DNA of 64,000 nucleotides from positions 682,001-746,000 of the forward strand of contig NZ_JACGWT010000002.1 of assembly GCF_014137855.1 (NCBI RefSeq), given 5' to 3'. This document shows, in pieces, positions 1 to 64,000 of this stretch. The notes below the pieces were generated by a model. The model saw only the letters and a program-made list of their open reading frames with translations, was not told the DNA's origin and made no database searches. Position 1 is the first letter of the stretch, and each line of letters opens with the position of its first letter. The DNA comes from Microlunatus kandeliicorticis. GTDB taxonomy: Bacteria > Actinomycetota > Actinomycetes > Propionibacteriales > Propionibacteriaceae. Position numbers and translations under genes: made by a program.

Positions 1-1
1 C

Positions 2-1621
2 TACGTCCCGCTCGTCACTCGGGCTGTCCGGCACCCGGTGATCGTGCTGCTGATCGCGGTGGCGATCATGGGCGGGACGGCCGCGCTGGCCCCGCAGCTC
101 AAGTTCGACTATCTCGGCAACAGCGGCCAGAACACCCTCAGCGTCACCGAGCAGTTCGCCCCGTCGCTCAGCCTCGACACCAAGTCGGCGCAGGCGGCCA
201 GGGTGGAGAAGGCGATCCGCGGCGTCGAGGGCGTCCAGACCGTGCAGACCACCGTCGGCGGGTCGGGCGGGGCGCAGGCAGCGTTCACCGGGTCGGGCGC
301 CGACAACGCGACCTTCTCGGTCACCACCGACGCCCAGGCCGACCAGGCCGCGATCGAGGGCCGGCTGCGGTCGGCGGTCAGCGCGCTCGACGGCGTCGGC
401 GAGATCACGGTCAGTGCGCAGAACTCCGGGTTCGGCAGCCAGGCGGTCGAGGTGATCGTCAACGCGCCCGACGCCGGCTCGCTGCAGCGGGGGGCCGACC
501 TGGTGCTGGCCCGGATGAAGCAGGTGCCCGGGGTCTCCGACGTCACCTCCTCGCTCGCCGCCGACCAGCCGCTGGTGCAGATCACCGTCGACCAGGAGAA
601 GGCGGCCGAGAAGGCGGTCACGGACACCCAGATCAACCAGGCGCTCACCGGCATCCTCGCGCCCGCCAAGGTCGGCACCGTGGAGATCGACGGGCAGGAC
701 CGCGACATCGTGCTCAAGACCAAGAGCGCACCCGACGGCCTGACCGCGCTGCGCAACGTCAAGATCACCAGCCAGACGGGCAAGGAGGTCAAGCTCTCCG
801 ACGTCGCGGAGGTGAAGCTGACCAAGGTGGCCACCCAGATCTCGCGCCAGGACAGCCAGCGCAGCGCGACGATCTCACTGACCCCGGACGGCGACAACCT
901 CCGCGCGGTCAACGCCGACGTGACCGCCGGGCTGGCCGAGCTCAAGCTGCCGACCGGGGTGGAGACCTCACTGGGCGGGGTCAGCTCCGACCAGTCGGAC
1001 GCGTTCCGCCAGCTCGGCCTGGCCCTCCTGGTGGCCATCGCCATCGTCTACGTGGTCATGGTGGCGACGTTCAAGAGCCTGATCCAGCCGCTGATCCTGC
1101 TGGTCTCGATCCCGTTCGCCGCGGTCGGCGCCCTGATCGCGCTGGTGATCACCGGCACCGCGCTGAGCGTGCCCTCGCTGATCGGTGTGCTGATGCTGGT
1201 CGGCATCGTGGTCACCAACGCGATCGTGCTGATCGACCTGGTCAACAAGTACCGGGAACGCGGGGAATCGGTGAACGACGCCCTGATCGACGGGTCCCGA
1301 CAGCGGCTCCGGCCCATCCTGATGACCGCGCTGGCCACGATCTTCGCGCTGATCCCGATGGCGGCGGGGCTGACCGGGGGAGGGGTGTTCATCTCCCAAC
1401 CGCTCGCGGTGGTGGTGATCGGCGGCCTGCTCTCGTCCACCGTCCTCACCCTGGTCCTGGTGCCGGTGCTCTACCGGTTGGTGGAGGGACGCAAGGAGCG
1501 GCGGGCGCTGCGCCGGGCCGAGCGGGACGGCGAGCCCGGCGGCGGCACCCCGACCCCGACGACGACCGACGAGGGGCCGGACGGACCACAGGCGCGGCAC
1601 GCCGCGCCGGCCGGCTCCTGA
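2..1621 (+). CDS. RND efflux permease, C-terminal part (5' truncated by window)
   Basis: This is the distal part of a resistance-nodulation-division (AcrB/HAE-type) inner-membrane exporter, which pumps substrates out using the proton gradient. The frame is open from base 2, so the true start lies upstream. Visible parts are one N-terminal transmembrane segment after the window edge, a long periplasmic-type porter region, then a membrane block that includes FAAVGALIALVITG and VGIVVTNAIVLIDLVNKYRE, typical of RND pumps. The tail is hydrophilic, rich in Thr, Pro and Gly. The next gene is convergent and begins 2 bp after the stop. Family assignment is secure; the substrate cannot be told. Confidence 0.9.
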   Translation, partial: YVPLVTRAVRHPVIVLLIAVAIMGGTAALAPQLKFDYLGNSGQNTLSVTEQFAPSLSLDTKSAQAARVEKAIRGVEGVQTVQTTVGGSGGAQAAFTGSGADNATFSVTTDAQADQAAIEGRLRSAVSALDGVGEITVSAQNSGFGSQAVEVIVNAPDAGSLQRGADLVLARMKQVPGVSDVTSSLAADQPLVQITVDQEKAAEKAVTDTQINQALTGILAPAKVGTVEIDGQDRDIVLKTKSAPDGLTALRNVKITSQTGKEVKLSDVAEVKLTKVATQISRQDSQRSATISLTPDGDNLRAVNADVTAGLAELKLPTGVETSLGGVSSDQSDAFRQLGLALLVAIAIVYVVMVATFKSLIQPLILLVSIPFAAVGALIALVITGTALSVPSLIGVLMLVGIVVTNAIVLIDLVNKYRERGESVNDALIDGSRQRLRPILMTALATIFALIPMAAGLTGGGVFISQPLAVVVIGGLLSSTVLTLVLVPVLYRLVEGRKERRALRRAERDGEPGGGTPTPTTTDEGPDGPQARHAAPAGS

Positions 1622-1623
1622 GC

Positions 1624-2385
1624 TCAGAAACCGAGCCGGATCTCCAGCGCCTCGTCGGCGCCGTGGTCGAGCCTGAGCTCGCGGTGGTCGACCTCCGCCC
1701 GCCAGCACGAGGTCTGGAACGGCAGCAACAGCGGCTCGGGCGGTCGCGCGACCCCGGCGTAGAGATCGGCGACGTCGGCCAGCAGATCCTCGCGCTGGGC
1801 CTGCGACAGCGTGGCGGTGGCCGGGCGGCGCTCGACCATGGCCAGCAGGCCGGCGCGGTCGATCGGGACCCAGTTGCGGAAGTTGCGCCGGCTGACCTGG
1901 CGGAAGTAGACGCTGTCCTCGAGGTGGTCGACCGCGGCGACGCCGTAGTCCCCGGCCATCGCGGTGGGGTCTACCTGCTGCAGCCGGGCGGCCAGCCGGC
2001 GCACCCACGGCACGGTGTCGTCGCGGGTGTTGTAGGCCACGGCGAGGTGGCCACCGGGTCGGAGCACCCGGGCGATCTCGGGCAGCGCGAGCCCCGGCGC
2101 GAACCGGTGCAGCGTCTGGGCGGCCGTGACGACGTCGAACCGGGCGGCGCTGAACGGCAGCGCCTCCGCCTGTCCGACCACCACCCGCGCGCGACCGAGC
2201 CGTTCGACGGTGCGGGCCAGCTCGGCGGCCGAGCGGTCCAGACAGCGCACCCGGTGGCCGTCGTCGGCCAGCATGGCGGCGAAGCCGCCGGCGCCCGACC
2301 CGAGGTCGAGCACGTCGAGCCGGTGACCACCGATCATCCAGCCGGTGGCGGCAGCGGGATACGGGGTTCGGCGCTGCGGACTCAT
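1624..2385 (-). CDS. class I SAM-dependent methyltransferase
   Basis: A 253-residue predicted soluble methyltransferase. Motif I is LDLGSGAGGFAAML near residue 26, followed by an acidic end of strand 2 (RCLDRSAAEL), the post-motif segment EALPFSAARFDVVTAAQTLH and the [16 protein letters not shown] strand, as in the UbiE/COQ5-like Methyltransf_11 family. The C-terminal half is the extension seen in small-molecule methyltransferases of this group. It is convergent with the RND gene and divergent from the Fic-like gene, so probably monocistronic. The substrate cannot be inferred. Confidence 0.85.
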   Translation of the reverse strand: MSPQRRTPYPAAATGWMIGGHRLDVLDLGSGAGGFAAMLADDGHRVRCLDRSAAELARTVERLGRARVVVGQAEALPFSAARFDVVTAAQTLHRFAPGLALPEIARVLRPGGHLAVAYNTRDDTVPWVRRLAARLQQVDPTAMAGDYGVAAVDHLEDSVYFRQVSRRNFRNWVPIDRAGLLAMVERRPATATLSQAQREDLLADVADLYAGVARPPEPLLLPFQTSCWRAEVDHRELRLDHGADEALEIRLGF

Positions 2386-2452
2386 GATCGAATCCTATGG
2401 TTGGTGACCGTGCTGCTCCTGAAGGCGGGCGCGCCGCGGGAGGTCCTGCGGC

Positions 2453-3232
2453 GTGGCTGACCCGCTCGCTGACCTGGCCCGGATGGAGGGCGTCCCGTCG
2501 GCCGTCCAGGCTGCCCGCGACGCCGTCGACGCCGTCCTCCGCGACCGTGGGTTGCGTCGGTTCGACGACGAGACCCGGGCCCGCGCCCGCTGGGCGTCGG
2601 CGGTGGCCAGCGCCGATCTCGAGGAGCTGAGCGCGCCGGGGCCGGGAGGGGAGGTCGGCGCGGACGAGGCTGCGGACGGGCGGGCGGACGGGCGGGCGGA
2701 CGAGCAGGCGGACGAGCGACGCGAACAGCGCCGGGCGGCCGTCCTGCGGCTCTACGCCGAGCTGCCAGAGCTGGCCGGCGCGGTCCGCCACCGACCGCCC
2801 CAGGTGCTGGCCCGGGCGCACGCCCTGCTCGGGCGCGGTTCCCTCGACGACGACGCGCTCGGGCGGCTCCGGGCCGGCGTCGATCGCTTGCGGTTCGACG
2901 GCCTGACCACGCTGCTGACGTCCACGACGGTGGCGCCCGTCCCGGTCCTGGCCGCGGTGGCCCACGCGGAGGTCGCGACGCTGCGGCCGTTCGGGACGGG
3001 GGACGGGGTACTCGCCCGGGCGCTCGAGCGGATGGTGCTGGTCGACGGCGGCGTCGACCCGCCGTCCATGATCGTCACCGAGGCCGGCCACCTCCGCGCC
3101 GGCGCCGACTACGCCCGGCTGCTCGCGGGCTACGCCACCGGACGGGCGGACGCCGTCCGGGCCTGGGTGCTGCACTGCGTCGCCGCGATCGTCCACGGGG
3201 CTGAGGTGTCGCCGGTCGCGCGACGTCGCTGA
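2453..3232 (+). CDS. Fic/DOC-like protein with degenerate catalytic motif
   Basis: A 259-residue protein. The GTG start has GGGAGG eight or so bases upstream. The segment HAEVATLRPFGTGDGVLARAL (around residues 165-185) resembles the Fic motif HPFxxGNGRxxR, which transfers AMP from ATP to protein side chains. Here the catalytic His position is Arg (RPF), and GNGR has become GDGV. Residues 60-90 are an Ala/Asp/Glu-rich linker with short direct repeats (ADGRADGRADEQADE). The loss of the key His suggests a non-AMPylating Fic-fold protein or a different phosphotransfer role. Fic-like genes next to ssd/tad clusters are common in actinobacteria, from my general knowledge. The role is unknown. Confidence 0.6.
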   Translation: MADPLADLARMEGVPSAVQAARDAVDAVLRDRGLRRFDDETRARARWASAVASADLEELSAPGPGGEVGADEAADGRADGRADEQADERREQRRAAVLRLYAELPELAGAVRHRPPQVLARAHALLGRGSLDDDALGRLRAGVDRLRFDGLTTLLTSTTVAPVPVLAAVAHAEVATLRPFGTGDGVLARALERMVLVDGGVDPPSMIVTEAGHLRAGADYARLLAGYATGRADAVRAWVLHCVAAIVHGAEVSPVARRR

Positions 3233-3731
3233 CGCGGACGGTGACCGGCGCGATGATCATCGCCGGTTGATCATCAGCGTGCGGAAGCACCCCGGAACAG
3301 GGTTGGGCCGACGCCCACCGCAGTGGACGCCGGCCCGACACGACCCTGGGTGACCATGCGTGCATCGTGTGCGTTGGTCCGCGCAAGCACGGAGTCAACA
3401 ACCCTCTGTGGATGGGTGATCGCCGCGTGGGTGCCCTGGTGCGTGTGACACTCGGCTCGCTGACTCCGACTGCAGACGACCACGTGGTCGGTGCCGCGGG
3501 ACCGACCACATTCGTTCTGCAGTCAGCCCTGCGCTCCGAGAGCACGTCCGTTGGTCGCTGTTCCTGCACTCGACACCAGCGATTCGGAGTGTGTTGTGGG
3601 TCTCTTTCTACTCCTCCGACAGCGGCTTGGAAAGACTTGCAGACAACGCAAAAGTGTGCATCCAACGCCTGGTTGAGAGCGGTCCGGACCACGGCGTGCG
3701 CGGCTGCCGACCAGCGCGGACCGGGGGCCGC
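3233..3731. other. gene-free stretch between convergent genes
   Basis: About 500 bp without a convincing gene. Near its left end (3252-3275) GATGATCA and TGATCATC form an 8-bp inverted repeat around an 8-nt loop, possibly a terminator for the Fic-like gene, but with no T-run. The rest is somewhat less GC-rich than its surroundings, and short open frames on both strands lack starts, motifs and codon bias. Confidence 0.4.
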
Positions 3732-4496
3732 TCAGGATCGACGGCGCCGCGCGGCGAGGCCGACCAGGACGCACGCCGCGAGCACCGCGGCCACGGCCGG
3801 GAGGAGGCGCCGCGCGCTGACGCTCGCGACCGACCCCCGCGGGCCGAAGTCGTGAACCGGCCAGCCTTCCGCGACGGCGATCCGACGCAGCGCGGCGTCC
3901 GGATTGACCGCGTGCGGCGAGCCGACCTCGCGGAGCATCGGCAGGTCGGTGACCGAGTCGGTGTAGGCAGCGCAGGCCGCGAGGTCGTGACCGTGCTCGA
4001 GCGCCCAGGCCCGGATCGCCTCGGCCTTGCGCGGTCCGTACATGTAGTCGGCGATCTCGCCGGTGTAGTGGCCGTCGACCTCCACCATCCGGGTGCCGAG
4101 CACCTCGTCCACCCCGAGCAGCGCCCCGACCGGCTCGGCGAGGTCGAGACCGGTCGAGGTGACCACCACCACGGTGTCCCCGGCGTCCTGGTGGGCGCGG
4201 ATCAGCGTCCGCGCTTCGTCGAAGACCAGCGGCGTCACCACCTCGGCCAGCTGCTCGCCGACGATCGACCGCAGGTGGTCGGCGTCCCATCCGGCCACCA
4301 GCGCCGACAGCGCGGCGCGCATCCGCTCCATCGCCGCGTGGTCCACCCGGCCGCGGACCAACGCCGCCTGGGCCAGCGCGCTGCGGGCGACGTCGCGCCG
4401 GGTGATCAGCCGGGCCACGTAGAGCGGTCGGGCGAAAGCGAGCACCACCGAGCGGGACAGGATCGTCTTGTCCAGGTCGAAGAAGGCGGCCGGCAC
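3732..4496 (-). CDS. HAD-IB family hydrolase (SerB-like phosphatase)
   Basis: A 254-residue HAD subfamily IB phosphatase. Motif I is AAFFDLDKTILSRS at the very N-terminus (nucleophile D of DLDKT), motif II is VVVVTSTGLD, and the distal acidic motif lies in AAYTDSVTDLPML. The GTG start was chosen because it places motif I at the N-terminus as in relatives; the frame is open further upstream but that stretch lies in the tad promoter region. A hydrophobic segment followed by RRRR at the extreme C-terminus (AAVLAACVLVGLAARRRRS) suggests a tail anchor. The gene is divergent from ssd, an arrangement often seen in actinobacteria. The substrate is probably a small phosphomonoester. Confidence 0.85.
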   Translation of the reverse strand: MPAAFFDLDKTILSRSVVLAFARPLYVARLITRRDVARSALAQAALVRGRVDHAAMERMRAALSALVAGWDADHLRSIVGEQLAEVVTPLVFDEARTLIRAHQDAGDTVVVVTSTGLDLAEPVGALLGVDEVLGTRMVEVDGHYTGEIADYMYGPRKAEAIRAWALEHGHDLAACAAYTDSVTDLPMLREVGSPHAVNPDAALRRIAVAEGWPVHDFGPRGSVASVSARRLLPAVAAVLAACVLVGLAARRRRS

Positions 4497-4530
4497 CCGG
4501 GCACTGTACGTGCCCGCGCCGGCAGGCGGC

Positions 4531-4592
4531 GGTGTTGTCCGGGCACCCGGTCCGTCCACAGGTCCGGGCCGGTCGGACCGCCGTCCACAGCG
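4531..4592 (+). promoter_or_regulatory. putative cis-element upstream of ssd-tadABC
   Basis: The 12-mer GGTGTTGTCCGG at 4531-4542 is followed by CCGTCCACA at 4552 and again at 4581, exactly 29 bp apart. The same arrangement precedes the second tad operon at 9724. CCGTCCACA resembles the actinobacterial DnaA box (TTGTCCACA), but could equally be a site for a tad regulator. The sharing is read directly from sequence; the function is inferred. Confidence 0.5.
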
Positions 4593-4640
4593 GAGCCGGA
4601 CTCCCGCTGCCGGTCCGTGGCACCGTCCCAGGGTGCGGGT

Positions 4641-5921
4641 GTGCGAACAGCGAGCACGCTCACCCACCGCCGTCCCGACACCCTGGACGCCCGCTCCGGT
4701 CCGAGCCGTACGGCCTCCGCCGGGCGCGGCGTACGGCCGCTCGTCGTCGGTGCCGATCCTGGGCTGCTCCGGCAGCTGTCCGCCGTGGCCGCAGCGGCGT
4801 CGGTCGAGCCGGAGCTGGCGGCCGACGCCGCCTCGGCGGTCCGCGCCTGGCGCACGGCACCGCTGGTGCTGGTCACCGCCGGGGCCGCCGAGACGTTGGC
4901 GCACCGGGGCCTGCCGCGCCGGGCGGAGGTCTTCCTGGTCGGCGAGGGGACGCAGCGCGCCGAGCTCGAACGGTGGTCGGCGCCCCTCGGCGCCGCGGTC
5001 GTCCTGCTGCCGGAGGCCTCGCCCTGGTTGACCACCACCCTGGCCGACGTGGCCGGGCGCGCCGCCGGTCACGGTCGGGTCGTCGCGGTGCTCGGCGGCT
5101 CCGGTGGGGTCGGCGCCTCGACCGTGGCGGCGGCCCTCGCCGTCGGCGCGGCGGAGGCGGGACACCGCGCTCTGCTGGTCGACCTCGATCCCTGGGGCGG
5201 CGGCATCGACCTGCTGATGGGTGCCGAGGACCAGCCCGGGTGGCGCTGGCCGCGACTGGCGGGTGCCCGCGGGCACGTGGCCGACCTGCTCGAGCACCTG
5301 CCGCGCGCCGCCGAGGTCTCCGTCTTGTCGATGGAGCGGGTGTCGAGGACTCGCGACGGCGAAGAGAACGGGGAACCGTCTCCGGCGTCCGTCCGCTCGG
5401 TCCTGGCCTCGGTGGTCCGACGCTGTGCGCTGGTGGTCGTCGACCTGCCGCGCAGCCCGGGACCCGCAGCCGACGAGGTGGTGCGGGCGAGCAGCGAGGT
5501 GGTCGTGGTCTGCGCCGCCGAGGTGCGAGCGATCGCCGCCGCCCGGGTGCTGCTCGACCGGCTACGGAGCGAGGGGCACGACCCCGCCGTCCTGGTGCGG
5601 CGCTCCCGCGGGGCGCTGCCCGCCGAGCGGGTCGCCGCGGCCCTGGATGCTCCACTGTTGGCCGTGCTGCCCGACGACCCCGCGGTCCACCGGGCCGAAG
5701 CGGCCGGCGAGCCGCCCGGCCGGGCCCGGCGCAGTCCGTTGGCGCGGACGGCGAGCACCGTGTTGGGCGAGTTGCTCGCCGATGTCGACCACGACGGCCC
5801 GCCCGACGGTCACGCCCGCAGCCGGGCCGACAGCGACGCCGATCCCCACACCGGTGCGCCTGCCGACGGACCGGCCGGGGCCCCCGGGCGGCAGCGACCC
5901 GGTCGGAGGGCGGTCGCGTGA
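4641..5921 (+). CDS. ssd: Ssd/CpaE-like septum-site or pilus-localising ATPase
   Basis: A 426-residue protein of the Ssd/CpaE family (MinD-like P-loop proteins) that accompany Tad pilus genes and are linked to septum regulation in mycobacteria. The N-terminal third is receiver-like (RPLVVGADPGLLRQL). The P-loop region, VVAVLGGSGGVGASTVAAAL around residues 150-170, has Ala where MinD has the signature Lys, as is usual for CpaE-type proteins. LLVDLDPWGGGIDLLMG follows. The C-terminus is a hydrophilic Asp/Gly/Pro tail. The GTG start at 4641 gives a clean N-terminus. The stop overlaps the tadA start by 4 bp (GTGA), so the genes are translationally coupled. Confidence 0.85.
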   Translation: MRTASTLTHRRPDTLDARSGPSRTASAGRGVRPLVVGADPGLLRQLSAVAAAASVEPELAADAASAVRAWRTAPLVLVTAGAAETLAHRGLPRRAEVFLVGEGTQRAELERWSAPLGAAVVLLPEASPWLTTTLADVAGRAAGHGRVVAVLGGSGGVGASTVAAALAVGAAEAGHRALLVDLDPWGGGIDLLMGAEDQPGWRWPRLAGARGHVADLLEHLPRAAEVSVLSMERVSRTRDGEENGEPSPASVRSVLASVVRRCALVVVDLPRSPGPAADEVVRASSEVVVVCAAEVRAIAAARVLLDRLRSEGHDPAVLVRRSRGALPAERVAAALDAPLLAVLPDDPAVHRAEAAGEPPGRARRSPLARTASTVLGELLADVDHDGPPDGHARSRADSDADPHTGAPADGPAGAPGRQRPGRRAVA

Positions 5922-7165
5922 GCACCGCGGCGACGTCCCCGCCGATGCGGAGGATCACGCCGCCGCGGCGGGCCCGGCCGTCGGAGCCACCCGCAGCACC
6001 TCCGCCGGCCGGCGGGGCTGTCCCCGCCGGCGACCTGGACCGGATCCGCGCCGTCCTGGTCGACCGCGGCGAGCGCGCCGACCCGTCGAGCGTGGCCGCG
6101 ATCATGCGGACCGAGGGGATGGTGGTCAGCGACGCCTCGCTGGCCGCGACCGTCGAGACGTTGCGCCAGCAGAGCGTCGGCGCCGGCCCGCTCGATCCGC
6201 TGCTCCGCTCCGACGGCGTCACCGACGTGGTGGTGAACGGTCCCGACCAGGTCTTCGTCGACCGCGGCGACGGTCTCGAGCTCTCGGCGGTGCGCTTCGG
6301 GTCGGACGACGAGGTCCGCCGGCTGGCGCAACGGCTGGCAGCCTCGGTGGGGCGGCGGTTGGACGACTCCGTCCCGTTCGTCGACGCCCGGCTGTCCGAC
6401 GGCACCCGGGTGCACGCAGTGCTCGGCGTGCTCGCCGACCGGGGCACCTGCCTCTCGCTGCGGGTCCCGGCGCGACGGACCTTCTCGCTCGACGAGTACG
6501 AGGCTCGCGGCTCGATCGGCTCGGGTGGGGCCCGGCTGTTGCGCCGGATGATCGCCCGGCGGGTGCCGTTCCTGGTCAGCGGCGGCACGGGCTCGGGCAA
6601 GACCACGCTGTTGGCGGCCCTGCTCGGGCTCGTCCCGGCCTGTGACCGGATCGTGGTGGTCGAGGACTCCCGCGAGCTCGCCCCGGCGCACCCGCACGTC
6701 CTGCGGCTCGAGGGGCGGCCGCCGAACGCCGAGGGGGCCGGCGCGGTCACGCTGACCGACCTGGTCCGCCAGTCCCTGCGGATGCGGCCCGACCGGGTGG
6801 TCGTCGGCGAGGTGCGCGGAGCCGAGATCTGCGACCTGCTGGCCGCGATGAACACCGGGCACGAAGGCGGGTGCGGGACGGTGCACGCCAACTCCGCCGG
6901 CGACGTCCCGGCCCGCCTCGAGGCCCTGGCCGCGCTCGGCGGGATGAGCCGCGCCGCGCTCCACGCCCAGCTGGCCTCGGCACTCAGCGCTGTGGTCCAC
7001 GTCCGGCGCGAGCGGGACGGCCAACGGCGGGTGGCCGAGATCGCGGTGCTGGTCCGCGACCCGGGCAGTGGCCTCGTCGAGAGCCGGACCGCCGTGGCCT
7101 TCGACCGCGACGGCACCAGTCGACTCGGCCCGGGCGCCGCGCGGCTCGACGAGGTGCTCCGGTGA
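5918..7165 (+). CDS. tadA: TadA/CpaF-type pilus assembly ATPase
   Basis: A 415-residue secretion NTPase that drives assembly of Flp/Tad pili at the cytoplasmic membrane. After a Pro/Ala-rich N-terminus of about 35 residues come the N-terminal domain with LDPLLRSDGVTDVVVNGPD, Walker A GGTGSGKTT at 222-230, the acidic VVVEDSRELAP, the Walker B-like RMRPDRVVVGEVRGAE and the HEGGCGTVHANS histidine box. The length fits the actinobacterial TadA group. It overlaps ssd upstream and tadB downstream by 4 bp each (GTGA), indicating tight coupling of ssd-tadA-tadB-tadC. Confidence 0.92.
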   Translation: MSTAATSPPMRRITPPRRARPSEPPAAPPPAGGAVPAGDLDRIRAVLVDRGERADPSSVAAIMRTEGMVVSDASLAATVETLRQQSVGAGPLDPLLRSDGVTDVVVNGPDQVFVDRGDGLELSAVRFGSDDEVRRLAQRLAASVGRRLDDSVPFVDARLSDGTRVHAVLGVLADRGTCLSLRVPARRTFSLDEYEARGSIGSGGARLLRRMIARRVPFLVSGGTGSGKTTLLAALLGLVPACDRIVVVEDSRELAPAHPHVLRLEGRPPNAEGAGAVTLTDLVRQSLRMRPDRVVVGEVRGAEICDLLAAMNTGHEGGCGTVHANSAGDVPARLEALAALGGMSRAALHAQLASALSAVVHVRRERDGQRRVAEIAVLVRDPGSGLVESRTAVAFDRDGTSRLGPGAARLDEVLR

Positions 7166-8031
7166 CCCCGACCCTCGAGCTCGGTCACGGAGCCGCGCTG
7201 GTCGTGGCGGCCGTGCTCGCGCTGGCTGCGGTCGGCGCCGGGGTGTCCGCCCCGGGGAGGGTGACCGCCCGCCGGCTGCTGGCGCTGGACGAGCCGGTGC
7301 CTACTCCGGGGGTGCCGCGGACCGGTCGGCACCGGCACCGCGGTCACCGTGTCGTGCTGCCGGTGGTCGGGCTGCTGATCGTCCCGACGATCGCGGGGGT
7401 CCTGGTCGGCGCCGCCGGCCTGCTGCTGGGGATCGCCGCATCGGCGGTCACCGGGACGGTGGGCCTCCTGCTGGCCCGTCGTGGTCGCCGCCGCCGGGCC
7501 GAGGCCGCGCGGCGGGACGTGGCACAGGCCTGTGCCCTCCTCGCCGGTCAGGTGCGGATCGGGCAGGTCCCGGCGAGCGCGCTGCGCTCGGCCGCGGAGG
7601 ACTGCCCGGTGCTGGGTCCCGCGGTCGACACCCTCGAGCTCGGCGGCGACCCGGTCGAGTGCTGGCTGGCCCAGTCGGCCCGGCCGGGACACCTCGGCCT
7701 GGCCGACCTGGCCCGGGCCTGGCGGTTGGCGGCGGTGACCGGCGCCGCCCTCGCGCCCGTGCTCGAAGCGGTCTCCGCGGGCCTCGAGGCCGACCGGGCG
7801 CTCGGTCAGGTCATCGCCACCGAGACCTCGGCCCCGCGGGCCACCGGCAAGATCATGGCCGTCCTGCCCCTGGTGGGCATCGCCCTCGGCTACGTGCTGG
7901 GCGGTGACCCGGTCGCCTTCCTGCTGCACAGCCGGGCCGGCTGGGCGTGCCTGGCCGCCGGCTCCCTCTGCGCGTGCAGCGGGGTGCTGTGGATGGAGAA
8001 GATCGCCGACCGTGGAGCGAGGGATCCGTGA
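7162..8031 (+). CDS. tadB: TadB-like pilus assembly membrane protein
   Basis: A 289-residue type II secretion F-domain (GspF/TadB) protein, a membrane platform partner of TadA. Two N-terminal hydrophobic stretches are followed by a basic segment (RRGRRRRAEAARRD), a helical cytoplasmic domain (AGQVRIGQVPASALRSAAE and LARAWRLAAVTGAALAPVLEAV), and a hydrophobic C-terminal part (ATGKIMAVLPLVGIALGYVLGG). The GTG start overlaps the tadA stop (GTGA). The family is clear from the helical pattern and context. Confidence 0.85.
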   Translation: MTPTLELGHGAALVVAAVLALAAVGAGVSAPGRVTARRLLALDEPVPTPGVPRTGRHRHRGHRVVLPVVGLLIVPTIAGVLVGAAGLLLGIAASAVTGTVGLLLARRGRRRRAEAARRDVAQACALLAGQVRIGQVPASALRSAAEDCPVLGPAVDTLELGGDPVECWLAQSARPGHLGLADLARAWRLAAVTGAALAPVLEAVSAGLEADRALGQVIATETSAPRATGKIMAVLPLVGIALGYVLGGDPVAFLLHSRAGWACLAAGSLCACSGVLWMEKIADRGARDP

Positions 8032-8930
8032 TGGGCATCGGGCTGTTCGACGCGGGACCGGCCCGGCTGTTCGGCGTCGTCCGCGCCGTCGGGGTCATCG
8101 GTCTCGTCGACCCGGACCAGGGTGCGCTGCTGGTCGCCGCCTGCGGGCTGGCGCTGGCGACGGTGCTGCTCGGGATGGCCTCACCGGCCGGGCGTCTGCG
8201 CCGGCTCGCCCGGCTCGACCGACCCGATGACCAGGACGGGCCGACGGACGTGGGCCCGGTCCGGTCGGCCTCGCGGAGGGTGGCAGGCCTGCTGGCCGCG
8301 CGCCCAGAGGCCAGTCCGCTCCGCGCTCGGGTGGCCATCGCCGCGGTCACCGGGGTCGGCGTCCTCGCGGTGTCCACCGTCGCGCAGGCCTTCGCCGCGC
8401 CCGGACGGCTGGTCGCCGCCCTGCTGGCGGCCGCCGTCTGCCTGGTGCTGGCCGGGAAGCTCGAGCCCGGGGCCGCCCGCGAGCGACGGCTCCGGGCGGT
8501 GATCGACCTCCCGCACCTGCTCGACCTGCTGGCCGCCGGGCTCGGCGCCGGCCTCCCGCTCCGGGTCGCGGTCGGCCAGGTCGGACCGCTCGTCGGCGGT
8601 CCGCTCGGCGAAGCCCTGGATCAGGTGCTCCGCCAGATCGAGCTCGGAGTCCCCGAGGCGCGGGCCTGGCGAGCGCTGCGCGACCACCCGGCCCTCGGCC
8701 GGCTCTCACTCGACCTGGCGCGTTCGGTCGACTCCGGGCTGCGGCTGTCGGCGACGCTCGCCCACCACGCCTCCGACGCGCGCGGCAGCCGCCGGGCGGC
8801 CCTCGAGGCCCGGGCGCGTTCGGTCGGGGTGCACAGCGTGCCGCCGCTGATGGTCTGCTTCCTGCCGGCCTTCCTCCTGATCGGCGTCGTCCCCACCGGG
8901 GTCAGCGCCTTCCTGCACGCCCTGGGCTGA
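8031..8930 (+). CDS. tadC: TadC-like pilus assembly membrane protein
   Basis: A 299-residue second F-domain protein of the Tad machine. It has hydrophobic segments near the N-terminus and around residue 110-140, the cytoplasmic F-domain (LPHLLDLLAAGLGAGLPLRV, QIELGVPEARAWRALRDHP) and a C-terminal membrane segment in VPPLMVCFLPAFLLIGVVP. The ATG at 8031 shares one base with the tadB stop; a GTG at 8028 directly before it is an alternative start. It is the last gene of the ssd-tadABC operon. Confidence 0.85.
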   Translation: MGIGLFDAGPARLFGVVRAVGVIGLVDPDQGALLVAACGLALATVLLGMASPAGRLRRLARLDRPDDQDGPTDVGPVRSASRRVAGLLAARPEASPLRARVAIAAVTGVGVLAVSTVAQAFAAPGRLVAALLAAAVCLVLAGKLEPGAARERRLRAVIDLPHLLDLLAAGLGAGLPLRVAVGQVGPLVGGPLGEALDQVLRQIELGVPEARAWRALRDHPALGRLSLDLARSVDSGLRLSATLAHHASDARGSRRAALEARARSVGVHSVPPLMVCFLPAFLLIGVVPTGVSAFLHALG

Positions 8931-8972
8931 CCCGTGTAACCCGGCCTCTGTGCGGGTCGGCGTGCCGTCGGC

Positions 8973-9485
8973 TCAGATCGCGCGCACGAGGATCTGGGTC
9001 GGCCCGGGCCAGTCGATCCCGGTCCGCTCCTCGAGCGGGCAGAAGCCGAGCGCCCGATAGAAGGCGCGGGTGGCCGCGTAGCCGGCGTGCTCGAAGCTCG
9101 GACCGACGGTGTGCACCACCAGGTAGCGACCGCCGTCCGCGGCGAGCTGCCTCGCGTGCGCCTCGACCAGCTCGCGTCCGATCTCACGGCCACGCCAGGA
9201 GGGGTCGACCGCGATGAGGTGCAGTTCGGCGCTCTCCGGATAGTGCCGGTGGAGCAGGGCGAACCCCACGACCTCACCGGCACGCTCGGCGACCAGACAG
9301 GGGAACGCGTCGTTCGCGACGTCGTTGACGTACTCCTCGACCGCCTCCGGGATGCCGAACCAGTCGGGGAGGGCGGTCAGGATGCGCCGGGCGGATTCCG
9401 GGTCGCGGCGGGCGGTGATGGTCACTGCGTCGCGATCGCGCGCTGGCACGGCGGGCCGGTTCGGGTGCGGGTGGGTGTCGGGCAT
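8973..9485 (-). CDS. GNAT family N-acetyltransferase
   Basis: A 170-residue acetyl-CoA-dependent acetyltransferase. The acetyl-CoA loop region is LHLIAVDPSWRGREIGRELVEAH (V-x-P then R-G-R-E-I-G, equivalent to the R/Q-x-x-G-x-G/A loop), followed by HAGYAATRAFYRALGFCPLEER, which matches the typical GNAT C-terminus. The substrate is unknown. The gene lies between and opposite to the two tad operons and does not look part of them. Confidence 0.82.
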   Translation of the reverse strand: MPDTHPHPNRPAVPARDRDAVTITARRDPESARRILTALPDWFGIPEAVEEYVNDVANDAFPCLVAERAGEVVGFALLHRHYPESAELHLIAVDPSWRGREIGRELVEAHARQLAADGGRYLVVHTVGPSFEHAGYAATRAFYRALGFCPLEERTGIDWPGPTQILVRAI

Positions 9486-9887
9486 GGGGTGTTCCGTTCC
9501 TGATCATGGCGCGCCGGTGCCGCTGGGCGCACGGATCATCGATGGGGTCGCTGCTGAGGAAGGCCGGCTGGATGCCGGCGCCGACTGTCGGACCGGACGG
9601 TGCGCGGGAGGTCACGACGGTCCCTGGGAGTTCGCCTCGGTGACCGAGGCGTCGCTCAACGGAACACCGCCCGAGCCTAGACCGAGCGGTCGTCGTCGGC
9701 GAGGTGTGGTCCGGAAGGAGTCGGGTGTTGTCCGGACGCCTGGCCGTCCACACCCCGGCCGTCCGGCCCGGTCCGTCAACAGCGCGAGGTCGGTGTGCGA
9801 CCCGGCTCGCCGGACCGGCCCAGTGTCCTGGGCAGATCCACCACGGATCAGGCATCGACAGGGATGCCGTCGACAGAGGAGTGGAAG
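9486..9887 (+). promoter_or_regulatory. 400-bp gene-free region with the second putative tad cis-element (9724-9781)
   Basis: No gene was seen. At 9724-9735 the same 12-mer GGTGTTGTCCGG found before ssd occurs, followed by CCGTCCACA at 9744 and the near match CCGTCAACA at 9773, again 29 bp apart. A strong ribosome-binding sequence (GAGGAG) lies just before the pilin-like gene. Confidence 0.5.
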
Positions 9888-10211
9888 ATGTCCACCTTGA
9901 TCACTACCGGCGCCGTCGCCACCGACGCCGCCACCGAAACCCCGCGCCTCCCTGCGGTGGAGCTGCCGCTCGCCCAGCGGATGGTCATCGGCTGCCTGGC
10001 CGCCGTCATCGGGCTCGGCCGCCCGCTCGCCCGCGACCAGCGCGGGATCACCACCGTCGAGTACGTCATCGGCATCGTCGCCGGGATCACCATCGTCGGC
10101 GTCCTGGTGCTGGCGCTCAGCAACCCGAGCGTGCAGCACGCGCTCGTGGGGCTGATCGAGCACCTCTTCGGGATGGGCGCGGACCCCGCGAAGCAGGTCA
10201 AGAAGGGGTGA
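9888..10211 (+). CDS. Flp-pilin-like DUF4244 protein
   Basis: A 107-residue protein beginning at an ATG about 10 bases after a GAGGAG ribosome-binding site. A 45-residue basic/amphipathic leader ends at RPLARDQRGITTVEYVIGIV, a type IV prepilin-like cleavage site (G followed by hydrophobics, with Glu at +5). A single hydrophobic helix and a short C-terminus follow. This matches actinobacterial DUF4244 proteins, the presumed major Flp pilins processed by a TadV-type peptidase; none is visible in this window. It is first in an operon with two TadE-like genes. Confidence 0.85.
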   Translation: MSTLITTGAVATDAATETPRLPAVELPLAQRMVIGCLAAVIGLGRPLARDQRGITTVEYVIGIVAGITIVGVLVLALSNPSVQHALVGLIEHLFGMGADPAKQVKKG

Positions 10212-10279
10212 ACGCCCGTACCGGTGCCGGGCGGGAACGTCCGGCACCGGTTCACCCGCCACAGCAGAGGGAGCGACGG

Positions 10280-10657
10280 ATGAGCTTCGGACACCGCCTC
10301 GCGCGGTGGATCCCGGGCGGACGCGGGATCACCACGGTCGAGTTCGCCGTCGGGCTGCTCGCCACGCTGGTCGTCCTGACCATGCTGGCGTGGATGATCT
10401 TCCTGCTCGGCATCAGGATCGCCGCGGTCGACGCGGCGGGCGCGGTGGCCCGGCAGAGTGCGCGCGGTGACGCCGCCGGGGTGCGCGCGGCGGAGGCGGG
10501 AGGACCGGCCGGCGCCCGCTACCGCATCGCCCGCGGCGACGGATCGGTCAGCGTCACGGTCACCGTCGACGCGGCCCCGGTCGCCGGGCTGCCGCGCTAC
10601 CGGGTGACCGCGACCGCGGAGGCCGTGACCGAGCCGGGAACGGAGCAGGGACCGTGA
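10280..10657 (+). CDS. TadE-like minor pilin
   Basis: A 125-residue pseudopilin of the TadE family. The segment GRGITTVEFAVGLLATLVVL has the prepilin cleavage pattern (Gly, then a hydrophobic helix with Glu at +5), followed by a predicted extracytoplasmic domain. Ribosome-binding sequence GAGGGAGCG precedes the ATG. The stop overlaps the GTG of the next gene (GTGA). It probably forms a minor pilus subunit with the DUF4244 protein upstream. Confidence 0.85.
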   Translation: MSFGHRLARWIPGGRGITTVEFAVGLLATLVVLTMLAWMIFLLGIRIAAVDAAGAVARQSARGDAAGVRAAEAGGPAGARYRIARGDGSVSVTVTVDAAPVAGLPRYRVTATAEAVTEPGTEQGP

Positions 10658-11103
10658 GGCCGTCCGGAGGTATCCGGGGTCGGGCGACACCCGCGGACCG
10701 GCGGGGCAGCGGCACGATGCTCAACCTGATGATCATGCTCGTGCTGCTCGCCGTCACTGCGGCGGTGCTCGGCTTCGCCGGCTACGCCACCGCGCGTCAC
10801 CAGTCGCAGAACGCAGCCGATCTGGCCGCGTTGGCGGCGGCTCAGACCGAGGGCAGCTCGGGCGCATCGGTCGGCAGCGCCGGCACGACCGTTGCCGACG
10901 GACCGGCGCCGGCGCCGGCGCCGGTGTGCACGGCGGCGCGCCGGGTCGCCCGGGCCAACGGCGCCGAGGTGACGGGCTGCGAGCTGGTCGGGTCGCCGTT
11001 CGACTTCGTGGTCACCGTCCGGGCCGAGGTCGCGCTGCCGGTCCACCTGCCCGGTCTGCCCGACACCGTCAGCGCCGAGGCGAACGCGGCTCCGGTGCGG
11101 TGA
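10654..11103 (+). CDS. TadE/Rv3654c-like helicase-associated pilus protein
   Basis: A 149-residue protein starting at GTG, coupled by a 4-bp overlap to the TadE-like gene. A basic N-terminus is followed by one hydrophobic helix (MIMLVLLAVTAAVLGFAGYA), then HQSQNAADLAALAAAQ, the conserved segment of the Rv3654c/TadG-like group. One Ala/Pro linker and two cysteines, likely disulfide-forming, follow. It is the last gene of the second tad operon; in mycobacteria the same order (pilin, TadE, Rv3654c) is found near the DEAD helicase, as here. Confidence 0.82.
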   Translation: MRPSGGIRGRATPADRRGSGTMLNLMIMLVLLAVTAAVLGFAGYATARHQSQNAADLAALAAAQTEGSSGASVGSAGTTVADGPAPAPAPVCTAARRVARANGAEVTGCELVGSPFDFVVTVRAEVALPVHLPGLPDTVSAEANAAPVR

Positions 11104-11148
11104 GTCTGGACGGCCGCGCGGGCGGCTCGGGCTCAGCGGCGCTCGGGC

Positions 11149-11526
11149 TCAGCGGTGCTCGGGCTCCCGCCCGGCCTCGTCGGGAGCGCCGGGCCGGCCG
11201 GGATAGCTGCGCTTGCTGGCCGGCTTCCGCTCGGCGTCGGCCGCGGCCTGTCCGCTGGCGGCCTTGAGCAGCGTCCGCTGCTGGCGGCGTCGCGCGGCGC
11301 CTCGTCGCAGACCGGCCCGGATCAGCGCCAACGCGATGATCAACACCAGCATGGCGACCGCACCCGATCCGAAGAGCCCCAGCTCGTTGGCCGGGATCCG
11401 CGCCCCGAACAGCGACAGCTGCAGCAGCCCCGAGCTGTCCAGGGTCATCGGGTCGAGCCCGTTGATCACGATCACCAGCGTGAACGCTGCCACCAGCACC
11501 AGCAGCACGACCCCCAGCGCGACCAT
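11149..11526 (-). CDS. small two-helix membrane protein
   Basis: A 125-residue protein of unknown function. The chosen ATG at 11526 starts right at the first membrane helix (MVALGVVLLVLVAAFTLVIV); the frame is open for another 47 codons upstream, but that runs into repeat sequence. A second helix (GSGAVAMLVLIIALALI) is followed by a very basic segment (RRGAARRRQQR) and a hydrophilic tail. The topology and the basic cytoplasmic tail resemble LapA-like or DUF-type membrane proteins, but I cannot name it. Confidence 0.6.
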   Translation of the reverse strand: MVALGVVLLVLVAAFTLVIVINGLDPMTLDSSGLLQLSLFGARIPANELGLFGSGAVAMLVLIIALALIRAGLRRGAARRRQQRTLLKAASGQAAADAERKPASKRSYPGRPGAPDEAGREPEHR

Positions 11527-11599
11527 GCGCTCATTATGGCGACGCCGACCACCGGATGCCGCTGCCCTGGGCCCGATCACCACCCCGCGCCCTGAGCGC

Positions 11600-12240
11600 G
11601 ATCGCGCCTCGAGCTTGTCGAAGGGCCGTGGGCGTTTCCACGAGCTCAGCGCGCGGGGTTGGCGCATCGGGTGACCGTGCCCTGAGCGCTTGCTCCACCC
11701 TGGCGCTCGGGCGTGATCGCCACCACCGTGCCCTGAGCCTGTCGAAGGGCGGACGGCGCTTCGACAGGCTCAGCGTGCGGGGTTGGGTGCTTTGACAGGT
11801 TCAGCGTGCGGGTTTGGGCGCTTCGACAGGCTCAGCGTGCGTGCTTCGCGGATCGCGTGATCGTGCCCTGGGCGCTCGCCCCAACCGGGTGCCCGAGCGC
11901 GATCGCGACCACGGTGCCCTGAGCCTGTCGAAGGGCAGAGAACGCTTTGACAGGCTCAACGCGCGGGGTTGGGCGCTTCGACAGGCTCAGCGCAGCGGCG
12001 CTTGGACAAGCTCAGCGCGCGTGCTTCGCGCTTCGACGGGCGTAGCGCGCGTGCCTCGCGCTTCGACGGGCTCAGCGGGCGGCGCTTCGACAGGCTCAGC
12101 GCGCGGGTAGGCGCTTCGACAGGCTCAGCGCGCGGGTAGGCGCTTCGACAGGCTCAGCGTGCGAGCGGCGCTTCGACGGGCTCAGCGCGCGGCGCTTCGC
12201 GCTTCGACGGGCTCAGCGGGTGGCGCTTCGACGGGCTCGG
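11600..12240. repeat. chromosomal CTGAGCCTGTCGAAG repeat cluster, both orientations
   Basis: At least 15 copies of the 15-mer CTTCGACAGGCTCAG or its reverse complement, many with a one- or two-base change. In several places the two orientations face each other a few bases apart (for example near 11730-11780 and 11920-11960), which allows hairpins. Spacers end in GCGCGGGTT-like sequences. The cluster fills the gap between the small membrane protein and the helicase. This motif is a widespread high-GC intergenic repeat; its function is not established here. Confidence 0.8.
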
Positions 12241-12255
12241 CGTCCTGCCGTCGCC

Positions 12256-14727
12256 TCAGCCGACCGGAGGCACGCCCAGCAGGGCGGAGAGCAGCCGGGT
12301 GGCGGCGGCCTTGTCGAGCATCTGGTTGGCGTTGCCGCACTTGGGGGAGACGACGCAGGCGGGGCAGCCCGCCTCGCAGGGACAGCTGCGGAGCTGGTCG
12401 AGGGTGGCGGTCCACCACTCCTGGGCGACGGCGAAGCCGCGTTCGGCGAAGCCGGCTCCACCCGGGTGGCCGTCGTGGACGAACACGGTCAGCTGCCCGG
12501 TGTCGGGGTGCACGAGCGTCGAGAGACCGCCGATGTCCCACCGGTCGCAGGGCGCGAACAGCGGCAGCAGACCGATCGCCGTGTGCTCGGCCGCGTGCGC
12601 GCCCGCCGCCAGGGTGTGCTCGGTCTCCTGGTCGAGCGCCCGCAGCGATCGGTGGTCGAGGGTCCACCAGACCGCGGTGGTCCGGAGCCGGACCTCGGGG
12701 CTGTCGAGCGGGTTCTCGTCCCACACCGTCCCGGTCTGCTCGTCGCGTCGCAGGTAGGCGAACACCTGCGAGGCCACCTCGACGTCGCCGAACACCAGCC
12801 GGCCGTTCCCGATCCGACGCGAGGTCCGCTCGCCGAGCACCCGGACGTCGTGGGTCCCCCGGGCCTGGGTGACGTAGCCCGGCGCCGCGCGGTGCACCAC
12901 GGCCTCGCCCTCGTCGCGGTCGAACTCGTCGACCAGGTAGGTCTCGCCCTGGTGCAGGTAGACCGCGCCCTCGTGGACCGTGCCCTCCGCGTTGACCGGG
13001 TCGGTGGTGCCGACCACCCTCCCGGTGCCCGCCTCGACGATTTCGACCGTCCGCCCGCCGGCCGACCGCAGGTCGATCGCCGCACCGGCCCGCCCCTCGC
13101 GAGCCCAGAACCAGCCGCGCGGACGCCGCCGCAGCACCCCCTGGCCCTCCAGCCGTTCGACCAGCCCCGGCATCGACGGCCCGAACCAGCGCACGTCGTC
13201 GCTGGTCAGCGGCAGCTCCTGCGCCGCCGCAGCCAGGTGCGGCCCCAGCACGTACGGGTTCTCCGGGTGGAGCACGATCTCCTCGACCGGGTGGTCGAAG
13301 AGCAGCTCCGGGTGCCCGACCAGGTAGGCGTCGAGCGGGTTCGCCGCCGCCACCAGCACCACCAGCGCCTCGGTGCCGCGCCGCCCCGCCCGGCCGGCCT
13401 GCTGCCAGAACGCCGCCCGCGTCCCCGGAAAACCCGCGATCACCACGGCGTCGAGCCCGGAGATGTCCACGCCCAGCTCGAGCGCATTGGTCGCCGCCAC
13501 CCCGGTCACCGCCCCGGTCTGCAGAGCGGCCTCGAGCTCGCGCCGGTCACCGGCCAGGTAGCCGCTGCGGTACGAAGCGATCCGCCGCGTCGCGCGCCCC
13601 GCCGCGCCACCCGCCGCGCCACCAGCCACGCCGTCAGCTGCGCCGAGCGCGAGCCCGACCGGCCCGGCACCCGCCGCGACCTCCGACCGGCCCTCGGCGA
13701 GCTCGACCAACCGCTGCGCCCGCACCGCCACCTGCTCGGCCAGCCGCCGTGACGGGATGAACGCCACCGTCTGTCGTCCGCTGTCGACCAGGCCGGCGAG
13801 CAGCTCGGCCGCGTCCTCGGTCGGCGCGTGCTCCGGCTCCCACAGCAGCACCTCGACCGCGCCGTGCGGCGAGCCGTCCGCCGACACCACCTCGATCGGC
13901 TCCGCGCCGCCGGGGCCCGGGTCGTCGGCCCGCCCGTCCGCCGGCTCCTCCCCGATCAGCGCGGCCGCCGACCGACGGACCGCCGCGTCCCCGCCGCCGC
14001 TGGTCGCCGAGGACAGCACGAACACCGGGTCGGCGCCGTAGTGCGCACAGAGCCGCCGGAGCCGGCGCAGCACCACCGCCACCTGCGCGCCGAACACCCC
14101 GCGATAGCGGTGCGCCTCGTCGACCACCACGTACCGCAGCGTGCTGAGGAAGCTCGACCACCGCTCGTGCTGCGGCAGCAGCGCGTGGTGGAGGAAGTCC
14201 GGGTTGGTCAGCAGATAGCCGGCGTGGTCGCGGGCCCAGTCGCGCTCGGCCGGCTCGGAGTCGCCGTCGATCGCCGCGACCCGCCAGCCGGGCAGGCCGA
14301 GCGTCCCGGTGACCCGGAGCTGGTCGTGGGCCAGCGCCTTGGTCGGGGCCAGGTAGAGCGCGGTGTGCGGGCGGCGGGGCCGGAGCAGCCGGCTGCGCAG
14401 ATCGCCCGCGGACCCGCTCGCCGTGGACCCACGCGCCGGGGCCACCACCTCCGGTCCGCCCGAGGTCGCCGCCGCGACCGCCATCAGATAGCCGAAGGTC
14501 TTGCCCGAGGCCGTCCCGGTGGTCAGGGCCACGTGCCGTCCGGCGACCATCGCGTCGGCGGCCAGCCGCTGGTGCCGCCACGGGCTCGCCATCCCGGCCC
14601 GCACGAGACCGGCGCGGCAGTCGGCCGGCAGCCACTCCGGCCAGCCGGCCACCTCGGCGCTCCGCCCCGGCAGCAGCCGGCGGTGGCGGACCCGGTCCAG
14701 GTCCAGCAGCGGGGCGACGTCCAGCAC
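12256..14727 (-). CDS. DEAD/DEAH-box helicase with C-terminal DUF1998 zinc-binding domain
   Basis: An 823-residue ATP-dependent helicase of the Rv3649/MrfA-like group; Bacillus MrfA acts in mitomycin-damage repair. Q-like and Walker A segment ALTTGTASGKTFGYLMA, DEAH box YVVVDEAHRYRGVFG, motif III FVLSSATS, motif V GVAATNALELGVDISGLD and motif VI QQAGRAGRRG are all present. The C-terminal DUF1998 has the cysteine cluster CPCEAGCPACVVSPKCGN. A low-complexity Ala/Gly insertion (AADGVAGGAAGGAAGRAT) lies between the RecA domains. GTG at 14727 was chosen so that the protein starts close to the family's N-terminus; upstream in-frame codons overlap the hppA promoter. Confidence 0.9.
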   Translation of the reverse strand: MLDVAPLLDLDRVRHRRLLPGRSAEVAGWPEWLPADCRAGLVRAGMASPWRHQRLAADAMVAGRHVALTTGTASGKTFGYLMAVAAATSGGPEVVAPARGSTASGSAGDLRSRLLRPRRPHTALYLAPTKALAHDQLRVTGTLGLPGWRVAAIDGDSEPAERDWARDHAGYLLTNPDFLHHALLPQHERWSSFLSTLRYVVVDEAHRYRGVFGAQVAVVLRRLRRLCAHYGADPVFVLSSATSGGGDAAVRRSAAALIGEEPADGRADDPGPGGAEPIEVVSADGSPHGAVEVLLWEPEHAPTEDAAELLAGLVDSGRQTVAFIPSRRLAEQVAVRAQRLVELAEGRSEVAAGAGPVGLALGAADGVAGGAAGGAAGRATRRIASYRSGYLAGDRRELEAALQTGAVTGVAATNALELGVDISGLDAVVIAGFPGTRAAFWQQAGRAGRRGTEALVVLVAAANPLDAYLVGHPELLFDHPVEEIVLHPENPYVLGPHLAAAAQELPLTSDDVRWFGPSMPGLVERLEGQGVLRRRPRGWFWAREGRAGAAIDLRSAGGRTVEIVEAGTGRVVGTTDPVNAEGTVHEGAVYLHQGETYLVDEFDRDEGEAVVHRAAPGYVTQARGTHDVRVLGERTSRRIGNGRLVFGDVEVASQVFAYLRRDEQTGTVWDENPLDSPEVRLRTTAVWWTLDHRSLRALDQETEHTLAAGAHAAEHTAIGLLPLFAPCDRWDIGGLSTLVHPDTGQLTVFVHDGHPGGAGFAERGFAVAQEWWTATLDQLRSCPCEAGCPACVVSPKCGNANQMLDKAAATRLLSALLGVPPVG

Positions 14728-14956
14728 CCGGCAAGAATCGCACACAGGGCCGACAACGCCGGTCGATCCGGCCGGGTGCCGGGTTCTGCGCCCGGCTGTC
14801 GGACAGGTTTCCGGCACGAGTTCTCTCGTCCGGGACGAGACCAGTGGTGCGTCTGGTTTAGACTCCGGTCCGACCGGCGGGGCCCCGAGCAACGTGTGCT
14901 CCTGGTCTGACCCCTTTTTCGTGTTCCGGTAATTCGTTCGAGTGGGAGCTCTCTTG

Positions 14957-17320
14957 ATGTTCGCTGGCTCTGCCGTTCCGTTGGCGGTGACGCTCAACGG
15001 GACGTTGGTGACCTACGTCGTCGTGGTCGCCGTCATCGCCCTCATCGCCCTCGGGATGGCCGTCGCCTTCCGCCGCCAGGTGCTGGCCGCTGGCGAGGGC
15101 ACCGACAAGATGCGCGAGATCGCGCAGGGCGTCCAGGAGGGCGCCTCGGCCTACCTGGGTCGCCAGTTCCGCACCCTGGCGATCTTCGCGGTGATCGCCT
15201 TCCTGCTGCTGCTCGCCCTCCCGGCGCACAGCGACGACGGTGCCGGCGCCCACTGGGGTCTCCGGATCGCCCGCTCGGTCGCCTTCCTGGCCGGTGCGGT
15301 GTTCTCCGGTCTGATCGGCTACTTCGGCATGTCGCTGGCCGTCCGGGCCAACGTCCGGGTCGCCGCGGCGGCCCGGTCCGAGGGTCGCGACCCGGCCATG
15401 CGGATCGCCTTCCGCACCGGTGCGCACGTCGGCATGGCCACCGTCGGCCTCGGCCTCGTCGGCGCCTCTCTGGTGGTGCTGTTCTTCAAGGGCGACGCCC
15501 CGACCGTGCTCGAGGGCTTCGGCTTCGGCGCCGCGATGCTCGCCATGTTCATGCGGGTCGGCGGCGGCATCTTCACCAAGGCCGCCGACGTCGGCGCCGA
15601 CCTGGTCGGCAAGGTCGAGCAGAACATCCCCGAGGACGACCCGCGCAACGCCGCCACCATCGCCGACAACGTCGGTGACAACGTCGGCGACTGCGCCGGC
15701 ATGGCCGCCGACCTGTTCGAGTCCTACGCGGTGACCCTGGTCGCCTCGCTGATCCTCGGCAAGGCCGCTTTCGGCGCCATCGGGCTGGTCTTCCCGCTGA
15801 TCGTGCCGGCCATCGGCGTGATCACCGCGATCATCGGCATCTTCCTGACCCGCCCGCGGGCCGGCGAGAACGGCCTCAAGACGATCAACCGGGCCTTCTA
15901 CCTCTCGGCGGTGATCTCGGCGGTGCTGTGCGCGATCGCCGCCTTCGTCTTCCTGCCCAGCAGCTTCGCCGGGCTCTCCGGTGTCACCGCCCAGTACGAC
16001 GGGCCGATCAACGACCCGCGGATCGTCGCGCTGATCTCCGTGGTGATCGGCATCGTGCTGGCCGCGATCATCCTGTCGCTGACCGGCTACTACACCGGCA
16101 CCGAGGACCGCCCGGTCAAGGACGTCGGCAAGACCTCGCTCACCGGTGCGGCCACCGTCGTGCTCGCCGGTATCTCGGTCGGGCTGGAGTCGGCCGTCTA
16201 CACCGCGCTGGTGATCGCCGCCGCGGTCTACGGCGCCTTCCTGGTCGGCGGCTCCGGGATCGTCGGGCTGTTCTGCATCGCGCTCGCCGGCTGCGGCCTG
16301 CTGACCACCGTCGGCGTCATCGTGGCCATGGACACCTTCGGCCCGGTCTCCGACAACGCCCAGGGCATCGCCGAGATGTCGGGCGACGTCCACGGCGAGG
16401 GCGCGCAGATCCTCACCGAGCTCGACGCGGTCGGCAACACCACCAAGGCGATCACCAAGGGCATCGCGATCGCCACCGCGGTGCTCGCCGCGACCGCGCT
16501 GTTCGGCTCCTACACCGACTCGATCCGCACCGTGCTGGTCGAGCAGTACGAGCGGTTCTCCGCGCAAGCGGTGGTGTTCAACCCGGGCACCCTGGTCGGT
16601 CTGCTGGTCGGCGCGGCGGTGGTGTTCCTGTTCTCCGGGCTCGCCATCAGCGCGGTCGGCCGGGCCGCCGGCGCGGTGGTCTACGAGGTGCGCCGCCAGT
16701 TCCGCGAGATCCCCGGGATCATGGAGGGCACCACCAAGCCGGAGTACGGCCGGGTCGTCGACATCGTCACCCGCGACTCGCTCCGCGAGCTGGCCACGCC
16801 CGGTCTGCTGGCGATCTTCGCCCCGATCGCGGTCGGCTTCGGCCTGGGGGCGCCGGCGCTGGCCGGCTACCTGGCCGGGGCCATCGCCTGCGGCACCCTG
16901 ATGGCGGTGTTCCTGGCCAACTCCGGTGGTGCCTGGGACAACGCCAAGAAGCTGGTGGAGGACGGCAACCACGGCGGCAAGGGCTCGCCGGCGCACGAGG
17001 CCACCGTCATCGGTGACACCGTGGGCGACCCGTTCAAGGACACCGCCGGCCCGGCCATCAACCCGCTGATCAAGGTGATGAACCTGGTCGCGGTGCTGAT
17101 CGCCCCGGCCGTCGTCGCGATGTCGCCGCTGAGCACCGACCCGAACCCGATCCGCTACCTGATCGCGCTGGTCGCGCTCGCCGTGGTGGTGGTCGTGGTG
17201 GTGATCAGCTCGCGCCGTCAGGTCGGGATCTCCGGCGAGGGCAGCGGCGACGGGTCCGGCGACGCCGGCACCGGCGCCGGCGGCACCACCGCCCCGGCCG
17301 TGGAGACCGCCCAGCGCTGA
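14957..17320 (+). CDS. hppA: proton-translocating membrane pyrophosphatase
   Basis: A 787-residue integral membrane enzyme that couples pyrophosphate hydrolysis to H+ export. Catalytic motifs are DVGADLVGKVE at 211-221, DNVGDNVGDC at 237-246 and GDTVGDPFKDTAGPAINP near the C-terminus. The segment GNTTKAITKG has Lys where K+-dependent enzymes have Ala, so this should be the K+-independent type (family knowledge). ATG at 14957 is preferred because GGGAG lies 8 bases upstream; a GTG at 14942 is in frame. A Gly/Ser/Thr-rich tail ends the protein and a strong hairpin terminator follows. Confidence 0.95.
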   Translation: MFAGSAVPLAVTLNGTLVTYVVVVAVIALIALGMAVAFRRQVLAAGEGTDKMREIAQGVQEGASAYLGRQFRTLAIFAVIAFLLLLALPAHSDDGAGAHWGLRIARSVAFLAGAVFSGLIGYFGMSLAVRANVRVAAAARSEGRDPAMRIAFRTGAHVGMATVGLGLVGASLVVLFFKGDAPTVLEGFGFGAAMLAMFMRVGGGIFTKAADVGADLVGKVEQNIPEDDPRNAATIADNVGDNVGDCAGMAADLFESYAVTLVASLILGKAAFGAIGLVFPLIVPAIGVITAIIGIFLTRPRAGENGLKTINRAFYLSAVISAVLCAIAAFVFLPSSFAGLSGVTAQYDGPINDPRIVALISVVIGIVLAAIILSLTGYYTGTEDRPVKDVGKTSLTGAATVVLAGISVGLESAVYTALVIAAAVYGAFLVGGSGIVGLFCIALAGCGLLTTVGVIVAMDTFGPVSDNAQGIAEMSGDVHGEGAQILTELDAVGNTTKAITKGIAIATAVLAATALFGSYTDSIRTVLVEQYERFSAQAVVFNPGTLVGLLVGAAVVFLFSGLAISAVGRAAGAVVYEVRRQFREIPGIMEGTTKPEYGRVVDIVTRDSLRELATPGLLAIFAPIAVGFGLGAPALAGYLAGAIACGTLMAVFLANSGGAWDNAKKLVEDGNHGGKGSPAHEATVIGDTVGDPFKDTAGPAINPLIKVMNLVAVLIAPAVVAMSPLSTDPNPIRYLIALVALAVVVVVVVISSRRQVGISGEGSGDGSGDAGTGAGGTTAPAVETAQR

Positions 17321-17344
17321 CCCGCTCGTACCGAGCACCCGACC

Positions 17345-17373
17345 GGCCCCGCAGTCGCTCCGACTGCGGGGCC
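17345..17373 (+). terminator. hairpin terminator after hppA
   Basis: GGCCCCGCAGTCG at 17345-17357 pairs perfectly with CGACTGCGGGGCC at 17361-17373 around a 3-nt loop. There is no T-run, as is usual in high-GC actinobacteria. Confidence 0.75.
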
Positions 17374-17418
17374 GCGTCACGTCCGGACGCTCCGGTCGGC
17401 TGTCAGACTGGACGGACC

Positions 17419-18633
17419 ATGTCCGATCAGCACCCCGGTCACGACGCCTGGCCGACCCGCCCCGAGCAGCCGTACCCGCCGCAGCAGGGCTATCCGCCGC
17501 AGAGTCAGCAGCCCTACGGCCAGCAGCCCTCCCCGCAGCCGGGCCAGCCCGGCCCGTACGCCCAGCAGCCGTACGGGCAGCAGCCGTACGCCCAGCAGCC
17601 GTACGCCCAGCAGCCCTACGGCCCGCCGGCCGGCTACCCGGCGCTCGCGGTCCGCGCGCCCAAGCCGTCGCCGCTGCCGGACCACCCGGTGATCTACCAA
17701 CAGCTGCTCCGCGGCGGTCGTCACCGCTGGTGGAAGCCGATCCTCTCGATCGTCATGTTCGTCGCGGTCGTCTTCGTGCTGATCAACCTGCTCAGCCTGA
17801 TCCTGATCCCGATCGGCATCGCCACCGGTCACTCGGCCGACCTGGCCCAGTTCGTCGACCGGATCCTCGACCCGAAGGCCGGGATGGGTCCGCTGACCTT
17901 CGCCTTCACCAACCTCAGCCTGATCGTGCTGATCCCGGTGGCCATGTTCACCGTCTGGGCGGTCCACCGGACGCCGCCGCGCTATCTGATCTCCGTCGAG
18001 GGACGCTTCCGCTGGCGCTGGTTCGGGCGCTGCCTGGCCCTGCTGGTGCCGCTGTGGCTGGTCTACCTGGGCATCGGGTTCCTCACCGACCCGCCCACCG
18101 GCGCCCGTCCGGAGCACTGGGTGGTGCTGATGATCATGGTCGTGCTGACCACGCCGCTCCAGGCGGCCGGGGAGGAGTTCGCCTTCCGCGGCTTCCTCGG
18201 CCAGGTGATCGGGTCCTGGTTCCGCAAGCCGATCGTCGCCGCACTCGCCCCGCTGCCGTTCTCGGTCGGGCTCTTCGCGCTGGCCCACGGCAGCCTGCAC
18301 GTCTGGATCCTGGTGGACCTCGGCGCGTTCGCGCTGGCCACCTACCTGCTGATGTGGCGGACCGGCGGGCTCGAGGCCGGGATCGCGCTGCACGCCGTCA
18401 ACAACGTGCTGATCATGGTGATCACGCTCTACCTTGGTGGCTTTGAGGAGGGCTTCGTCAGCTCCGACACCACCGGCAGCTGGAGCGCCGCGCTGATGAG
18501 CGTCGCCGTCAACGGGCTGGTGCTCGCGCTGCTGCTCTGGCAGGCGCGCCGGGCGAAGATCACCCGCCGCTACCAGCCGTCCGTGCCCGCCGAGACCCCG
18601 GTGGCCAGCGGCTACGCGACCCTCCCGGGCTGA
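17419..18633 (+). CDS. CPBP-family intramembrane protease with Gln/Pro-rich N-terminus
   Basis: A 404-residue protein. Residues 1-75 are disordered, built of QQPYG/QQPYA-type repeats. About eight hydrophobic segments follow. The CPBP (Abi/Rce1-like glutamic protease) motifs are present: EEFAFRGFL with E252, E253 and R257, FALAHGSLH with H290, and HAVNN at 325-329. These form the membrane active site. Such proteins have been linked to prenyl-protein or bacteriocin-related processing; the substrate here is unknown. Its 3' end overlaps the convergent DUF2236 gene by 22 bp. Confidence 0.88.
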   Translation: MSDQHPGHDAWPTRPEQPYPPQQGYPPQSQQPYGQQPSPQPGQPGPYAQQPYGQQPYAQQPYAQQPYGPPAGYPALAVRAPKPSPLPDHPVIYQQLLRGGRHRWWKPILSIVMFVAVVFVLINLLSLILIPIGIATGHSADLAQFVDRILDPKAGMGPLTFAFTNLSLIVLIPVAMFTVWAVHRTPPRYLISVEGRFRWRWFGRCLALLVPLWLVYLGIGFLTDPPTGARPEHWVVLMIMVVLTTPLQAAGEEFAFRGFLGQVIGSWFRKPIVAALAPLPFSVGLFALAHGSLHVWILVDLGAFALATYLLMWRTGGLEAGIALHAVNNVLIMVITLYLGGFEEGFVSSDTTGSWSAALMSVAVNGLVLALLLWQARRAKITRRYQPSVPAETPVASGYATLPG

Positions 18634-19586
18634 TCCGCGGCGCCGTCCGCCCGGTCCGCGGTGCCGTCCCCGGTGGCGTCCCCGGTGGCGAGCCGGTCGT
18701 CGCCGTCGTCGGTCGTTGCGGCCAGGGCCCAGCGCAGCGCGCCGAGGGCGAGCCGGGTGGCCGGCGCGGCCAGCACCCGGTCGGTGACCGGCAGTGTCGG
18801 CAGCGACAGCTCCGCGCGCGCCCAGGCCGGCAGGGTGGCGATGGCCCCGGCCGCGAGGAGCCGGTACCCGGCCCGCGCGGCGGCGGGCAGCGGCGGGTTC
18901 CGGAGCAGCAGGTCGCGCGCCTCGCGGGCCGGTTCGGTGCACCGCAGCTCGGGTCGGAACGAGGCCAGCTGACGGTCCAGCATCCGCCGGTCGGTCGGCG
19001 GCTCGGGCACCCCGAGGTCGGCGGCCACCTGCGCGGTGTCGGCCAGGTAGTCGTCCACCCCGGCGTCGGTCAGCGGGGTCGCGCCGTAGCGCTGGTGGGT
19101 GGCCAGGAAGCTGTCCACCTCGGCGATGTGCACCCAGATCAACAGCCGCGGGTCGTCGGCGCGGTACGGGGTGCCGTCGGGCATCGTCCCGTGCACCCGC
19201 CGGTGGATGCCGCGGACCCGCGCGATGGCCCGGGACGCGTCGTGGTCGGTGCCGTAGGTCGTGGTGGCCAGGTAGTGGCTGGTCCGGTGCAGACGTCCCC
19301 AGGGGTCGCCGCGGAAGCCGGAGTGGTCGCTGACCGCCTGCATGGCCACCGGGTGCAGCGACTGGAGCAGCAGGGCCCGGATGCCGCCGACGAACATCGC
19401 GGTGTCGGTGTGCACCCGCCAGATCGCGTGGTCGGGGGTGAACCGGCGCGGGCCCGGCGTGTTCCAGATCCGCTCGTGCGCGGCGTCGAAGTCGTCTCCG
19501 GCGATCCGTCGGTGCACCGAGGCGGCCAGCCCGCTGCGGACGCGGTGCACCAGCGATCCGGCGTCGACCAGCCTGAGCCCTGCCAT
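18612..19586 (-). CDS. oxygenase MpaB family (DUF2236) protein
   Basis: A 324-residue protein of the latex-clearing/MpaB-type DUF2236 family, some members of which are b-type haem oxygenases. Family segments seen are RFTPDHAIWRVHTDTAMFVGG, LLLQSLHPVAMQAVSDHSGFRGDPWGRLHRTSHYL (with the His residues expected near haem) and LLIWVHIAEVDSFL. The C-terminal 45 residues are a low-complexity Asp/Gly/Ala tail. It is convergent with the CPBP gene, with 22 bp overlap, and divergent from hutH. The substrate is unknown. Confidence 0.82.
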   Translation of the reverse strand: MAGLRLVDAGSLVHRVRSGLAASVHRRIAGDDFDAAHERIWNTPGPRRFTPDHAIWRVHTDTAMFVGGIRALLLQSLHPVAMQAVSDHSGFRGDPWGRLHRTSHYLATTTYGTDHDASRAIARVRGIHRRVHGTMPDGTPYRADDPRLLIWVHIAEVDSFLATHQRYGATPLTDAGVDDYLADTAQVAADLGVPEPPTDRRMLDRQLASFRPELRCTEPAREARDLLLRNPPLPAAARAGYRLLAAGAIATLPAWARAELSLPTLPVTDRVLAAPATRLALGALRWALAATTDDGDDRLATGDATGDGTADRADGAADQPGRVA

Positions 19587-19629
19587 GTGGCGAGCGTAGG
19601 TGTAAGCCGAAACGGTCTAGCGTGACCGC

Positions 19630-21180
19630 GTGGACGGTGTGCAGACGGTCGTCGGCGTGGGCACGGGCCCGGTCTCCGAGGCCGAGCTGGTCGCGGTGGC
19701 CCGGGGCGGCGCCGCGGTGCGGATCGACCCGGACGCCGCCGCCGCGATCGCCGCCAGCCGGGCGCTGGTCGAGGCGCTGGCCGACGACGTCGAGCCCCAC
19801 TACGGCATCTCGACCGGGTTCGGCGCGCTGGCCAACCGGCACATCCCGCCGGACCGGCGGACCGACCTGCAGCGCAGCCTGATCCGCAGCCACGCGGCCG
19901 GGTCGGGCGATCCGGTCGAGCCCGAGGTGGTGAGGGCGATGATGCTGTTCCGGCTCTCCACCCTGGCCACCGGCCGCACCGGCATCCGCCCGGCGACCGC
20001 CGAGCTGTACGCCGGCCTGCTGACCGCCGGGATCACCCCGCTGGTCCGCGAGTACGGCTCGCTCGGCTGCTCGGGCGACCTCGCCCCGCTGGCCCAGGTC
20101 GCGCTGACCCTGATGGGGGAGGGCGAGGTCCGCGACGCCCACGGCCGGCTGCGCCCGGCCGCCGACGCGCTGGCCGCGGCCGGGCTGTCCCCGGTCACGC
20201 TGGCCGAGAAGGAGGGGCTGGCGCTGATCAACGGCACCGACGGCATGCTGGGGATGCTGGTGCTCGCCCTGCACGACCTCGACGGGCTGCTGCGGGTCGC
20301 CGACCTGACCGCGGCGATGAGCGTCGAGGCGCTGCACGGGACGCCCAAGGTGTTCGCCGCGCACCTGCAGGCGTTGCGGCCGCACCCCGGCCAGGCGGCC
20401 AGCGCGGCCAACCTGGTCCGGCTGCTCGAGGGCTCGGCGATCGTGGCCAGCCACTCCGGACCCGGCTGCACGCTCGTCCAGGACGCCTACTCGCTGCGCT
20501 GCACCCCGCAGGTGCACGGGGCGGTCCGCGACACGATCGCGCACGCCCGCCGGGTCGCCGCCGTCGAACGGGCCAGCGCGGTGGACAACCCGGTGGTCAC
20601 CCTCGACGGCCGGGTCGAGTCGAACGGCAACTTCCACGGTGCCCCGGTCGCCTACGTCCTCGACTTCCTGGCCATCGCGGTCGCCGACCTGGCCAGCATC
20701 AGCGAGCGTCGCACCGACCGGGCCCTCGACGTCCACCGCAGCAACGGGCTGCGGCCGTTCCTGGCCGACGACCCCGGCGTCGACTCCGGCCACATGATCG
20801 CGCAGTACACCGCGGCCGGGATCGTCAGCGAGCTCAAGCGGCTCGCCGTCCCGGCCAGCGTCGACTCGATCCCCAGCAGCGCGATGCAGGAGGACCACGT
20901 CTCGATGGGGTGGGCGGCCGCCCGGAAGCTCCGCCGCTCGGTCGACGGCCTGCGTCGGGTGCTCGCGGTCGAGCTGCTCACCGCCGCCCGCGCGCTCGAC
21001 CAGCGCGGGCTGCCGCCGGCCGCCGGGACCGCCGCGGTCCGCGATCGGCTCCGCGAGGCCGGGGTCGAGGGGCCGGGGCCCGACCGCTACCTGGCCCCGG
21101 AGCTCGAGACCGCCGTCGCGGTGATCGCCGACGGGTCGGCCCTGGCCGCGGCCGAGAGCGTGATCGGCGCCCTGGACTGA
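19630..21180 (+). CDS. hutH: histidine ammonia-lyase
   Basis: A 516-residue aromatic amino acid lyase that deaminates histidine to urocanate. The MIO prosthetic group would form from Cys-Ser-Gly at 147-149 within [14 protein letters not shown]; Ala-Ser-Gly is commoner in the superfamily but Cys is also known. The active-site segment [16 protein letters not shown] (58-73) and the QEDHVSMG region are present. The GTG start gives the expected N-terminus. hutU follows 50 bp downstream, so the two form a histidine-degradation unit; no hutI or amidohydrolase gene is adjacent in this window. Confidence 0.9.
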
Positions 21181-21229
21181 CCCGGCGCCGCGAGGCAGGA
21201 CCCGACACGACAGACAGGAGAGTGGAGCG

Positions 21230-22885
21230 ATGGAGGGTGCACGCGAGGTCCGCGCACCGCGCGGGACCGGGCTGAACGCCCGCAGCTGGCAGACCGAGGC
21301 GCCGCTGCGGATGCTGATGAACAACCTCGACCCGGACGTCGCCGAGCGCCCCGACGACCTGGTCGTCTACGGCGGCACCGGCCGCGCGGCCCGCGACTGG
21401 CCGAGCTTCGACGCCCTCGTCCGCACCCTCAAGGGGCTGGCCGACGACGAGACCCTGCTGGTACAGAGCGGCCGTCCGGTCGGCGTCATGCAGACCCACC
21501 CGTGGGCGCCGCGCGTGCTGATCGCCAACTCCAACCTGGTCGGTGACTGGGCGACCTGGCCGGAGTTCCGCCGGCTCGAGCACCTCGGGCTGACCATGTA
21601 CGGCCAGATGACCGCCGGGTCGTGGATCTACATCGGCAGCCAGGGCATCGTCCAGGGCACCTACGAGACCTTCGCGGCGATCGCCGAGAAGCGGTTCGGC
21701 GGCACCCTGGCCGGCACGCTGACCCTGACCGCCGGGTGCGGCGGGATGGGCGGCGCGCAGCCGCTCGCGGTCACCCTCAACGAGGGCGTCTGCCTGATCG
21801 TCGACGTCGACCGCGGCCGGCTCCAGCGCCGGGTCGAGACCCGCTACCTCGACGAGGTGGCCGAGGACCTCGACGCCGCGGTGGACCGGGTGCTGGCGGC
21901 CAAGGCGAACCGCGAGGCGGTCAGCGTCGGGGTGGTCGGCAACGCCGCCGAGGTCTTCCCCGAGCTGCTCCGGCGCGGGGTGGAGATCGACATCGTCACC
22001 GACCAGACCTCCGCGCACGACCCGCTCAGCTATCTCCCGCTCGGCATCGAGCCCGACCAGTGGCACGACTACGCCGACAAGAAGCCCGAGGAGTTCACCG
22101 ACCGGGCCGAGGAGTCGATGGCCCGGCACGTCGAGGCGATGGTCGGCTTCCTCGACGCCGGCGCCGAGGTGTTCGACTACGGCAACTCGATCCGCGACGA
22201 GGCCCGCAAGGGCGGCTACGACCGCGCCTTCGACTTCCCGGGCTTCGTCCCCGCCTACATCCGGCCGTTGTTCTGCGAGGGGAAGGGGCCGTTCCGGTGG
22301 GCGGCCCTGTCGGGTGATCCGGCCGACATCGCGCGCACCGACCGGGCCGTCCTCGAGCTGTTCCCCGACGACGACCGGCTGCAACGCTGGATGCGGGCGG
22401 CGGGGGAGCGGATCGCCTTCCAGGGTCTGCCGGCGCGGATCTGCTGGCTGGGCTACGGCGACCGCGACCGGGCGGGCACGGTCTTCAACCACCTGGTCGC
22501 CGCGGGCGAGGTCAAGGCGCCGATCGTCATCGGCCGGGACCATCTCGACTGCGGCTCGGTCGCCTCGCCCTACCGCGAGACCGAGGCGATGCACGACGGC
22601 TCGGACGCCATCGCCGACTGGCCGCTGCTCAACGCGCTGGTCAACACCGCCTCGGGGGCGACCTGGGTGTCGATCCACCACGGCGGCGGGGTCGGGATCG
22701 GCCGCAGCATCCACGCCGGTCAGGTCACCGTGGCCGACGGCACCGCACTGGCCGCCGAGAAGATCGTCCGGGTGCTCCGCAACGATCCCGGCATGGGCGT
22801 CATCCGGCACGTGGACGCCGGCTACGACGAGGCGGTCGAGGTGGCCGAGCGGCACGACGTCCGGATCCCGATGCGCGAGGGCTGA
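21230..22885 (+). CDS. hutU: urocanate hydratase
   Basis: A 551-residue NAD+-dependent urocanase, converting urocanate to 4-imidazolone-5-propionate. Family segments are [28 protein letters not shown] near the N-terminus, [45 protein letters not shown] (NAD-binding) and the C-terminal block [15 protein letters not shown] with [18 protein letters not shown]. The ATG is preceded by GGAGAGTGGAG. Length matches the family (about 550). It is transcribed with hutH. Confidence 0.95.
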
Positions 22886-22932
22886 GGTGACCGAGGTCGC
22901 ACGGCTCGAGGGTTGCCCGGCCCTGCGACACC

Positions 22933-22951
22933 GAGGTTAGGCTTACCTTAT
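22933..22951 (+). promoter_or_regulatory. DtxR/IdeR-type iron box overlapping the FecCD start
   Basis: GAGGTTAGGCTTACCTTAT at 22933-22951 closely matches the 19-bp iron-regulator consensus TTAGGTTAGGCTAACCTAA. It overlaps the ATG of the first permease gene at 22950, suggesting iron-dependent repression of the importer operon. A leaderless or very short-leader transcript is possible. Confidence 0.72.
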
Positions 22952-24035
22952 GACTGTCGGGGCAGCGCTGCGGTCCGCCGCGCCCGGCGTCCCGGTCCCC
23001 GCGCGCGCGACCGGGCCGTCCGGCCCGCGGGCGCGCCGCCGGTCGCTGCTGGTCGGCGGCCTGGTGCTGTGCGCGGTGGTGCTGGCCCTGCTCGCCCTGG
23101 TCAGCCTGGCCGTCGGCACCCGTGCGGTCCCGCTCGGCACCGTGGTCGAGGCGCTCACCCGCTACGACCCGGCCGACACCGACCAGCTGGTGGTGGTCAC
23201 GCTGCGGATCCCGCGGACCGTGGTCGGGCTGCTGGTCGGGGCCGCGCTCGGCCTGGCCGGCTGCGTGATGCAGGGCGTCACCCGCAACCCGCTCGCCGAC
23301 CCCGGCATCCTCGGGGTCAACGCCGGCGCCGCGCTGTTCGTGGTGCTGGCCATCGGTGTCCTCGGCGTCTCCTCGGTCGGCGGGTACGTCTGGTTCGCCT
23401 TCGCCGGCGCGGCGCTGGCCGCCGTGGTCGTCTACGCCGTCGCGGCGGTCGGTCGCGAGGGCGCCACCCCGGTCAAGCTGGCGCTGGCCGGAGCCGCACT
23501 GACCGCTGGGTTCGGGGCGGTCACCACCGCGCTGCTGCTGCTCGACCAGCGCACCTTCGACGAGTTCCGGTTCTGGCAGGTCGGCTCGCTGACCGGTCGC
23601 GATCTCGGCGTGGTCGCCGCGGTGTCGCCGTTCCTGGCGGTCGGTGGGCTGCTCGCGCTCGGGCTGGGTCGCTCGCTCAACACCCTCGCGCTCGGCGACG
23701 AGGTGGCCCGCGGTCTCGGCGCCCGGGTCGGGACCGTCCGGCTGGTCTCGGCGCTCTCCGTGGTGCTGCTCTGCGGGGCGGCCACCGCGGCCGCCGGCCC
23801 GATCGGCTTCGTCGGGCTGGTGATCCCGCACCTGGCCCGGACCCTGGTCGGGCCCGACCACCGCTGGCTGCTGCCGTACTCGATGCTGCTCGGGCCCGTC
23901 CTGCTGCTCGCCGCCGACGTGCTCGGCCGGGTGATCGCCCGCCCCGCGGAGGTGCAGGTCGCGATCGTCACCGCGGTGATCGGCGCCCCGGTCTTCATCG
24001 CGCTGGTCCGGCGCCGGAAGCTGGCCACCGCGTGA
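22950..24035 (+). CDS. FecCD-family iron-siderophore ABC permease
   Basis: A 361-residue membrane permease of the BtuC/FecCD family. Typical segments are LRIPRTVVGLLVGAALGLAG, GVMQGVTRNPLADPGILGVNAGAA-like (here CVMQGVTRNPLADPGILGV) and GPIGFVGLVIPHLARTLVGPDHRW. Roughly nine to ten membrane helices are visible. It imports ferric siderophores together with the second permease and the ATPase downstream. The ATG lies inside the iron box; the stop overlaps the next gene (GTGA). Confidence 0.92.
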   Translation: MTVGAALRSAAPGVPVPARATGPSGPRARRRSLLVGGLVLCAVVLALLALVSLAVGTRAVPLGTVVEALTRYDPADTDQLVVVTLRIPRTVVGLLVGAALGLAGCVMQGVTRNPLADPGILGVNAGAALFVVLAIGVLGVSSVGGYVWFAFAGAALAAVVVYAVAAVGREGATPVKLALAGAALTAGFGAVTTALLLLDQRTFDEFRFWQVGSLTGRDLGVVAAVSPFLAVGGLLALGLGRSLNTLALGDEVARGLGARVGTVRLVSALSVVLLCGAATAAAGPIGFVGLVIPHLARTLVGPDHRWLLPYSMLLGPVLLLAADVLGRVIARPAEVQVAIVTAVIGAPVFIALVRRRKLATA

Positions 24036-25135
24036 CCGCCACCGACCTGCGTCCTCCGGCCGAGCGCGCCGCGGCCGAGCCGGACCGCCCGGCCCGCGGA
24101 CGCGCCGCCGCCCGGGCCGCGGTGACCGGGGTCCGGCGTCGCCGGGCCCGTCGCACGCTGCTCGTCTGTCTCGTCCTGGTCGTGCTGATCGTCGTCGTGC
24201 TGGTCGCCTCGATGATCACCGGCGACGTGCCGCTGACCGTCGGCCAGGTCTGGTACGCCCTCACCGGTCGCGGGACCGCCGGCACGAACTTCATCGTCTA
24301 CCAGCTGCGGCTGCCGCGGATCGAGACCGGGTTGCTCACCGGGGCCTGCTTCGGGGTGGCCGGTGCGATCTTCCAGAGCCTGGTCCGCAACCCGCTGGCC
24401 AGCCCCGACATCATCGGCGTCAGCTACGGGGCCAGCGCCGGTGGCGTGGTGGCCATCCTGGTCCTCGGCTGGAGCGGGTTCGCGCTCTCCGGGGCCGCGC
24501 TGGTCGGCGGGCTGGCGGTGGCCGCGGCGATCTACCTGCTGGCCTGGCGCGACGGCATCTCGGGCTACCGGTTCGTGCTGATCGGCATCGGGTTGTCGGC
24601 GGTGCTCGCCTCGGTGATCAACTACGCGATCACCCGGGCGCAGGTTTTCGAGGCCCAGTCCGCGCTGGTCTGGCTCACCGGCAGCCTCAACGGCGCGTCG
24701 GTCGACCAGTTCGCCACCCTGCTCCCGCCGGCCGCGGTGCTGCTGGTCGCCGCGCTGGTCGCCCGCCGCTGGCTCAGCGGGCTGCAGCTCGGCGACGAGC
24801 TGGCGGTGGCCACCGGTGTCCCGGTCGAGCGCGCCCGGCTGGTGCTGATCCTGATCGGGGTCGCGCTGGCCGCCGTGGCCACCGCCGCCGTCGGGCCGAT
24901 CGGGTTCGTGGCCTTCGTGGCCGGTCCGATCGCCCGGCGGCTGACCCGCGGCACCGGCGACGCCCTCGTCGCGCCGGCCCTGGTCGGTGCGCTCGTGGTC
25001 ACGGCCGCCGACTACGCCGGGCAGCACCTGCTCCCCGTCACCCTCCCGGTCGGCGTGATCACGCCGCTGATCGGGGCGCCCTACCTGCTCTGGTTGTTGA
25101 TCACGTCCGGCAAGACCCGCTTCGGAGGTTCCTGA
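24032..25135 (+). CDS. FecCD-family iron-siderophore ABC permease, second subunit
   Basis: A 367-residue partner permease. Family segments are LRLPRIETGLLTGACFGVAGAIFQ, LVRNPLASPDIIGVSYGASAG and AAVGPIGFVAFVAGPIARRLT. A basic, Ala-rich cytoplasmic N-terminus of about 45 residues precedes the first helix. The GTG start overlaps the upstream stop by 4 bp, and the ATPase gene follows 2 bp after the stop, so all three are one operon. Confidence 0.92.
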   Translation: MTATDLRPPAERAAAEPDRPARGRAAARAAVTGVRRRRARRTLLVCLVLVVLIVVVLVASMITGDVPLTVGQVWYALTGRGTAGTNFIVYQLRLPRIETGLLTGACFGVAGAIFQSLVRNPLASPDIIGVSYGASAGGVVAILVLGWSGFALSGAALVGGLAVAAAIYLLAWRDGISGYRFVLIGIGLSAVLASVINYAITRAQVFEAQSALVWLTGSLNGASVDQFATLLPPAAVLLVAALVARRWLSGLQLGDELAVATGVPVERARLVLILIGVALAAVATAAVGPIGFVAFVAGPIARRLTRGTGDALVAPALVGALVVTAADYAGQHLLPVTLPVGVITPLIGAPYLLWLLITSGKTRFGGS

Positions 25136-25137
25136 TC

Positions 25138-25992
25138 ATGGCTCTGCTCGAGAAGGCCCCGGCCCTGGCCGGGCCGGCCGCCCCGCCGCACCGGCTCAGC
25201 GCCGAGGGGCTGCGGCTCGGCTACGGCGACCGGGTGATCGTCGACGAGCTCGGGCTGTCGATCCAGCCGGGCCGGATCACGGTGCTGGTCGGCGCCAACG
25301 GGTGCGGCAAGTCGACCCTGCTCAAGGGCATGGCCCGGCTGCTCACCCCGAGCCACGGGGCGGTGCTGCTCGACGGCAAGAGCGTGCACGCCACTCCGAG
25401 CAAGGAGATCGCCAAGGTGCTCGGGCTGCTGCCGCAGTCGCCGACCGCACCCGAGGGGATCACCGTGGCCGACCTCGTCGGTCGCGGCCGCTACCCGCAC
25501 CAGGGCTGGTTCCGTCGCTGGACCGCCGAGGACGAGGCGGCGGTGACCGACGCGCTGACCGCCACCGGCACCCTCGAGCTGGCCGACCGGCCGATCGACG
25601 AGATGAGCGGCGGTCAGCGGCAGCGGGTCTGGATCGCCATGGCGCTGGCCCAGCAGACCGACCTGCTGCTGCTCGACGAGCCGACCACCTTCCTCGACCT
25701 GGCCCACCAGATCGACGTCCTCGACCTGCTCACCGACCTCAACCGGCGGCGCGGCACCACGATCGTGATCGTCATGCACGACCTCAACCTCGCCTGCCGG
25801 TACGCCGACGAGCTGATCGCGATGTGCGGCGGCACGCTGATCGCGCAGGGCGCACCGGCCCAGGTGATCACCGCCGAGACCGTCCGCGAGGTCTTCGGGA
25901 TCGAGTCGGTGGTGATCAACGACCCGCTCTCCGGCACCCCGACCGTGGTCCCGGTGGGGCGTCACCACTGCGGCGGCCGCACCGACCGCTGA
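25138..25992 (+). CDS. iron-siderophore ABC transporter ATPase
   Basis: A 284-residue FecE-like ATPase. Walker A is VGANGCGKSTLLK, the ABC signature is DEMSGGQRQRVWIAMALAQ, Walker B is LLLLDEPTTFLDLAHQ with the catalytic Glu, and the H-loop is VIVMHDLNLA. Operon position after two permeases under an iron box supports ferric-siderophore import. No substrate-binding lipoprotein is encoded next to it, so that partner must lie elsewhere. Confidence 0.93.
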   Translation: MALLEKAPALAGPAAPPHRLSAEGLRLGYGDRVIVDELGLSIQPGRITVLVGANGCGKSTLLKGMARLLTPSHGAVLLDGKSVHATPSKEIAKVLGLLPQSPTAPEGITVADLVGRGRYPHQGWFRRWTAEDEAAVTDALTATGTLELADRPIDEMSGGQRQRVWIAMALAQQTDLLLLDEPTTFLDLAHQIDVLDLLTDLNRRRGTTIVIVMHDLNLACRYADELIAMCGGTLIAQGAPAQVITAETVREVFGIESVVINDPLSGTPTVVPVGRHHCGGRTDR

Positions 25993-26039
25993 CCGTCCCG
26001 CCCGGATGCGTCCCGTGGTCCGGGTGTGAAGATGGCGCG

Positions 26040-27542
26040 GTGCTGAGCGCGGGACGGATCGAGGAGCTGGCCGGTCGTCTGGACGCGGTCGGCTACCGGG
26101 TCGACGCCGTGCTCGAGGCGCTCGGGCCGGCGGCCCACGCGGCGCTCGGCCGCAACCAGACCGTCCCCGGCGAGCGCGCGCTGGCCGGGCGGGACGACCC
26201 GCTGGCCACCCTGGTCCGGCTGTTCCCGCTGCAGCTCGACGTCGACCGGGCCGCCTTCGACGCCGCCCTGCCCGGCTGGTTCGACGACCTCGCCGGGATC
26301 GAGCTGATCACCGCCGACGCCGCCGGCCGGGTCCGGGCGCTCTCCGACCTGCGGCCCTACGCGGCCGACGACGGCGTCGACGGCTGGGTGTTCAGCGACC
26401 TCACCCCGGGCCTCGACGGCGGCCCGCCGGTGCTCCGGCCCGACTACGTGCTCGGGGTCTCCCCGGCCTCGATCAGCCTGGCCCAGCTGACCATCCGCGA
26501 CCGGGTGGGCACCGCGCTCGACCTCGGCACCGGGTGCGGCGTCCAGGGCCTGCACCTGGTCCGGCACGCCGACCGGGTGGTCGGCACCGACGTCAACGCC
26601 CGGGCGCTGGCCATGGCCGCGCTCACCGCCCGGATCAACGGCGCCGAGCTCGACCTCCGGGCCGGTGACCTCTACCAGCCGGTGGCCGGGGAGCAGTTCG
26701 ACCTGATCGTCACCAACCCGCCGTTCGTGATGGCCCCGCCCGGGCCGGCCGATGGCCGGCTCACCTACCGCGAGGCCGGGCTGACCGGCGACGAGCTGAT
26801 GCGCCGGGTGGTGGTCGAGGGGGCGGCCCGGCTGGCCCCGGACGGGGTGCTGCAGGTGCTCGGCAACTGGGCGCACCCCGACGACGACGCGGGCAGCGAG
26901 CAGGGCTGGCAGCGCCGGTTGCGTGGCTGGATCGAGCCGACCGGCTGCGACGCCCACGTCATCCAGCGCGAGCGGCTCGACGTCGAGCAGTACGTGGAGA
27001 TCTGGCTGACCGACGCCGGGCTGGCCGGCACCGACGGCTACCGCGCCGCGTTCGGCCGCTGGTGCGACTACTTCGCCGCGCTCGGGATCGGGGCGGTCGG
27101 GATGGGCTGGGTCACCTTGGTCCGAGCCGGGCGCGACGCGCCGGTGATCACCCTCGAGGACTGGCCGCACGCGGTCGAGCACCCGATCGGGCCGGCCCTG
27201 GGTCGGCGCCGGCACGCCGTCGACCTGGAGCGCAGCTTGAGCGACGAGGCGTTGCTGGCCGGACGCTGGCGGCTGGCTGAGGACGTCACCGAGGAGTCGT
27301 TCAGCCGGCCCGGCAGCGCCGACCCGTACGCGGTCGTCCTCCGCCAGCAGCGCGGGCTGCGGCGCGCGCACCAGGCGGGGACGGGGATCGCGGGCGTGCT
27401 CGGGGCCTGTGACGGGGAGCTGCGGCTGGCCGAGCTGGTGGCCGCGGTGGCTGGCATCATCGACGTCGAGGAGCGGGCACTGAGCGCGGAGACCGTGCCC
27501 GTCGTCCGGCAGCTGATCCTGGACGGGATGATCTCGTCCTAG
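26040..27542 (+). CDS. DUF7059-type SAM-dependent methyltransferase
   Basis: A 500-residue protein in three parts: an N-terminal helical domain (DUF7059-like, about 1-150), a class I methyltransferase core with motif I ALDLGTGCGVQGLHL and motif IV FDLIVTNPPFVMAP, and a C-terminal domain rich in predicted helices. NPPF is the active-site motif of enzymes that methylate amide or amino nitrogens, such as HemK and RsmC, so a macromolecular substrate is likely. The GTG start was chosen just after the importer operon. It is a conserved actinobacterial protein next to topA; the target is unknown. Confidence 0.8.
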   Translation: MLSAGRIEELAGRLDAVGYRVDAVLEALGPAAHAALGRNQTVPGERALAGRDDPLATLVRLFPLQLDVDRAAFDAALPGWFDDLAGIELITADAAGRVRALSDLRPYAADDGVDGWVFSDLTPGLDGGPPVLRPDYVLGVSPASISLAQLTIRDRVGTALDLGTGCGVQGLHLVRHADRVVGTDVNARALAMAALTARINGAELDLRAGDLYQPVAGEQFDLIVTNPPFVMAPPGPADGRLTYREAGLTGDELMRRVVVEGAARLAPDGVLQVLGNWAHPDDDAGSEQGWQRRLRGWIEPTGCDAHVIQRERLDVEQYVEIWLTDAGLAGTDGYRAAFGRWCDYFAALGIGAVGMGWVTLVRAGRDAPVITLEDWPHAVEHPIGPALGRRRHAVDLERSLSDEALLAGRWRLAEDVTEESFSRPGSADPYAVVLRQQRGLRRAHQAGTGIAGVLGACDGELRLAELVAAVAGIIDVEERALSAETVPVVRQLILDGMISS

Positions 27543-27626
27543 ACTCGCGCCGGGCCGGGTGACATCATCCCGGCGTCCGGGGGACGGCACTCAGGCCGCA
27601 GGCACCGGAAGAGAACGAGAGGCATC

Positions 27627-30380
27627 GTGGCAGCAAAGGGATCAGGGCGAAGCCTGGTCATCGTCGAGTCACCGACCAAGGTGAAGACGATCGCCGGCTA
27701 CCTCGGCGACGGGTACGTCGTCGAGTCGAGCCGCGGCCACGTGCGCGATCTGCCGACCGGCGCCGCGGAGGTGCCGGCCAAGTACAAGGGTGAGAAGTGG
27801 GCCCGCACCGGCATCGACGTCGACAACGGCTTCGAGCCGATCTACGTGGTCAGCCCGGACAAGCGCGCCACCATCCGGGCGCTCAAGGAGGCGCTGGCCG
27901 GCGTCGACGAGCTGCTGCTCGCCACCGACGACGACCGCGAGGGCGAGGCGATCGCCTGGCACCTGCTCGAGGAGCTCAAGCCCAAGGTCCCGGTCCGCCG
28001 GATGGTGTTCCACGAGATCACCGCCAGCGCGATCGCCGACGCGGTGGCCCACCCGCGCGACCTCGACACCGACAAGGTCGACGCGCAGGAGACCCGACGG
28101 ATCCTCGACCGGCTCTACGGCTACGAGGTCTCCCCGGTGCTGTGGAAGAAGGTCATGCCGCGGCTGTCGGCGGGCCGGGTGCAGTCGGTGGCGACCCGGC
28201 TGGTCGTCGACCGCGAGCGCGAGCGGATCGCCTTCCGCAGCGCCAGCTACTGGGATCTCGACGCCGTCCTCTCCACCGGCACCGGTGCGGGTGGCAGCGA
28301 CGAGAACAGCGCCGAGCCGCGGCAGTTCCCGGCCCGGCTGACCCACGTCGGGGCCTCCCGGGTGGCGCAGGGCCGAGACTTCGACGACCGCGGTGCGCTC
28401 AAGTCCAGTGATGATCAACTCGTCCACCTCGACCAGCAGCGGGCCGAGGCGCTGGCCGCGACGCTGCGCGAGGCCGTCTACGCGGTCACCTCGGTCGAGT
28501 CCCGGCCCTACCGGCGCAGCCCGTACGCGCCGTTCCGCACCACCACGATGCAGCAGGAGGCCGGCCGCAAGCTCGGCTTCACCGCACAGCGGGCGATGTC
28601 GGTGGCCCAGGACCTCTACGAGGGCGGCTACATCACCTACATGCGGACCGACTCGGTCACGCTGTCCGACTCCGCCGTCCGCGCCGCCCGCACCCAGGTG
28701 ACCCAGCTGTTCGGCAGCGACTACCTGCCGGACAAGCCGCGCGTCTACGCCAATAAGGCCAAGGGCGCCCAGGAGGCGCACGAGGCGATCCGTCCGGCCG
28801 GCGAGAGCTTCCGCACCCCGGCGCAGACCGGGCTGCGCGGCGACCAGTTCCGGCTCTACGAGCTGATCTGGATGCGCACGGTGGCCTCGCAGATGCGCGA
28901 CGCCGAGGGCCAGACGGTCAGCGTCAAGATCAACGCGCGGCCGGCACAGGGCGAGGAGTGCACCTTCGCCGCCAGCGGTCGGACGATCACCTTCCACGGC
29001 TTCCTCAAGGCCTACGTGGAATCGCGCGACGACGAGGGCGCGACCGATGATCAACAGACCCGGCTCCCGCAGCTGTCCGAGGGCCAGGGGCTGACCGCCG
29101 ACGAGGTCACCGCGTCGGGTCACGAGACCCGTCCGCCGGCCCGCTACACCGAGCCGTCGCTGGTGGCCAAGCTCGAGGAGCTCAACATCGGCCGGCCGTC
29201 GACCTACGCGACGATCATCCGGACGATCACCAGCCGCGACTACGTCTTCAAGCGCGGCTCCGCGCTGGTGCCGACCTGGCTGGCCTTCGCGGTCACCCGG
29301 CTGCTCGAGGAGCACTTCCCGCGGCTGGTGGACTACTCCTTCACTGCGCGGATGGAGGAGGTCCTCGACCACGTCGCCGACGGCGACGCCGAACGCGTCC
29401 AGGTGCTCAGCGACTTCTACTTCGGGGCCGGGGACGAGGAGGGCCTGCGTCGCCTGGTCTCCGAGCTGGGCGACATCGACGCCCGGCAGATCTCGACCTT
29501 CCCGCTCGGCGACCTCGACTCGGGGATCGTCGCCCGGGTCGGCCGTTACGGCACCTACGTCGAGGACGCCGAGGGCAAGCGCGCCTCGGTGCCCGACGAC
29601 CTCCCGCCGGACGAGCTGACCGTCGAGCGGGCGCGCGAGCTGCTGGCCAAGCCGATGGGGGAGGAGCGCGAGCTCGGCACCGACCCCGACACCGGCTATC
29701 CGGTGGTCGCGCGCAACGGCCGCTTCGGGCCGTACGTGACGGAGGTGCTGCCCGAGAACGTGGCCAAGAAGGAGAAGCCGCGCACCGGCTCGCTGTTCGC
29801 CTCGATGGACATCGAGACGGTCAGCCTGCCCGAGGCGTTGCGGCTGATGAGCCTGCCCCGCGTGGTCGGGACGGCCGCCGACGGCACCGAGATCACCGCG
29901 CAGAACGGCCGGTACGGGCCCTACCTCAAGAAGGGCACCGACTCGCGCTCGCTGACCAGCGAGGAGCAGATCTTCGACATCACGCTCGAGGAGGCCGAGC
30001 AGATCTACGCGCAGCCGAAGCAGCGCGGGCGGGCTGCGGCCAAGCCGCCGCTCAAGGAGCTCGGCGCCGACCCGGCCACCGGCAGCCCGATGGTGATCAA
30101 GGACGGCCGGTTCGGCCCGTACGTCACCGACGGCGAGACCAATGCCACGCTCCGCAGCACCGACTCGGTCGAGGCGATCACCGCCGAGCGGGCGGCCGAG
30201 CTGCTGGCCGAGAAGCGGGCCAAGGGCCCGGCGCCGAAGAAGCGCGCGGCCAAGAAGACGACGGCCAAGAAGACGACCACGAAGAAGTCCGCCACCAAGA
30301 AGGCCGCCGCCAAGGCGCCGGCGACCAAGACCGCGAAGAAGAGCACGGCGAAGAAGGCCGCCTCGAGCACCACCGGCTGA
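27627..30380 (+). CDS. topA: DNA topoisomerase I
   Basis: A 917-residue type IA topoisomerase that relaxes negative supercoils. The Toprim domain starts LVIVESPTKVKTIAGYLG with the acidic TDDDREGEAIAWHL. The catalytic tyrosine lies in GGYITYMRTDSVTLSDSA. There are no zinc fingers; instead the C-terminus has repeated GRFGPYV modules and then a Lys/Ala/Thr-rich tail of about 45 residues (KK-A-A-K type), as in mycobacterial TopA. The GTG start follows an AGAGG ribosome-binding sequence. It is the upstream neighbour of the CYTH-like gene and tmk. Confidence 0.95.
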   Translation: MAAKGSGRSLVIVESPTKVKTIAGYLGDGYVVESSRGHVRDLPTGAAEVPAKYKGEKWARTGIDVDNGFEPIYVVSPDKRATIRALKEALAGVDELLLATDDDREGEAIAWHLLEELKPKVPVRRMVFHEITASAIADAVAHPRDLDTDKVDAQETRRILDRLYGYEVSPVLWKKVMPRLSAGRVQSVATRLVVDRERERIAFRSASYWDLDAVLSTGTGAGGSDENSAEPRQFPARLTHVGASRVAQGRDFDDRGALKSSDDQLVHLDQQRAEALAATLREAVYAVTSVESRPYRRSPYAPFRTTTMQQEAGRKLGFTAQRAMSVAQDLYEGGYITYMRTDSVTLSDSAVRAARTQVTQLFGSDYLPDKPRVYANKAKGAQEAHEAIRPAGESFRTPAQTGLRGDQFRLYELIWMRTVASQMRDAEGQTVSVKINARPAQGEECTFAASGRTITFHGFLKAYVESRDDEGATDDQQTRLPQLSEGQGLTADEVTASGHETRPPARYTEPSLVAKLEELNIGRPSTYATIIRTITSRDYVFKRGSALVPTWLAFAVTRLLEEHFPRLVDYSFTARMEEVLDHVADGDAERVQVLSDFYFGAGDEEGLRRLVSELGDIDARQISTFPLGDLDSGIVARVGRYGTYVEDAEGKRASVPDDLPPDELTVERARELLAKPMGEERELGTDPDTGYPVVARNGRFGPYVTEVLPENVAKKEKPRTGSLFASMDIETVSLPEALRLMSLPRVVGTAADGTEITAQNGRYGPYLKKGTDSRSLTSEEQIFDITLEEAEQIYAQPKQRGRAAAKPPLKELGADPATGSPMVIKDGRFGPYVTDGETNATLRSTDSVEAITAERAAELLAEKRAKGPAPKKRAAKKTTAKKTTTKKSATKKAAAKAPATKTAKKSTAKKAASSTTG

Positions 30381-30399
30381 GGGCCGGTCGAGGACGATC

Positions 30400-31884
30400 A
30401 TGGTGCCGTCGCGATCCGGCAAGCACGCCGCGCCCGACCCCGCCGGCGGGGACAGCTCGGCGAACGGTGCGGCGCCACCCGCGCCGCCGGCCCGGGACGT
30501 CGGCGTCCGCTGCTGGGACCTGCCGTTCTCGGCGACCCCGCCGCGGATGATCAACCCCGAACTCGGGCTGCCCAACCTGGTCAGCCGGACCTCGCAGGAC
30601 GCCAGCTACAGCATCGACGTCACCCTGCTCGACACCCCCGACCACCGGCTGCTGCGGGCCGGGGTGGTGCTCGCGCACCGGGTGGTCGACGGCCGCGGCG
30701 AGTGGTACCTCGGGTCGACCGGGTGGGAGCCGTTGCTGCCCACCGAGCGGATCGAGCCGATGGGCCAGGCCGAGCTGCCACCCGACTACGTCGACCTGGT
30801 GATGCCGTTGCGACGTCGGGCCACGCTCGGCCCGGTGGCCGCGCTGACCTGCGAGCGTCGCGAGTTCGCCTTCAAGACGACAGCCGGCGCCGTCCAGGCG
30901 GTGCTCCGCGACGACCGGGTGACGGTCAGCCGCGGCGGACTGGTCACCGCCCGCTACCGCGAGGTGACCCTGACCCCGCAGCCGCCGGGGCTCGAGGCCG
31001 ACCAGCTGCGCTGGATCGACCAGGCGCTGCTGTCGGCCGGTGCCACCCGGGTGCCCGGCTTCCCCGAGCTGACCGCCCGGCTGGGTGCCCCGGCCACCGG
31101 GCGCACCGACTTCCCCGAACCGCGACCGGTGACCGGTGGGTCGCCGTTCGCCCGGTTCGTCTCCTCGGTGGTGACCGGCGGGGTCCGGGAGATCGTCCGG
31201 GCCGATCTGGCGGTCCGCACCGGCGACCCGGCCGGGGCCGAGGCACTGGCCGAGGCGGCCGGTGAACTCGGCGCGACGCTGCAGGGGCTGTCCGCCGCGC
31301 TGGACCCCGACTGGCTGCAGGGCCTCGACGAGGAGCTGGTCTGGCTGGCCGGCGAGGCGCGCGCCGGCGCCGCCCGCGAGGACGGGCTGGCCGGGCTGGC
31401 CGCCCAGCTGCGCCGGGAGCGCTATCTGCACCTGCTCGAACGACTGGTCACCGCGACCCGCGGCCCGCGGCTCGGTGCCTCGGGCGACCTGGAGACCACC
31501 GAGGTGCTGTCCACGCTGCTCGACAGCGCCGTCGCCCGGTTCGGCGCGGTGGCCGACCGGCTGACCGCCGACGGTCCGTCCGCCGACTGGGCGGACGCCT
31601 CGTCGGCCGCCGACGAGCTCCGGCTGGTGGCCCGGGCGGTCACCGGGGTGCTCGGCAAGCCGGCGGCGCGCACGGTGCGGCGGTTCCGGCGGCCGTTCCG
31701 GGCGCTGGAGACGGCGCTCGACGTCGGCGGGGTGGCCGACGGGCTCAGCGACGACCTGGAGACGCTCGGGCCGGTGGAGGCGTTCGAGCGCGGCCGCGCC
31801 TACGAGCGGACGCTGGGCGAGGTCCGGGAGGCGCGCGAGCAGTTCGTGGCCGCCTGGACCCGCGCCGCGGCCAAGCTGCGATGA
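30400..31884 (+). CDS. CYTH/CHAD-like domain protein
   Basis: A 494-residue protein. After a disordered Ala/Pro-rich N-terminus, residues of the form TLLDTPDHRLLRAGVVLAHR and CERREFAFKTTAGAVQAVL recall the triphosphate-tunnel CYTH fold. The C-terminal half (from about 250) is helical and resembles a CHAD domain (LQGLDEELVWLAGEAR, RYLHLLERLV). The conserved basic start of CHAD (R-V-x-x-R-R-L-R) is not obvious, and many tunnel charges are absent, so it may bind polyphosphate weakly or not at all. Its stop overlaps the tmk start (ATGA), indicating coupling. Confidence 0.6.
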   Translation: MVPSRSGKHAAPDPAGGDSSANGAAPPAPPARDVGVRCWDLPFSATPPRMINPELGLPNLVSRTSQDASYSIDVTLLDTPDHRLLRAGVVLAHRVVDGRGEWYLGSTGWEPLLPTERIEPMGQAELPPDYVDLVMPLRRRATLGPVAALTCERREFAFKTTAGAVQAVLRDDRVTVSRGGLVTARYREVTLTPQPPGLEADQLRWIDQALLSAGATRVPGFPELTARLGAPATGRTDFPEPRPVTGGSPFARFVSSVVTGGVREIVRADLAVRTGDPAGAEALAEAAGELGATLQGLSAALDPDWLQGLDEELVWLAGEARAGAAREDGLAGLAAQLRRERYLHLLERLVTATRGPRLGASGDLETTEVLSTLLDSAVARFGAVADRLTADGPSADWADASSAADELRLVARAVTGVLGKPAARTVRRFRRPFRALETALDVGGVADGLSDDLETLGPVEAFERGRAYERTLGEVREAREQFVAAWTRAAAKLR

Positions 31885-32513
31885 GGGCCGACCGCGGGCT
31901 GTTCGTGGTCTTCGAGGGCGGCGACGGCGTCGGCAAGACCACCCAGGTGAGCCGGCTGGTCGACTGGCTGGCCGCGCAGGGACGCCCGGTGCTGCGCACC
32001 TTCGAGCCCGGGGACACCCCTGCCGGCCGGCAGATCCGGGCGCTGGTGCTCGACCCGGCGACCGGCGACCTGGCGCCGCGGGCCGAGGCGCTGCTGTACG
32101 CGGCCGACAAGGCGCACCACCTGCACGCGCTGGTGCTGCCCGCCCTCGCCCGCGGCGAGGTGGTGGTCTGCGACCGCTACGTCGACTCGATGCTCGCCTA
32201 TCAGGGGGCGGGCCGGGTGCTCGACGAGGACGAGGTCGAGCGCGTCGCCCGCTGGGCCACCGGTGACCTGCGCCCGCACCTCACCGTGCTGCTCGACCTC
32301 GACCCGGCCGAGGCCGTCGCCACCAAGATCGACAAGGACCGGCTCGAGGCGGCCGGGGACGCCTTCCACCTCAGCGTCCGCAGCCACTTCCTGGCCCTCG
32401 CGGCCCGGGACCCCGAGCACTACCTGGTGCTGCCCGCCCGCCGTCCGGTGGACGAGCTCGCCACCGCGATCCGCGACCGGGTGGCCACCCTGCTCGCCGA
32501 TCTCCCGCGCTGA
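31881..32513 (+). CDS. tmk: thymidylate kinase
   Basis: A 210-residue kinase that phosphorylates dTMP to dTDP. The P-loop is VFEGGDGVGKTTQVSRL near the N-terminus, the DRY-type motif is VVVCDRYVDSMLAYQGAGR, and the DLDPAEA segment precedes the lid. Length is normal for Tmk. The ATG overlaps the stop of the CYTH-like gene (ATGA). holB follows 1.5 kb downstream, with a GNAT gene inserted between on the opposite strand; tmk-holB adjacency is widespread. Confidence 0.93.
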   Translation: MRADRGLFVVFEGGDGVGKTTQVSRLVDWLAAQGRPVLRTFEPGDTPAGRQIRALVLDPATGDLAPRAEALLYAADKAHHLHALVLPALARGEVVVCDRYVDSMLAYQGAGRVLDEDEVERVARWATGDLRPHLTVLLDLDPAEAVATKIDKDRLEAAGDAFHLSVRSHFLALAARDPEHYLVLPARRPVDELATAIRDRVATLLADLPR

Positions 32514-32515
32514 GC

Positions 32516-32790
32516 CTCCGCACCCGCGCGCTGAGCCTCCGCACCCGCGCGCTGACCCCCCGCTCCCGCGCGCTGACCCCCCGCTCCCGCGCGCTGACCC
32601 CCCCTCCCGCGCGCTGAGCCCCGCTCCCGCGCGCAGAGCCTGTCGAAGCGCGGTCCCGCGCGCTGAGCCTGTCGAAGCGCGGACCCGCGCGCTGAGCCTG
32701 TCGAAGCGCGGACCCGCGCGCTGAGCCTGTCGAAGCGAGAGCCTGCGCGCTGGGCCCTCGGACCGGCGCGCTGAGCCCGTCGAAGCGCCG
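32516..32790. repeat. GC-rich tandem repeat plus CTGAGCCTGTCGAAG copies
   Basis: A run of about 22-24-bp units ending in CCGCGCGCTGA (32516-32640) changes into 36-bp units of the form GCGCGCTGAGCCTGTCGAAG with a short spacer (32640-32790). The motif is that of the 11.6-12.2 kb cluster. It lies between the convergent tmk and GNAT genes, where it might also terminate transcription. Confidence 0.8.
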
Positions 32791-32798
32791 GCCCCGGA

Positions 32799-33806
32799 TC
32801 ACTCCGCCCGGTGCACCTCCACCATGGTCTCGGCGACCCGGTAGCCGAACCGCTGGTTGGTGCGGAGCATGGCCGTGTTGGTCGGCGCGGTCCAGGTGTG
32901 CACGGCGGTCGCCCCGGGGTGCTCGGCGAGCAGCAGGTCGAGCGTGCGCAGCTTGAGCAACAGCCCGAGCCGGTGTCCGCGGTGCGCCGGCATCACCAGG
33001 GTGTCCTCCTGCCAGACCGTCCCGGTCTCGACCCGGGGGAGCAGCAGCTCGGAATAGCCGGCCAGCCCGCCGGTCGCGTCGTCCCGGGCGGCCGCCGTGA
33101 GGGTCACCCAGTCGGGGCGACGGCGTTCCTCCCCGGCCCGGAGCCGCTCGACCGTCCAGGGCCGGGGCGTCGGCGGTTCCTCGCCGGCCGGGACGTCGGC
33201 GTCCATCTGGGTCCGCATGGCCAGATAGGCCGCCACGTGCTCGTCGGGGCACCGGTCGGTCCAGGCCAGCGCGGTGTAGCCCACGGATCCCTCGACGGCC
33301 AGCTGCCGCAGCCCGGCCAGCCGGTCCGCGTCGGGCGGCAGGTCGAGCACCAGGTGCAGCTCGGTGTGCACCCGGCGGGCGCCGAGACCGGTGGCGAACT
33401 TCCAGCCGGCGGACTCCTCGACCGGCGCGTCGCCGACCACGAAGAAGAAGCCGTCGGCGACCGTCCGGCCGAGCTCGCGCCCGACCTCCTCGGCGGCTGC
33501 GGCCAGGGCCCGTCCGACGCCGCGACGCCGGTGCTCGGCCAGCACCGCGAGCTCGACGTCGACCCGGTCGAGGTCGACCTCGACCGTCCAGCTCAGTTCC
33601 GCCGCCCCTACCGGCCGACCGTCGTCGAGCGCCAGCAGCCAGAGCCGGCGGGCGTGGGCGGGCGGTGTCGCGTACGACGCGGCCAGCGCCGCGAAGGGCT
33701 GGTAGACGGCGTCCGGGCGGCCGTCGACCCAGGCGGCGCGCATCGTCGCGTACCAGCGCCGCTGTGCGGCCTCGTCGTCCTGGCCGATCCGGGTGATCTC
33801 GAGCAT
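32799..33806 (-). CDS. two-domain GNAT acetyltransferase
   Basis: A 335-residue protein with two GNAT folds. The first has VELAVLAEHRRRGVGRALAAAAEE, a good acetyl-CoA loop (R-R-R-G-V-G-R-A). The second has DTLVMPAHRGHRLGLLLKLRTL (H-R-G-H-R-L-G) and ends NTAMLRTNQRFGYRVAETM. Tandem GNAT proteins of this length are common in actinobacteria, including the mycothiol synthase MshD; sequence similarity to MshD is not evident. The ATG at 33806 matches the domain start; the frame stays open upstream into holB promoter sequence. Confidence 0.82.
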   Translation of the reverse strand: MLEITRIGQDDEAAQRRWYATMRAAWVDGRPDAVYQPFAALAASYATPPAHARRLWLLALDDGRPVGAAELSWTVEVDLDRVDVELAVLAEHRRRGVGRALAAAAEEVGRELGRTVADGFFFVVGDAPVEESAGWKFATGLGARRVHTELHLVLDLPPDADRLAGLRQLAVEGSVGYTALAWTDRCPDEHVAAYLAMRTQMDADVPAGEEPPTPRPWTVERLRAGEERRRPDWVTLTAAARDDATGGLAGYSELLLPRVETGTVWQEDTLVMPAHRGHRLGLLLKLRTLDLLLAEHPGATAVHTWTAPTNTAMLRTNQRFGYRVAETMVEVHRAE

Positions 33807-33990
33807 CGGGTCAGCCTGCGGCCCGCGGGCCAGGAGGGCAAACGCTCGGGCCGCCGGTGCGCACGGAACCGCGGCTCGATCGACGGGGTCCGCGCCGCCG
33901 AGCGGGGATGGGCCGCCGGTCACCCGTCGAGTCGCGGTTTCGTGCGCGGACGGGGGTGAGGCTGTCGGTGCCAGCGGGCAGAATCGAGCC

Positions 33991-35175
33991 GTGACCGCAC
34001 CGACCGCCGAGCGCGACGCCGACCAGCTGACCGGCGTCTGGTCCGAGCTGATCGGGCAGTCGCGCGCGGTCCGGGTGCTGCGGCGGGCGGCCAACGGCGA
34101 CCCGCACGCGATGAGCCACGCCTGGCTGATCACCGGCCCGCCCGGGTCCGGCCGCTCCAACGCCGCGCGCGCCTTCGCGGCGGCGCTGCAGTGCGACGGC
34201 GACGGCGGCGGGGGGTGTGGCGACTGCGCCGGGTGCCGCACGGCGCTCTCCGGCGCGCACCCCGACGTCACCGTGGTCCGCACCGAGATGCTGTCGATCG
34301 GCGTCGAGGAGGTCCGCGAGCTGGTCCGGCGCGCTGCGATGAGCCCGACGCTCGGCCGGCGTCAGGTGCTGATCGTCGAGGACGCCGACCGGGTCACCGA
34401 GCGCGGGGCCGACGCGCTGCTCAAGAGCGTCGAGGAGCCCGCACCCAAGACGGTCTGGATCCTCTGTGCGCCCACCCCGGAGGACGTTGTGGCGACCATC
34501 CGGTCCCGTTGCCGGTCGCTGACCCTGCAGACCCCGACGATCGCCGGCGTCGCCCGGCTGCTCGAGCAGCGCGACGGGATCGATCCCGACCGGGCCGCGT
34601 TCGCCGCCCGCGCCTCCCAGGGCCACGTCGGGCGGGCCCGGGTGCTGGCCCGGAACGACGAGGCCCGGCGCCGACGGGACGCCGTCCTGCAGATCCCGTT
34701 CTCGCTCCGCGACCTCGGCGCCTGTCTGGCCGCCGCGGAGACGCTGGTGCAGGCCTGCACCGAGGAGGCGGCCGGGCTGACCGCCGAGCTCGACAGCCGC
34801 GAGCGGGCGGATCTCGAGGAGGCGCTCGGGTTCGGCACCCGCGGCGCCAAGCCGCGGCAGGCGCAGGCGGCGATGAAGGACCTCGAGGACCAGCAGAAGG
34901 CCCGGGCCAAGCGGATCCAGCGCGACGCCCTCGACCGCGCGCTGACCGAGCTCACCGGGCTCTACCGCGACGTGCTCAGCGTCCAGACCGGCAGCGGGGC
35001 GGAGTTGATCAACGTCGAGCTCGGTCCGCAGATCGCCCGGCTCGCCCGCTCGTCGGGGCCGGACGCCACCCTGCACCGGATCGACGCTCTGCTCGACTGC
35101 CGGACGGCGCTGGAGACCAACGTAGCTCCGCTGCTCGCCGTCGAGGCGCTGCTGATCTCGCTCGCCCGCGGGTAG
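33991..35175 (+). CDS. holB: DNA polymerase III delta' subunit
   Basis: A 394-residue clamp-loader subunit. It has the AAA+ N-terminus ELIGQSRAVRVLRRAA, a P-loop with Arg in place of Lys (GPPGSGRSNAARAF), the zinc-binding CGDCAGC segment, VEDADRVTERGADALLKSVEEP (the DExx-like region and the Glu-Glu-Pro trio) and the sensor segment RSRCRSLTLQTP. The C-terminal part carries the helical collar. The GTG was chosen by family N-terminus. It probably assembles with tau/gamma subunits encoded elsewhere. Confidence 0.9.
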   Translation: MTAPTAERDADQLTGVWSELIGQSRAVRVLRRAANGDPHAMSHAWLITGPPGSGRSNAARAFAAALQCDGDGGGGCGDCAGCRTALSGAHPDVTVVRTEMLSIGVEEVRELVRRAAMSPTLGRRQVLIVEDADRVTERGADALLKSVEEPAPKTVWILCAPTPEDVVATIRSRCRSLTLQTPTIAGVARLLEQRDGIDPDRAAFAARASQGHVGRARVLARNDEARRRRDAVLQIPFSLRDLGACLAAAETLVQACTEEAAGLTAELDSRERADLEEALGFGTRGAKPRQAQAAMKDLEDQQKARAKRIQRDALDRALTELTGLYRDVLSVQTGSGAELINVELGPQIARLARSSGPDATLHRIDALLDCRTALETNVAPLLAVEALLISLARG

Positions 35176-35643
35176 GCCGGCGGCCGTTCACGACGGCCGT
35201 CGCGCTGTCAAGAGCGGCGTTCCTCACGATTCCCTCAGACCCTGAAGTCGCTCCTGAGGTTTTCTTACCGGGAGTTGCGCCGAACCTTCAGCCTCCATAC
35301 GCTCATCCGAAGTTCGTGGCCGTTTCGTTACCGAAGTTGTGGCGTGGCTGCGTGCAAAGTCCATCGGCCTGTATCCGACATGCGGGCCGACGCGTGTGTC
35401 CGGAGCGCCTGCACCACCTGCCGAGCCGGACACCTGCCTGCTGGTCGCGCCGCGACCCGGGCGGCCGGGAACGTCCCGGGCGAGGGGCAGGGGTGAGGTC
35501 CACCCGGGGTCAGCGGATGCGGCGCGACAGTCGCCGCGCGCAGCACGACTCCTCCACACGGGCACAGCCCGGCGCCGTCGGTCCGCCGACGACGTCCGAT
35601 CCGCCTGATCACCTCACCGGCGCACGTCAGGAAGGAAGAGGAC
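35176..35643 (+). promoter_or_regulatory. long leader of the rpf-like gene; possible degenerate c-di-AMP riboswitch
   Basis: A gene-free 468-bp region. Its distal part (about 35481-35625) has GGGGTGAGGTCC early and TGATCACCTCACCGGCGC shortly before the start, faintly like the GGGTGAAT and CAGCTCACCTCGCAGGCG blocks of the ydaO (c-di-AMP) riboswitch found ahead of many actinobacterial rpf/LysM genes. The match is weak. The first half includes a less GC-rich stretch with repeated GTTAC/GTTGTG words. Confidence 0.3.
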
Positions 35644-36261
35644 TTGTCCAACTCCACCACCGTCAAGCGCATCGTCGGCACCTCCGCGGCGGTCGCCGTC
35701 TCGGCCGGCGTGGGCCTGGCCGTCGGGGCCACCCCGGCGAACGCCGCCACCGTCTGGGACCGGGTCGCGGCCTGCGAGTCCAGCGGCAACTGGAGCATCA
35801 ACACCGGGAACGGCTTCTACGGCGGTCTGCAGTTCAGCCTGTCGACCTGGCGCGGCTACGGCGGCAGCGGGATGCCGCAGAACGCCTCGAAGGCCGAGCA
35901 GATCCGGATCGCCAAGAAGGTCCTCAAGAGCCAGGGCCCGGGCGCCTGGCCGGTCTGCAGCGTCCGCGCCGGCCTGACCCGCGCCAACGGTGCGGCCGCC
36001 GGTGGGGGCAGCTCCGACAGCAGCTACTCGGCCCACAAGAAGACCAAGAAGGCCAAGCACAGCTCGGGCAAGACCAGCAGCAAGGACAGCAGCAGCAAGG
36101 CGCGTCGCGGCAGCAAGTCGATCACCGTCCGCAGCGGCGACACCCTGGCGAAGATCGCCCACCGTTACCACGTGAAGGGTGGCTGGAAGGCCGTCTACAA
36201 GCTCAACCCGCAGCTGAAGAACCCGAACCGGATCTTCGTCGGTCAGCACATCTACGTCTGA
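35644..36261 (+). CDS. secreted Rpf-like transglycosylase with LysM domain
   Basis: A 205-residue secreted protein starting at TTG after GGAAGGAAGAGG. The signal peptide (about 1-34, cut after ATPANA-A) precedes a resuscitation-promoting-factor domain with the catalytic Glu in WDRVAACESSGNWSINTGNG and the FYGGLQFSLSTW segment; this cleaves peptidoglycan glycan strands. A Lys/Ser-rich linker leads to a C-terminal LysM domain (SITVRSGDTLAKIAHRYHV to RIFVGQHIYV) that binds the wall. It is probably monocistronic, with a long leader and a strong terminator. Confidence 0.92.
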   Translation: MSNSTTVKRIVGTSAAVAVSAGVGLAVGATPANAATVWDRVAACESSGNWSINTGNGFYGGLQFSLSTWRGYGGSGMPQNASKAEQIRIAKKVLKSQGPGAWPVCSVRAGLTRANGAAAGGGSSDSSYSAHKKTKKAKHSSGKTSSKDSSSKARRGSKSITVRSGDTLAKIAHRYHVKGGWKAVYKLNPQLKNPNRIFVGQHIYV

Positions 36262-36304
36262 TCACCGCGGCCCGATCCCCGCACGGGATCGCTCGCAGGA
36301 TCCA

Positions 36305-36341
36305 CCGGAGCCCGGCGACCGTCACGGTCGCCGGGCTCCGG
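36305..36341 (+). terminator. hairpin terminator after the rpf-like gene
   Basis: A stem of about 17 bp: GGAGCCCGGCGACCG (36307-36321) pairs with CGGTCGCCGGGCTCC (36325-36339) around the loop TCA, and two flanking C-G pairs extend it. There is no T-run. Confidence 0.8.
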
Positions 36342-36370
36342 CGTTCGCGGGCAGGTCCTAGGCTGACCGG

Positions 36371-37291
36371 GTGCCATCAGTGATGGCCGTCTCGTTCGAA
36401 CGCTACGGCCGGCTCTACTACCTCGACCCCGGCGACGGCAGCTACGCCGTCGGGGACAAGGTGCTGGTCCCGACCGACTCCGGCGCCGAGGTGGCCGAGT
36501 GCGTCTGGGCCCCCGAGTGGGTGACCGACGACGAGGGCTACCGCGACCTGCCGGTTTGTGCCGGCCACGCGCGCGAGGACGACCTGGCCCGCGACGCCGC
36601 CCACCGACGTCGCCGCGCCGAGGCCAAGCTGGCCGCCAAGAAGTTGATCAAGAGCAACAACCTGCCGATGAAGGTCGTCGGGATCGACGTGCTCGAGCAG
36701 CAGGGCGGCGCCGACCAGCTGGTGGTGGTCTACTTCACCGCCCCGCACCGGGTGGACTTCCGGGTGCTGGTGGGCGAGCTGGCCCGTGCGCTGCGGGCCC
36801 GGATCGACCTCCGTCAGGTCGGCTCGCGGGACGCCGCCCGGCTCACCGGTGGCATCGGCAGCTGCGGCCGTGAGCTGTGCTGCGCGACCTTCCTCAAGGA
36901 CTTCGAGCCGGTCAGCCTGCGGCTGGCCAAGGCGCAGAACCTGCCGCCCAACCCGATGAAGATCTCCGGCGCCTGCGGCCGGCTGATGTGCTGCCTGAAG
37001 TACGAGCACCCGCTCTACGTGGAGTTCGCCCGCGAGGCCCCGAAGATCGGGACGTCGGTCGAGACCCCGCAGGGCGACGGGGTGGTGGTCGGGCACCGGG
37101 CCGCCGCCGACGCCGTGGTGGTGCGGATGAACGACTCCGGCGAGACCATGAGCTGCTCGCGCGCCGGCGTCTGCGGCTCCCGCGCCGCCTTCACCGAGCG
37201 CACCCCGACGGCACCGGCCGAGGACGCTCCGCGGACCAAGCGCCGTCACCGTCGCCGCCGCGACCCCGACGTGGACCATCCCGCTCCCTGA
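36371..37291 (+). CDS. PSP1-domain protein (RicT/YaaT-like)
   Basis: A 306-residue PSP1 C-terminal domain protein. Two conserved cysteine motifs, [16 protein letters not shown] and [16 protein letters not shown], match the Fe-S-ligating cysteines of the Bacillus RicT (YaaT) protein, which acts with RicA and RicF in RNA maturation and phosphorelay control. It starts at GTG. The C-terminus is a basic tail (KRRHRRRR). It lies near holB, as in many Gram-positives. The role in actinobacteria is unclear. Confidence 0.85.
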
Positions 37292-37402
37292 GCCTGTCGA
37301 AGGGCCTGAGCTTGTCGAAGGGCCTGAGACGTTCCCTGAGCCTGTCGAAGGGCGCACGGTGCGCTGGACCCCACCACGGTGCCCTGAGCCTGTCGAAGGG
37401 CG
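37289..37402. repeat. CTGAGCCTGTCGAAG repeat cluster
   Basis: Four copies of the chromosomal motif (CCCTGAGCCTGTCGAAGGGC type), all in the same orientation, fill the gap between the PSP1 gene and the lipoprotein hydrolase. The CCCT...AGGG ends make each copy a small inverted repeat. Confidence 0.8.
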
Positions 37403-37456
37403 CACCACTCGCACCCACAGCCCGCGCGACCACCCGCCACGTACGCTCGACGGATC

Positions 37457-39088
37457 ATGCGCAGCCGACGACCGCTCCGGGCTCTCGGGCTGGTCGTCGC
37501 CGCGGTCGTCGTGACCGGCTGCGGTCTGGTGTCCCCGCCGACCAGCACCGACCGGACGTCGGCACCGACCTCGAGCGCGCCCACGGCCACCCGGACCGCG
37601 AGTCCCAGCCCGACCCCGGCGCCGACCCCGGCCGGCCGGCCGCCGGGGACGGACAGCACCCGGCGTCCGCTGGCCACGGTGCCGGACGTCCGCCCGGCCG
37701 GGTTCACCGTGCCGCCGCCCGGGTCGGGGACCAGCCGCTACACCCGGCAGCCGGTCGACTGGACCGACTGCGGGCGCGGGGTCCAGTGCGCCTCGGTGCT
37801 CGTCCCGCTCGACTGGAGCAAGCCGGACGGGCAGGCGATCACGCTGGCCATGGCCCGGCGACCGAGCACGGCACCGCGGCCGAAGGGCACGTTGTTCGTC
37901 AACCCCGGCGGCCCCGGAGGCTCGGGCATCGACCTGGTCCGCGGTTTCGCCCCGCCGGGGCTTGGCGCGTACACGATCGTCGGCTGGGACCCGCGCGGGG
38001 TGGGGGAGTCGACACCGGTCGAGTGCGAGAACGGGACGGCGATGGACCGCTACACCGCGATCGACTCCTCGCCCGACAGCGCCGCCGAGACCCGGGCCTG
38101 GATCCAGGCGAACTACACCTTCGGCCGGTCGTGCCTGGCCCGGTCGGGAGCCCTCCTCGAGCACATCTCGACCACGGACACGGTGCGTGACCTGGACCTT
38201 CTGCGGCAGCTGATGAGGAGCCCGAAGCTCGACTACCTCGGCTTCAGCTACGGGACGGCGATCGGCGCGCGGTACGCCCAGCTGTTCCCGAAGAACGTCG
38301 GCCGGATGGTGCTCGACGGCGCGGTCTCGCTGGGCAGCGGCGGTGTGAGCCAGGCGGTCGGCTTCGACCGGTCGCTGACCGACTTCGCCGACTGGGCCGC
38401 CCGCAACGACTCCGCGCTCGGCGGCAGCCGCGAGGCCGTGCTGGACGCGATCACCGGGCTGTGGGACCGGCTGGACGCGACGCCGTTGGCGATCCCCGAC
38501 GGTCGGCCGCTGACCCAGACGCTCGCGGTGACCGGGACGATCTCGCTGCTCTACGAGAACGCCGAGGGCTACCGGGTGCTCGACACCGCGCTGACCCGGG
38601 CGGTGCGCGGGGACGGTCGTGCGCTGCGGAGCCTGGCCGACCAGTTCAACCGCCGCAACAGCGACGGGAGCTACGGGCAGCTGAACTACGCCTTCCCGGC
38701 GATCCGTTGTCTGGACGGCCGCGACGGCGGGGTCCAGGGCGCGCTGGCCGGGTGGCGGGCGGACCGGCGAGACGCGAGCACGTTCGGGAAGTACTTCGGC
38801 CCCGACTTCACCTGCCCGACCTGGCCGGTGGCCGCGCGACCCGGTCCGACCGGCTCGCCGGACGCCAAGGGTGCGGCGCCCATCCTGGTTGTCGGGACCA
38901 CCCGGGACCCGGCCACGCCGTACGAGCAGGCCGAGGCGATGGCCCGTCAGCTCGACTCGGGCCGGCTGCTGACGCTGCGCGGCGAGGGGCACTTGGCCTA
39001 CGACCAGAGCGCCTGCATCCGGGCGCGGGTCGACGCCTACCTGGTGTCCGGGACGCTGCCGCCGACCGGCACCGTCTGCACCTCCTGA
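37457..39088 (+). CDS. alpha/beta-hydrolase lipoprotein (tripeptidyl aminopeptidase type)
   Basis: A 543-residue secreted lipoprotein. The lipobox is VVVTGC with the lipidated Cys at 22, followed by a Thr/Ser/Pro linker to about 80. The catalytic domain has the oxyanion segment TLFVNPGGPGGSGID, WDPRGVGES, the nucleophile elbow YLGFSYGTAIG (Ser) and a C-terminal GEGHLAYDQSACIRARVDAYL with the His and the TAP_C-type ending. It resembles Streptomyces SlpD/E and Tap exopeptidases and mycobacterial CaeA-like hydrolases. It lies just upstream of the tRNA where the mobile element is inserted. Confidence 0.9.
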   Translation: MRSRRPLRALGLVVAAVVVTGCGLVSPPTSTDRTSAPTSSAPTATRTASPSPTPAPTPAGRPPGTDSTRRPLATVPDVRPAGFTVPPPGSGTSRYTRQPVDWTDCGRGVQCASVLVPLDWSKPDGQAITLAMARRPSTAPRPKGTLFVNPGGPGGSGIDLVRGFAPPGLGAYTIVGWDPRGVGESTPVECENGTAMDRYTAIDSSPDSAAETRAWIQANYTFGRSCLARSGALLEHISTTDTVRDLDLLRQLMRSPKLDYLGFSYGTAIGARYAQLFPKNVGRMVLDGAVSLGSGGVSQAVGFDRSLTDFADWAARNDSALGGSREAVLDAITGLWDRLDATPLAIPDGRPLTQTLAVTGTISLLYENAEGYRVLDTALTRAVRGDGRALRSLADQFNRRNSDGSYGQLNYAFPAIRCLDGRDGGVQGALAGWRADRRDASTFGKYFGPDFTCPTWPVAARPGPTGSPDAKGAAPILVVGTTRDPATPYEQAEAMARQLDSGRLLTLRGEGHLAYDQSACIRARVDAYLVSGTLPPTGTVCTS

Positions 39089-39158
39089 CGCGTTTTCGCA
39101 CTGCCCGGGGCCCGTCGTTATGATGGGCGACCGTCCGCCCGGCGCACCGCGCGGTCGC

Positions 39159-39230
39159 GCCGCCTTAGCTCAGGGGTAGAGCAACGCACTCGTAATGCGT
39201 AGGTCCGGGGTTCGAATCCCCGAGGCGGCT
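39159..39230 (+). tRNA. tRNA-Thr (CGU anticodon)
   Basis: A 72-nt cloverleaf: acceptor GCCGCCT pairs with AGGCGGC, the anticodon stem ACGCA/TGCGT encloses loop CTCGTAA with anticodon CGT at 39191-39193, and the T-arm has GGGGTTCGAATCCCC. CCA is not encoded. It reads ACG codons. Its 3' end serves as integration target for the element that follows. Confidence 0.96.
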
Positions 39231-39235
39231 CCGCG
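39196..39235 (+). other. inferred attachment site (attL) in the tRNA-Thr 3' half
   Basis: The integrase gene ends 36 bp after the tRNA, the usual layout when a tyrosine recombinase element enters a tRNA gene and restores its 3' end. The exact core is unknown because no second copy of the tRNA 3' end was found in the window. Confidence 0.55.
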
Positions 39236-39265
39236 CATCATCCCTAGTCAGCGAGTTTTTGCCCC

Positions 39266-40471
39266 TCACTCTTGGCCCGTCAATGGCCCATTCGAGTCCT
39301 CGCTGGCAGCCACAATGGCAGCCAGGGGCCCCGAATCGGACCCTCCCAGCAGACTCTCCATGCGGTCCGCCGAGAGTCGCGACAGGTCGGGCGAAACGTG
39401 GCTATAGGTATTGAGCGTGATGCTGATCTGGGAGTGTCCAAGCGTCTGCATGACAACTCGAGCCGGCACGCCTTGGGCCAACATCAACGACGCGGCGGTG
39501 TGACGCAGGTCATGCAGCCGCACCCGCCGCAGGCCAGCCTCCTCGAGCCAGCCAATGAAGTTGCGGTAGTCGTTCCGCGGAGAGAACGGCGTCCCGACCT
39601 TTGTGGTGAAGACCAGACCCCAGTCCTCCCAAAACTCACCCGCCGCGACACGATCGGCGTCTTGCTCTTCGCGCCGAAGCTTCAACGCCGCCATGATGCT
39701 CTCCGACATCGGGACCGTCCGCTTTGATCGGGCAGTCTTCGGCGCAACGAGCTCGAGGCCATTGCCGGACCGGTACTGCAACGCCTGCCGCACCCGCACC
39801 GTCGCCTTATCGAAGTCGACATCAGCCCACGACAATCCGAGCGCCTCGCCCTGACGCATCCCGAGCATGACTGCCAACATCCAGCGCGCTTCGAGCCGGT
39901 CACCCTGGACGACGCGCAAGAAGCGCCGAGCCTCCTCGACACTGAACGGATGCACCTCCTTCGTCTCGACCGACGGCGGGTCGACCGCCAGCACCGGGTT
40001 CCATCTCATCACCTGCCACCGCACCGCCACGTTGAGAGAACGACGCAGCAACGCGTGCAATCTGCGGACACTGCCAGGCGAGAGCACCCGTAGTTGATCT
40101 TGGTAGAACGCCGAGATGTCGGCGGCATCGAGCTTGTCTAACCGGATAGCCCCGAGGACCGGCGCGATGTAAAGCCTCACCTCCTGGCGGTACCGGCTCA
40201 GAGTTGACGGTCGGACCGTCGTGGCCGCCACCTCGGTCAGGTACCGATCGAGCCAGCCAGACAGCGTAGGAGCCCGATCGTGAGACAGCCGGCCCGCATC
40301 AGCTTCACCGGCCAACCGACGCGTCTCCTTCGCGACCTCAGCCTTCGTCCGGCCCCGGATGTACTTCCGGCGACGCTTCCCACCGTGCCAACCCAAGTCG
40401 ATGACACCGCGCCAGGTCCCGTCGGAGAGTTGATAGACCGAGCCATCCCCCGACACCCGGCGCCCGCTCAT
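39266..40471 (-). CDS. int: tyrosine site-specific integrase
   Basis: A 401-residue phage-type integrase. The N-terminal AP2-like arm-binding region (DGTWRGVIDLGWHGGKRRRKYIRG) precedes a SAM-like core-binding domain and the catalytic domain with R206 (MLGMRQGEALGLSW), H320-x-x-R323 (LHDLRHTAASL), H346 (TLGHSQI) and the nucleophile Y356 (NTYSHVS). All catalytic residues are intact, so the enzyme is probably active. It catalyses integration at, and with Xis excision from, the tRNA-Thr. The ATG overlaps the xis stop (ATGA). Confidence 0.95.
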   Translation of the reverse strand: MSGRRVSGDGSVYQLSDGTWRGVIDLGWHGGKRRRKYIRGRTKAEVAKETRRLAGEADAGRLSHDRAPTLSGWLDRYLTEVAATTVRPSTLSRYRQEVRLYIAPVLGAIRLDKLDAADISAFYQDQLRVLSPGSVRRLHALLRRSLNVAVRWQVMRWNPVLAVDPPSVETKEVHPFSVEEARRFLRVVQGDRLEARWMLAVMLGMRQGEALGLSWADVDFDKATVRVRQALQYRSGNGLELVAPKTARSKRTVPMSESIMAALKLRREEQDADRVAAGEFWEDWGLVFTTKVGTPFSPRNDYRNFIGWLEEAGLRRVRLHDLRHTAASLMLAQGVPARVVMQTLGHSQISITLNTYSHVSPDLSRLSADRMESLLGGSDSGPLAAIVAASEDSNGPLTGQE

Positions 40472-40650
40472 GCCGCCGTCGTTTCCGTCTCGACAAACCG
40501 CTGGATCGACGCCTTCGAGATGCGCCGGATCCGACCGATCTTGATCGACGCCAGTTCGCCGGCGTAGATCAGCTCGTAGATCCGGTTCTTGCTGAGATTG
40601 AGCATCTCGGAGACCTCGGCCACGCTGTAGAGAACTCGCTCCATGATCAT
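40468..40650 (-). CDS. xis: excisionase-like small helix-turn-helix protein
   Basis: A 60-residue winged-helix protein of the MerR/AlpA-type excisionase family: SVAEVSEMLNLSKNRIYELI is the helix-turn-helix and KIGRIRRISKASIQRFVE the wing and following helix. It steers the integrase to excise the element. A GGAAG ribosome-binding sequence precedes two possible ATG starts, 40650 (used) and 40644. It is translationally coupled to int. Confidence 0.9.
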   Translation of the reverse strand: MIMERVLYSVAEVSEMLNLSKNRIYELIYAGELASIKIGRIRRISKASIQRFVETETTAA

Positions 40651-40674
40651 CTTCCGTTCTTCCGGCGGTGGGGG

Positions 40675-40812
40675 GCTTCGGCCTCCCCGAGTTGGTGATG
40701 GTGTGGTCTCCGACCTTCTGGTCAAGGGCACTTCGTGTCCGTTGGATTCGCTTCGCTCACCCTTGACCAGGTGGTCGGAGACCAGACTTCGCAGTGGTCG
40801 GGGAGGCCGAAG
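40675..40812. repeat. 138-bp nested inverted repeat between xis and rep (candidate replication origin)
   Basis: Three successive arm pairs: GCTTCGGCCTCCCC (40675) with its complement at 40799-40812, TGGTCTCCGACC (40703) with 40772-40783, and TGGTCAAGGG (40718) with 40759-40768, around a loop of about 30 bp. All are perfect matches. Its position next to the HUH initiator gene suggests a double-strand or single-strand origin, or a strong bidirectional terminator. Confidence 0.6.
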
Positions 40813-40837
40813 CAGACGCCGAAGCACCCTGGTCCGG

Positions 40838-42358
40838 TCAGCCGTCTGGGTCGCTGTCGGTTGCTGAACGGGATTCCCCGGCCCGCTGTTGTTTGGCTTG
40901 CTCGTACTGGGCTCGCCAGCGGGACCGCTCGAGGACAGATTCGAGGATGACGCGGGCGTAGGTGATCGGATCGGGTCGCGTGTCGGTCCACACGAACCGC
41001 GGGGAGCCGTCCGGAAGAGTCACCGACGCAGCGAGTCGTTCGATCTCCGGTGCCACGATTCCTGAGTTGAGGAGTGCTTCCCGGACGACGGTGGCCCGGT
41101 CGGCTTTGTGCTGTTGCAGGGTCTTGCCGGACCACTGCCGCGATACGAGGACCCGTCGGCCGCCCAGGCCGAGGTGCTCGCGGTCGTGTGCTTTCGCCGT
41201 GCAGTCACCGGCGCGGAGGCCGGGGCCCGGGTTCTTGGGTTGAATGCCATAGCGCAGCCAGTTCGCGCACGCCTCGGAGCACGGCAGCCAGCGGAGTTCG
41301 GCGTGTAGGCGGTTGACGTGCGCCTCGACCTCCGGGTCGGGGGTGTCTGGGTCGGTGTAGGTGGTGGCGATCGATTTCGCCAGGTACTTCGTCAGATACC
41401 GCACGGCCCGATTAGCGTCTTCGGACGGGGCGATGATCCCCGCCATGTCGAGCTGCGACCCGAACCGCATCGTGTGCGCCGGCCGGCGGTCGGGGTCGGC
41501 GTCGGCCTGGTCGAGCGCCTCTTGCCAGGTGGGCAGCATGACACCGGTGTCGGGATCGCAGTAGCCGTCACCGGTCCACTCCGGCACCCGGTGCACAAAG
41601 ACCGGTCGGTCAAAGGATGGCCACCACACCTGGACGTAGGTGGCCTTCACGATCTGCCGCAGTAGCGACCGGGGGATGGCACCCCGGACGGCGGCGTGCA
41701 GGTGCGCGGCGAGGCGTTTCTGGGGTTCGACGGCGGCGAAGTACTGGACCTTGTAGCCGGCGCAGCGGCGGACGTGCTGCCAGAACCGGTCGACCAGCTT
41801 CGGGAAGTGCAGTGCGTCCAGCGCTGCCCGACGGTAGTTGTAGCTGCTGGGGTCGACCGGGGTCCCGTTCGCCTTCACGGCGCCGTAGGAGGGCATCGTC
41901 AGGGTCAGGAACATCGAGGGTCGGTAGGTCTTCCCGTCCGGCGTCTCGAACGCCCGACCGACAGTCCGGTCCTCACACGGCACCCGCGGCAGATCCGGCA
42001 CATCATCGCGCCGACGCGTCGACCGCACCCGCCGGCTACCCTCATCGCCTTCGTCGTCGGCCTGGTCCTCGAGAACGTCGCCACCGTCCAGGTTGGGTAC
42101 CTCTGGCGCAGCTCGTGGGGGTTCGTCGGTGCGGTGCCAGCCCTCAGCGCACTGCTGCATCCGGAGCCGGCGGTTCTTGTCTGCACACGACGGGCACACG
42201 TCCTCCCGAGTCGAGTTGCACGGCAGGGCGACCTTGGATTCGGTGCCGTCGGCCTGGTCGATGACCCGTCGGACCAGCGGACGCACACAGACCTTCTGTG
42301 CGACCGCCAGCTCGTGCGCCATTTCGGGCGTGATGCGCGGGACGGTCGGGGCACTCAT
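40838..42358 (-). CDS. RepSA-like rolling-circle replication initiator
   Basis: A 506-residue HUH-type initiator of actinomycete plasmids and AICEs. A zinc-type motif (CPSCADKNRRLRMQQC, about 55-70) is followed by FLTLTMPSYGAV (motif 1), the metal-binding His pair in RLAAHLHAAVRG (H219, H221) and the nucleophile region RAVRYLTKYLAKSI (Y321 or Y325). It nicks the element's origin and starts leading-strand synthesis. The stop overlaps nothing, but its ATG overlaps the translocase stop (ATGA). The acidic/basic low-complexity stretch at 93-120 is variable in the family. Confidence 0.85.
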   Translation of the reverse strand: MSAPTVPRITPEMAHELAVAQKVCVRPLVRRVIDQADGTESKVALPCNSTREDVCPSCADKNRRLRMQQCAEGWHRTDEPPRAAPEVPNLDGGDVLEDQADDEGDEGSRRVRSTRRRDDVPDLPRVPCEDRTVGRAFETPDGKTYRPSMFLTLTMPSYGAVKANGTPVDPSSYNYRRAALDALHFPKLVDRFWQHVRRCAGYKVQYFAAVEPQKRLAAHLHAAVRGAIPRSLLRQIVKATYVQVWWPSFDRPVFVHRVPEWTGDGYCDPDTGVMLPTWQEALDQADADPDRRPAHTMRFGSQLDMAGIIAPSEDANRAVRYLTKYLAKSIATTYTDPDTPDPEVEAHVNRLHAELRWLPCSEACANWLRYGIQPKNPGPGLRAGDCTAKAHDREHLGLGGRRVLVSRQWSGKTLQQHKADRATVVREALLNSGIVAPEIERLAASVTLPDGSPRFVWTDTRPDPITYARVILESVLERSRWRAQYEQAKQQRAGESRSATDSDPDG

Positions 42359-43839
42359 GCCGCGTCCTCGACCGACCGGAGCAGCTCGAGCCGTGGCCCT
42401 TCAGAGGGTGCCGGGGCGAGCCGGTCGGCGATCAGGTCGTCGGTGACGTGAGAGAACCGGACCCTGACCGGCTCAGCGATTCCGTCGACGGTGACGTAAC
42501 CCACGCCGGGCAGGGTGTCGGGGATCTTGTCGGCCTCCGCACCCCGATCCCGCGCACCCGGGCCGAGCACGAGGTGAACCTGCTCGGCCTCGGACAGCCG
42601 CAGTGCGATGCGGGTCGGGAACAGGTCCCGCAACGGCAACACGTCCTTCCGCGGGTCCTGCACCGCGCCCACCACCACCACCCCCACCGCGCGCCCCTGG
42701 GACAGCAGCAGGCCGAGAGCGGTCTCGATCCGCTTCTTCGCGGTCCGGTCCAACACCCACCCGGTGAGCGCGGCGAGCTCGTCGACCAGGACCACCACCA
42801 ACGGCCCCTCCGGGGAGGGTTGGTGGAGGCGGGTGATGCCGCGGAGCCGGTCCTGCCGCGACCGCATGACCTCGACCGCATCCTCGAGGAGGTCAGCGAA
42901 TCCGGACTCATACCCCTGGCCGGTCGAGCTGTCGCCGTGGCAGAACCGGTCAAAGAGCGGCGCGCCGAAGGCAAGTTCCATGCCGCCCTTCGGGTCAATC
43001 GCCCACACCGACACCAGACGGGCCTCGATCGCCGGCTGCAACCCGAGCAGCAGGGACCACAGCACCGACCCCTTCCCCGAGCCCGTCGCCCCCACCACCA
43101 GCAGATGGGAGCCGATAAGTCGAAGCCGCCACGGCAGCCCGTCCTCACCCAACGCCACCCGCGGACCCACCGCCAGATCCGCAACGGTTGAAGCGAACGG
43201 ATCCACCACCCGGGTCAGCGGGTCCCGGGTGAGGAGCCACAGCTCGACCTCGTGCACCCGCCTAGCCACGGACCGGACCCGGCAGGCCTGAGCGCCGAAC
43301 GTCTGCGCGAGCCGGTCGGCCTGCTCGGCGTAGTCGTCGACGGTCTGACCGGGCAGCATCCGCACCCGCACCCGATCGACAAAGCCGGTCGAACGAACCC
43401 GCAGCAACGGCGGCACATACCGGACCTGACTCGAGGTGCCGACGGTTGAGCTGGCCGAGGCGACCGTCAACCCGGCCGTCTCTAGAGCGGTCGACCAGCG
43501 CCGCCGATACACCCAGCCCGACCGCCACACCGCCGACACCGGCCCTCCGACCAGGCGGCGGAACCACACCGGTCGCCACACCCGCATGCTGACCAGTCCT
43601 GCGGCCATCACGCCCGCCCCGACACCGACCGGCAGCGCCCCGACGTGCTCGACCAAAACCACCAGCCCAGCCACCGCGCCGAGCACGGCGAGAGCCCCCG
43701 GCGAGCGGACTAACCACACCAGCAGTCGAGTCAGTCGGCGGGCCAGCCAGAGCCCAACCATGGCGCCCAGGGTGAGCCGGACCGTCGGCTGGACCAGCCG
43801 GGCCGGGCTATCTGAGGCGCGGGTCAGCGAGAGTCCCAT
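42355..43839 (-). CDS. FtsK/SpoIIIE-type conjugal DNA translocase (TraSA/TraB-like)
   Basis: A 494-residue membrane-bound ATPase that moves double-stranded DNA between mycelial cells. Two hydrophobic segments lie in residues 20-90, Walker A is GATGSGKGS at 250-258, and Walker B is VVVLVDEL at 348-355, followed by a domain with the AVQDPRKDVLPLRDLFPTRIALR segment. The ATG at 43839 directly follows the upstream stop; an ATG at 43872 would overlap that gene. There is no relaxase in the element, as expected for this mode of transfer. Confidence 0.88.
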   Translation of the reverse strand: MGLSLTRASDSPARLVQPTVRLTLGAMVGLWLARRLTRLLVWLVRSPGALAVLGAVAGLVVLVEHVGALPVGVGAGVMAAGLVSMRVWRPVWFRRLVGGPVSAVWRSGWVYRRRWSTALETAGLTVASASSTVGTSSQVRYVPPLLRVRSTGFVDRVRVRMLPGQTVDDYAEQADRLAQTFGAQACRVRSVARRVHEVELWLLTRDPLTRVVDPFASTVADLAVGPRVALGEDGLPWRLRLIGSHLLVVGATGSGKGSVLWSLLLGLQPAIEARLVSVWAIDPKGGMELAFGAPLFDRFCHGDSSTGQGYESGFADLLEDAVEVMRSRQDRLRGITRLHQPSPEGPLVVVLVDELAALTGWVLDRTAKKRIETALGLLLSQGRAVGVVVVGAVQDPRKDVLPLRDLFPTRIALRLSEAEQVHLVLGPGARDRGAEADKIPDTLPGVGYVTVDGIAEPVRVRFSHVTDDLIADRLAPAPSEGPRLELLRSVEDAA

Positions 43840-43841
43840 GG

Positions 43842-44039
43842 TCAAAGGCTCTCGACCATGCCGGCCGCCCACGCCCCGACCTTGGAGACGGTCGAGTAGA
43901 CGAGATCACCGACCGGCGAAGCCCCCAGCACCAGGCCGAACAGGATGCACACGATCACCGCTGAGGCCCGGGCGACCCGCAACTTGAGCATGAGCACGAT
44001 GACCAGGCCGAGGATCACCGCGACCCCGACGACGCTCAC
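43842..44039 (-). CDS. small membrane protein of the transfer region
   Basis: A 65-residue hydrophobic protein with two membrane helices (VAVILGLVIVLMLKL and SAVIVCILFGLVLG) and a short tail. Size and location before the translocase gene recall Spd spread proteins of Streptomyces plasmids, but similarity cannot be shown by eye. It overlaps the preceding gene's end by 4 bp and is almost contiguous with the translocase start. Confidence 0.65.
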   Translation of the reverse strand: MSVVGVAVILGLVIVLMLKLRVARASAVIVCILFGLVLGASPVGDLVYSTVSKVGAWAAGMVESL

Positions 44040-44503
44040 GAGGCAGCCCTCATACCGTGCGAAGGGATCGAGGCGCGAGGGGCGGCCCAGTCGATCAGGG
44101 CGGGGAGCTCGACGAACTCGACCCGGTTCTCCGGCGTCAGGATCAGGTCGGCCTGCTGGTGCGATCCGCCGGCGTGGGCGAGCGCTGCCAGGATCAGGCC
44201 CAGGTTCGGCCGATCGACACCGACCAGGATCCCGGACAGATCGTGCAGCGGTCGATCACCGGTCAACGCGGCCACGACCGCGAGCACCCGCCGCTCCGCC
44301 CCGGACAGGCCACCGGAGTAGGTGTCGATCGCGTCCGGATCGAGGTAAGAGCAGCCCGGACGGCCGGTCGGGCGCACCCACGGCACCCCCTCGACCGCGA
44401 ACCGGCCATCGAAGGCACGGGCCAGCAGCTCGACCGCCGCCTCATCCGCATACGAGCCGCGGGCCCACACCCGCAGAGAGTCCGCGGCACTTCGCGCGAC
44501 CAC
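44036..44503 (-). CDS. hypothetical protein of the AICE operon
   Basis: A 155-residue protein of unknown function, predicted alpha/beta soluble, without a signal peptide. A GTG at 44503, two bases beyond the upstream gene's stop, is the likely start. Features are the ELLARAFDGRFAVEGVPWVRP segment and AALAHAGGSHQQADLILTPENRVEF near the C-terminus. It lies between the Pra-like gene and the small membrane protein with 4-bp coupling to the latter, so it is part of the replication/transfer operon. Confidence 0.65.
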   Translation of the reverse strand: MVARSAADSLRVWARGSYADEAAVELLARAFDGRFAVEGVPWVRPTGRPGCSYLDPDAIDTYSGGLSGAERRVLAVVAALTGDRPLHDLSGILVGVDRPNLGLILAALAHAGGSHQQADLILTPENRVEFVELPALIDWAAPRASIPSHGMRAAS

Positions 44504-44505
44504 GA

Positions 44506-44931
44506 TCAGGCCACCTTCGACGACGCGTTCGCACCACTCGAGGCGGTCTTGCGGTACTCGGCGGCATCGACCATCCTCAGCGCCCGCACACTCAGCCCGA
44601 CCTTCGTCCGGCCCCCGTTGTCGTTCAACCACGGCGTGACCGTCAACCCCACGAAGGCCACCGGCCGCAACGGAGCGTGCTCCATCTCGGCCGGCAGCAC
44701 CGGCTGATGGGGGGCCGGCAGCTTCACCTTGAACGTCCGCTCCCGTGCCTCCGGGTCGAGGTCCATCACCTCCACCGTCCACATCAACTCGCCGGTGTCC
44801 TTGTCTCGCGCCTGGACCGGGTTCTCCCGGGTCGAGGCCTCGAAGTCGTTCAACGGCTCGACCTTCAGCCCGTAGAGGCCGAGCGGGAACGCTTGGTCGA
44901 AGTTGACCGGCAATGCTCCGTTGAGGGACAT
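44506..44931 (-). CDS. Pra-like replication, integration and excision activator
   Basis: A 141-residue protein. Segments such as DQAFPLGLYGLKVEPLNDFEASTRENPVQARDK, VMDLDPEARERTFKVKL and PLRPVAFVGLTVTPWL match my memory of the Pra family of AICEs (pSAM2), which activates rep-xis-int expression. Pra is first in the minus-strand operon; here the ATG follows GGAAGGAAG. Its promoter lies in the divergent region with the palindromic operator. Assignment rests on recall, not alignment. Confidence 0.6.
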   Translation of the reverse strand: MSLNGALPVNFDQAFPLGLYGLKVEPLNDFEASTRENPVQARDKDTGELMWTVEVMDLDPEARERTFKVKLPAPHQPVLPAEMEHAPLRPVAFVGLTVTPWLNDNGGRTKVGLSVRALRMVDAAEYRKTASSGANASSKVA

Positions 44932-45013
44932 GAGGGGCTTCCTTCCGGTGATGTCTCAGCCTCGTGCTGGGACGGATTTGTTGCTGTCAGTAGAAGCCGG
45001 GACCAGAAGGTCG

Positions 45014-45034
45014 ACCCGGACAAATTGTCCGGGT
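45014..45034. promoter_or_regulatory. perfect 21-bp palindrome in the divergent pra/XRE promoter region
   Basis: ACCCGGACAA and TTGTCCGGGT (10-bp arms, central A) form a perfect inverted repeat, the expected form of a dimeric repressor operator. It lies 53 bp upstream of the XRE regulator start and 83 bp from the Pra-like start. Confidence 0.7.
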
Positions 45035-45086
45035 GTGCTGCGCCAGCACCTCCCGAGCCGTCGTAGGGTGCGCCTACTCTGAGAAC

Positions 45087-46301
45087 ATGAAGGGCGCCGG
45101 AGACCACTTCACCGTCGGAGAGCGAATTGCGTTCTACAGACGGCGTCGCGGCATGACCCAAGGTGTTCTCGCCGGTCTGGTTGGCCGATCGGTGGACTGG
45201 CTGAGCAAGATCGAGCGCAACGAACGGGAGCTGCGCCGCCTAGACCTGTTGGGCGAGGTAGCGCAAGCGCTACGGATCGAGATTGGAGATCTTCTCGGGA
45301 CGCCGGTTCTGGTTGAGGACGAGAAGCCAACCGACGACAACATTCCTGCGATCCGCGATGCACTGATGAGCCACCGCCGGCTCTCCCGCACGCTGTTCGG
45401 CGTGGGTGACCCGGACCAGGTTGGCCTGTCCGAGGTTGCCACCTTCGCCCGCCTCGGATGGGATGACTATCAGGCTGGCCGCATCGGTCGGGTGATCGCC
45501 GGACTTCCGGCCTTGATCATTAGTGCTCAGGCACTCGAGGAAACTGGGGACGGTGCGAGTTTGATCACCGCGGCCAGGGTGTATCACCTGGGCGCGTCGA
45601 CCCTGGCGAAGGTCGGAGAATCAGACCTCTCGTGGATCGCGGCCGAGAGAGCCATGGAGACCGCAGAGAAGTCCGGCTCAGCCCTGGCGCTGGCCTCCTC
45701 CGCGCGCGCCGGCACGCACGCACTGCTGTCGGTTGGCCGATTCGACGATGCGATGCAGCTCGGTCAGACTGCCGCCGACTGGCTCCGTGACCAAATCGAC
45801 GACAACGACGCGGCGGGACTCTCGATCGCAGGAATGCTGTACCTCCGCACCGCCATCGCCTCGGCACGTCGTCAGGACCGCAGCACAACGAACGAGCTGC
45901 TGGCCCAAGCTCACGAGTACGCGTGTCGGCTCGGTCACGACAGCAACGAGTGGCACACAATGTTTGGCCCGACCAATGTCGAGCTGCACCGGATGCATGC
46001 TGCGCTCGACCTCGGAGACGTGGCTTGGGTAGTCGAGCACGGCCCGACCGTCGATGCTTCACCGCTGAATGTCGAGCGCCAAGTCACCCGTCGGATCGAT
46101 ATGGCAAGGGCCTACGCCTGGACCGCGAGAGACGAAGACGCACTAGCTGAGCTGCTCACAGCCGAGAAGTCAGCGCCGCAGATCGTCCGACACAGCGCCG
46201 TCGTTCGCGACACCGTCAAGGCGTTGCATCGCCGGGGTCACAGCCGTGGCACGAACCGTCCTTTACTCCAGCTCGCCGACCGCTGCCGCGCAATCCAGTG
46301 A
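45087..46301 (+). CDS. XRE-family regulator with C-terminal TPR-like domain
   Basis: A 404-residue regulator. The helix-turn-helix is IAFYRRRRGMTQGVLAGLVGRS..WLSKIERNERELRRLD (residues about 13-50). The remainder is all-helical, with repeats of about 35-40 residues resembling tetratricopeptide repeats, a layout of many actinobacterial and peptide-responsive regulators. It is coupled by a 4-bp overlap to the flavoprotein and divergent from the Pra operon, suggesting that it represses the element's transfer functions. Confidence 0.85.
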   Translation: MKGAGDHFTVGERIAFYRRRRGMTQGVLAGLVGRSVDWLSKIERNERELRRLDLLGEVAQALRIEIGDLLGTPVLVEDEKPTDDNIPAIRDALMSHRRLSRTLFGVGDPDQVGLSEVATFARLGWDDYQAGRIGRVIAGLPALIISAQALEETGDGASLITAARVYHLGASTLAKVGESDLSWIAAERAMETAEKSGSALALASSARAGTHALLSVGRFDDAMQLGQTAADWLRDQIDDNDAAGLSIAGMLYLRTAIASARRQDRSTTNELLAQAHEYACRLGHDSNEWHTMFGPTNVELHRMHAALDLGDVAWVVEHGPTVDASPLNVERQVTRRIDMARAYAWTARDEDALAELLTAEKSAPQIVRHSAVVRDTVKALHRRGHSRGTNRPLLQLADRCRAIQ

Positions 46302-46843
46302 GCACCATCGGAGTCATCGCCGCCGCGGCCGGTGGAGTCGAAACGCTGCGCACGGGTCTTGTTGCTCCGCTGATCAAGGCTGGTCACCAAGTTGCCGTGA
46401 CCCTCACGCCAACCGCTGCGTACTGGCTTGACGACATCGGCGAAAGTTCCCAACTCGAACAGCTCACTGGCTATCCAATAAGGTCGACCAGTCGGCTTCC
46501 CGGCGAGAAGAGCCCGCACCCAAAGATTGACGTCTTCCTCGGTGCACCTATGACAGCCAATTCTGTGGCCAAGCTCGCAATGGGTATCGCCGACAACCAA
46601 GCCATGACAGTTCTCTGCGAGAACATCGGCACGAAGGCCCCCATGATTATCTTCCCCCGGATCAATGCCGCACACTCCCGCCAGCCGGCGTGGAATGATC
46701 ATTTGGAGCGTCTCCGAAGCGCCGGAGTCGAATTGGCATACGGCCCTGATATCTGGCCGCTCTTCGAGCCTCGCGCAGCTGGACCCCGTCTGCTGCCGTG
46801 GGACCAAATCATAGAACTAGTTACGAAACATTTCGCGACTTGA
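46298..46843 (+). CDS. HFCD-family flavoprotein
   Basis: A 181-residue protein of the homo-oligomeric flavin-containing cysteine decarboxylase-like family (Dfp/EpiD fold). The hallmark is DVFLGAPMTANSVAKLAMGIADN (the PASANT-like region) and a flavin-contact region FPRINAAHSRQPAWNDHLERL. The GTG start overlaps the XRE stop. XRE-flavoprotein pairs occur in AICEs, from general knowledge; the substrate is unknown, and a signalling role is possible. Confidence 0.8.
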   Translation: MSTIGVIAAAAGGVETLRTGLVAPLIKAGHQVAVTLTPTAAYWLDDIGESSQLEQLTGYPIRSTSRLPGEKSPHPKIDVFLGAPMTANSVAKLAMGIADNQAMTVLCENIGTKAPMIIFPRINAAHSRQPAWNDHLERLRSAGVELAYGPDIWPLFEPRAAGPRLLPWDQIIELVTKHFAT

Positions 46844-46861
46844 TCTAAGGGTCGGTGGTAG

Positions 46862-46917
46862 CCGGCGGTCACGCGGACGCGTGCGGTTGCCGGTGGTGAC
46901 GCGGAGCGTGCGGTGAT
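46862..46917 (+). repeat. palindromic 27/28-bp repeats, cluster 1 (2 units)
   Basis: One clean CACGCGGACGCGTG and one variant unit directly after the flavoprotein. This is the first cluster of the family seen from the left. Confidence 0.8.
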
Positions 46918-46952
46918 CCGGATGCCCGAAGTGACCTCGACGCGAGTCTGAC

Positions 46953-47135
46953 CTAAGAGTCGACGTCGATGCCCTCGCTCAGAAGTCTTACCTTCAGCTC
47001 ACTGGCAGTCAGAAGTGACTTGAGCCGATGAACCTCGTTCAGAAGCCTTCCCCGCTCGACCACCAAGTCGGCAACGCGCTGCCTGAGCGACTCCATCTCC
47101 TGCGACTCCGCTGCATTCACCAGGTCAGGATCCAT
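46953..47135 (-). CDS. small coiled-coil protein
   Basis: A 60-residue hydrophilic protein. The segment from about residue 12 (QEMESLRQRVADLVVERGRL, then NEVHRLKSLL) is a strong heptad coiled coil. AAGG precedes the ATG. It has no recognisable family and is flanked by repeat clusters 1 and 2. Confidence 0.5.
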   Translation of the reverse strand: MDPDLVNAAESQEMESLRQRVADLVVERGRLLNEVHRLKSLLTASELKVRLLSEGIDVDS

Positions 47136-47228
47136 CAAACCTTGCTCAGCTTGGCTGAGCCTCGAGCTGCCGCGTCAATCAGCTCGCCGGCGCACAAGGG
47201 TGCGACTGTCACGACACGACGCCGCCGA

Positions 47229-47290
47229 TAGCCAGACGCGTGCGGTTGCCGGTGGTCACGCGGACGCGTGCAGTCGCCGGTGGTCGATGG
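47229..47290 (+). repeat. palindromic repeats, cluster 2 (2 units)
   Basis: A 5'-truncated unit (AGACGCGTGCGG) and one complete CACGCGGACGCGTG unit followed by the partial flank CCGGTGGTC. Confidence 0.8.
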
Positions 47291-47579
47291 AGCCCCTGGT
47301 CGATGGTCGGTGGGCGCACCAATAACTCTCAACGATCGGTCAGAATCGTGAGCCGGATTTTGCCAGCTGCTAGAAAAATTCAGGTGAGTTGCGGTGCCAT
47401 CGCAGCGCGCTGCTGTACTCACGACGACACTCACAACGCATGGCTTCCGGGGGGAGCGGCTCAATAGCGAGCCAAGCCGTGCGCTATCGATTGTTTCTAT
47501 TGGTGGCTGTCTATTGGATGCAGATAGATGGAAGAAATCTAGGGAGCGGATCACGCAGCGGGTCGACAGCGAACACGGG

Positions 47580-47797
47580 CAGTTCACGGTAGTCACGCGG
47601 AGCGTGCGTTAACCGGTGGTCACGCAGTGCGTGCGGTGGCCGGTGGTCACGCGGACGCGTGCAGTTTCCGGTGGTCACGCGGACGCGTGCAGTTACCGGT
47701 GGTCACGCGGACGCGTGCAGTTACCGGTGGTCACGCGGAGCGTGCGGTGGCCGATGGTCACGCGGAGCGTGCGGTGGCCGGTGGTGGAACGGACGCT
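47580..47797 (+). repeat. palindromic repeats, cluster 3 (7 units)
   Basis: Units alternate between the GGA-centred 27-bp form and the GA-centred 28-bp form. The second unit is CACGCAGTGCGTG, in which a change in the left arm is matched in the right arm, so symmetry is kept. Confidence 0.85.
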
Positions 47798-47875
47798 AGA
47801 AGTTGCCCCACCGCTCGTTGATGTGCTCGAAACATGGCCATTCCCACTCGGCTGGTCACCGGCGAGACTACTGGC

Positions 47876-48490
47876 GTGAACACCCCCGGTTCTCCCCCTG
47901 ATGCCAAGCAGGCTGCCCTGGAGCTGAGCGAGGTACTCGCCGAGAACGCAGCAGCTCTGGCCAGCGACGACCTGGCGACGGTGGCCGCCGCGATGACCAG
48001 GGTTCGGGCCGGCGCTCGAGCTCTCGAAGCAGGCCTCACTTCCAGAGGGTGGGGCGGAGACGTTCTCTATGGGTGGGGAGAGCCCGACGAGGACGAGCTC
48101 GAAGACCGCTGGCCCGAAACAGTCGATGACGACGAGTCGGACGGAGCGGTCATTCCGTCGGACGGTCCTTTCCTTCCGTCATCTGCGCTGAAGATGACCT
48201 ACCAGTGCCGCGCTGACTTCTATCTGACCGATGAGCAGGCCCTCATCGATTGGATTGTTGAGCATGCCGGCGACTGGGGACTGCACGGCTGGGACCGTCC
48301 CTATGTCGAGAGCCGTGGCGCGTTCGATTGCTTCACCGACTTGGTCTCGCAGCCCCGGCTGGACCTGACGGACACCGGCTTGCTGCCAGCCGGTAGTCAG
48401 GCGGTGACCTACCAAGTCGACAGGACGCTCTGGGAGATGCACGAGGACGATGTCGATACCGCCGGCGACGCGTTCCCGGTGAACGGCTAG
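47876..48490 (+). CDS. hypothetical protein
   Basis: A 204-residue acidic protein of unknown family. A GTG at 47876 with GGCGAG upstream is the preferred start; an ATG at 47834 is in frame. The N-terminal 60 residues are helical (LELSEVLAENAAALASDDLA), followed by an acidic linker and a C-terminal alpha/beta part (CRADFYLTDEQALIDWIVEHA). It is flanked by repeat clusters 3 and 4. Confidence 0.65.
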   Translation: MNTPGSPPDAKQAALELSEVLAENAAALASDDLATVAAAMTRVRAGARALEAGLTSRGWGGDVLYGWGEPDEDELEDRWPETVDDDESDGAVIPSDGPFLPSSALKMTYQCRADFYLTDEQALIDWIVEHAGDWGLHGWDRPYVESRGAFDCFTDLVSQPRLDLTDTGLLPAGSQAVTYQVDRTLWEMHEDDVDTAGDAFPVNG

Positions 48491-48522
48491 CCGCAGGACG
48501 GATCCTCGAGCGGGCAGAGGTC

Positions 48523-48562
48523 GCGGTTGCCGGTGGTCACGCGGACGCGTGCTATAGCCGGC
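48523..48562 (+). repeat. palindromic repeat, cluster 4 (1 unit)
   Basis: A single CACGCGGACGCGTG unit in the 75-bp gap between two convergent hypothetical genes. Confidence 0.75.
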
Positions 48563-48565
48563 GCG

Positions 48566-48946
48566 TCACCCAGAGCTAGAGGTCGCTTCGAGCGCAGAGG
48601 CGACCAGTGACTCGAAACGACTCTGGTAAGCCGGTTCGATCAGTGACTCGACGCGAAACAGGTACCAGCCTTCGTTGGACTTCAGTTCGAGACTGACCCG
48701 CGCTCCGTCGTTGTCCGGCGACGCCTGGACTCGGAAGGTGAAGGGCACCCTCGCCCCGCCTGAGGGTCCCAGAACACCCCACAGGCGCATCGAGAGGCGA
48801 GACCCACCTTTACCTTGGGCGTGCGTTGGCGCGTCACGTTCCACACTGAGGCCATCCGAGGTGAAGCGACTGACGATCGCGTCGATAGCAGCAGCAGCCT
48901 CAAGCGTTGTCTCGAAAACCTCTGAATGCGTGATAGGTGCGACCAC
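48566..48946 (-). CDS. hypothetical protein
   Basis: A 126-residue soluble protein, predicted alpha/beta, without a signal peptide. The segment LRLWGVLGPSGGARVPFTFRVQ and the charged middle EGWYLFRVESLIEPAYQSRFE are compatible with an SRPBCC-like or DUF fold, but I recognise no family. The start is a GTG or ATG near the N-terminal MVAPITHSE. It is convergent with the preceding gene. Confidence 0.6.
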   Translation of the reverse strand: MVAPITHSEVFETTLEAAAAIDAIVSRFTSDGLSVERDAPTHAQGKGGSRLSMRLWGVLGPSGGARVPFTFRVQASPDNDGARVSLELKSNEGWYLFRVESLIEPAYQSRFESLVASALEATSSSG

Positions 48947-48993
48947 AACGAGAGTGTGTCAGGCGATGGCCCAGCATGACGGCTGTCTTCACA

Positions 48994-49058
48994 AGCCGGT
49001 GGTCACGCGGACGCGTGCAGTTACCGGTGGTCACGCGGAGCGTGCGATAGCCGGTGGC
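48994..49058 (+). repeat. palindromic repeats, cluster 5 (2 units)
   Basis: One GA-centred and one GGA-centred unit between two minus-strand hypothetical genes. Confidence 0.8.
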
Positions 49059-49078
49059 CCATCGGACGGCTCTGATCG

Positions 49079-49648
49079 CTAGCGGAGGTGCGGCTGTGGT
49101 CCAGCCACAATCGCTAGGTTCTTCTCGTAAGTTCGGCCGAAGTCCACGCGCGTGATCGTGTCGGTGCGGTGCCTCTGGGCCTTCGGTTTCCATCGACCCT
49201 CGATATCGACTTCGTGAAGCCGCAGGTTTCGACGCCCCCACTTGTGCGGGCGGCCGATGTAACACACGTTGGTGCGGCGGAGCTCAGGATGGATCGTGAC
49301 CAGGTCGGAGTGAGCGGCGATGCTGTCGACGAGTTGCTGGACCCCGTGATCGAGATCGATTGGATGCCGAGGTGCTTCGAGCGGCCAAACGCTCTGCGCT
49401 TGCAGGGAACGGCGCACGAACCGATTGGAGGGATCCCAGTACAGGCCCTTGATGTCATCAATGCGGACCGCAACGTAGCCGTCGGGCGAGCCGTCCGTGG
49501 GCACGGCGAGCAGCACCCACTTCGAGCCGATCGCAACCACGTAGGCGTCCAGCGAATCGCAGCCCTTGATTCGACGCTCAAGCCGTAGACAGTCATGCCG
49601 TCTCATTGCGCGGGTCAGATCTGCGACTCGCTTCTTCCGCCCAGCCAT
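49079..49648 (-). CDS. hypothetical protein
   Basis: A 189-residue basic protein of unknown family. It has an RMRRHDCLRLERRI-like start (TRAMRRHDCLRLERRIKG), a strand-rich centre (VVAIGSKWVLLAVPTDGSPD, GYVAVRIDDIKGLYW) and CYIGRPHKW later. It resembles proteins annotated as conserved hypothetical in actinobacteria. ATG start; there is no signal peptide. Confidence 0.65.
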   Translation of the reverse strand: MAGRKKRVADLTRAMRRHDCLRLERRIKGCDSLDAYVVAIGSKWVLLAVPTDGSPDGYVAVRIDDIKGLYWDPSNRFVRRSLQAQSVWPLEAPRHPIDLDHGVQQLVDSIAAHSDLVTIHPELRRTNVCYIGRPHKWGRRNLRLHEVDIEGRWKPKAQRHRTDTITRVDFGRTYEKNLAIVAGPQPHLR

Positions 49649-49689
49649 GGTCAGAGTATGTCAATCACCTAACCCGCGCCGCTGGCGAA

Positions 49690-49846
49690 GCGGTGGTCAC
49701 GCGAAGCGTGCAGTTGCCGGTGGTCACGCGGACGCGTGCGGTGGCCGGTGGTCACGCGGAGCGTGCGGTACCCGGTGGTCACGCGGAGCGTGCGGTACCC
49801 GGTGGTCACGCGGACGCGTGCAGTTGACGGTGGTGACGCGGACGGG
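49690..49846 (+). repeat. palindromic repeats, cluster 6 (about 6 units)
   Basis: Starts with CACGCGAAGCGTG (loop GAA) and ends with a decayed unit; two neighbouring units share the spacer TGCGGTACC. Confidence 0.8.
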
Positions 49847-49891
49847 TTGGGCCCGCCCGTTTGAGTCGTAATGCGGAGCGAACCGCCGAGG

Positions 49892-51097
49892 CTACGCAGC
49901 GAAGGCTGTGCGGCTGCGGGCGGCGAGGATGAGGGCAAGGAGCAGGACGGGAACGCCGAGCAGGAACGGGGCGTGGAGTCCGAGACCGGTGGCAGCGACA
50001 CCTCCCACGGCGGCTCCGAGAAGGGATCCAGCGGTGATCAGGACTCGGTTGACGCTGATGATTCGCCCGAGCAGACGCGGGGGAACCTTGCGTTGGATGG
50101 TGGTGCGCACCTGCACGTTCCAGATGGCGAAGGCCATGCTGCTCGTGGCCATCACCGCGGCGGTGACCACCACCGAGCTCGTGGTGCCCAGCGCAAGCTG
50201 ACCGAGTGCGGCCAGCAGCAGGGCGGTCAGCGTGCTCTTCTTCGCCCCGGCGCGTCTGGCGAGAGGAGCGGCGAGCAGGCCGCCACTGACGCCACCCACA
50301 GCGCCGACGGCCAGCAGGACTCCGTACCAAGCCGAGCCCAGGTGCAGAACCTGCTGGACGTAGAGCACGAGCAGGGCGAACCAGGCGGTGTCGGTGATGG
50401 CCAGGGCGATGCTGGTGGCCGGCACGGCCCAGAAGTCTCGGTGCTCTCGCAGCCAGGTCAGGCCCGCTCGGATATCGGATCTCTGGTGGGAGGCGTCGGA
50501 CTCGGCCACCAGCTCGGTAGCTCCAACGAGGGCGGGGATGCTCACCACCAAAGCCACAGCGATGGCCAGTGTTCCGCCGTTGACCGCGAAGGGGAGGACC
50601 ACGGCGATCCCGAACAGGTAGCCGCCCAGAGGCGGGCCGACGAACTCGCTGCCGGTGATCTCAGCACTCACCATCCGCCCATTGGCGACGTCCAACTGCT
50701 CTCGGTTCACGATCGAGGGCACCAGGGTGCTGGCGGCCGTGTTGCGGACCACGTCGGTGACACCCGAGGCGAACACCACGACGTAGAGCACGGCGATCGA
50801 CGCACCACCGCTGGCGATCAGGCCGATGAGACCGGCTAGGAAGGCCAGCCGAACGGCATCGGCCGCGATCACGATCCGCCTCCGGTCGAAGCGGTCGGCC
50901 AACCAGCCCGCCGTCAGCCCGAAGAGCAGTCCAGGGAGCTGGGTGGCCACGGCCACGCCTGAGATCAACAGCGGATTCCGCGTCAGCGACACCGCAAGCA
51001 AAGGAAAGGCTGCAGCCCGGACGCCGTCGCCCACATTGGACAACAAGGTGGCGGTCCACAACCGGCGAAACGGGGCACCCAGGGCAACGGCCGTCAT
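49892..51097 (-). CDS. MFS transporter
   Basis: A 401-residue major facilitator with twelve hydrophobic segments. The N-terminal half has GWLADRFDRRRIVIAADAVR, the classic loop 2-3 motif (G-x-L-A-D-R-x-D-R-R), and the C-terminal half repeats it weakly (APLARRAGAKK). ATG 51097 follows GGAGGGG. It resembles drug-efflux MFS proteins such as MefA-type, but substrate specificity cannot be inferred. It stands alone between repeat clusters 6 and 7. Confidence 0.85.
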   Translation of the reverse strand: MTAVALGAPFRRLWTATLLSNVGDGVRAAAFPLLAVSLTRNPLLISGVAVATQLPGLLFGLTAGWLADRFDRRRIVIAADAVRLAFLAGLIGLIASGGASIAVLYVVVFASGVTDVVRNTAASTLVPSIVNREQLDVANGRMVSAEITGSEFVGPPLGGYLFGIAVVLPFAVNGGTLAIAVALVVSIPALVGATELVAESDASHQRSDIRAGLTWLREHRDFWAVPATSIALAITDTAWFALLVLYVQQVLHLGSAWYGVLLAVGAVGGVSGGLLAAPLARRAGAKKSTLTALLLAALGQLALGTTSSVVVTAAVMATSSMAFAIWNVQVRTTIQRKVPPRLLGRIISVNRVLITAGSLLGAAVGGVAATGLGLHAPFLLGVPVLLLALILAARSRTAFAA

Positions 51098-51222
51098 CGG
51101 GACCCCTCCATGAGCACTCTGCCGACGTTGGCTGACAACCAATCAGAGCTGGCACTCTCGGGTCAAGAGTGCCAATCACCGAGAACACTTCGTCGCGACG
51201 GACGTCGGTCGACGTGAACCAT

Positions 51223-51576
51223 TACCGGTGGTCACGCGGAGCGTGCGGTTGCCGGTGGTCACGCGGAGCGTGCGGTTGCCGGTGGTCACGCGGAGCGTGC
51301 GGTTGCCGGTGGTCACGCGGAGCGTGCGGTTGCCGGTGGTCACGCGGAGCGTGCGGTTGCCGGTGGTCACGCGGAGCGTGCGGTTGCCGGTGGTCACGCG
51401 GAGCGTGCGGTTGCCGGTGGTCACGCGGAGCGTGCGGTTGCCGGTGGTCACGCGGAGCGTGCGGTTGCCGGTGGTCACGCGGAGCGTGCGGTTGCCGGTG
51501 GTCACGCGGACGCGTGCGATGGCCGGTGGTCACGCGGAGCGTGCGATAGCCGGTGGTCACGCGGACGTCGTGTGCA
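51223..51576 (+). repeat. palindromic repeats, cluster 7 (about 13 units, ten identical)
   Basis: Ten consecutive 27-bp units with no visible difference (period exactly 27, so the frame stays open), then one GA-centred unit, one GGA-centred unit and a broken end unit. The identity of the run implies recent tandem expansion. Confidence 0.9.
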
Positions 51577-51621
51577 TCAGGAGCCGCGATCGATGCGTGA
51601 GCGGATCTGTAGCTTGTCAGC

Positions 51622-51927
51622 ATGCCCATGGACGACATGACCACACTCCCGGTGGCCTCGGTGCATGACTATGTTCGAGCCGCACATGACCTGGCCGACG
51701 GTCGCTTTGGCGATGGAGCCGTGTTCCTGGCTGGCGAAAGCGCAGCCCGGCTGACCGAGCAGCGGATTGACGATTTCTCTGACCGGCTAAACGAGTTGAT
51801 CACTGAGTTCTTCGCGCCTGACGCTGCGCAATGGGAGTCGCCCATCAAGTACAGCTTTCGCTGGATCCTGATGCCAGTCGACACGGCGCCGGATGATGAT
51901 GTTCGCGCGCAATCCACCACCTGGTAG
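51622..51927 (+). CDS. small hypothetical protein
   Basis: A 101-residue acidic helical protein of unknown function. Three ATGs (51622, 51628, 51637) are possible starts. The end of the protein contains FAPDAAQWESPIKYSFRWIL; there is no signal peptide or membrane segment. It lies between repeat clusters 7 and 8. Confidence 0.55.
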   Translation: MPMDDMTTLPVASVHDYVRAAHDLADGRFGDGAVFLAGESAARLTEQRIDDFSDRLNELITEFFAPDAAQWESPIKYSFRWILMPVDTAPDDDVRAQSTTW

Positions 51928-51930
51928 CCA

Positions 51931-51963
51931 GGGTGGTCACGCGGAGCGTGCGATAGCCGGTCG
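51931..51963 (+). repeat. palindromic repeat, cluster 8 (1 unit)
   Basis: A single GGA-centred unit right after the small hypothetical gene. Confidence 0.75.
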
Positions 51964-52062
51964 TAGGAGCGAGCCGTATGTTCTGCGGACGCTTCTGGGA
52001 AACGCGCTCTGAGGACCGCCGCCCTCGATACGCCCGGTGGAGGTGTCCCTAAGCTGCGGCGC

Positions 52063-52971
52063 ATGCCGAGAGCGAGCAGCATCGAAGCTGGGGTCGAGCG
52101 GTTCCGACACGCGGTGACGGAGCGACACCTTGGAGTCGAGGGGTTACACATCCATACCCGGAATGGCGCGCCGATCGCTGTTCGCTGGGTCTCCGATGAC
52201 CGCAGAGAGGTCTACTCGGTCTCCAAAACCTTCACCTCCGTAGCCATCGGTATGGCCCGCGCCGAAGGGCTGCTCGACCTCGAAGCTTCCGTGCTGACCT
52301 TCCTGCCAGAGTTCGCGGCCATCGCCGCACCAGGCATCGATGCCGTCACGATCCATCAACTTCTGACGATGACCTCGGGAATCGGCTACCGCTGGCAGGG
52401 CGAGGACAACGACCATCCTGGCGACCCGGCCGCCGATATCCTCTCGACACCGCTGGACGCTGAACCGGGCGAGCAGTTTGCCTACCGCGGCGGGAACTCC
52501 TACCTGCTGAGCCGAATCATTTCCGCGGTCAGCGGCCAGGACATGCGCGACTATCTGATGCCACGGCTCTTCGTGCCCTTGAAGATCGGCAATCCCCAGT
52601 GGCTGCGTTGCCCGCTCGGCTTTTCGATGGGCGCGGTCGGGCTGCAGCTGCGCACCGAGGAGGTCTCGCGGCTCGGCATCACCTTGCTGAACCGGGGACA
52701 GCACGGCGGGAGACAGGTTGTCCCTGGCGATTACGTCGACCTGATGCACGATGAGGCGATCAGCTCCAACCTCGAGGGAGTGCAGGGCGCTTACGGACTG
52801 CACTGTTGGCACTGCGACCGAGACGACGCCTGGCGGATGGATGGACTGTACGGCCAGTTCAGCATCATCTTTCCGCGGCAGCAAGCATGCATCACCCTGA
52901 CCTCGCACTACGAGCAGGCAACCACCGACATCCTCGACGCGGTCTGGGACGAGCTCGTTCCAACACTGTGA
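52063..52971 (+). CDS. serine hydrolase of the beta-lactamase/class C family
   Basis: A 302-residue Pfam beta-lactamase-type hydrolase without a signal peptide, so cytosolic. The catalytic SxxK tetrad is S52-V-S-K55 in EVYSVSKTFTSV. TMTSGIGY follows, then FAYRGGNSYLLS as the Y-x-N equivalent (with two extra residues). No clear KTG box was found. The family includes esterases and D-aminopeptidases as well as beta-lactamases; its presence in an accessory island makes a resistance role possible but unproven. Confidence 0.8.
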   Translation: MPRASSIEAGVERFRHAVTERHLGVEGLHIHTRNGAPIAVRWVSDDRREVYSVSKTFTSVAIGMARAEGLLDLEASVLTFLPEFAAIAAPGIDAVTIHQLLTMTSGIGYRWQGEDNDHPGDPAADILSTPLDAEPGEQFAYRGGNSYLLSRIISAVSGQDMRDYLMPRLFVPLKIGNPQWLRCPLGFSMGAVGLQLRTEEVSRLGITLLNRGQHGGRQVVPGDYVDLMHDEAISSNLEGVQGAYGLHCWHCDRDDAWRMDGLYGQFSIIFPRQQACITLTSHYEQATTDILDAVWDELVPTL

Positions 52972-52981
52972 ACACAGAATC

Positions 52982-53056
52982 CGTTGGTCACGCGGAGCGT
53001 GCGGTAGCCGGTGGTCACGCGGAGCGTGCGATAGCCGGGGTCACGCGGACGCTCAC
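52982..53056 (+). repeat. palindromic repeats, cluster 9 (3 units)
   Basis: Two GGA-centred units and a third with a decayed right arm (CACGCGGACGCTCAC). Confidence 0.8.
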
Positions 53057-53115
53057 CAAGCGGCGGCTGGAGAAACTGACTTGCGGGGCGACCTCCTGGC
53101 CCGCAGGCTTCCCGG

Positions 53116-53913
53116 GTGCACCGGGTGTTCGAGACGCTGGAACGCGCACGTAGGTGGGTCCGAGTGGACGTTCGGATCCGGGCCGCCTTGATCCACGGCT
53201 CCGTCGTCCAAGGTGACACGACGCCCCTGTCTGACCTGGACCTCATCGTGATCGCCGAGCCCGGCGAACGGGACGCGATCTGGGCAGATCGACTGTCCAT
53301 CACCGACCGTCTGCTCGGTGCGCCGGCAGCGGTGACCGAGGTGCTGCCGCAACGGCCCTACCGCTGGCAGGCCCGCACCCTCGACCTGGCCATGCTCGAC
53401 TTCACCATCGACGAGACCTACATGGCAATGTGGGACGGCTTCGAGGGCCCTGTCGAGTTCCTCATCGACCGCGCCGACGTCCAGGCCCGTTTCGAGCAGG
53501 ACATGGCAGCCCAGGCGACACCCTCAGCCTTTGATGCTCGCGTCGATTGTGATGACACCTGGGGCCGGCTAGCCAAGCTCACCGCGCTCACCCTCCACGG
53601 CCGCCGCCACATCGCGCGCACCGGCCTCCACGATCTGATCGGTAACAACCTGCTTACCCTGCTCGACCGAGATCCCTACCGCATCGGGTCGATCGGAGAC
53701 GCCCACGACGTTCAGCTGGTCCAGCAGCTCGACTTCATCTACCCGGCGAGTAGTGAACCCGCTGAGCTTCAGCGGGCACTCATGGCAACCGCCCACTGGT
53801 ACGGCGAGCTCCTCACCGCATGGGCCGCTCGGACCGGCAAGGACCGCCCCACCTGCCCAATCGAAGGACCCGTAACCGAAGCCATCCAGACACTCGCTAG
53901 ATCCCAGGAATGA
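53116..53913 (+). CDS. nucleotidyltransferase-fold protein
   Basis: A 265-residue protein of the polymerase-beta-like nucleotidyltransferase superfamily. The metal-binding motif is LIHGSVVQGDTTPLSDLDLI, with G28-S29 and D40-x-D42. A long helical C-terminus follows. The overall form resembles aminoglycoside nucleotidyltransferases (ANT), with a catalytic base not identified. GTG start at 53116, or 53125. Function as an antibiotic-modifying enzyme is only a possibility. Confidence 0.75.
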   Translation: MHRVFETLERARRWVRVDVRIRAALIHGSVVQGDTTPLSDLDLIVIAEPGERDAIWADRLSITDRLLGAPAAVTEVLPQRPYRWQARTLDLAMLDFTIDETYMAMWDGFEGPVEFLIDRADVQARFEQDMAAQATPSAFDARVDCDDTWGRLAKLTALTLHGRRHIARTGLHDLIGNNLLTLLDRDPYRIGSIGDAHDVQLVQQLDFIYPASSEPAELQRALMATAHWYGELLTAWAARTGKDRPTCPIEGPVTEAIQTLARSQE

Positions 53914-53956
53914 TCCGACGAGCGGGGTGCGCCTCCTAGTCGAGGCGGCTGAGCGG

Positions 53957-54000
53957 AGCCGGTGGCCACGCGGACGCGTGCGGTTGCCGGTGGTTGAACG
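53957..54000 (+). repeat. palindromic repeat, cluster 10 (1 unit)
   Basis: One GA-centred unit with GGCCACGCGG in place of GGTCACGCGG, plus a flanking half unit, between convergent genes. Confidence 0.75.
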
Positions 54001-54030
54001 AGACGGTTCCGCCACCCGTCCGAACTCACC

Positions 54031-54534
54031 TCAAGGCCGCAGGTCTGGTCCGTAGACGAAGCCGCGGGCTAGGTAGTTCGGGACGGTGTGCGGGTGTTCG
54101 TCCGGCCGAGTCCACAGCCAGACCCGCTCGGTGAGCTGGCCGTTCGGTGCAGGCGTTGACCACATGAGCTGGGTGAGGCGGGTCAGGAAGTCTCCACCGA
54201 TTCCAACGCCCTGCATCGTCGGCACCACTCCGATGACCACGAACGCTGCGTCACCTCGCCCAGACCAGCCGACTTCTGCCATCGCTACATCAGCACGACC
54301 CATGCGTCCTATGAAGGCCTTCATGCCGGGCTCGGACAGCTCATCTGCCCATTGCTGCTCAGTCCAGCGGCTACGACCGCCGCCACCCAACGGCTCCCAG
54401 ATGATTCGGTACAGGCGTCGCAAAGCGGCAGCCGCGGGATCCGGGGCTGCGAGAATTTCCAACTGCTTGAGTCGTGGGCTCGGCTGCAACTGCGACGGTG
54501 TCGTCATCTCCAACACGATGCCCTCACTGCTCAT
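54031..54534 (-). CDS. GNAT family N-acetyltransferase
   Basis: A 167-residue acetyltransferase. Acetyl-CoA loop: IGVVPTMQGVGIGGDFLTRL (V-x-P then Q-G-V-G-I-G). The C-terminal NYLARGFVYGPDLRP is a typical GNAT ending. It could act on an antibiotic or a metabolite. It is convergent with the nucleotidyltransferase gene across repeat cluster 10. Confidence 0.8.
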   Translation of the reverse strand: MSSEGIVLEMTTPSQLQPSPRLKQLEILAAPDPAAAALRRLYRIIWEPLGGGGRSRWTEQQWADELSEPGMKAFIGRMGRADVAMAEVGWSGRGDAAFVVIGVVPTMQGVGIGGDFLTRLTQLMWSTPAPNGQLTERVWLWTRPDEHPHTVPNYLARGFVYGPDLRP

Positions 54535-54629
54535 GCAGACGAGGTTAAAAGACGAGCTGCTGATCGGTACCGCCGAACGTGGCAGTCACAAGTGGGGTAG
54601 CGACACGTCGTGCTAGGCCTCGGCAGAGC

Positions 54630-55464
54630 TCGGTGGTCACGCGGACGCGTGCGACAGCCGGTGGTCACGCGGACGCGTGCGACAGCCGGTGGTCACGCGG
54701 ACGCATGCAGTTGCCGGTGGTCACGCGGACGCATGCAGTTGCCGGTGGTCACGCGGACGCATGCAGTTGCCGGTGGTCACGCGGAGCGTGCGATGGCCGG
54801 TGGTCACGCGGAGCGTGCGATAGCCGGTTGTCACGCGGACGCGTGCAGTTGGCGGTGGTCACGCGGACGCGTGCAGTTGGCGGTGGTCACGCGGACGCGT
54901 GCAGTTGGCGGTGGTCACGCGGACGCGTGCAGTGGCCGGTGGTCACGCGGACGCGTGCAGTTCACGGTGGTCACGCGGACGCGTGCAGTTCACGGTGGTC
55001 ACGCGGACGCGTGCAGTTCACGGTGGTCACGCGGACGCGTGCAGTTCACGGTGGTCACGCGGACGCGTGCAGTTCACGGTGGTCACGCGGAGCGTGCAGT
55101 TCACGGTGGTCACGCGGAGCGTGCAGTGGCCGGTGGTCACGCGGAGCGTGCAGTGGCCGGTGGTCACGCGGAGCGTGCAGTGGCCGGTGGTCACGCGGAG
55201 CGTGCAATACCCGGTGGTCACGCGGAGCGTGCAATACCCGGTGGTCACGCGGAGCGTGCAATACCCGGTGGTCACGCGGAGCGTGCAATACCCGGTGGTC
55301 ACGCGGAGCGTGCGATACCCGGTGGTCACGCGGACGCGTGCAGTTCACGGTGGTCACGCGGACGCGTGCAGTTCACGGTGGTCACGCGGACGCGTGCAGT
55401 TCACGGTGGTCACGCGGACGCGTGCAGTTCACGGTGGTCACGCGGAGCGTGCGATAGCCGGTCC
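54630..55464 (+). repeat. palindromic repeats, cluster 11 (about 30 units, longest)
   Basis: A head-to-tail array of 27/28-bp units. Units with the same spacer lie in blocks: three CATGCAGTTG-type, three CAGTTGGC, five CAGTTCAC, three CAGTGGCC, four CAATACCC, then four CAGTTCAC again. It fills most of a 1.1-kb gap between a minus-strand and a plus-strand gene. Confidence 0.9.
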
Positions 55465-55632
55465 ACGATCGGCGCCACGTCGCGGGGCTGAAGTCGAGCC
55501 CAACCGTCCCAGAACGCATGACCTGATCGTTTCACCGCACGTTGGGACGGAGGCGATGGTCGAGCGGACGCTCCCAGCACCCACCTCTTCTTACCCCCGG
55601 AGTCGAACGCTCGCAGCAGTTAAGGTTTGGAC

Positions 55633-56115
55633 GTGCTGACCGTTATCGTTGCTGCGGTTCTGTCTGTGGCAGGCGGCCTTGTGATTGCTCGTGTGACTGG
55701 TCAGGTCGGCCTAGTTCGAAGAGTGGAGCGGTACCTAGCTATCGCAGAGAAGCTGCCACCCGGCGACGAGAAGGCCAACCTGAATGCGACGGCCGTGGTC
55801 CTGTCGCGACAATTGACCCGCTCGACCGCCGAACGAATCCATATTGGACTCACCTGGTTCGCAGTTGCTGGAGCGCCATTCTGCATATTCGTCATCATCG
55901 AGGGTGTGCGAGCTGCGCCGCAGGGTCTCGTAAGCGCCGCTCCTGAGCTCCTAATTCGAGACTTGGTTGCGGCAAGAAGCGCTCTCGGGCTCAGCTTCCT
56001 CTGGCTGACATCCGTTGCCATCTGCGGCGCCTGGGGGCAGGCAGTGACGAGGGCATTGCTCATTCCTGCTGCAGAGTGGCTGCGTGGCCGGTTCCGCAAG
56101 GCAGATGGCGGATAA
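55633..56115 (+). CDS. small integral membrane protein
   Basis: A 160-residue protein with three hydrophobic helices: MLTVIVAAVLSVAGGLVIAR-like at the N-terminus, LTWFAVAGAPFCIFVIIEGV and LSFLWLTSVAICGAWGQAV. AAGG lies 7 bases before the GTG. There is no recognised family. It stands alone between repeat clusters 11 and 12. Confidence 0.6.
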   Translation: MLTVIVAAVLSVAGGLVIARVTGQVGLVRRVERYLAIAEKLPPGDEKANLNATAVVLSRQLTRSTAERIHIGLTWFAVAGAPFCIFVIIEGVRAAPQGLVSAAPELLIRDLVAARSALGLSFLWLTSVAICGAWGQAVTRALLIPAAEWLRGRFRKADGG

Positions 56116-56167
56116 GTACAGACCCAAGCGCCGCATAACTCGGACGGCTAGGCCGAGCGGGGACTAG

Positions 56168-56280
56168 CCGTTGCCGGTGGTCACGCAGTCGCACACAGGG
56201 ACCGGTGGTCACGCGGACGCGTGTGGTTGCCGGTGGTCACGCGGAGCGTGCGATAGCCGGTAGTCACGCGAGCCGCGCGG
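56168..56280 (+). repeat. palindromic repeats, cluster 12 (about 4 units, two decayed)
   Basis: Includes two clean units and two with altered arms (CACGCAGTCGCAC and CACGCGAGCCGCG). Confidence 0.75.
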
Positions 56281-56341
56281 CCGTCGACGCTCGAGCACGA
56301 TTGCGCGGAGGATGACTTACCGAAAGCTCGCCTGCCAGCGG

Positions 56342-56875
56342 TTAAGAGCGCGCGGCATCGAAGGCCGCTTTGACGGCGCGGGCCAGGTCGGCTCCATCGA
56401 GGACAGGCCCACGCGGATCGACTAGTCGTCGCGATCCGATCGGCGAACCCTCGTAACGAGGGATCAACTGAATATGCAGGTGGTTGACTTCCCCGTCGCA
56501 CATCGTGACCTGATAGACCCGTTCAACACCCGTGAGCGACGCACGCAGAGCGCGCGCCACATCACGACACACCGTGAAGAGTCGAGCGGTCTCGCCATCA
56601 TCTAGTTCAGTGAAGTCCTGAACGTGGGACTTCCAGACAACAATGGAATGCCCGGGCGCGCGTGGATCGAGCGCCAACGTCACCCGAACGTCCGCTTCAT
56701 CGACGATCAGATCCTGCGGACCCAAGACGTCACCGTGAGACATCTCGCGGCAGGTGTAGCAGATGCTACGGTCCAGCAAACTGCTGACAGTCTGAGCAAC
56801 CTGGTCCCGTCTATTCGACCACCGCAACACCTCATCCCTCGTCGGCATTCGACGCGGGATGAACGTGGTGGGCAC
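56342..56875 (-). CDS. HIT-family hydrolase/transferase
   Basis: A 177-residue histidine-triad nucleotide-binding protein. The HIT signature is EVNHLHIQLIPRYEG (H-x-H-x-Q). CYTCREMSHGD near the N-terminus may bind zinc. GTG at 56875 has GAGG five bases upstream; an earlier frame start lies at 56923. HIT proteins hydrolyse or transfer nucleotide phosphoramidates or AP4A. It stands alone between repeat clusters. Confidence 0.8.
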   Translation of the reverse strand: MPTTFIPRRMPTRDEVLRWSNRRDQVAQTVSSLLDRSICYTCREMSHGDVLGPQDLIVDEADVRVTLALDPRAPGHSIVVWKSHVQDFTELDDGETARLFTVCRDVARALRASLTGVERVYQVTMCDGEVNHLHIQLIPRYEGSPIGSRRLVDPRGPVLDGADLARAVKAAFDAARS

Positions 56876-57003
56876 TCCGACCTCACTGCTCCTCACTTCG
56901 CGCACAGTTCCAGGGTCACACAAGAGTGGCCATCTCGACGTGGCATGTCCCAGACCAAAGCAACATGTGTCTCAGCCGCACAATCTCCCTCCGAAGACAC
57001 ACA

Positions 57004-57098
57004 CAGTTGCCGGTGTTCTCGCGGAGCGTGCGGTAGCCGGTGGTCACGCGGACGCGTGCAGTTGGCGGTGGTCACGCGGCCGTGTGCCGTTGCGGTGG
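57004..57098 (+). repeat. palindromic repeats, cluster 13 (3 units)
   Basis: A 5'-altered unit (CTCGCGGAGCGTG), one clean GA-centred unit and CACGCGGCCGTGTG. Confidence 0.78.
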
Positions 57099-57122
57099 AC
57101 AGTGCCCCATCTTGAAGCGCCT

Positions 57123-58142
57123 TCAGCAGTAGCGAAGGCTGCGCTTAGCCGTCTCGGCAAGTGCCCTTACCGTGCGGAGCCGTTCGAGCGACCACTGAAT
57201 CGTAGGTTCTTGCATCGGGTCCTTCCCGGCGGCGAGGAAGTGACCAAACCCGACACCAGCACAAACAAGAACCCTGAACGCGATGGCACGTTCGAGGCCA
57301 TCGCGATCGGCGCCGGCCAGAATCATGTGCTCGCTGTATCCGGCTAGCAACGCATCGATCGACGCTGACTCCGCGTGGTCCGGCTGGTAGATGAGCCCGC
57401 CGGTGGCGCAGGAGAGGAGGGCAAACGCCAAGTCGATGATCGCTGGCCCAAATCCAGAACTGTCCCAGTCGAAGAAGTGGACTTGTCCCGATTCAGCTCG
57501 AACACAGTTCCATTGGTGCGCGTCTCCGTGGAGGAAGGTTTGCGTGAGGCCGGTCTGCTCCTCGAGGCCGTCTGCGCAGGCATCAACGAGTGACTTCCAC
57601 TGCCGTGCAGTGTTCCGATTGGGGAGGTCGTGTTCGTATGGCAGGAGGTTGCGGAGCGCGAACCGCAGCTCGTTGGCGGGCAGCATGCCTGCGCGCTCGA
57701 CCACTGGGGCGCCGTCGATGGTCCGCGGCATGGCAGCGGCGATGCCGTGGCCATGGTGGTGGAGTTGTCCAAGCGAGGAGCCGAACTGATACAGATCTTC
57801 AGGGTCCCGCGACAGCGCTCGGCCCTCGATATAGTCCATGACAAGGAGCTCGTCCTGCCTCGACCCGGTCCGATGCTTCGTGACCGGCGCTCCGTTCCGT
57901 GCGCGCAGCAGCTTCGCTGCGGGAAAGCCGGCGTTTGCCAGAGCCTCGAGCACGCCGGCCTGGCGCTCCAGGTCGCCCTGGCCAATTCTGGCGACATAGG
58001 CACCAGCATCCGACTCGACGAGGAACGTAGGGTGATCCGCAGAGAATCGGCGGATCAGTGTCGGTTGCAGCCCGTACTGATCGACCAAGCAGCTTTGAAG
58101 CAGCTGTATGTCGAGATCGCCCTCGGCTGGCTTCTCACGCAT
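57123..58142 (-). CDS. aminoglycoside phosphotransferase-like kinase
   Basis: A 339-residue APH/choline-kinase-type phosphotransferase. The catalytic loop is FLHGDAHQWNCV (H205-G-D207, N212) and the metal-binding segment FFDWDSSG (D225-W-D227). N-lobe residues with FLVESDAGAYVARIG precede. The family includes antibiotic kinases and homoserine/fructosamine kinases, so resistance is only one option. It is the only gene between repeat clusters 13 and 14. Confidence 0.82.
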   Translation of the reverse strand: MREKPAEGDLDIQLLQSCLVDQYGLQPTLIRRFSADHPTFLVESDAGAYVARIGQGDLERQAGVLEALANAGFPAAKLLRARNGAPVTKHRTGSRQDELLVMDYIEGRALSRDPEDLYQFGSSLGQLHHHGHGIAAAMPRTIDGAPVVERAGMLPANELRFALRNLLPYEHDLPNRNTARQWKSLVDACADGLEEQTGLTQTFLHGDAHQWNCVRAESGQVHFFDWDSSGFGPAIIDLAFALLSCATGGLIYQPDHAESASIDALLAGYSEHMILAGADRDGLERAIAFRVLVCAGVGFGHFLAAGKDPMQEPTIQWSLERLRTVRALAETAKRSLRYC

Positions 58143-58744
58143 CGATCGGGGTCAGGGTTGCATCGAATCGGGTGTGCTCATCTGCCGAAGCTTGAGCGAT
58201 GAGGAGCTGCTGTGGCAACGCAATATCTTTCCCAGTCGACTTCTGCCCGGCGCCGGGCCCGCTCGGGCTTTCCGTCTGACGGGTCGACCGCTGCGGACAT
58301 GAGGCCACTCAGACGAGACGTGACCTCGAGGTGGCGGGTGGTCACGCGCACCCGTGCAATGACCGTGGTCACGCGGAGCGTGCGATAGCCGGTGGTCACG
58401 CGGAGCGTGCGATAGCCGGTGGTCACGCGGAGCGTGCGATAGCCGGTGGTCACGCGGAGCGTGCGATAGCCGGTGGTCACGCGGAGCGTGCGATAGCCGG
58501 TGGTCACGCGGAGCGTGCGATAGCCGGTGGTCACGCGGAGCGTGCGATAGCCGTTGGTCACGCGGAGCGTGCGATAGCCGTTGGTCACGCGGAGCGTGCG
58601 ATAGCCGGTGGTCACGCGGAGCGTGCGATAGCCGGTGGTCACGCGGAGCGTGCGATAGCCGGTGGTCACGCGGACACTCGTCGCATCCAGTCGTCGGACT
58701 TCTATAGGCAAATGAAGGCGCACCCGATGTCAAGCTGCTCCAAC
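58143..58744. other. gene-free gap filled mainly by repeat cluster 14
   Basis: About 600 bp. Bases 58333-58680 are repeats. The rest has only short open frames without motifs or clear start signals. Confidence 0.5.
58333..58680 (+). repeat. palindromic repeats, cluster 14 (about 13 units)
   Basis: Starts with a decayed unit (CACGCGCACCCGTG), then a run of nearly identical GGA-centred units with spacer TGCGATAGC (two have GTTGGTCAC), and a broken last unit. Period is 27 bp. Confidence 0.9.
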
Positions 58745-59164
58745 TCAAGGGGCCGACGAGCGGATCCTCTCCCCAAGAACGTCTACTACTCCTTCGTCGG
58801 TCCAACCGCTACCAAGGCTCCCCCAGGGGGTCAGAGACTCCCCCCGCAGCCAGTCGAGGACATCAGCTGGGTCGGCGTGACCGCCGGCTTCTCGACGCGG
58901 TACGACGACCTCGTCGAAGACATTCACACCGTCAGCGACACGGCGCCAGACGAGCTTGTCGTCACTGGTTGTGTAGATCAGCCAAGTCGGGGAGTCGTCG
59001 ACGGTGATGCAGCTGCAGATCCAGAGAGCCATCTCTGCGGGTACCTGGCCCAGTGGGAGCCGCTCCGGGCCGCCTTCGGCTTGGACGGCCGCCGTCAGCA
59101 GCGCCTCGACAAGCGGGACTGCGGGGTCCTCCCAAGTCTCCCGCGGGCGCCTGAATCCGAACAT
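58745..59164 (-). CDS. hypothetical protein
   Basis: A 139-residue acidic protein without a recognised family. Visible features are ALWICSCITVDDSPTWLIYT and WRRVADGVNVFDEVVVPR; it is predicted alpha/beta and without signal peptide. ATG start. It is flanked by repeat clusters 14 and 15. Confidence 0.6.
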   Translation of the reverse strand: MFGFRRPRETWEDPAVPLVEALLTAAVQAEGGPERLPLGQVPAEMALWICSCITVDDSPTWLIYTTSDDKLVWRRVADGVNVFDEVVVPRREAGGHADPADVLDWLRGESLTPWGSLGSGWTDEGVVDVLGERIRSSAP

Positions 59165-59227
59165 GCCGGGACGATAGGCCGCAACCAGCGCAGGCGCCTC
59201 CGAATATGGTGCGCGCGTGCCGATCGT

Positions 59228-59273
59228 CCGGTCGACGCGTGCGGTTGCCAGTAGTCACGCGGACGCGCACGGG
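59228..59273 (+). repeat. palindromic repeats, cluster 15 (about 2 units, decayed)
   Basis: A 5'-truncated GACGCGTGCGG and CACGCGGACGCGCAC, in which the right arm has lost symmetry. Confidence 0.7.
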
Positions 59274-59395
59274 CTCAAGCACCGCCGATTGGCTGCTGAA
59301 TCGAAATGACGCCCGCCGATCAGCGTGCGGTCGTCATTGATCAGCGCGGTGCGACGGATGCGAGCTGCCCCTTGTCTCGATTGGTACCGGCGGCT

Positions 59396-59569
59396 TCACG
59401 GTCGATAGCGGCGGGCGCGATGGCGGTCTACGAGCACAGCGAGCGCCACGACCACCAGCGCAACGATGACCATCACCCAGAGCGGGACGTGGAACCAGGC
59501 GCACAGGCTATACAAGGCGAAGGTGAAGAAGGCCAGCGTGGCGAGGACGACTCCTTGACGAAGGGTCAC
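59396..59569 (-). CDS. small membrane protein coupled to the preceding gene
   Basis: A 57-residue protein with two hydrophobic stretches (VVLATLAFFTFALYSLCAWF and VMVIVALVVVALAVLV) and a basic tail (DRHRARRYRP). The GTG start overlaps the stop of the upstream membrane-protein gene (GTGA), so it is translationally coupled. The role is unknown. Confidence 0.55.
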   Translation of the reverse strand: MTLRQGVVLATLAFFTFALYSLCAWFHVPLWVMVIVALVVVALAVLVDRHRARRYRP

Positions 59570-59871
59570 CGGGAGGCCTGGTCCGTGGCTCGAGCTCGCT
59601 TGTTCGACAGGTACCAGAGGATCGCGGACCGCGTATAAAGAACGATCTGCACGCCCGTCAATACCACCCAGAGACCCTGGAACCACCACGACCGGTGATC
59701 CCAGAAGCCGGCTGCGATCTGGGCACCACCGATGACGGTCCAAAGTAGAGCGGCGGCGATTGAGGTCCCCAAGGACCCGGTCATAGCGCCCTTGGGCCGG
59801 TCCGGGCGCGAAGGTCCGGTCCAGAACCGGATGAAGCGCTGGCGCATCGTCCGCTCCTGCTCGTCGGTCAC
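59566..59871 (-). CDS. small membrane protein
   Basis: A 101-residue protein starting at GTG (TDEQERTMRQRFIRFW). It has two hydrophobic helices (GTSIAAALLWTVIGGAQIAAG, and WWFQGLWVVLTGVQIVLYTR) and a basic C-terminus. No family was recognised. Together with the coupled downstream gene it forms a two-gene membrane unit between repeat clusters 15 and 16. Confidence 0.6.
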   Translation of the reverse strand: MTDEQERTMRQRFIRFWTGPSRPDRPKGAMTGSLGTSIAAALLWTVIGGAQIAAGFWDHRSWWFQGLWVVLTGVQIVLYTRSAILWYLSNKRARATDQASR

Positions 59872-59920
59872 ATTGGCAGCTTGCCAGGGGGCAGTCGCAC
59901 CGACGGCCGGATATGCAAGT

Positions 59921-59997
59921 TTGGTGGTCGCCCAGACGCGCGGTGGCCAGTGGTCACCCGGACGCGTGCGGTAACCGGTGGTCGCACGGGCGCCTGC
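59921..59997 (+). repeat. palindromic repeats, cluster 16 (2 to 3 decayed units)
   Basis: Units CACCCGGACGCGTG and CGCACGGGCGCCTG, plus a preceding partial CGCCCAGACGCG. Confidence 0.7.
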
Positions 59998-60114
59998 ATC
60001 AGTCCGAGCCGGGGTGGCCGACCTTGCCGCGTCCGACCGGGACAAAATAGGCCCCGTTGCAGGGGAAGATCAGGGCCGACCCGAAGGTGAAGACAGCTCT
60101 CAGCGGGTCGCTAG

Positions 60115-60471
60115 TTACATCGTTGGGTCGGGCCGGACCTGTGCCACGCCGTGCGGAAATCGCAACACCACGAACCTCTCGCCAAAGATCCGGGTGTCGA
60201 GCTCCTCCTGGATGTGCGTCAGCATGAGACGCAACGCCACCAACTCGAACGGATCATCTGGCCAAAGACCCGCGGCGCTTCGACCTGAGACCCGAATCGC
60301 ATGACCACACTCCCGGGGACTGAAGCCGAGACGCATCACGATCCGAGTCTGGTTCCATCCATCAGATCCGATCGCTGGCTGCACAGACCAACCACCACCG
60401 AAAGTCCTGATCCCGTCCCGGATCAGCGCCACCCGCAGCTCACCGACGAACCGCGCAACCCGTTCTATCAT
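60115..60471 (-). CDS. hypothetical protein
   Basis: A 118-residue soluble protein, predicted alpha/beta (VARFVGELRVALIRDGIRTF, RLMLTHIQEELDTRIFGERF). No family was recognised and there is no signal peptide. It is divergent from the TlpA-like gene with an 86-bp spacer lacking a repeat, the only non-operonic boundary in this region without one. Confidence 0.55.
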   Translation of the reverse strand: MIERVARFVGELRVALIRDGIRTFGGGWSVQPAIGSDGWNQTRIVMRLGFSPRECGHAIRVSGRSAAGLWPDDPFELVALRLMLTHIQEELDTRIFGERFVVLRFPHGVAQVRPDPTM

Positions 60472-60557
60472 CGGGCCCCAGTATCGACGACCTAGACCAC
60501 TGAGTTGGCTCCACCAGGCACCAAGCCCGGCAGGCGCCCCACTGAGACAATGACGCA

Positions 60558-61130
60558 GTGACCTCCAAACGGGCGGTGACGGCAGCCATCACTGTTGCCG
60601 TTGCGGTCCTCGCAGGTTGTGCCCACTCACAACCCGCCAGCACGTTTGGCCCGAGTCCTGCGCCTCACCCAGGAACCACCCAGATCGCACCAGAGCAGCG
60701 CAAGACCGTGCCGGTGCTCCAAGGGCCGGCACTGAACAGGGGCGGTGTGGTGTCCACTGCTGGTCTTGCCGGTCAAGTCGTGGTCATCAACTTTTGGGCC
60801 TCATGGTGTCCTCCGTGCCAAAAGGAAGCGCCAGCCCTCGCACAAGCGAGTCACTGGGCCGGGGATCGAGCAGTCTTCGTCGGCGTGGACAGCCATGACG
60901 AGGCACGGTCGAAGGCTTCAGCTCTACTCCGGCAGCGAGGGCTGCGCTATGACAACATCTACGACCCGGCCGACAGCCAACTCGACAAGCTGGCGGGGAA
61001 CCTCCCCACTGACGTGCTGCCCTCAACGATCGTGCTCGACAAGCAAGGACGGCTGGCCGTGCGGATACTCGGGCCCGTAAACGCCGACACACTCCTGACC
61101 GAAATCGAGGCCGTAAACCACGGCCGCTAG
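60558..61130 (+). CDS. TlpA/ResA-like thioredoxin lipoprotein
   Basis: A 190-residue membrane-anchored thiol-disulfide protein. The lipobox VLAGC (Cys21) ends the signal, a Pro/Thr linker follows, and the thioredoxin fold carries INFWASWCPPCQKEAP with C84-P-P-C87. The cis-Pro loop is LPSTIVLDKQG. Such proteins reduce or oxidise exported thiols, for example in cytochrome maturation. GTG start. It lies between the divergent hypothetical gene and repeat cluster 17. Confidence 0.85.
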   Translation: MTSKRAVTAAITVAVAVLAGCAHSQPASTFGPSPAPHPGTTQIAPEQRKTVPVLQGPALNRGGVVSTAGLAGQVVVINFWASWCPPCQKEAPALAQASHWAGDRAVFVGVDSHDEARSKASALLRQRGLRYDNIYDPADSQLDKLAGNLPTDVLPSTIVLDKQGRLAVRILGPVNADTLLTEIEAVNHGR

Positions 61131-61205
61131 AACCCGCGGCCGGCCGCCACAAAGAGACCCTTAACCCGTCCCGGTCGAGCGTCGCCCTCCTCGGCCCGCG
61201 CTCGA

Positions 61206-61288
61206 CTGCCGGTGGTCACGCAGAGCGTGCAGTTCACGGGGGTCACGCGGAGCGTGCAGTTGACGGTGGTTTTGCAGACGCCCGCAGC
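61206..61288 (+). repeat. palindromic repeats, cluster 17 (2 to 3 units)
   Basis: CACGCAGAGCGTG (loop AGA, arms intact), CACGCGGAGCGTG, and a decayed third, between convergent genes. Confidence 0.78.
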
Positions 61289-61329
61289 GGCCGGTGTTCG
61301 TCGGGTTCCCTCGCGCTCTCCTACGGGAG

Positions 61330-61707
61330 CTAGCTCTGATCCCAGACAGGCGATTCGGGATCCGCATCGAAGGCGTAATGGACAAGCAGGTGCCCGCGCA
61401 ACGCGGACTGCAAGCGGTTCGCAAGCGTCCGGCCCATCGCCCGCCACCGCTGTTCACGATCGGCTGACGACTCAACACCCGCTGACACCGCAGCGACCCC
61501 GCTCTCCCAGTCTCGGGCCCACGAACGCAGAGCGTCGACGAGCTGAGTTTCGAGTCCGAAGGCGTCGAGGTCCAGGTTGCCCACGACGCCTTCCGACCTG
61601 AATGCCCAGATCGGATCCGCTCCGTAATCCACGTCCACGACGACGCGCTCAAGGCCCTGGTCGAGCAGCACCTGCAATCTCCGACCCGGGACGACAGGAG
61701 AGACCAT
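61330..61707 (-). CDS. hypothetical protein
   Basis: A 125-residue helical protein of unknown family (LQVLLDQGLERVVVDVDYG, then LETQLVDALRSWARDW). ATG 61707 is used; an ATG at 61728 is in frame and neither has a clear ribosome-binding site. It is flanked by repeat clusters 17 and 18. Confidence 0.5.
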   Translation of the reverse strand: MVSPVVPGRRLQVLLDQGLERVVVDVDYGADPIWAFRSEGVVGNLDLDAFGLETQLVDALRSWARDWESGVAAVSAGVESSADREQRWRAMGRTLANRLQSALRGHLLVHYAFDADPESPVWDQS

Positions 61708-61754
61708 GGCCGGAGCGTGCCACACCACCGGTCAACGCAAGAGAGCATCAAAGT

Positions 61755-61847
61755 CGCCGGTCTCACCCGAACGCGTCGGTAGCCGGTGGTCCCGCGGAGC
61801 GTGCGTTAGCCGGTGGTCACGCGGACGCGTGCAGTTGCCGGTGGTCA
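61755..61847 (+). repeat. palindromic repeats, cluster 18 (3 units, one decayed)
   Basis: CACCCGAACGCGT, then CCCGCGGAGCGTG, then a clean CACGCGGACGCGTG. Confidence 0.75.
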
Positions 61848-62068
61848 GAAGACTGATGCGGGAGCGCTACCGCGGCTGCAGCCACGTCAGTCCCGGCGAT
61901 TGTTGACTAAAGCTCTCGCTCGCGCGGGACGCCGTCGTGACGCGGAGGCGCGCTTTGCTCCAGGATGTTGGGCTGTCGCCGATCACAAAGGACCCACCCA
62001 CACCCCAGCTCGAGCCCCACCTCCTCCCTACAGGCTGGACCAACACCCGATGTAGAGATCTTGGCGAC

Positions 62069-62761
62069 CTACCTCTGGCATTGACGGGCGTCGGCCAGAA
62101 GTTCCCATCGGATCTCACCGAGCGAAGCTACGGCACAAATTCCAGCCGGAACGGATGAGCGCTGGCGGTTCAACCAAATAGCTCGAAGTCGAGATCGGAG
62201 AGCACCTTGTACGTCTTGACTCAGTGAATCGCCGATCATCAATGACTCTTCTGCCAAAGCTCCGATGATCGCGACGGCCTCCAGAAACGCCTCAGGAGCA
62301 GGCTTTGCTGCTGAGAGAAGTGATGAGGCGATAAACACATCTACTTTCGAAGACAGCCCACACTTTTCTAACTTGAGGCGCTGGTGCCCGGCATCACCGT
62401 TGGTCAACACCCCTACGATTAGACCTAGATTAAGCGCTGCATCTAACGCGGGCCCAGCATCTTCAAAAGCCCTCCAGCCGGACTCATACAATTCGAGGTA
62501 CTCCTCGAACAATTGGTCCAACTCGTCGTTACCTGCCTTTACCTGCAAGAAATCCTGCACCCGCCGCCGACGCTGCTCCTGAAATGTGAGTTCTCGCCTC
62601 TGAAAAGCAGCGTAATGCTTTTCCGAGAGGGCACGCCACTTGTCGACGGCGCCTTCGCCCTCGCCGCAGTGGCGGCAGGCCCACTCGGTGGCGGCTGCGT
62701 CTGCGGCTGATCTTTGATCAATCAGAGTCTCATCGAGGTCAAACAATACGGCCTTGAGCAT
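62069..62761 (-). CDS. HAD-family hydrolase
   Basis: A 230-residue haloacid-dehalogenase-type phosphatase. Motif I is AVLFDLDETLIDQR, motif II is VGVLTNGD, motif III contains K in SAAKPAPEAF, and motif IV is MIGDSLSQDVQGA. The helical cap is class I, as in phosphoglycolate phosphatase or YjjG. GGAAGG eight bases upstream supports the ATG at 62761. It starts 17 bp after the Nudix stop, so both are co-transcribed. This pair is less GC-rich than the rest of the region. Confidence 0.85.
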   Translation of the reverse strand: MLKAVLFDLDETLIDQRSAADAAATEWACRHCGEGEGAVDKWRALSEKHYAAFQRRELTFQEQRRRRVQDFLQVKAGNDELDQLFEEYLELYESGWRAFEDAGPALDAALNLGLIVGVLTNGDAGHQRLKLEKCGLSSKVDVFIASSLLSAAKPAPEAFLEAVAIIGALAEESLMIGDSLSQDVQGALRSRLRAIWLNRQRSSVPAGICAVASLGEIRWELLADARQCQR

Positions 62762-62778
62762 GCTCGCGCCTTCCATCC

Positions 62779-63303
62779 TCAAAGACTTAGGAATGGGCTC
62801 CGTTGCGTAGTGAACATCGTGCCGTCGACCGCAACATCGAACTGGTAGAAGGGAGTCCGTCCTGTGCACTTGTCGATACAGTAATCGGCGAAGGCGGCAG
62901 CCACGGGAGCTATGGCCGTTGACTTCACCAACTCAGATGCCCTATCCAGAGACAGCCACGAAGCCGACCTTACGTTGCCACCGGGGTCCGTGTTCTGAGG
63001 GAGCTCAACGGTCTCACGCAACAGGAATTCAAACCCAATCGCCAGCCAACCATCCATGCCCCCCGCGTCATTCTGCATGAGCATATGTGTGACATAGGCA
63101 AGGCGAGTCGGAGACTTCACGTTCAGCCCCGTCTCTTCGGCAATCTCACGTATTGTCGCTTCGATAGGCTTCTCACCAGGCTCGACTTTGCCACCCGGGG
63201 CCGACCACTGAGGGCCAAATGGAGACGAGTTTTCAACGAGAACCACTTGGTCCCCGCTACGTAAGATGCCGGACACTACTAGGCTTACTTTTGCAGCTGC
63301 CAT
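62779..63303 (-). CDS. Nudix hydrolase
   Basis: A 174-residue Nudix protein. The Nudix box GGKVEPGEKPIEATIREIAE-ETGL fits G-x5-E-x7-R-E-U-x-E-E-x-G-U exactly. It hydrolyses nucleoside diphosphate-linked compounds. It lies upstream of, and close to, the HAD phosphatase gene, a pairing that could remove modified nucleotides in two steps, though this is speculative. Confidence 0.85.
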   Translation of the reverse strand: MAAAKVSLVVSGILRSGDQVVLVENSSPFGPQWSAPGGKVEPGEKPIEATIREIAEETGLNVKSPTRLAYVTHMLMQNDAGGMDGWLAIGFEFLLRETVELPQNTDPGGNVRSASWLSLDRASELVKSTAIAPVAAAFADYCIDKCTGRTPFYQFDVAVDGTMFTTQRSPFLSL

Positions 63304-63469
63304 TTGCCCTCATGATGTCTCGTTAGGTCAGAGCGCCGTCAAGCCCTTAAAATACACTGACCCGCTAGGCAGGACAGATGCCCGCTCAGCTTCGGGTGGG
63401 TCAGCCCCAGACTCCTTCAGCCTATCGACCGGTACAGCGCGGCCTGGGTAGCGTGCTCCCTCCTCAGCG

Positions 63470-63520
63470 CGAGTCGTGCGATAGCCGGTGGTCACGCGGA
63501 CGCGTGCGGTAGCTGGTCGT
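63470..63520 (+). repeat. palindromic repeat, cluster 19 (1 clean unit plus flanks)
   Basis: One clean CACGCGGACGCGTG unit with flanks TGCGATAGCCGG before and TGCGGTAGC after. It is the last cluster in the window. Confidence 0.75.
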
Positions 63521-63575
63521 CGGGCAGCGCGCATCAACGCTCCTGCCGGGACCACCACTGCTAAAAGGGGGATCG

Positions 63576-63992
63576 CTAGTCGACGCTGAGTTCCCCAGAG
63601 GTCAAGGTCGGGGTGCCATCAAGCTCGCGGAACGAGATGTACACGGTCTCGCCTGAGGACTTGCAGCGAACGGTCAACTCGTCGGCTGCTGACTTGCACA
63701 CACGATCCCGAAGGAAGGTCGCCTGGACGTCAGCAGGCGCAAGCTCGGACGTGAAGGAGACAAAGCCAGCCCCATTGTTGTCGCAATCATAGGTTCCGGT
63801 CTGAACGTTCCGTGCCGCGATGTGCCTCATCACGAAATCGCGCTGGGCATCGAGTGTGGCTTGCGACGGGGAGCTGCATTCAAAAAGATCGTAGGCGACC
63901 CGGACGACAGGGAGGGCTGCAGCAACGATCGCGATGACGACCAAGAAGACGAGGAAGCGCCGCGGACGTTGGAGGTGCCGCCCCAAGCCCAC
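63576..63992 (-). CDS. membrane-anchored hypothetical protein, possibly 5' truncated
   Basis: A 138-residue protein with one N-terminal hydrophobic helix (RFLVFLVVIAIVAAALPVV) after a basic start, then an extracytoplasmic domain with four cysteines (FECSSP, TYDCDNN, RVCKSA, VRCKSS). The start taken is a GTG at 63992, but the frame stays open to the window edge, so it may begin further right. No family was recognised. Confidence 0.55.
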   Translation of the reverse strand: MGLGRHLQRPRRFLVFLVVIAIVAAALPVVRVAYDLFECSSPSQATLDAQRDFVMRHIAARNVQTGTYDCDNNGAGFVSFTSELAPADVQATFLRDRVCKSAADELTVRCKSSGETVYISFRELDGTPTLTSGELSVD

Positions 63993-64000
63993 GTCGCCAC

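Follow-up and report, generated by a model that had tools for sequence, protein, structure and literature searches.

The palindromic repeats in the right-hand part of the analyzed stretch of 64,000 nucleotides of Microlunatus kandeliicorticis (the window) probably serve as the junctions in an integron-like array of gene cassettes (a rough probability of 0.58), the modules of which would be exchanged at the repeat units, with a small serine recombinase as the most likely enzyme. In the proposed mechanism, a module would usually consist of a single small gene, which may point either way, between units of fixed polarity, and modules would be exchanged by crossover at or beside a unit. The candidate enzyme, a small resolvase/invertase-type serine recombinase, would bind the dyad as a dimer and cut near its center, and in two genomes of the same genus (G001 and G006) the candidate gene sits where the units point. 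The two arrays of the window genome would be orphans, like integron arrays that lack an integrase, one of them carried by an AICE, and their clusters would grow further through ordinary tandem duplication. Action of the recombinase on the units is our inference, as is the same mode of assembly for the arrays of the window genome.

Structure and Number of the Repeat Units

The unit, GGTGGTCACGC-GGA(C)-GCGTGC followed by a 7-nt spacer, is a 27/28-bp imperfect dyad with a CACGC/GCGTG stem and a GGA or GGAC center. The first-pass annotation had rendered it as 'GGTGGTCAC then CACGC...', in which CAC is counted twice; GGTGGTCACCACGC does not occur on the + strand of the window. The 20-nt core is nearly invariant and the spacer variable (47 forms of the 7 bases 3′ of the units, module edges counted in), and a perfect palindrome in one of two forms is present in 117 of the 154 units of arrays A and B.

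A search permitting at most five mismatches to GGTGGTCACGCGGA(C)GCGTGC finds 97 hairpin units of array A within the window (46,864–63,507), all on the + strand and with a 27/28-bp period, which bears out an initial estimate of just under 100. These form 20 clusters, not the 19 first reported, and one of the 20, at 61,933, is a single weak unit with five mismatches. Array A runs on past the window to extended position 67021 and comprises 117 units in 24 clusters in total. The 15 minus-strand matches in the whole 204-kb stretch (C2:602,001–806,000) all have four or five mismatches, which is the chance level, as are the three isolated five-mismatch matches in bases 1–46,850, a part from which the repeats had correctly been said to be absent. 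Tandem amplification within clusters yields up to 30 copies per gap: the largest cluster (54,632–55,452, + strand) has 30 units with runs of identical 7-nt spacers, and two clusters of 13 units each are located at 51,227–51,571 (+ strand; 10 identical units in a row) and 58,337–58,681 (+ strand), the latter matching the unit array L202 of genome G321 at 76% over 58,368–58,652. All 30 clusters of arrays A and B lie on one strand. A CRISPR array was ruled out by the 7-nt length of the spacers and their runs of identical ones.

What is remarkable about the units is their copy number, orientation and conservation, not their hairpin energy, which on the top strand is not unusual relative to shuffles (z of −0.49, 0.01 and 0.38). 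GNAB is a class of stable loops; since the energy is no better than that of shuffles and ViennaRNA gives the unit hairpin no advantage on the top strand, a stable loop is a lead only. Stable GNA/GNNA loops are described in PMC4686876. Covariation among the window genome's own units is weak, with one clear compensatory stem (CACAC/GTGTG), and most of the remaining stem changes break pairs and occur in degenerate edge units. At module borders (26 clusters), a unit tends to be divided, its left half staying with one side of the border and its right half with the other.

REP hairpins have a GTAG/GTRG tetranucleotide at the foot; the motif compared with it here is GTGG, which precedes the hairpin with one base between. 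Integron attC sites have RYYYAAC/GTTRRRY cores and a bottom strand that can fold, and by eye the 7 bases after the unit do not follow the GTTRRRY consensus.

Cassette Genes

Between the unit clusters lie, for the most part, single genes that are unrelated to one another and point in either direction (about two dozen small genes), and the modules of both arrays in the window genome are bounded by directional sites, as in integrons. By our own tally, 7 genes of array A are directed with the units and 18 against them, and a hairpin cluster is found between most neighboring genes whichever way they point. The cassettes encode an MFS transporter (49,892–51,142, − strand; PF07690; with a 75% DNA match over 49,898–51,120, about the gene, in G006), a predicted serine beta-lactamase-family protein (52,063–52,971, + strand; PF00144, 5.4e-29), a nucleotidyltransferase-domain protein (53,116–53,913, + strand; weak PF18765/PF01909), a HIT-family protein (56,342–56,923, − strand; PF01230), an APH-family phosphotransferase (57,123–58,142, − strand; PF01636) and a thioredoxin-like protein (Redoxin/AhpC-TSA; 60,558–61,130, + strand). 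A HAD hydrolase gene (62,069–62,764, − strand) and a NUDIX hydrolase gene (62,779–63,303, − strand) form one module. Beyond weak family matches, no module is common to the arrays of the window genome and those of G001 and G006. The first-pass annotation had missed both this gene-cassette architecture and the recombinase linked to it in relatives.

Host Element and the Second Array

A 32-kb AICE of the pSAM2 type carries array A as cargo; it has a tyrosine integrase, a RepSA-type Rep, an FtsK/TraB protein and tRNA att repeats. Its ends are exact 40-bp repeats: attL (39,193–39,232, + strand) is the 3′ part of a tRNA-Thr gene (39,159–39,232), and the other copy lies outside the window at extended position 71366–71405 (L047 7366–7405). 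The backbone consists of the 401-aa integrase (39,266–40,471, − strand; PF00589, 1.5e-26), the replication initiator of the type found in pSAM2-like AICEs (40,838–42,358, − strand; PF20199, 6.2e-88), the FtsK/SpoIIIE (TraB-like) transfer ATPase (42,355–43,872, − strand; PF01580, 3.2e-9), an HTH_31 regulator (45,033–46,301, + strand) and, as the final gene before the array, a flavoprotein (46,298–46,843, + strand; PF02441). Homologues of the last two (62 and 60%, respectively) are adjacent in another AICE neighborhood (L115), which is without such an array. No comparable array was found in 40 other RepSA neighborhoods of the order (19 kb on the array's side), among which 11-mers repeated at least five times, all of other kinds, occur only in L110, L112 and L116; this absence rules out the array as a standard AICE feature.

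Although a single island had been reported, the genome contains a second array, B, of 37 units in six clusters (C2:649,001–656,174), which is located 26–33 kb left of the window start near tRNA-Pro. The two arrays have a common unit, orientation and conserved right end, the last being the same 204-bp block (76% identity), which is present in none of 194 other genomes of the family. They also have a common 59-bp module edge (61,307–61,365, + strand; C2:652523–652581 in array B; 75%), which in each array follows immediately to the right of a unit cluster. Array B adjoins no complete AICE backbone, only the end of a truncated integrase, and its left-flank genes have no match in 12 regions around the tRNA-Pro locus of relatives.

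Distribution of the Unit

The family had been taken as island-specific, and within its own genome the exact unit is indeed confined to arrays A and B. The exact unit is absent from 19 other genomes of the genus, has one isolated match in 197 other genomes of the family and has two isolated single matches among the roughly 85,000 species of a collection from which the records nearest to this genome may be missing; as an array it was found in no other species searched. Megablast of the array against phage and plasmid collections gave no match, and viral contigs gave none for the unit or the right-end core. The statement that the repeats belong to no named family holds as far as tested (Rfam, Y1/RAYT, integron integrase, literature): in Rfam, nothing in 46,500–64,000 of the window exceeds the gathering score, with one irrelevant sub-threshold match, and no matching description was found in the literature covered, to which subscription journals and preprints mostly do not belong. 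The view that nothing related exists is not supported: hairpin arrays of a related kind are present both within the genus and in another family.

Sister Arrays and Their Resolvase

GGA-loop hairpin arrays are present in two other genomes of the genus, G001 and G006, the units of which (CGTGC-GGA-GCACG) have the same loop and a stem altered on both sides. In the 100 kb fetched from G001, a 63-kb array with 110 exact cores in 38 clusters contains a resolvase gene; 23 of 27 clusters to the left of this gene face right and 11 of 11 to its right face left (Fisher p 1.1e-6). All nine clusters of G006 face its resolvase, so that 43 of 47 clusters in the two genomes face one small serine-recombinase gene (binomial p 2.8e-9). 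These sister strings facing a recombinase gene suggest a system for collecting genes that resembles an integron in its working but is made of unrelated parts. A second resolvase of G006 (77%) is without a tandem hairpin array, as are 13 of 15 genomes in a 20-kb survey around less similar resolvases.

The PF00239 recombinase gene, present with the sister arrays of G001 and G006 and in several islands, is absent from the window genome, which has no match to the resolvase at E 1e-3; tblastn over the 204 kb around both arrays gives a best E of 0.014, a helix-turn-helix match. Arrays A and B therefore look like orphans. The right-end block resembles the region next to the G006 resolvase at a level that is only suggestive of homology (65% over 60 bp, E 0.03).

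Related Islands in Another Family

Related GGA-loop hairpin arrays are also found in islands of another family. In these relatives, which have unit types other than the window genome's own, 12 of 35 distinct homology breakpoints fall at a unit (0.54 expected; 0 of 5,000 shifts reach 12) and 23 lie away from units, and at least five of 77 units are hybrids, in which a left half of one type meets a right half of another across a shared core of 9 bp. A single-gene module of 859 bp is duplicated from unit to unit, with different unit types after its two copies, and a single unit of G400 links two modules found on different contigs of G294 (99.4 and 99.7% identity). Modules appear to move between species with unit-exact ends.

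Of nine genomes in which the resolvase match reaches at least 92%, eight have at least two units, versus 12 of 390 non-own genomes overall; G293, G332, G347 and G400 have at least two units without a resolvase at that level. The G242 protein has PF00239 and HTH_7 domains. In these islands, units lie in both orientations, and the resolvase is found repeatedly as a small, sharply bounded element of its own. The reading frame is broken into different frames in some resolvase copies, including the copy nearest the G321 unit array, so that the resolvase may be a passenger.

Alternative Explanations

The units could instead be REP-like mobile palindromes without cassette function, which would insert between island genes, amplify in tandem and later provide short homologies for RecA or illegitimate recombination, with no dedicated recombinase. 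Such an origin is unlikely, even though the units are extragenic and tandem-amplified, occur in both orientations in G321 and dispersed over a contig in G332, and the window genome lacks the resolvase. It does not fit the single orientation of the 30 clusters in the window genome or the facing of the resolvase in G001 and G006, and the genome has no Y1/RAYT transposase (0 matches to PF01797). Hybrid units share just 9 bp at the switch, which is too short for RecA, and flanks that are identical change over at the unit border even though type I units differ from type II units.

A role as intergenic transcription terminators or insulators, keeping each acquired gene independent, would explain why a hairpin cluster lies between most neighboring genes whatever their orientation; it is very improbable given the absent T-run, the weak 5-bp stems with energies like those of shuffles, the fixed strand regardless of gene direction and the up to 30 copies in one gap. 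Still less credence is due to loading or orientation sites (clt/TRS- or KOPS-like) for the FtsK/TraB-type transfer protein of the AICE, on which the uniform direction of the units would arise because the sites orient this protein: array A does lie in an AICE with a TraB-like ATPase, but array B has only its truncated integrase end beside it, the 40 RepSA neighborhoods lack such repeats even where TraB homologues of 61–69% are present, and the sister arrays accompany a resolvase.

A true integron or CALIN, in which an integron tyrosine integrase would move attC sites, shares cassette-like genes and directional palindromic sites with the arrays and is next to negligible, as the best TIGR02249 score is 102.8 (cut-off 265), in a XerD-like protein, among nine of 10 tyrosine recombinase loci (the AICE integrase and eight from other parts of the genome; the tenth locus is the PF00589 fragment L176), the near-identical 27/28-bp tandem units are unlike attC, and genes point mostly against the units (18 versus 7). 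In the large IntegronFinder 2.0 survey, Actinobacteria have no complete integron, one In0 and a few CALINs (PMC9024848).

Significance and Comparison with Known Systems

Integrons are well known in nature as a platform on which single genes are gathered and rearranged through site-specific recombination. If the junction-site reading is true, the arrays would represent a second invention of gene collecting, with a recombinase and sites unrelated to those of integrons, and would explain part of the cargo in actinobacterial islands and AICEs. The candidate system is small (a 200-aa enzyme and a 28-bp site) and therefore directly testable. In a wider and more tentative form, to which we give somewhat less than even odds, it would be a serine-recombinase counterpart of the integron in Actinobacteria: a resolvase-type enzyme would capture and shuffle single-gene modules at 25–29-bp GGA-hairpin dyads, one or two wings would face its gene, and orphan arrays would hitch-hike on conjugative elements.

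Array A is tied to pSAM2-type AICEs by its setting, being enclosed by the att sites of such an element with integrase, RepSA and FtsK/TraB; the difference is that the array is cargo and that array B lies outside any complete AICE. REP/BIME sequences with their RAYT (Y1) transposases are likewise short extragenic palindromes, tandem and dispersed, whereas here there is no Y1_Tnp gene and, in the window genome, the units are confined to gene-module arrays of uniform polarity. The sites of Tn3-type resolvases (res) and invertases (hix/gix) are imperfect dyads of about 28 bp in which crossover is expected at the center, and similar dyads lie next to a gene of the PF00239 + HTH_7 type in the sister arrays; tens to more than 100 sites are, however, spread across a cassette array, in place of one res or an inversion pair, and the odd center (GGA) of the 27-bp units is unusual for a serine-recombinase site.

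Integrons, among them sedentary superintegrons and CALINs, resemble the arrays in their long series of small modules with mixed functions and mostly one gene each, set between directional palindromic sites, in the recombinase at the focus (in the sister arrays), in the existence of orphan arrays without a recombinase, in a conserved array end and in a mobile carrier. The arrays differ in that no protein at the level of IntI was found, the units are short (25–29 bp), near-identical and tandem, genes occur in both orientations, two wings face one recombinase in G001, and the recombinase linked to the arrays of relatives is a small serine rather than a tyrosine enzyme.

Repeat Unit and the Two Arrays

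The repeat unit has the form GGTGGTCACGC-GGA-GCGTGC or GGTGGTCACGC-GGAC-GCGTGC; a spacer of 7 nt comes after it, so that the periods are 27 and 28. The window contains 97 units (≤5 mismatches), all on the + strand, and minus-strand matches do not exceed chance level. The first-pass annotation had counted just under 100 units in 19 clusters; the copy number stands, but the clusters number 20 and the array runs past the end of the window. This array (array A) continues to extended position 67,021 (window numbering carried past 64,000; C2:749,021, in coordinates of the contig) and comprises 117 units in 24 clusters. The family is indeed absent before position 46,850, where matches are at chance level only. 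Its units do lie in arrays, but not in one island, as a second array (array B) is located elsewhere on the contig (C2:649,001–656,174; + strand for all units; 37 units, 6 clusters).

Either of two perfect palindromes is present in 117 of the 154 units, whereas the 7 bases that follow take 47 forms (module edges counted in). This combination is unlike the outcome of pure minisatellite slippage and suggests that the 20-nt core is a recognised sequence.

Genomic Setting of the Arrays

Array A is located in a pSAM2-type integrative element (AICE), the ends of which are 40-bp copies of the tRNA-Thr end (39,193–39,232 and 71,366–71,405). The AICE also carries genes for a tyrosine integrase, the replication initiator RepSA, an FtsK/TraB-type ATPase, an HTH regulator, and a flavoprotein, the last of which ends about 20 bp before the array starts. 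Array A is therefore cargo of the AICE: a comparable array is found in none of 40 RepSA neighbourhoods from the order (19 kb fetched on the expected side, one neighbourhood shorter), including one (L115) that has the HTH–flavoprotein pair at 60–62% identity yet lacks an array. The AICE further encodes a 373-aa protein (window 43945–45066) with no Pfam or NCBIfam match, and the C-terminal part of this protein is present in 18 of the fetched RepSA neighbourhoods. An imperfect third copy of the tRNA-Thr att site lies 21 kb past attR (extended position about 92710–92746; C2:774710–774746), which suggests a second or older element in tandem.

Array B ends at the terminal portion of an AICE-type integrase gene, next to tRNA-Pro. 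This remnant, between the array and the tRNA gene (L074:14384–14560 in the region fetched around array B; C2:656384–656560), is homologous to the integrase-gene end in region L152 of genome G003. At the putative left border is an apparently truncated GNAT acetyltransferase frame (L074:6679–6921), adjoined by a phosphorylase-like gene (both named by eye).

Modules between Clusters

According to the ORF list, 23 clusters of array A (the weak cluster at 61,933 left out) are separated by 22 gaps, of which 17 contain a single gene, 4 contain two, and 1 is empty; 7 genes are oriented with the units and 18 against them. The products are mutually unrelated: MFS transporter, beta-lactamase family, nucleotidyltransferase domain, HIT, APH, thioredoxin-like, HAD, NUDIX, and AAA-domain kinase-like proteins, with several among the genes scanned having no Pfam match. 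Array B encodes SDR, metallophosphoesterase, amino-acid-kinase family, and NUDIX proteins. PADLOC gave no match among nine cassette proteins of unknown family.

Sequence common to arrays A and B is limited to the units, one module edge of 59 bp, and a 204-bp right-end block (76% identical) that occurs twice in this genome and in 0 of 194 other genomes of the family. Across 26 clusters, it is the left half that tends to be retained in the final, degenerate unit and the right half in the first; per-position matches past the centre fall from 22–23 to 6–10 on one side and rise to 10–20 on the other. Gradual decay of terminal repeats could explain part of this pattern.

Related Arrays and a Linked Recombinase

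No named repeat family was known to the first-pass annotation, and Rfam yielded nothing relevant to the unit. Other genomes agree as far as the unit itself is concerned: none of 19 other genomes from the genus contains the exact 20–21-mer, a shorter pattern has one isolated match among 197 other genomes of the family, and a collection of about 85,000 species gave two single, isolated matches. The picture of a repeat without relatives elsewhere is not supported, however, as related tandem arrays exist in another family and in the same genus.

A search of 391 genomes of the order with array DNA revealed such arrays in G321, G389, and G242, all of another family, with units GATCGTCACGCGGAGCGTGACCA... 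(type II) and GATGGGCTCGCGGAGCGACCCGG... (type I). A pattern covering both types and the 27-bp unit of the window matches in 26 of the 391 genomes, at least twice in 12 besides this genome; the reversed control gave 5 single matches. Single matches in G333 and G399 were dismissed as chance, the sequence being conserved on both sides. The putative kinship between type II and the unit found in the window is based on 15 identical consecutive bases together with period, clustering, and setting.

In all three genomes, a gene for a small serine recombinase lies within about 1 kb of the array. The G242 protein has PF00239 and HTH_7 domains, and those of G321 and G389 are close homologues, the G321 copy at the array being split between two frames. 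Recombinases at least 92% identical to that of G242 occur in 9 genomes, 8 of them among the 12 with at least two unit matches (G392 is the exception); the remaining 4 of the 12 (G293, G332, G347, G400) lack one at this identity. G396 has four copies at this identity. In the regions around the resolvase genes (L241–L257), sequence upstream of the copies is conserved, and the downstream stretch stops sharply at about CGGTTC; the resolvase may thus itself be a small mobile element. Once in G321 and twice in G396, the space separating the units from the resolvase encodes a 268-aa protein without Pfam match (L248:14746–15552, with homologues in L241 and in L242); elsewhere this space holds different small genes or none.

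Of 30 recombinase loci, each about 3.5 kb, 4 have hairpin tandem arrays (G242, G321, G389, G006), and 1.0 Mb of background regions contained one tandem, of simple sequence. Around less similar recombinases, 13 of 15 genomes surveyed over 20 kb were without a hairpin array in tandem. G006, of the window's genus, encodes a recombinase with 71% identity to the G242 protein, and after its gene comes an array of 24 kb made of 28-bp units (CGTGC-GGA-GCACG; 35 exact cores, 9 clusters); a second G006 recombinase has no array. In G001, of the same genus, an array of 63 kb (110 exact cores, 38 clusters), possibly truncated on the left where the fetched 100 kb begins, contains the recombinase gene (70%). 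Left of this gene 23 of 27 clusters face right, and right of it 11 of 11 face left (Fisher p 1.1e-6); with all 9 clusters of G006, 43 of 47 face the recombinase gene (binomial p 2.8e-9). The inter-cluster genes are again mostly small and in both orientations, and the cluster ends inspected have half-units like those of arrays A and B. Kinship of these units to the window's would depend on shared loop and stem length, the stem letters being changed.

Units as Breakpoints

The breakpoint evidence comes from relatives with unit types other than the window's. In islands of the other family, units repeatedly have one flank that recurs at several places and an opposite flank that does not. A module flank 98% identical in G396 and G321 leads into a type II unit in one of these genomes but into type I units in the second. 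In G321, an 859-bp module carrying a single glyoxalase-family gene (PF19581) is duplicated (99.5% identity); both of its ends lie at units, and the unit type that comes next differs between the copies. At a unit junction in G400, the left module matches G294 contig 13 (99.4%) and the right module contig 31 (99.7%). In regions picked by recombinase only, homology blocks (≥300 bp, ≥94% identity) have 35 distinct ends, 12 of them no more than 20 bp from a unit and 23 elsewhere; shifted units gave a mean of 0.54 and a maximum of 6, with 0 of 5000 shifts reaching 12. Among 77 unit contexts, 61 have matching halves of one of three types (38, 16, and 7), with arms largely complementary within each type. 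Hybrids, in which left and right halves of different types surround CGCGGAGCG, account for at least 5.

An Integron-Like Reading

We propose that a small serine recombinase would recombine modules, with exchange centred on the unit, because in size and dyad form the unit resembles a site for a dimer of such an enzyme. Clusters would lengthen in tandem by slippage. GNAB loops are a class that gives very stable single-stranded DNA hairpins. The unit loops GGA and GGAC resemble hairpin-stabilising classes, and a single-stranded substrate, by analogy with attC, is therefore possible; an energy model gave it no support. GNA and GNNA loops are described as making such hairpins very stable (PMC4686876).

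All units of arrays A and B face the conserved right end, which would be the expected place of the recombinase. This genome has no homologue of the serine recombinase at E 1e-3, and 204 kb around both arrays contained no credible fragment; if the reading is right, both arrays would be orphans. Just past the right end of array A, beside the conserved block, is a gene for a 240-aa protein (L047:3612–4334 in the region that begins at the window end; extended window 67612–68334, +). This protein has several resolvase-type HTH matches (HTH_7, 3.5e-12) and no catalytic domain, and its HTH matches that of the G006 resolvase weakly (E 0.014).

The logic is that of an integron made of other parts: the sites keep one polarity, modules carry single genes, their borders coincide with units, and the focus is occupied by a recombinase gene in the sister arrays.
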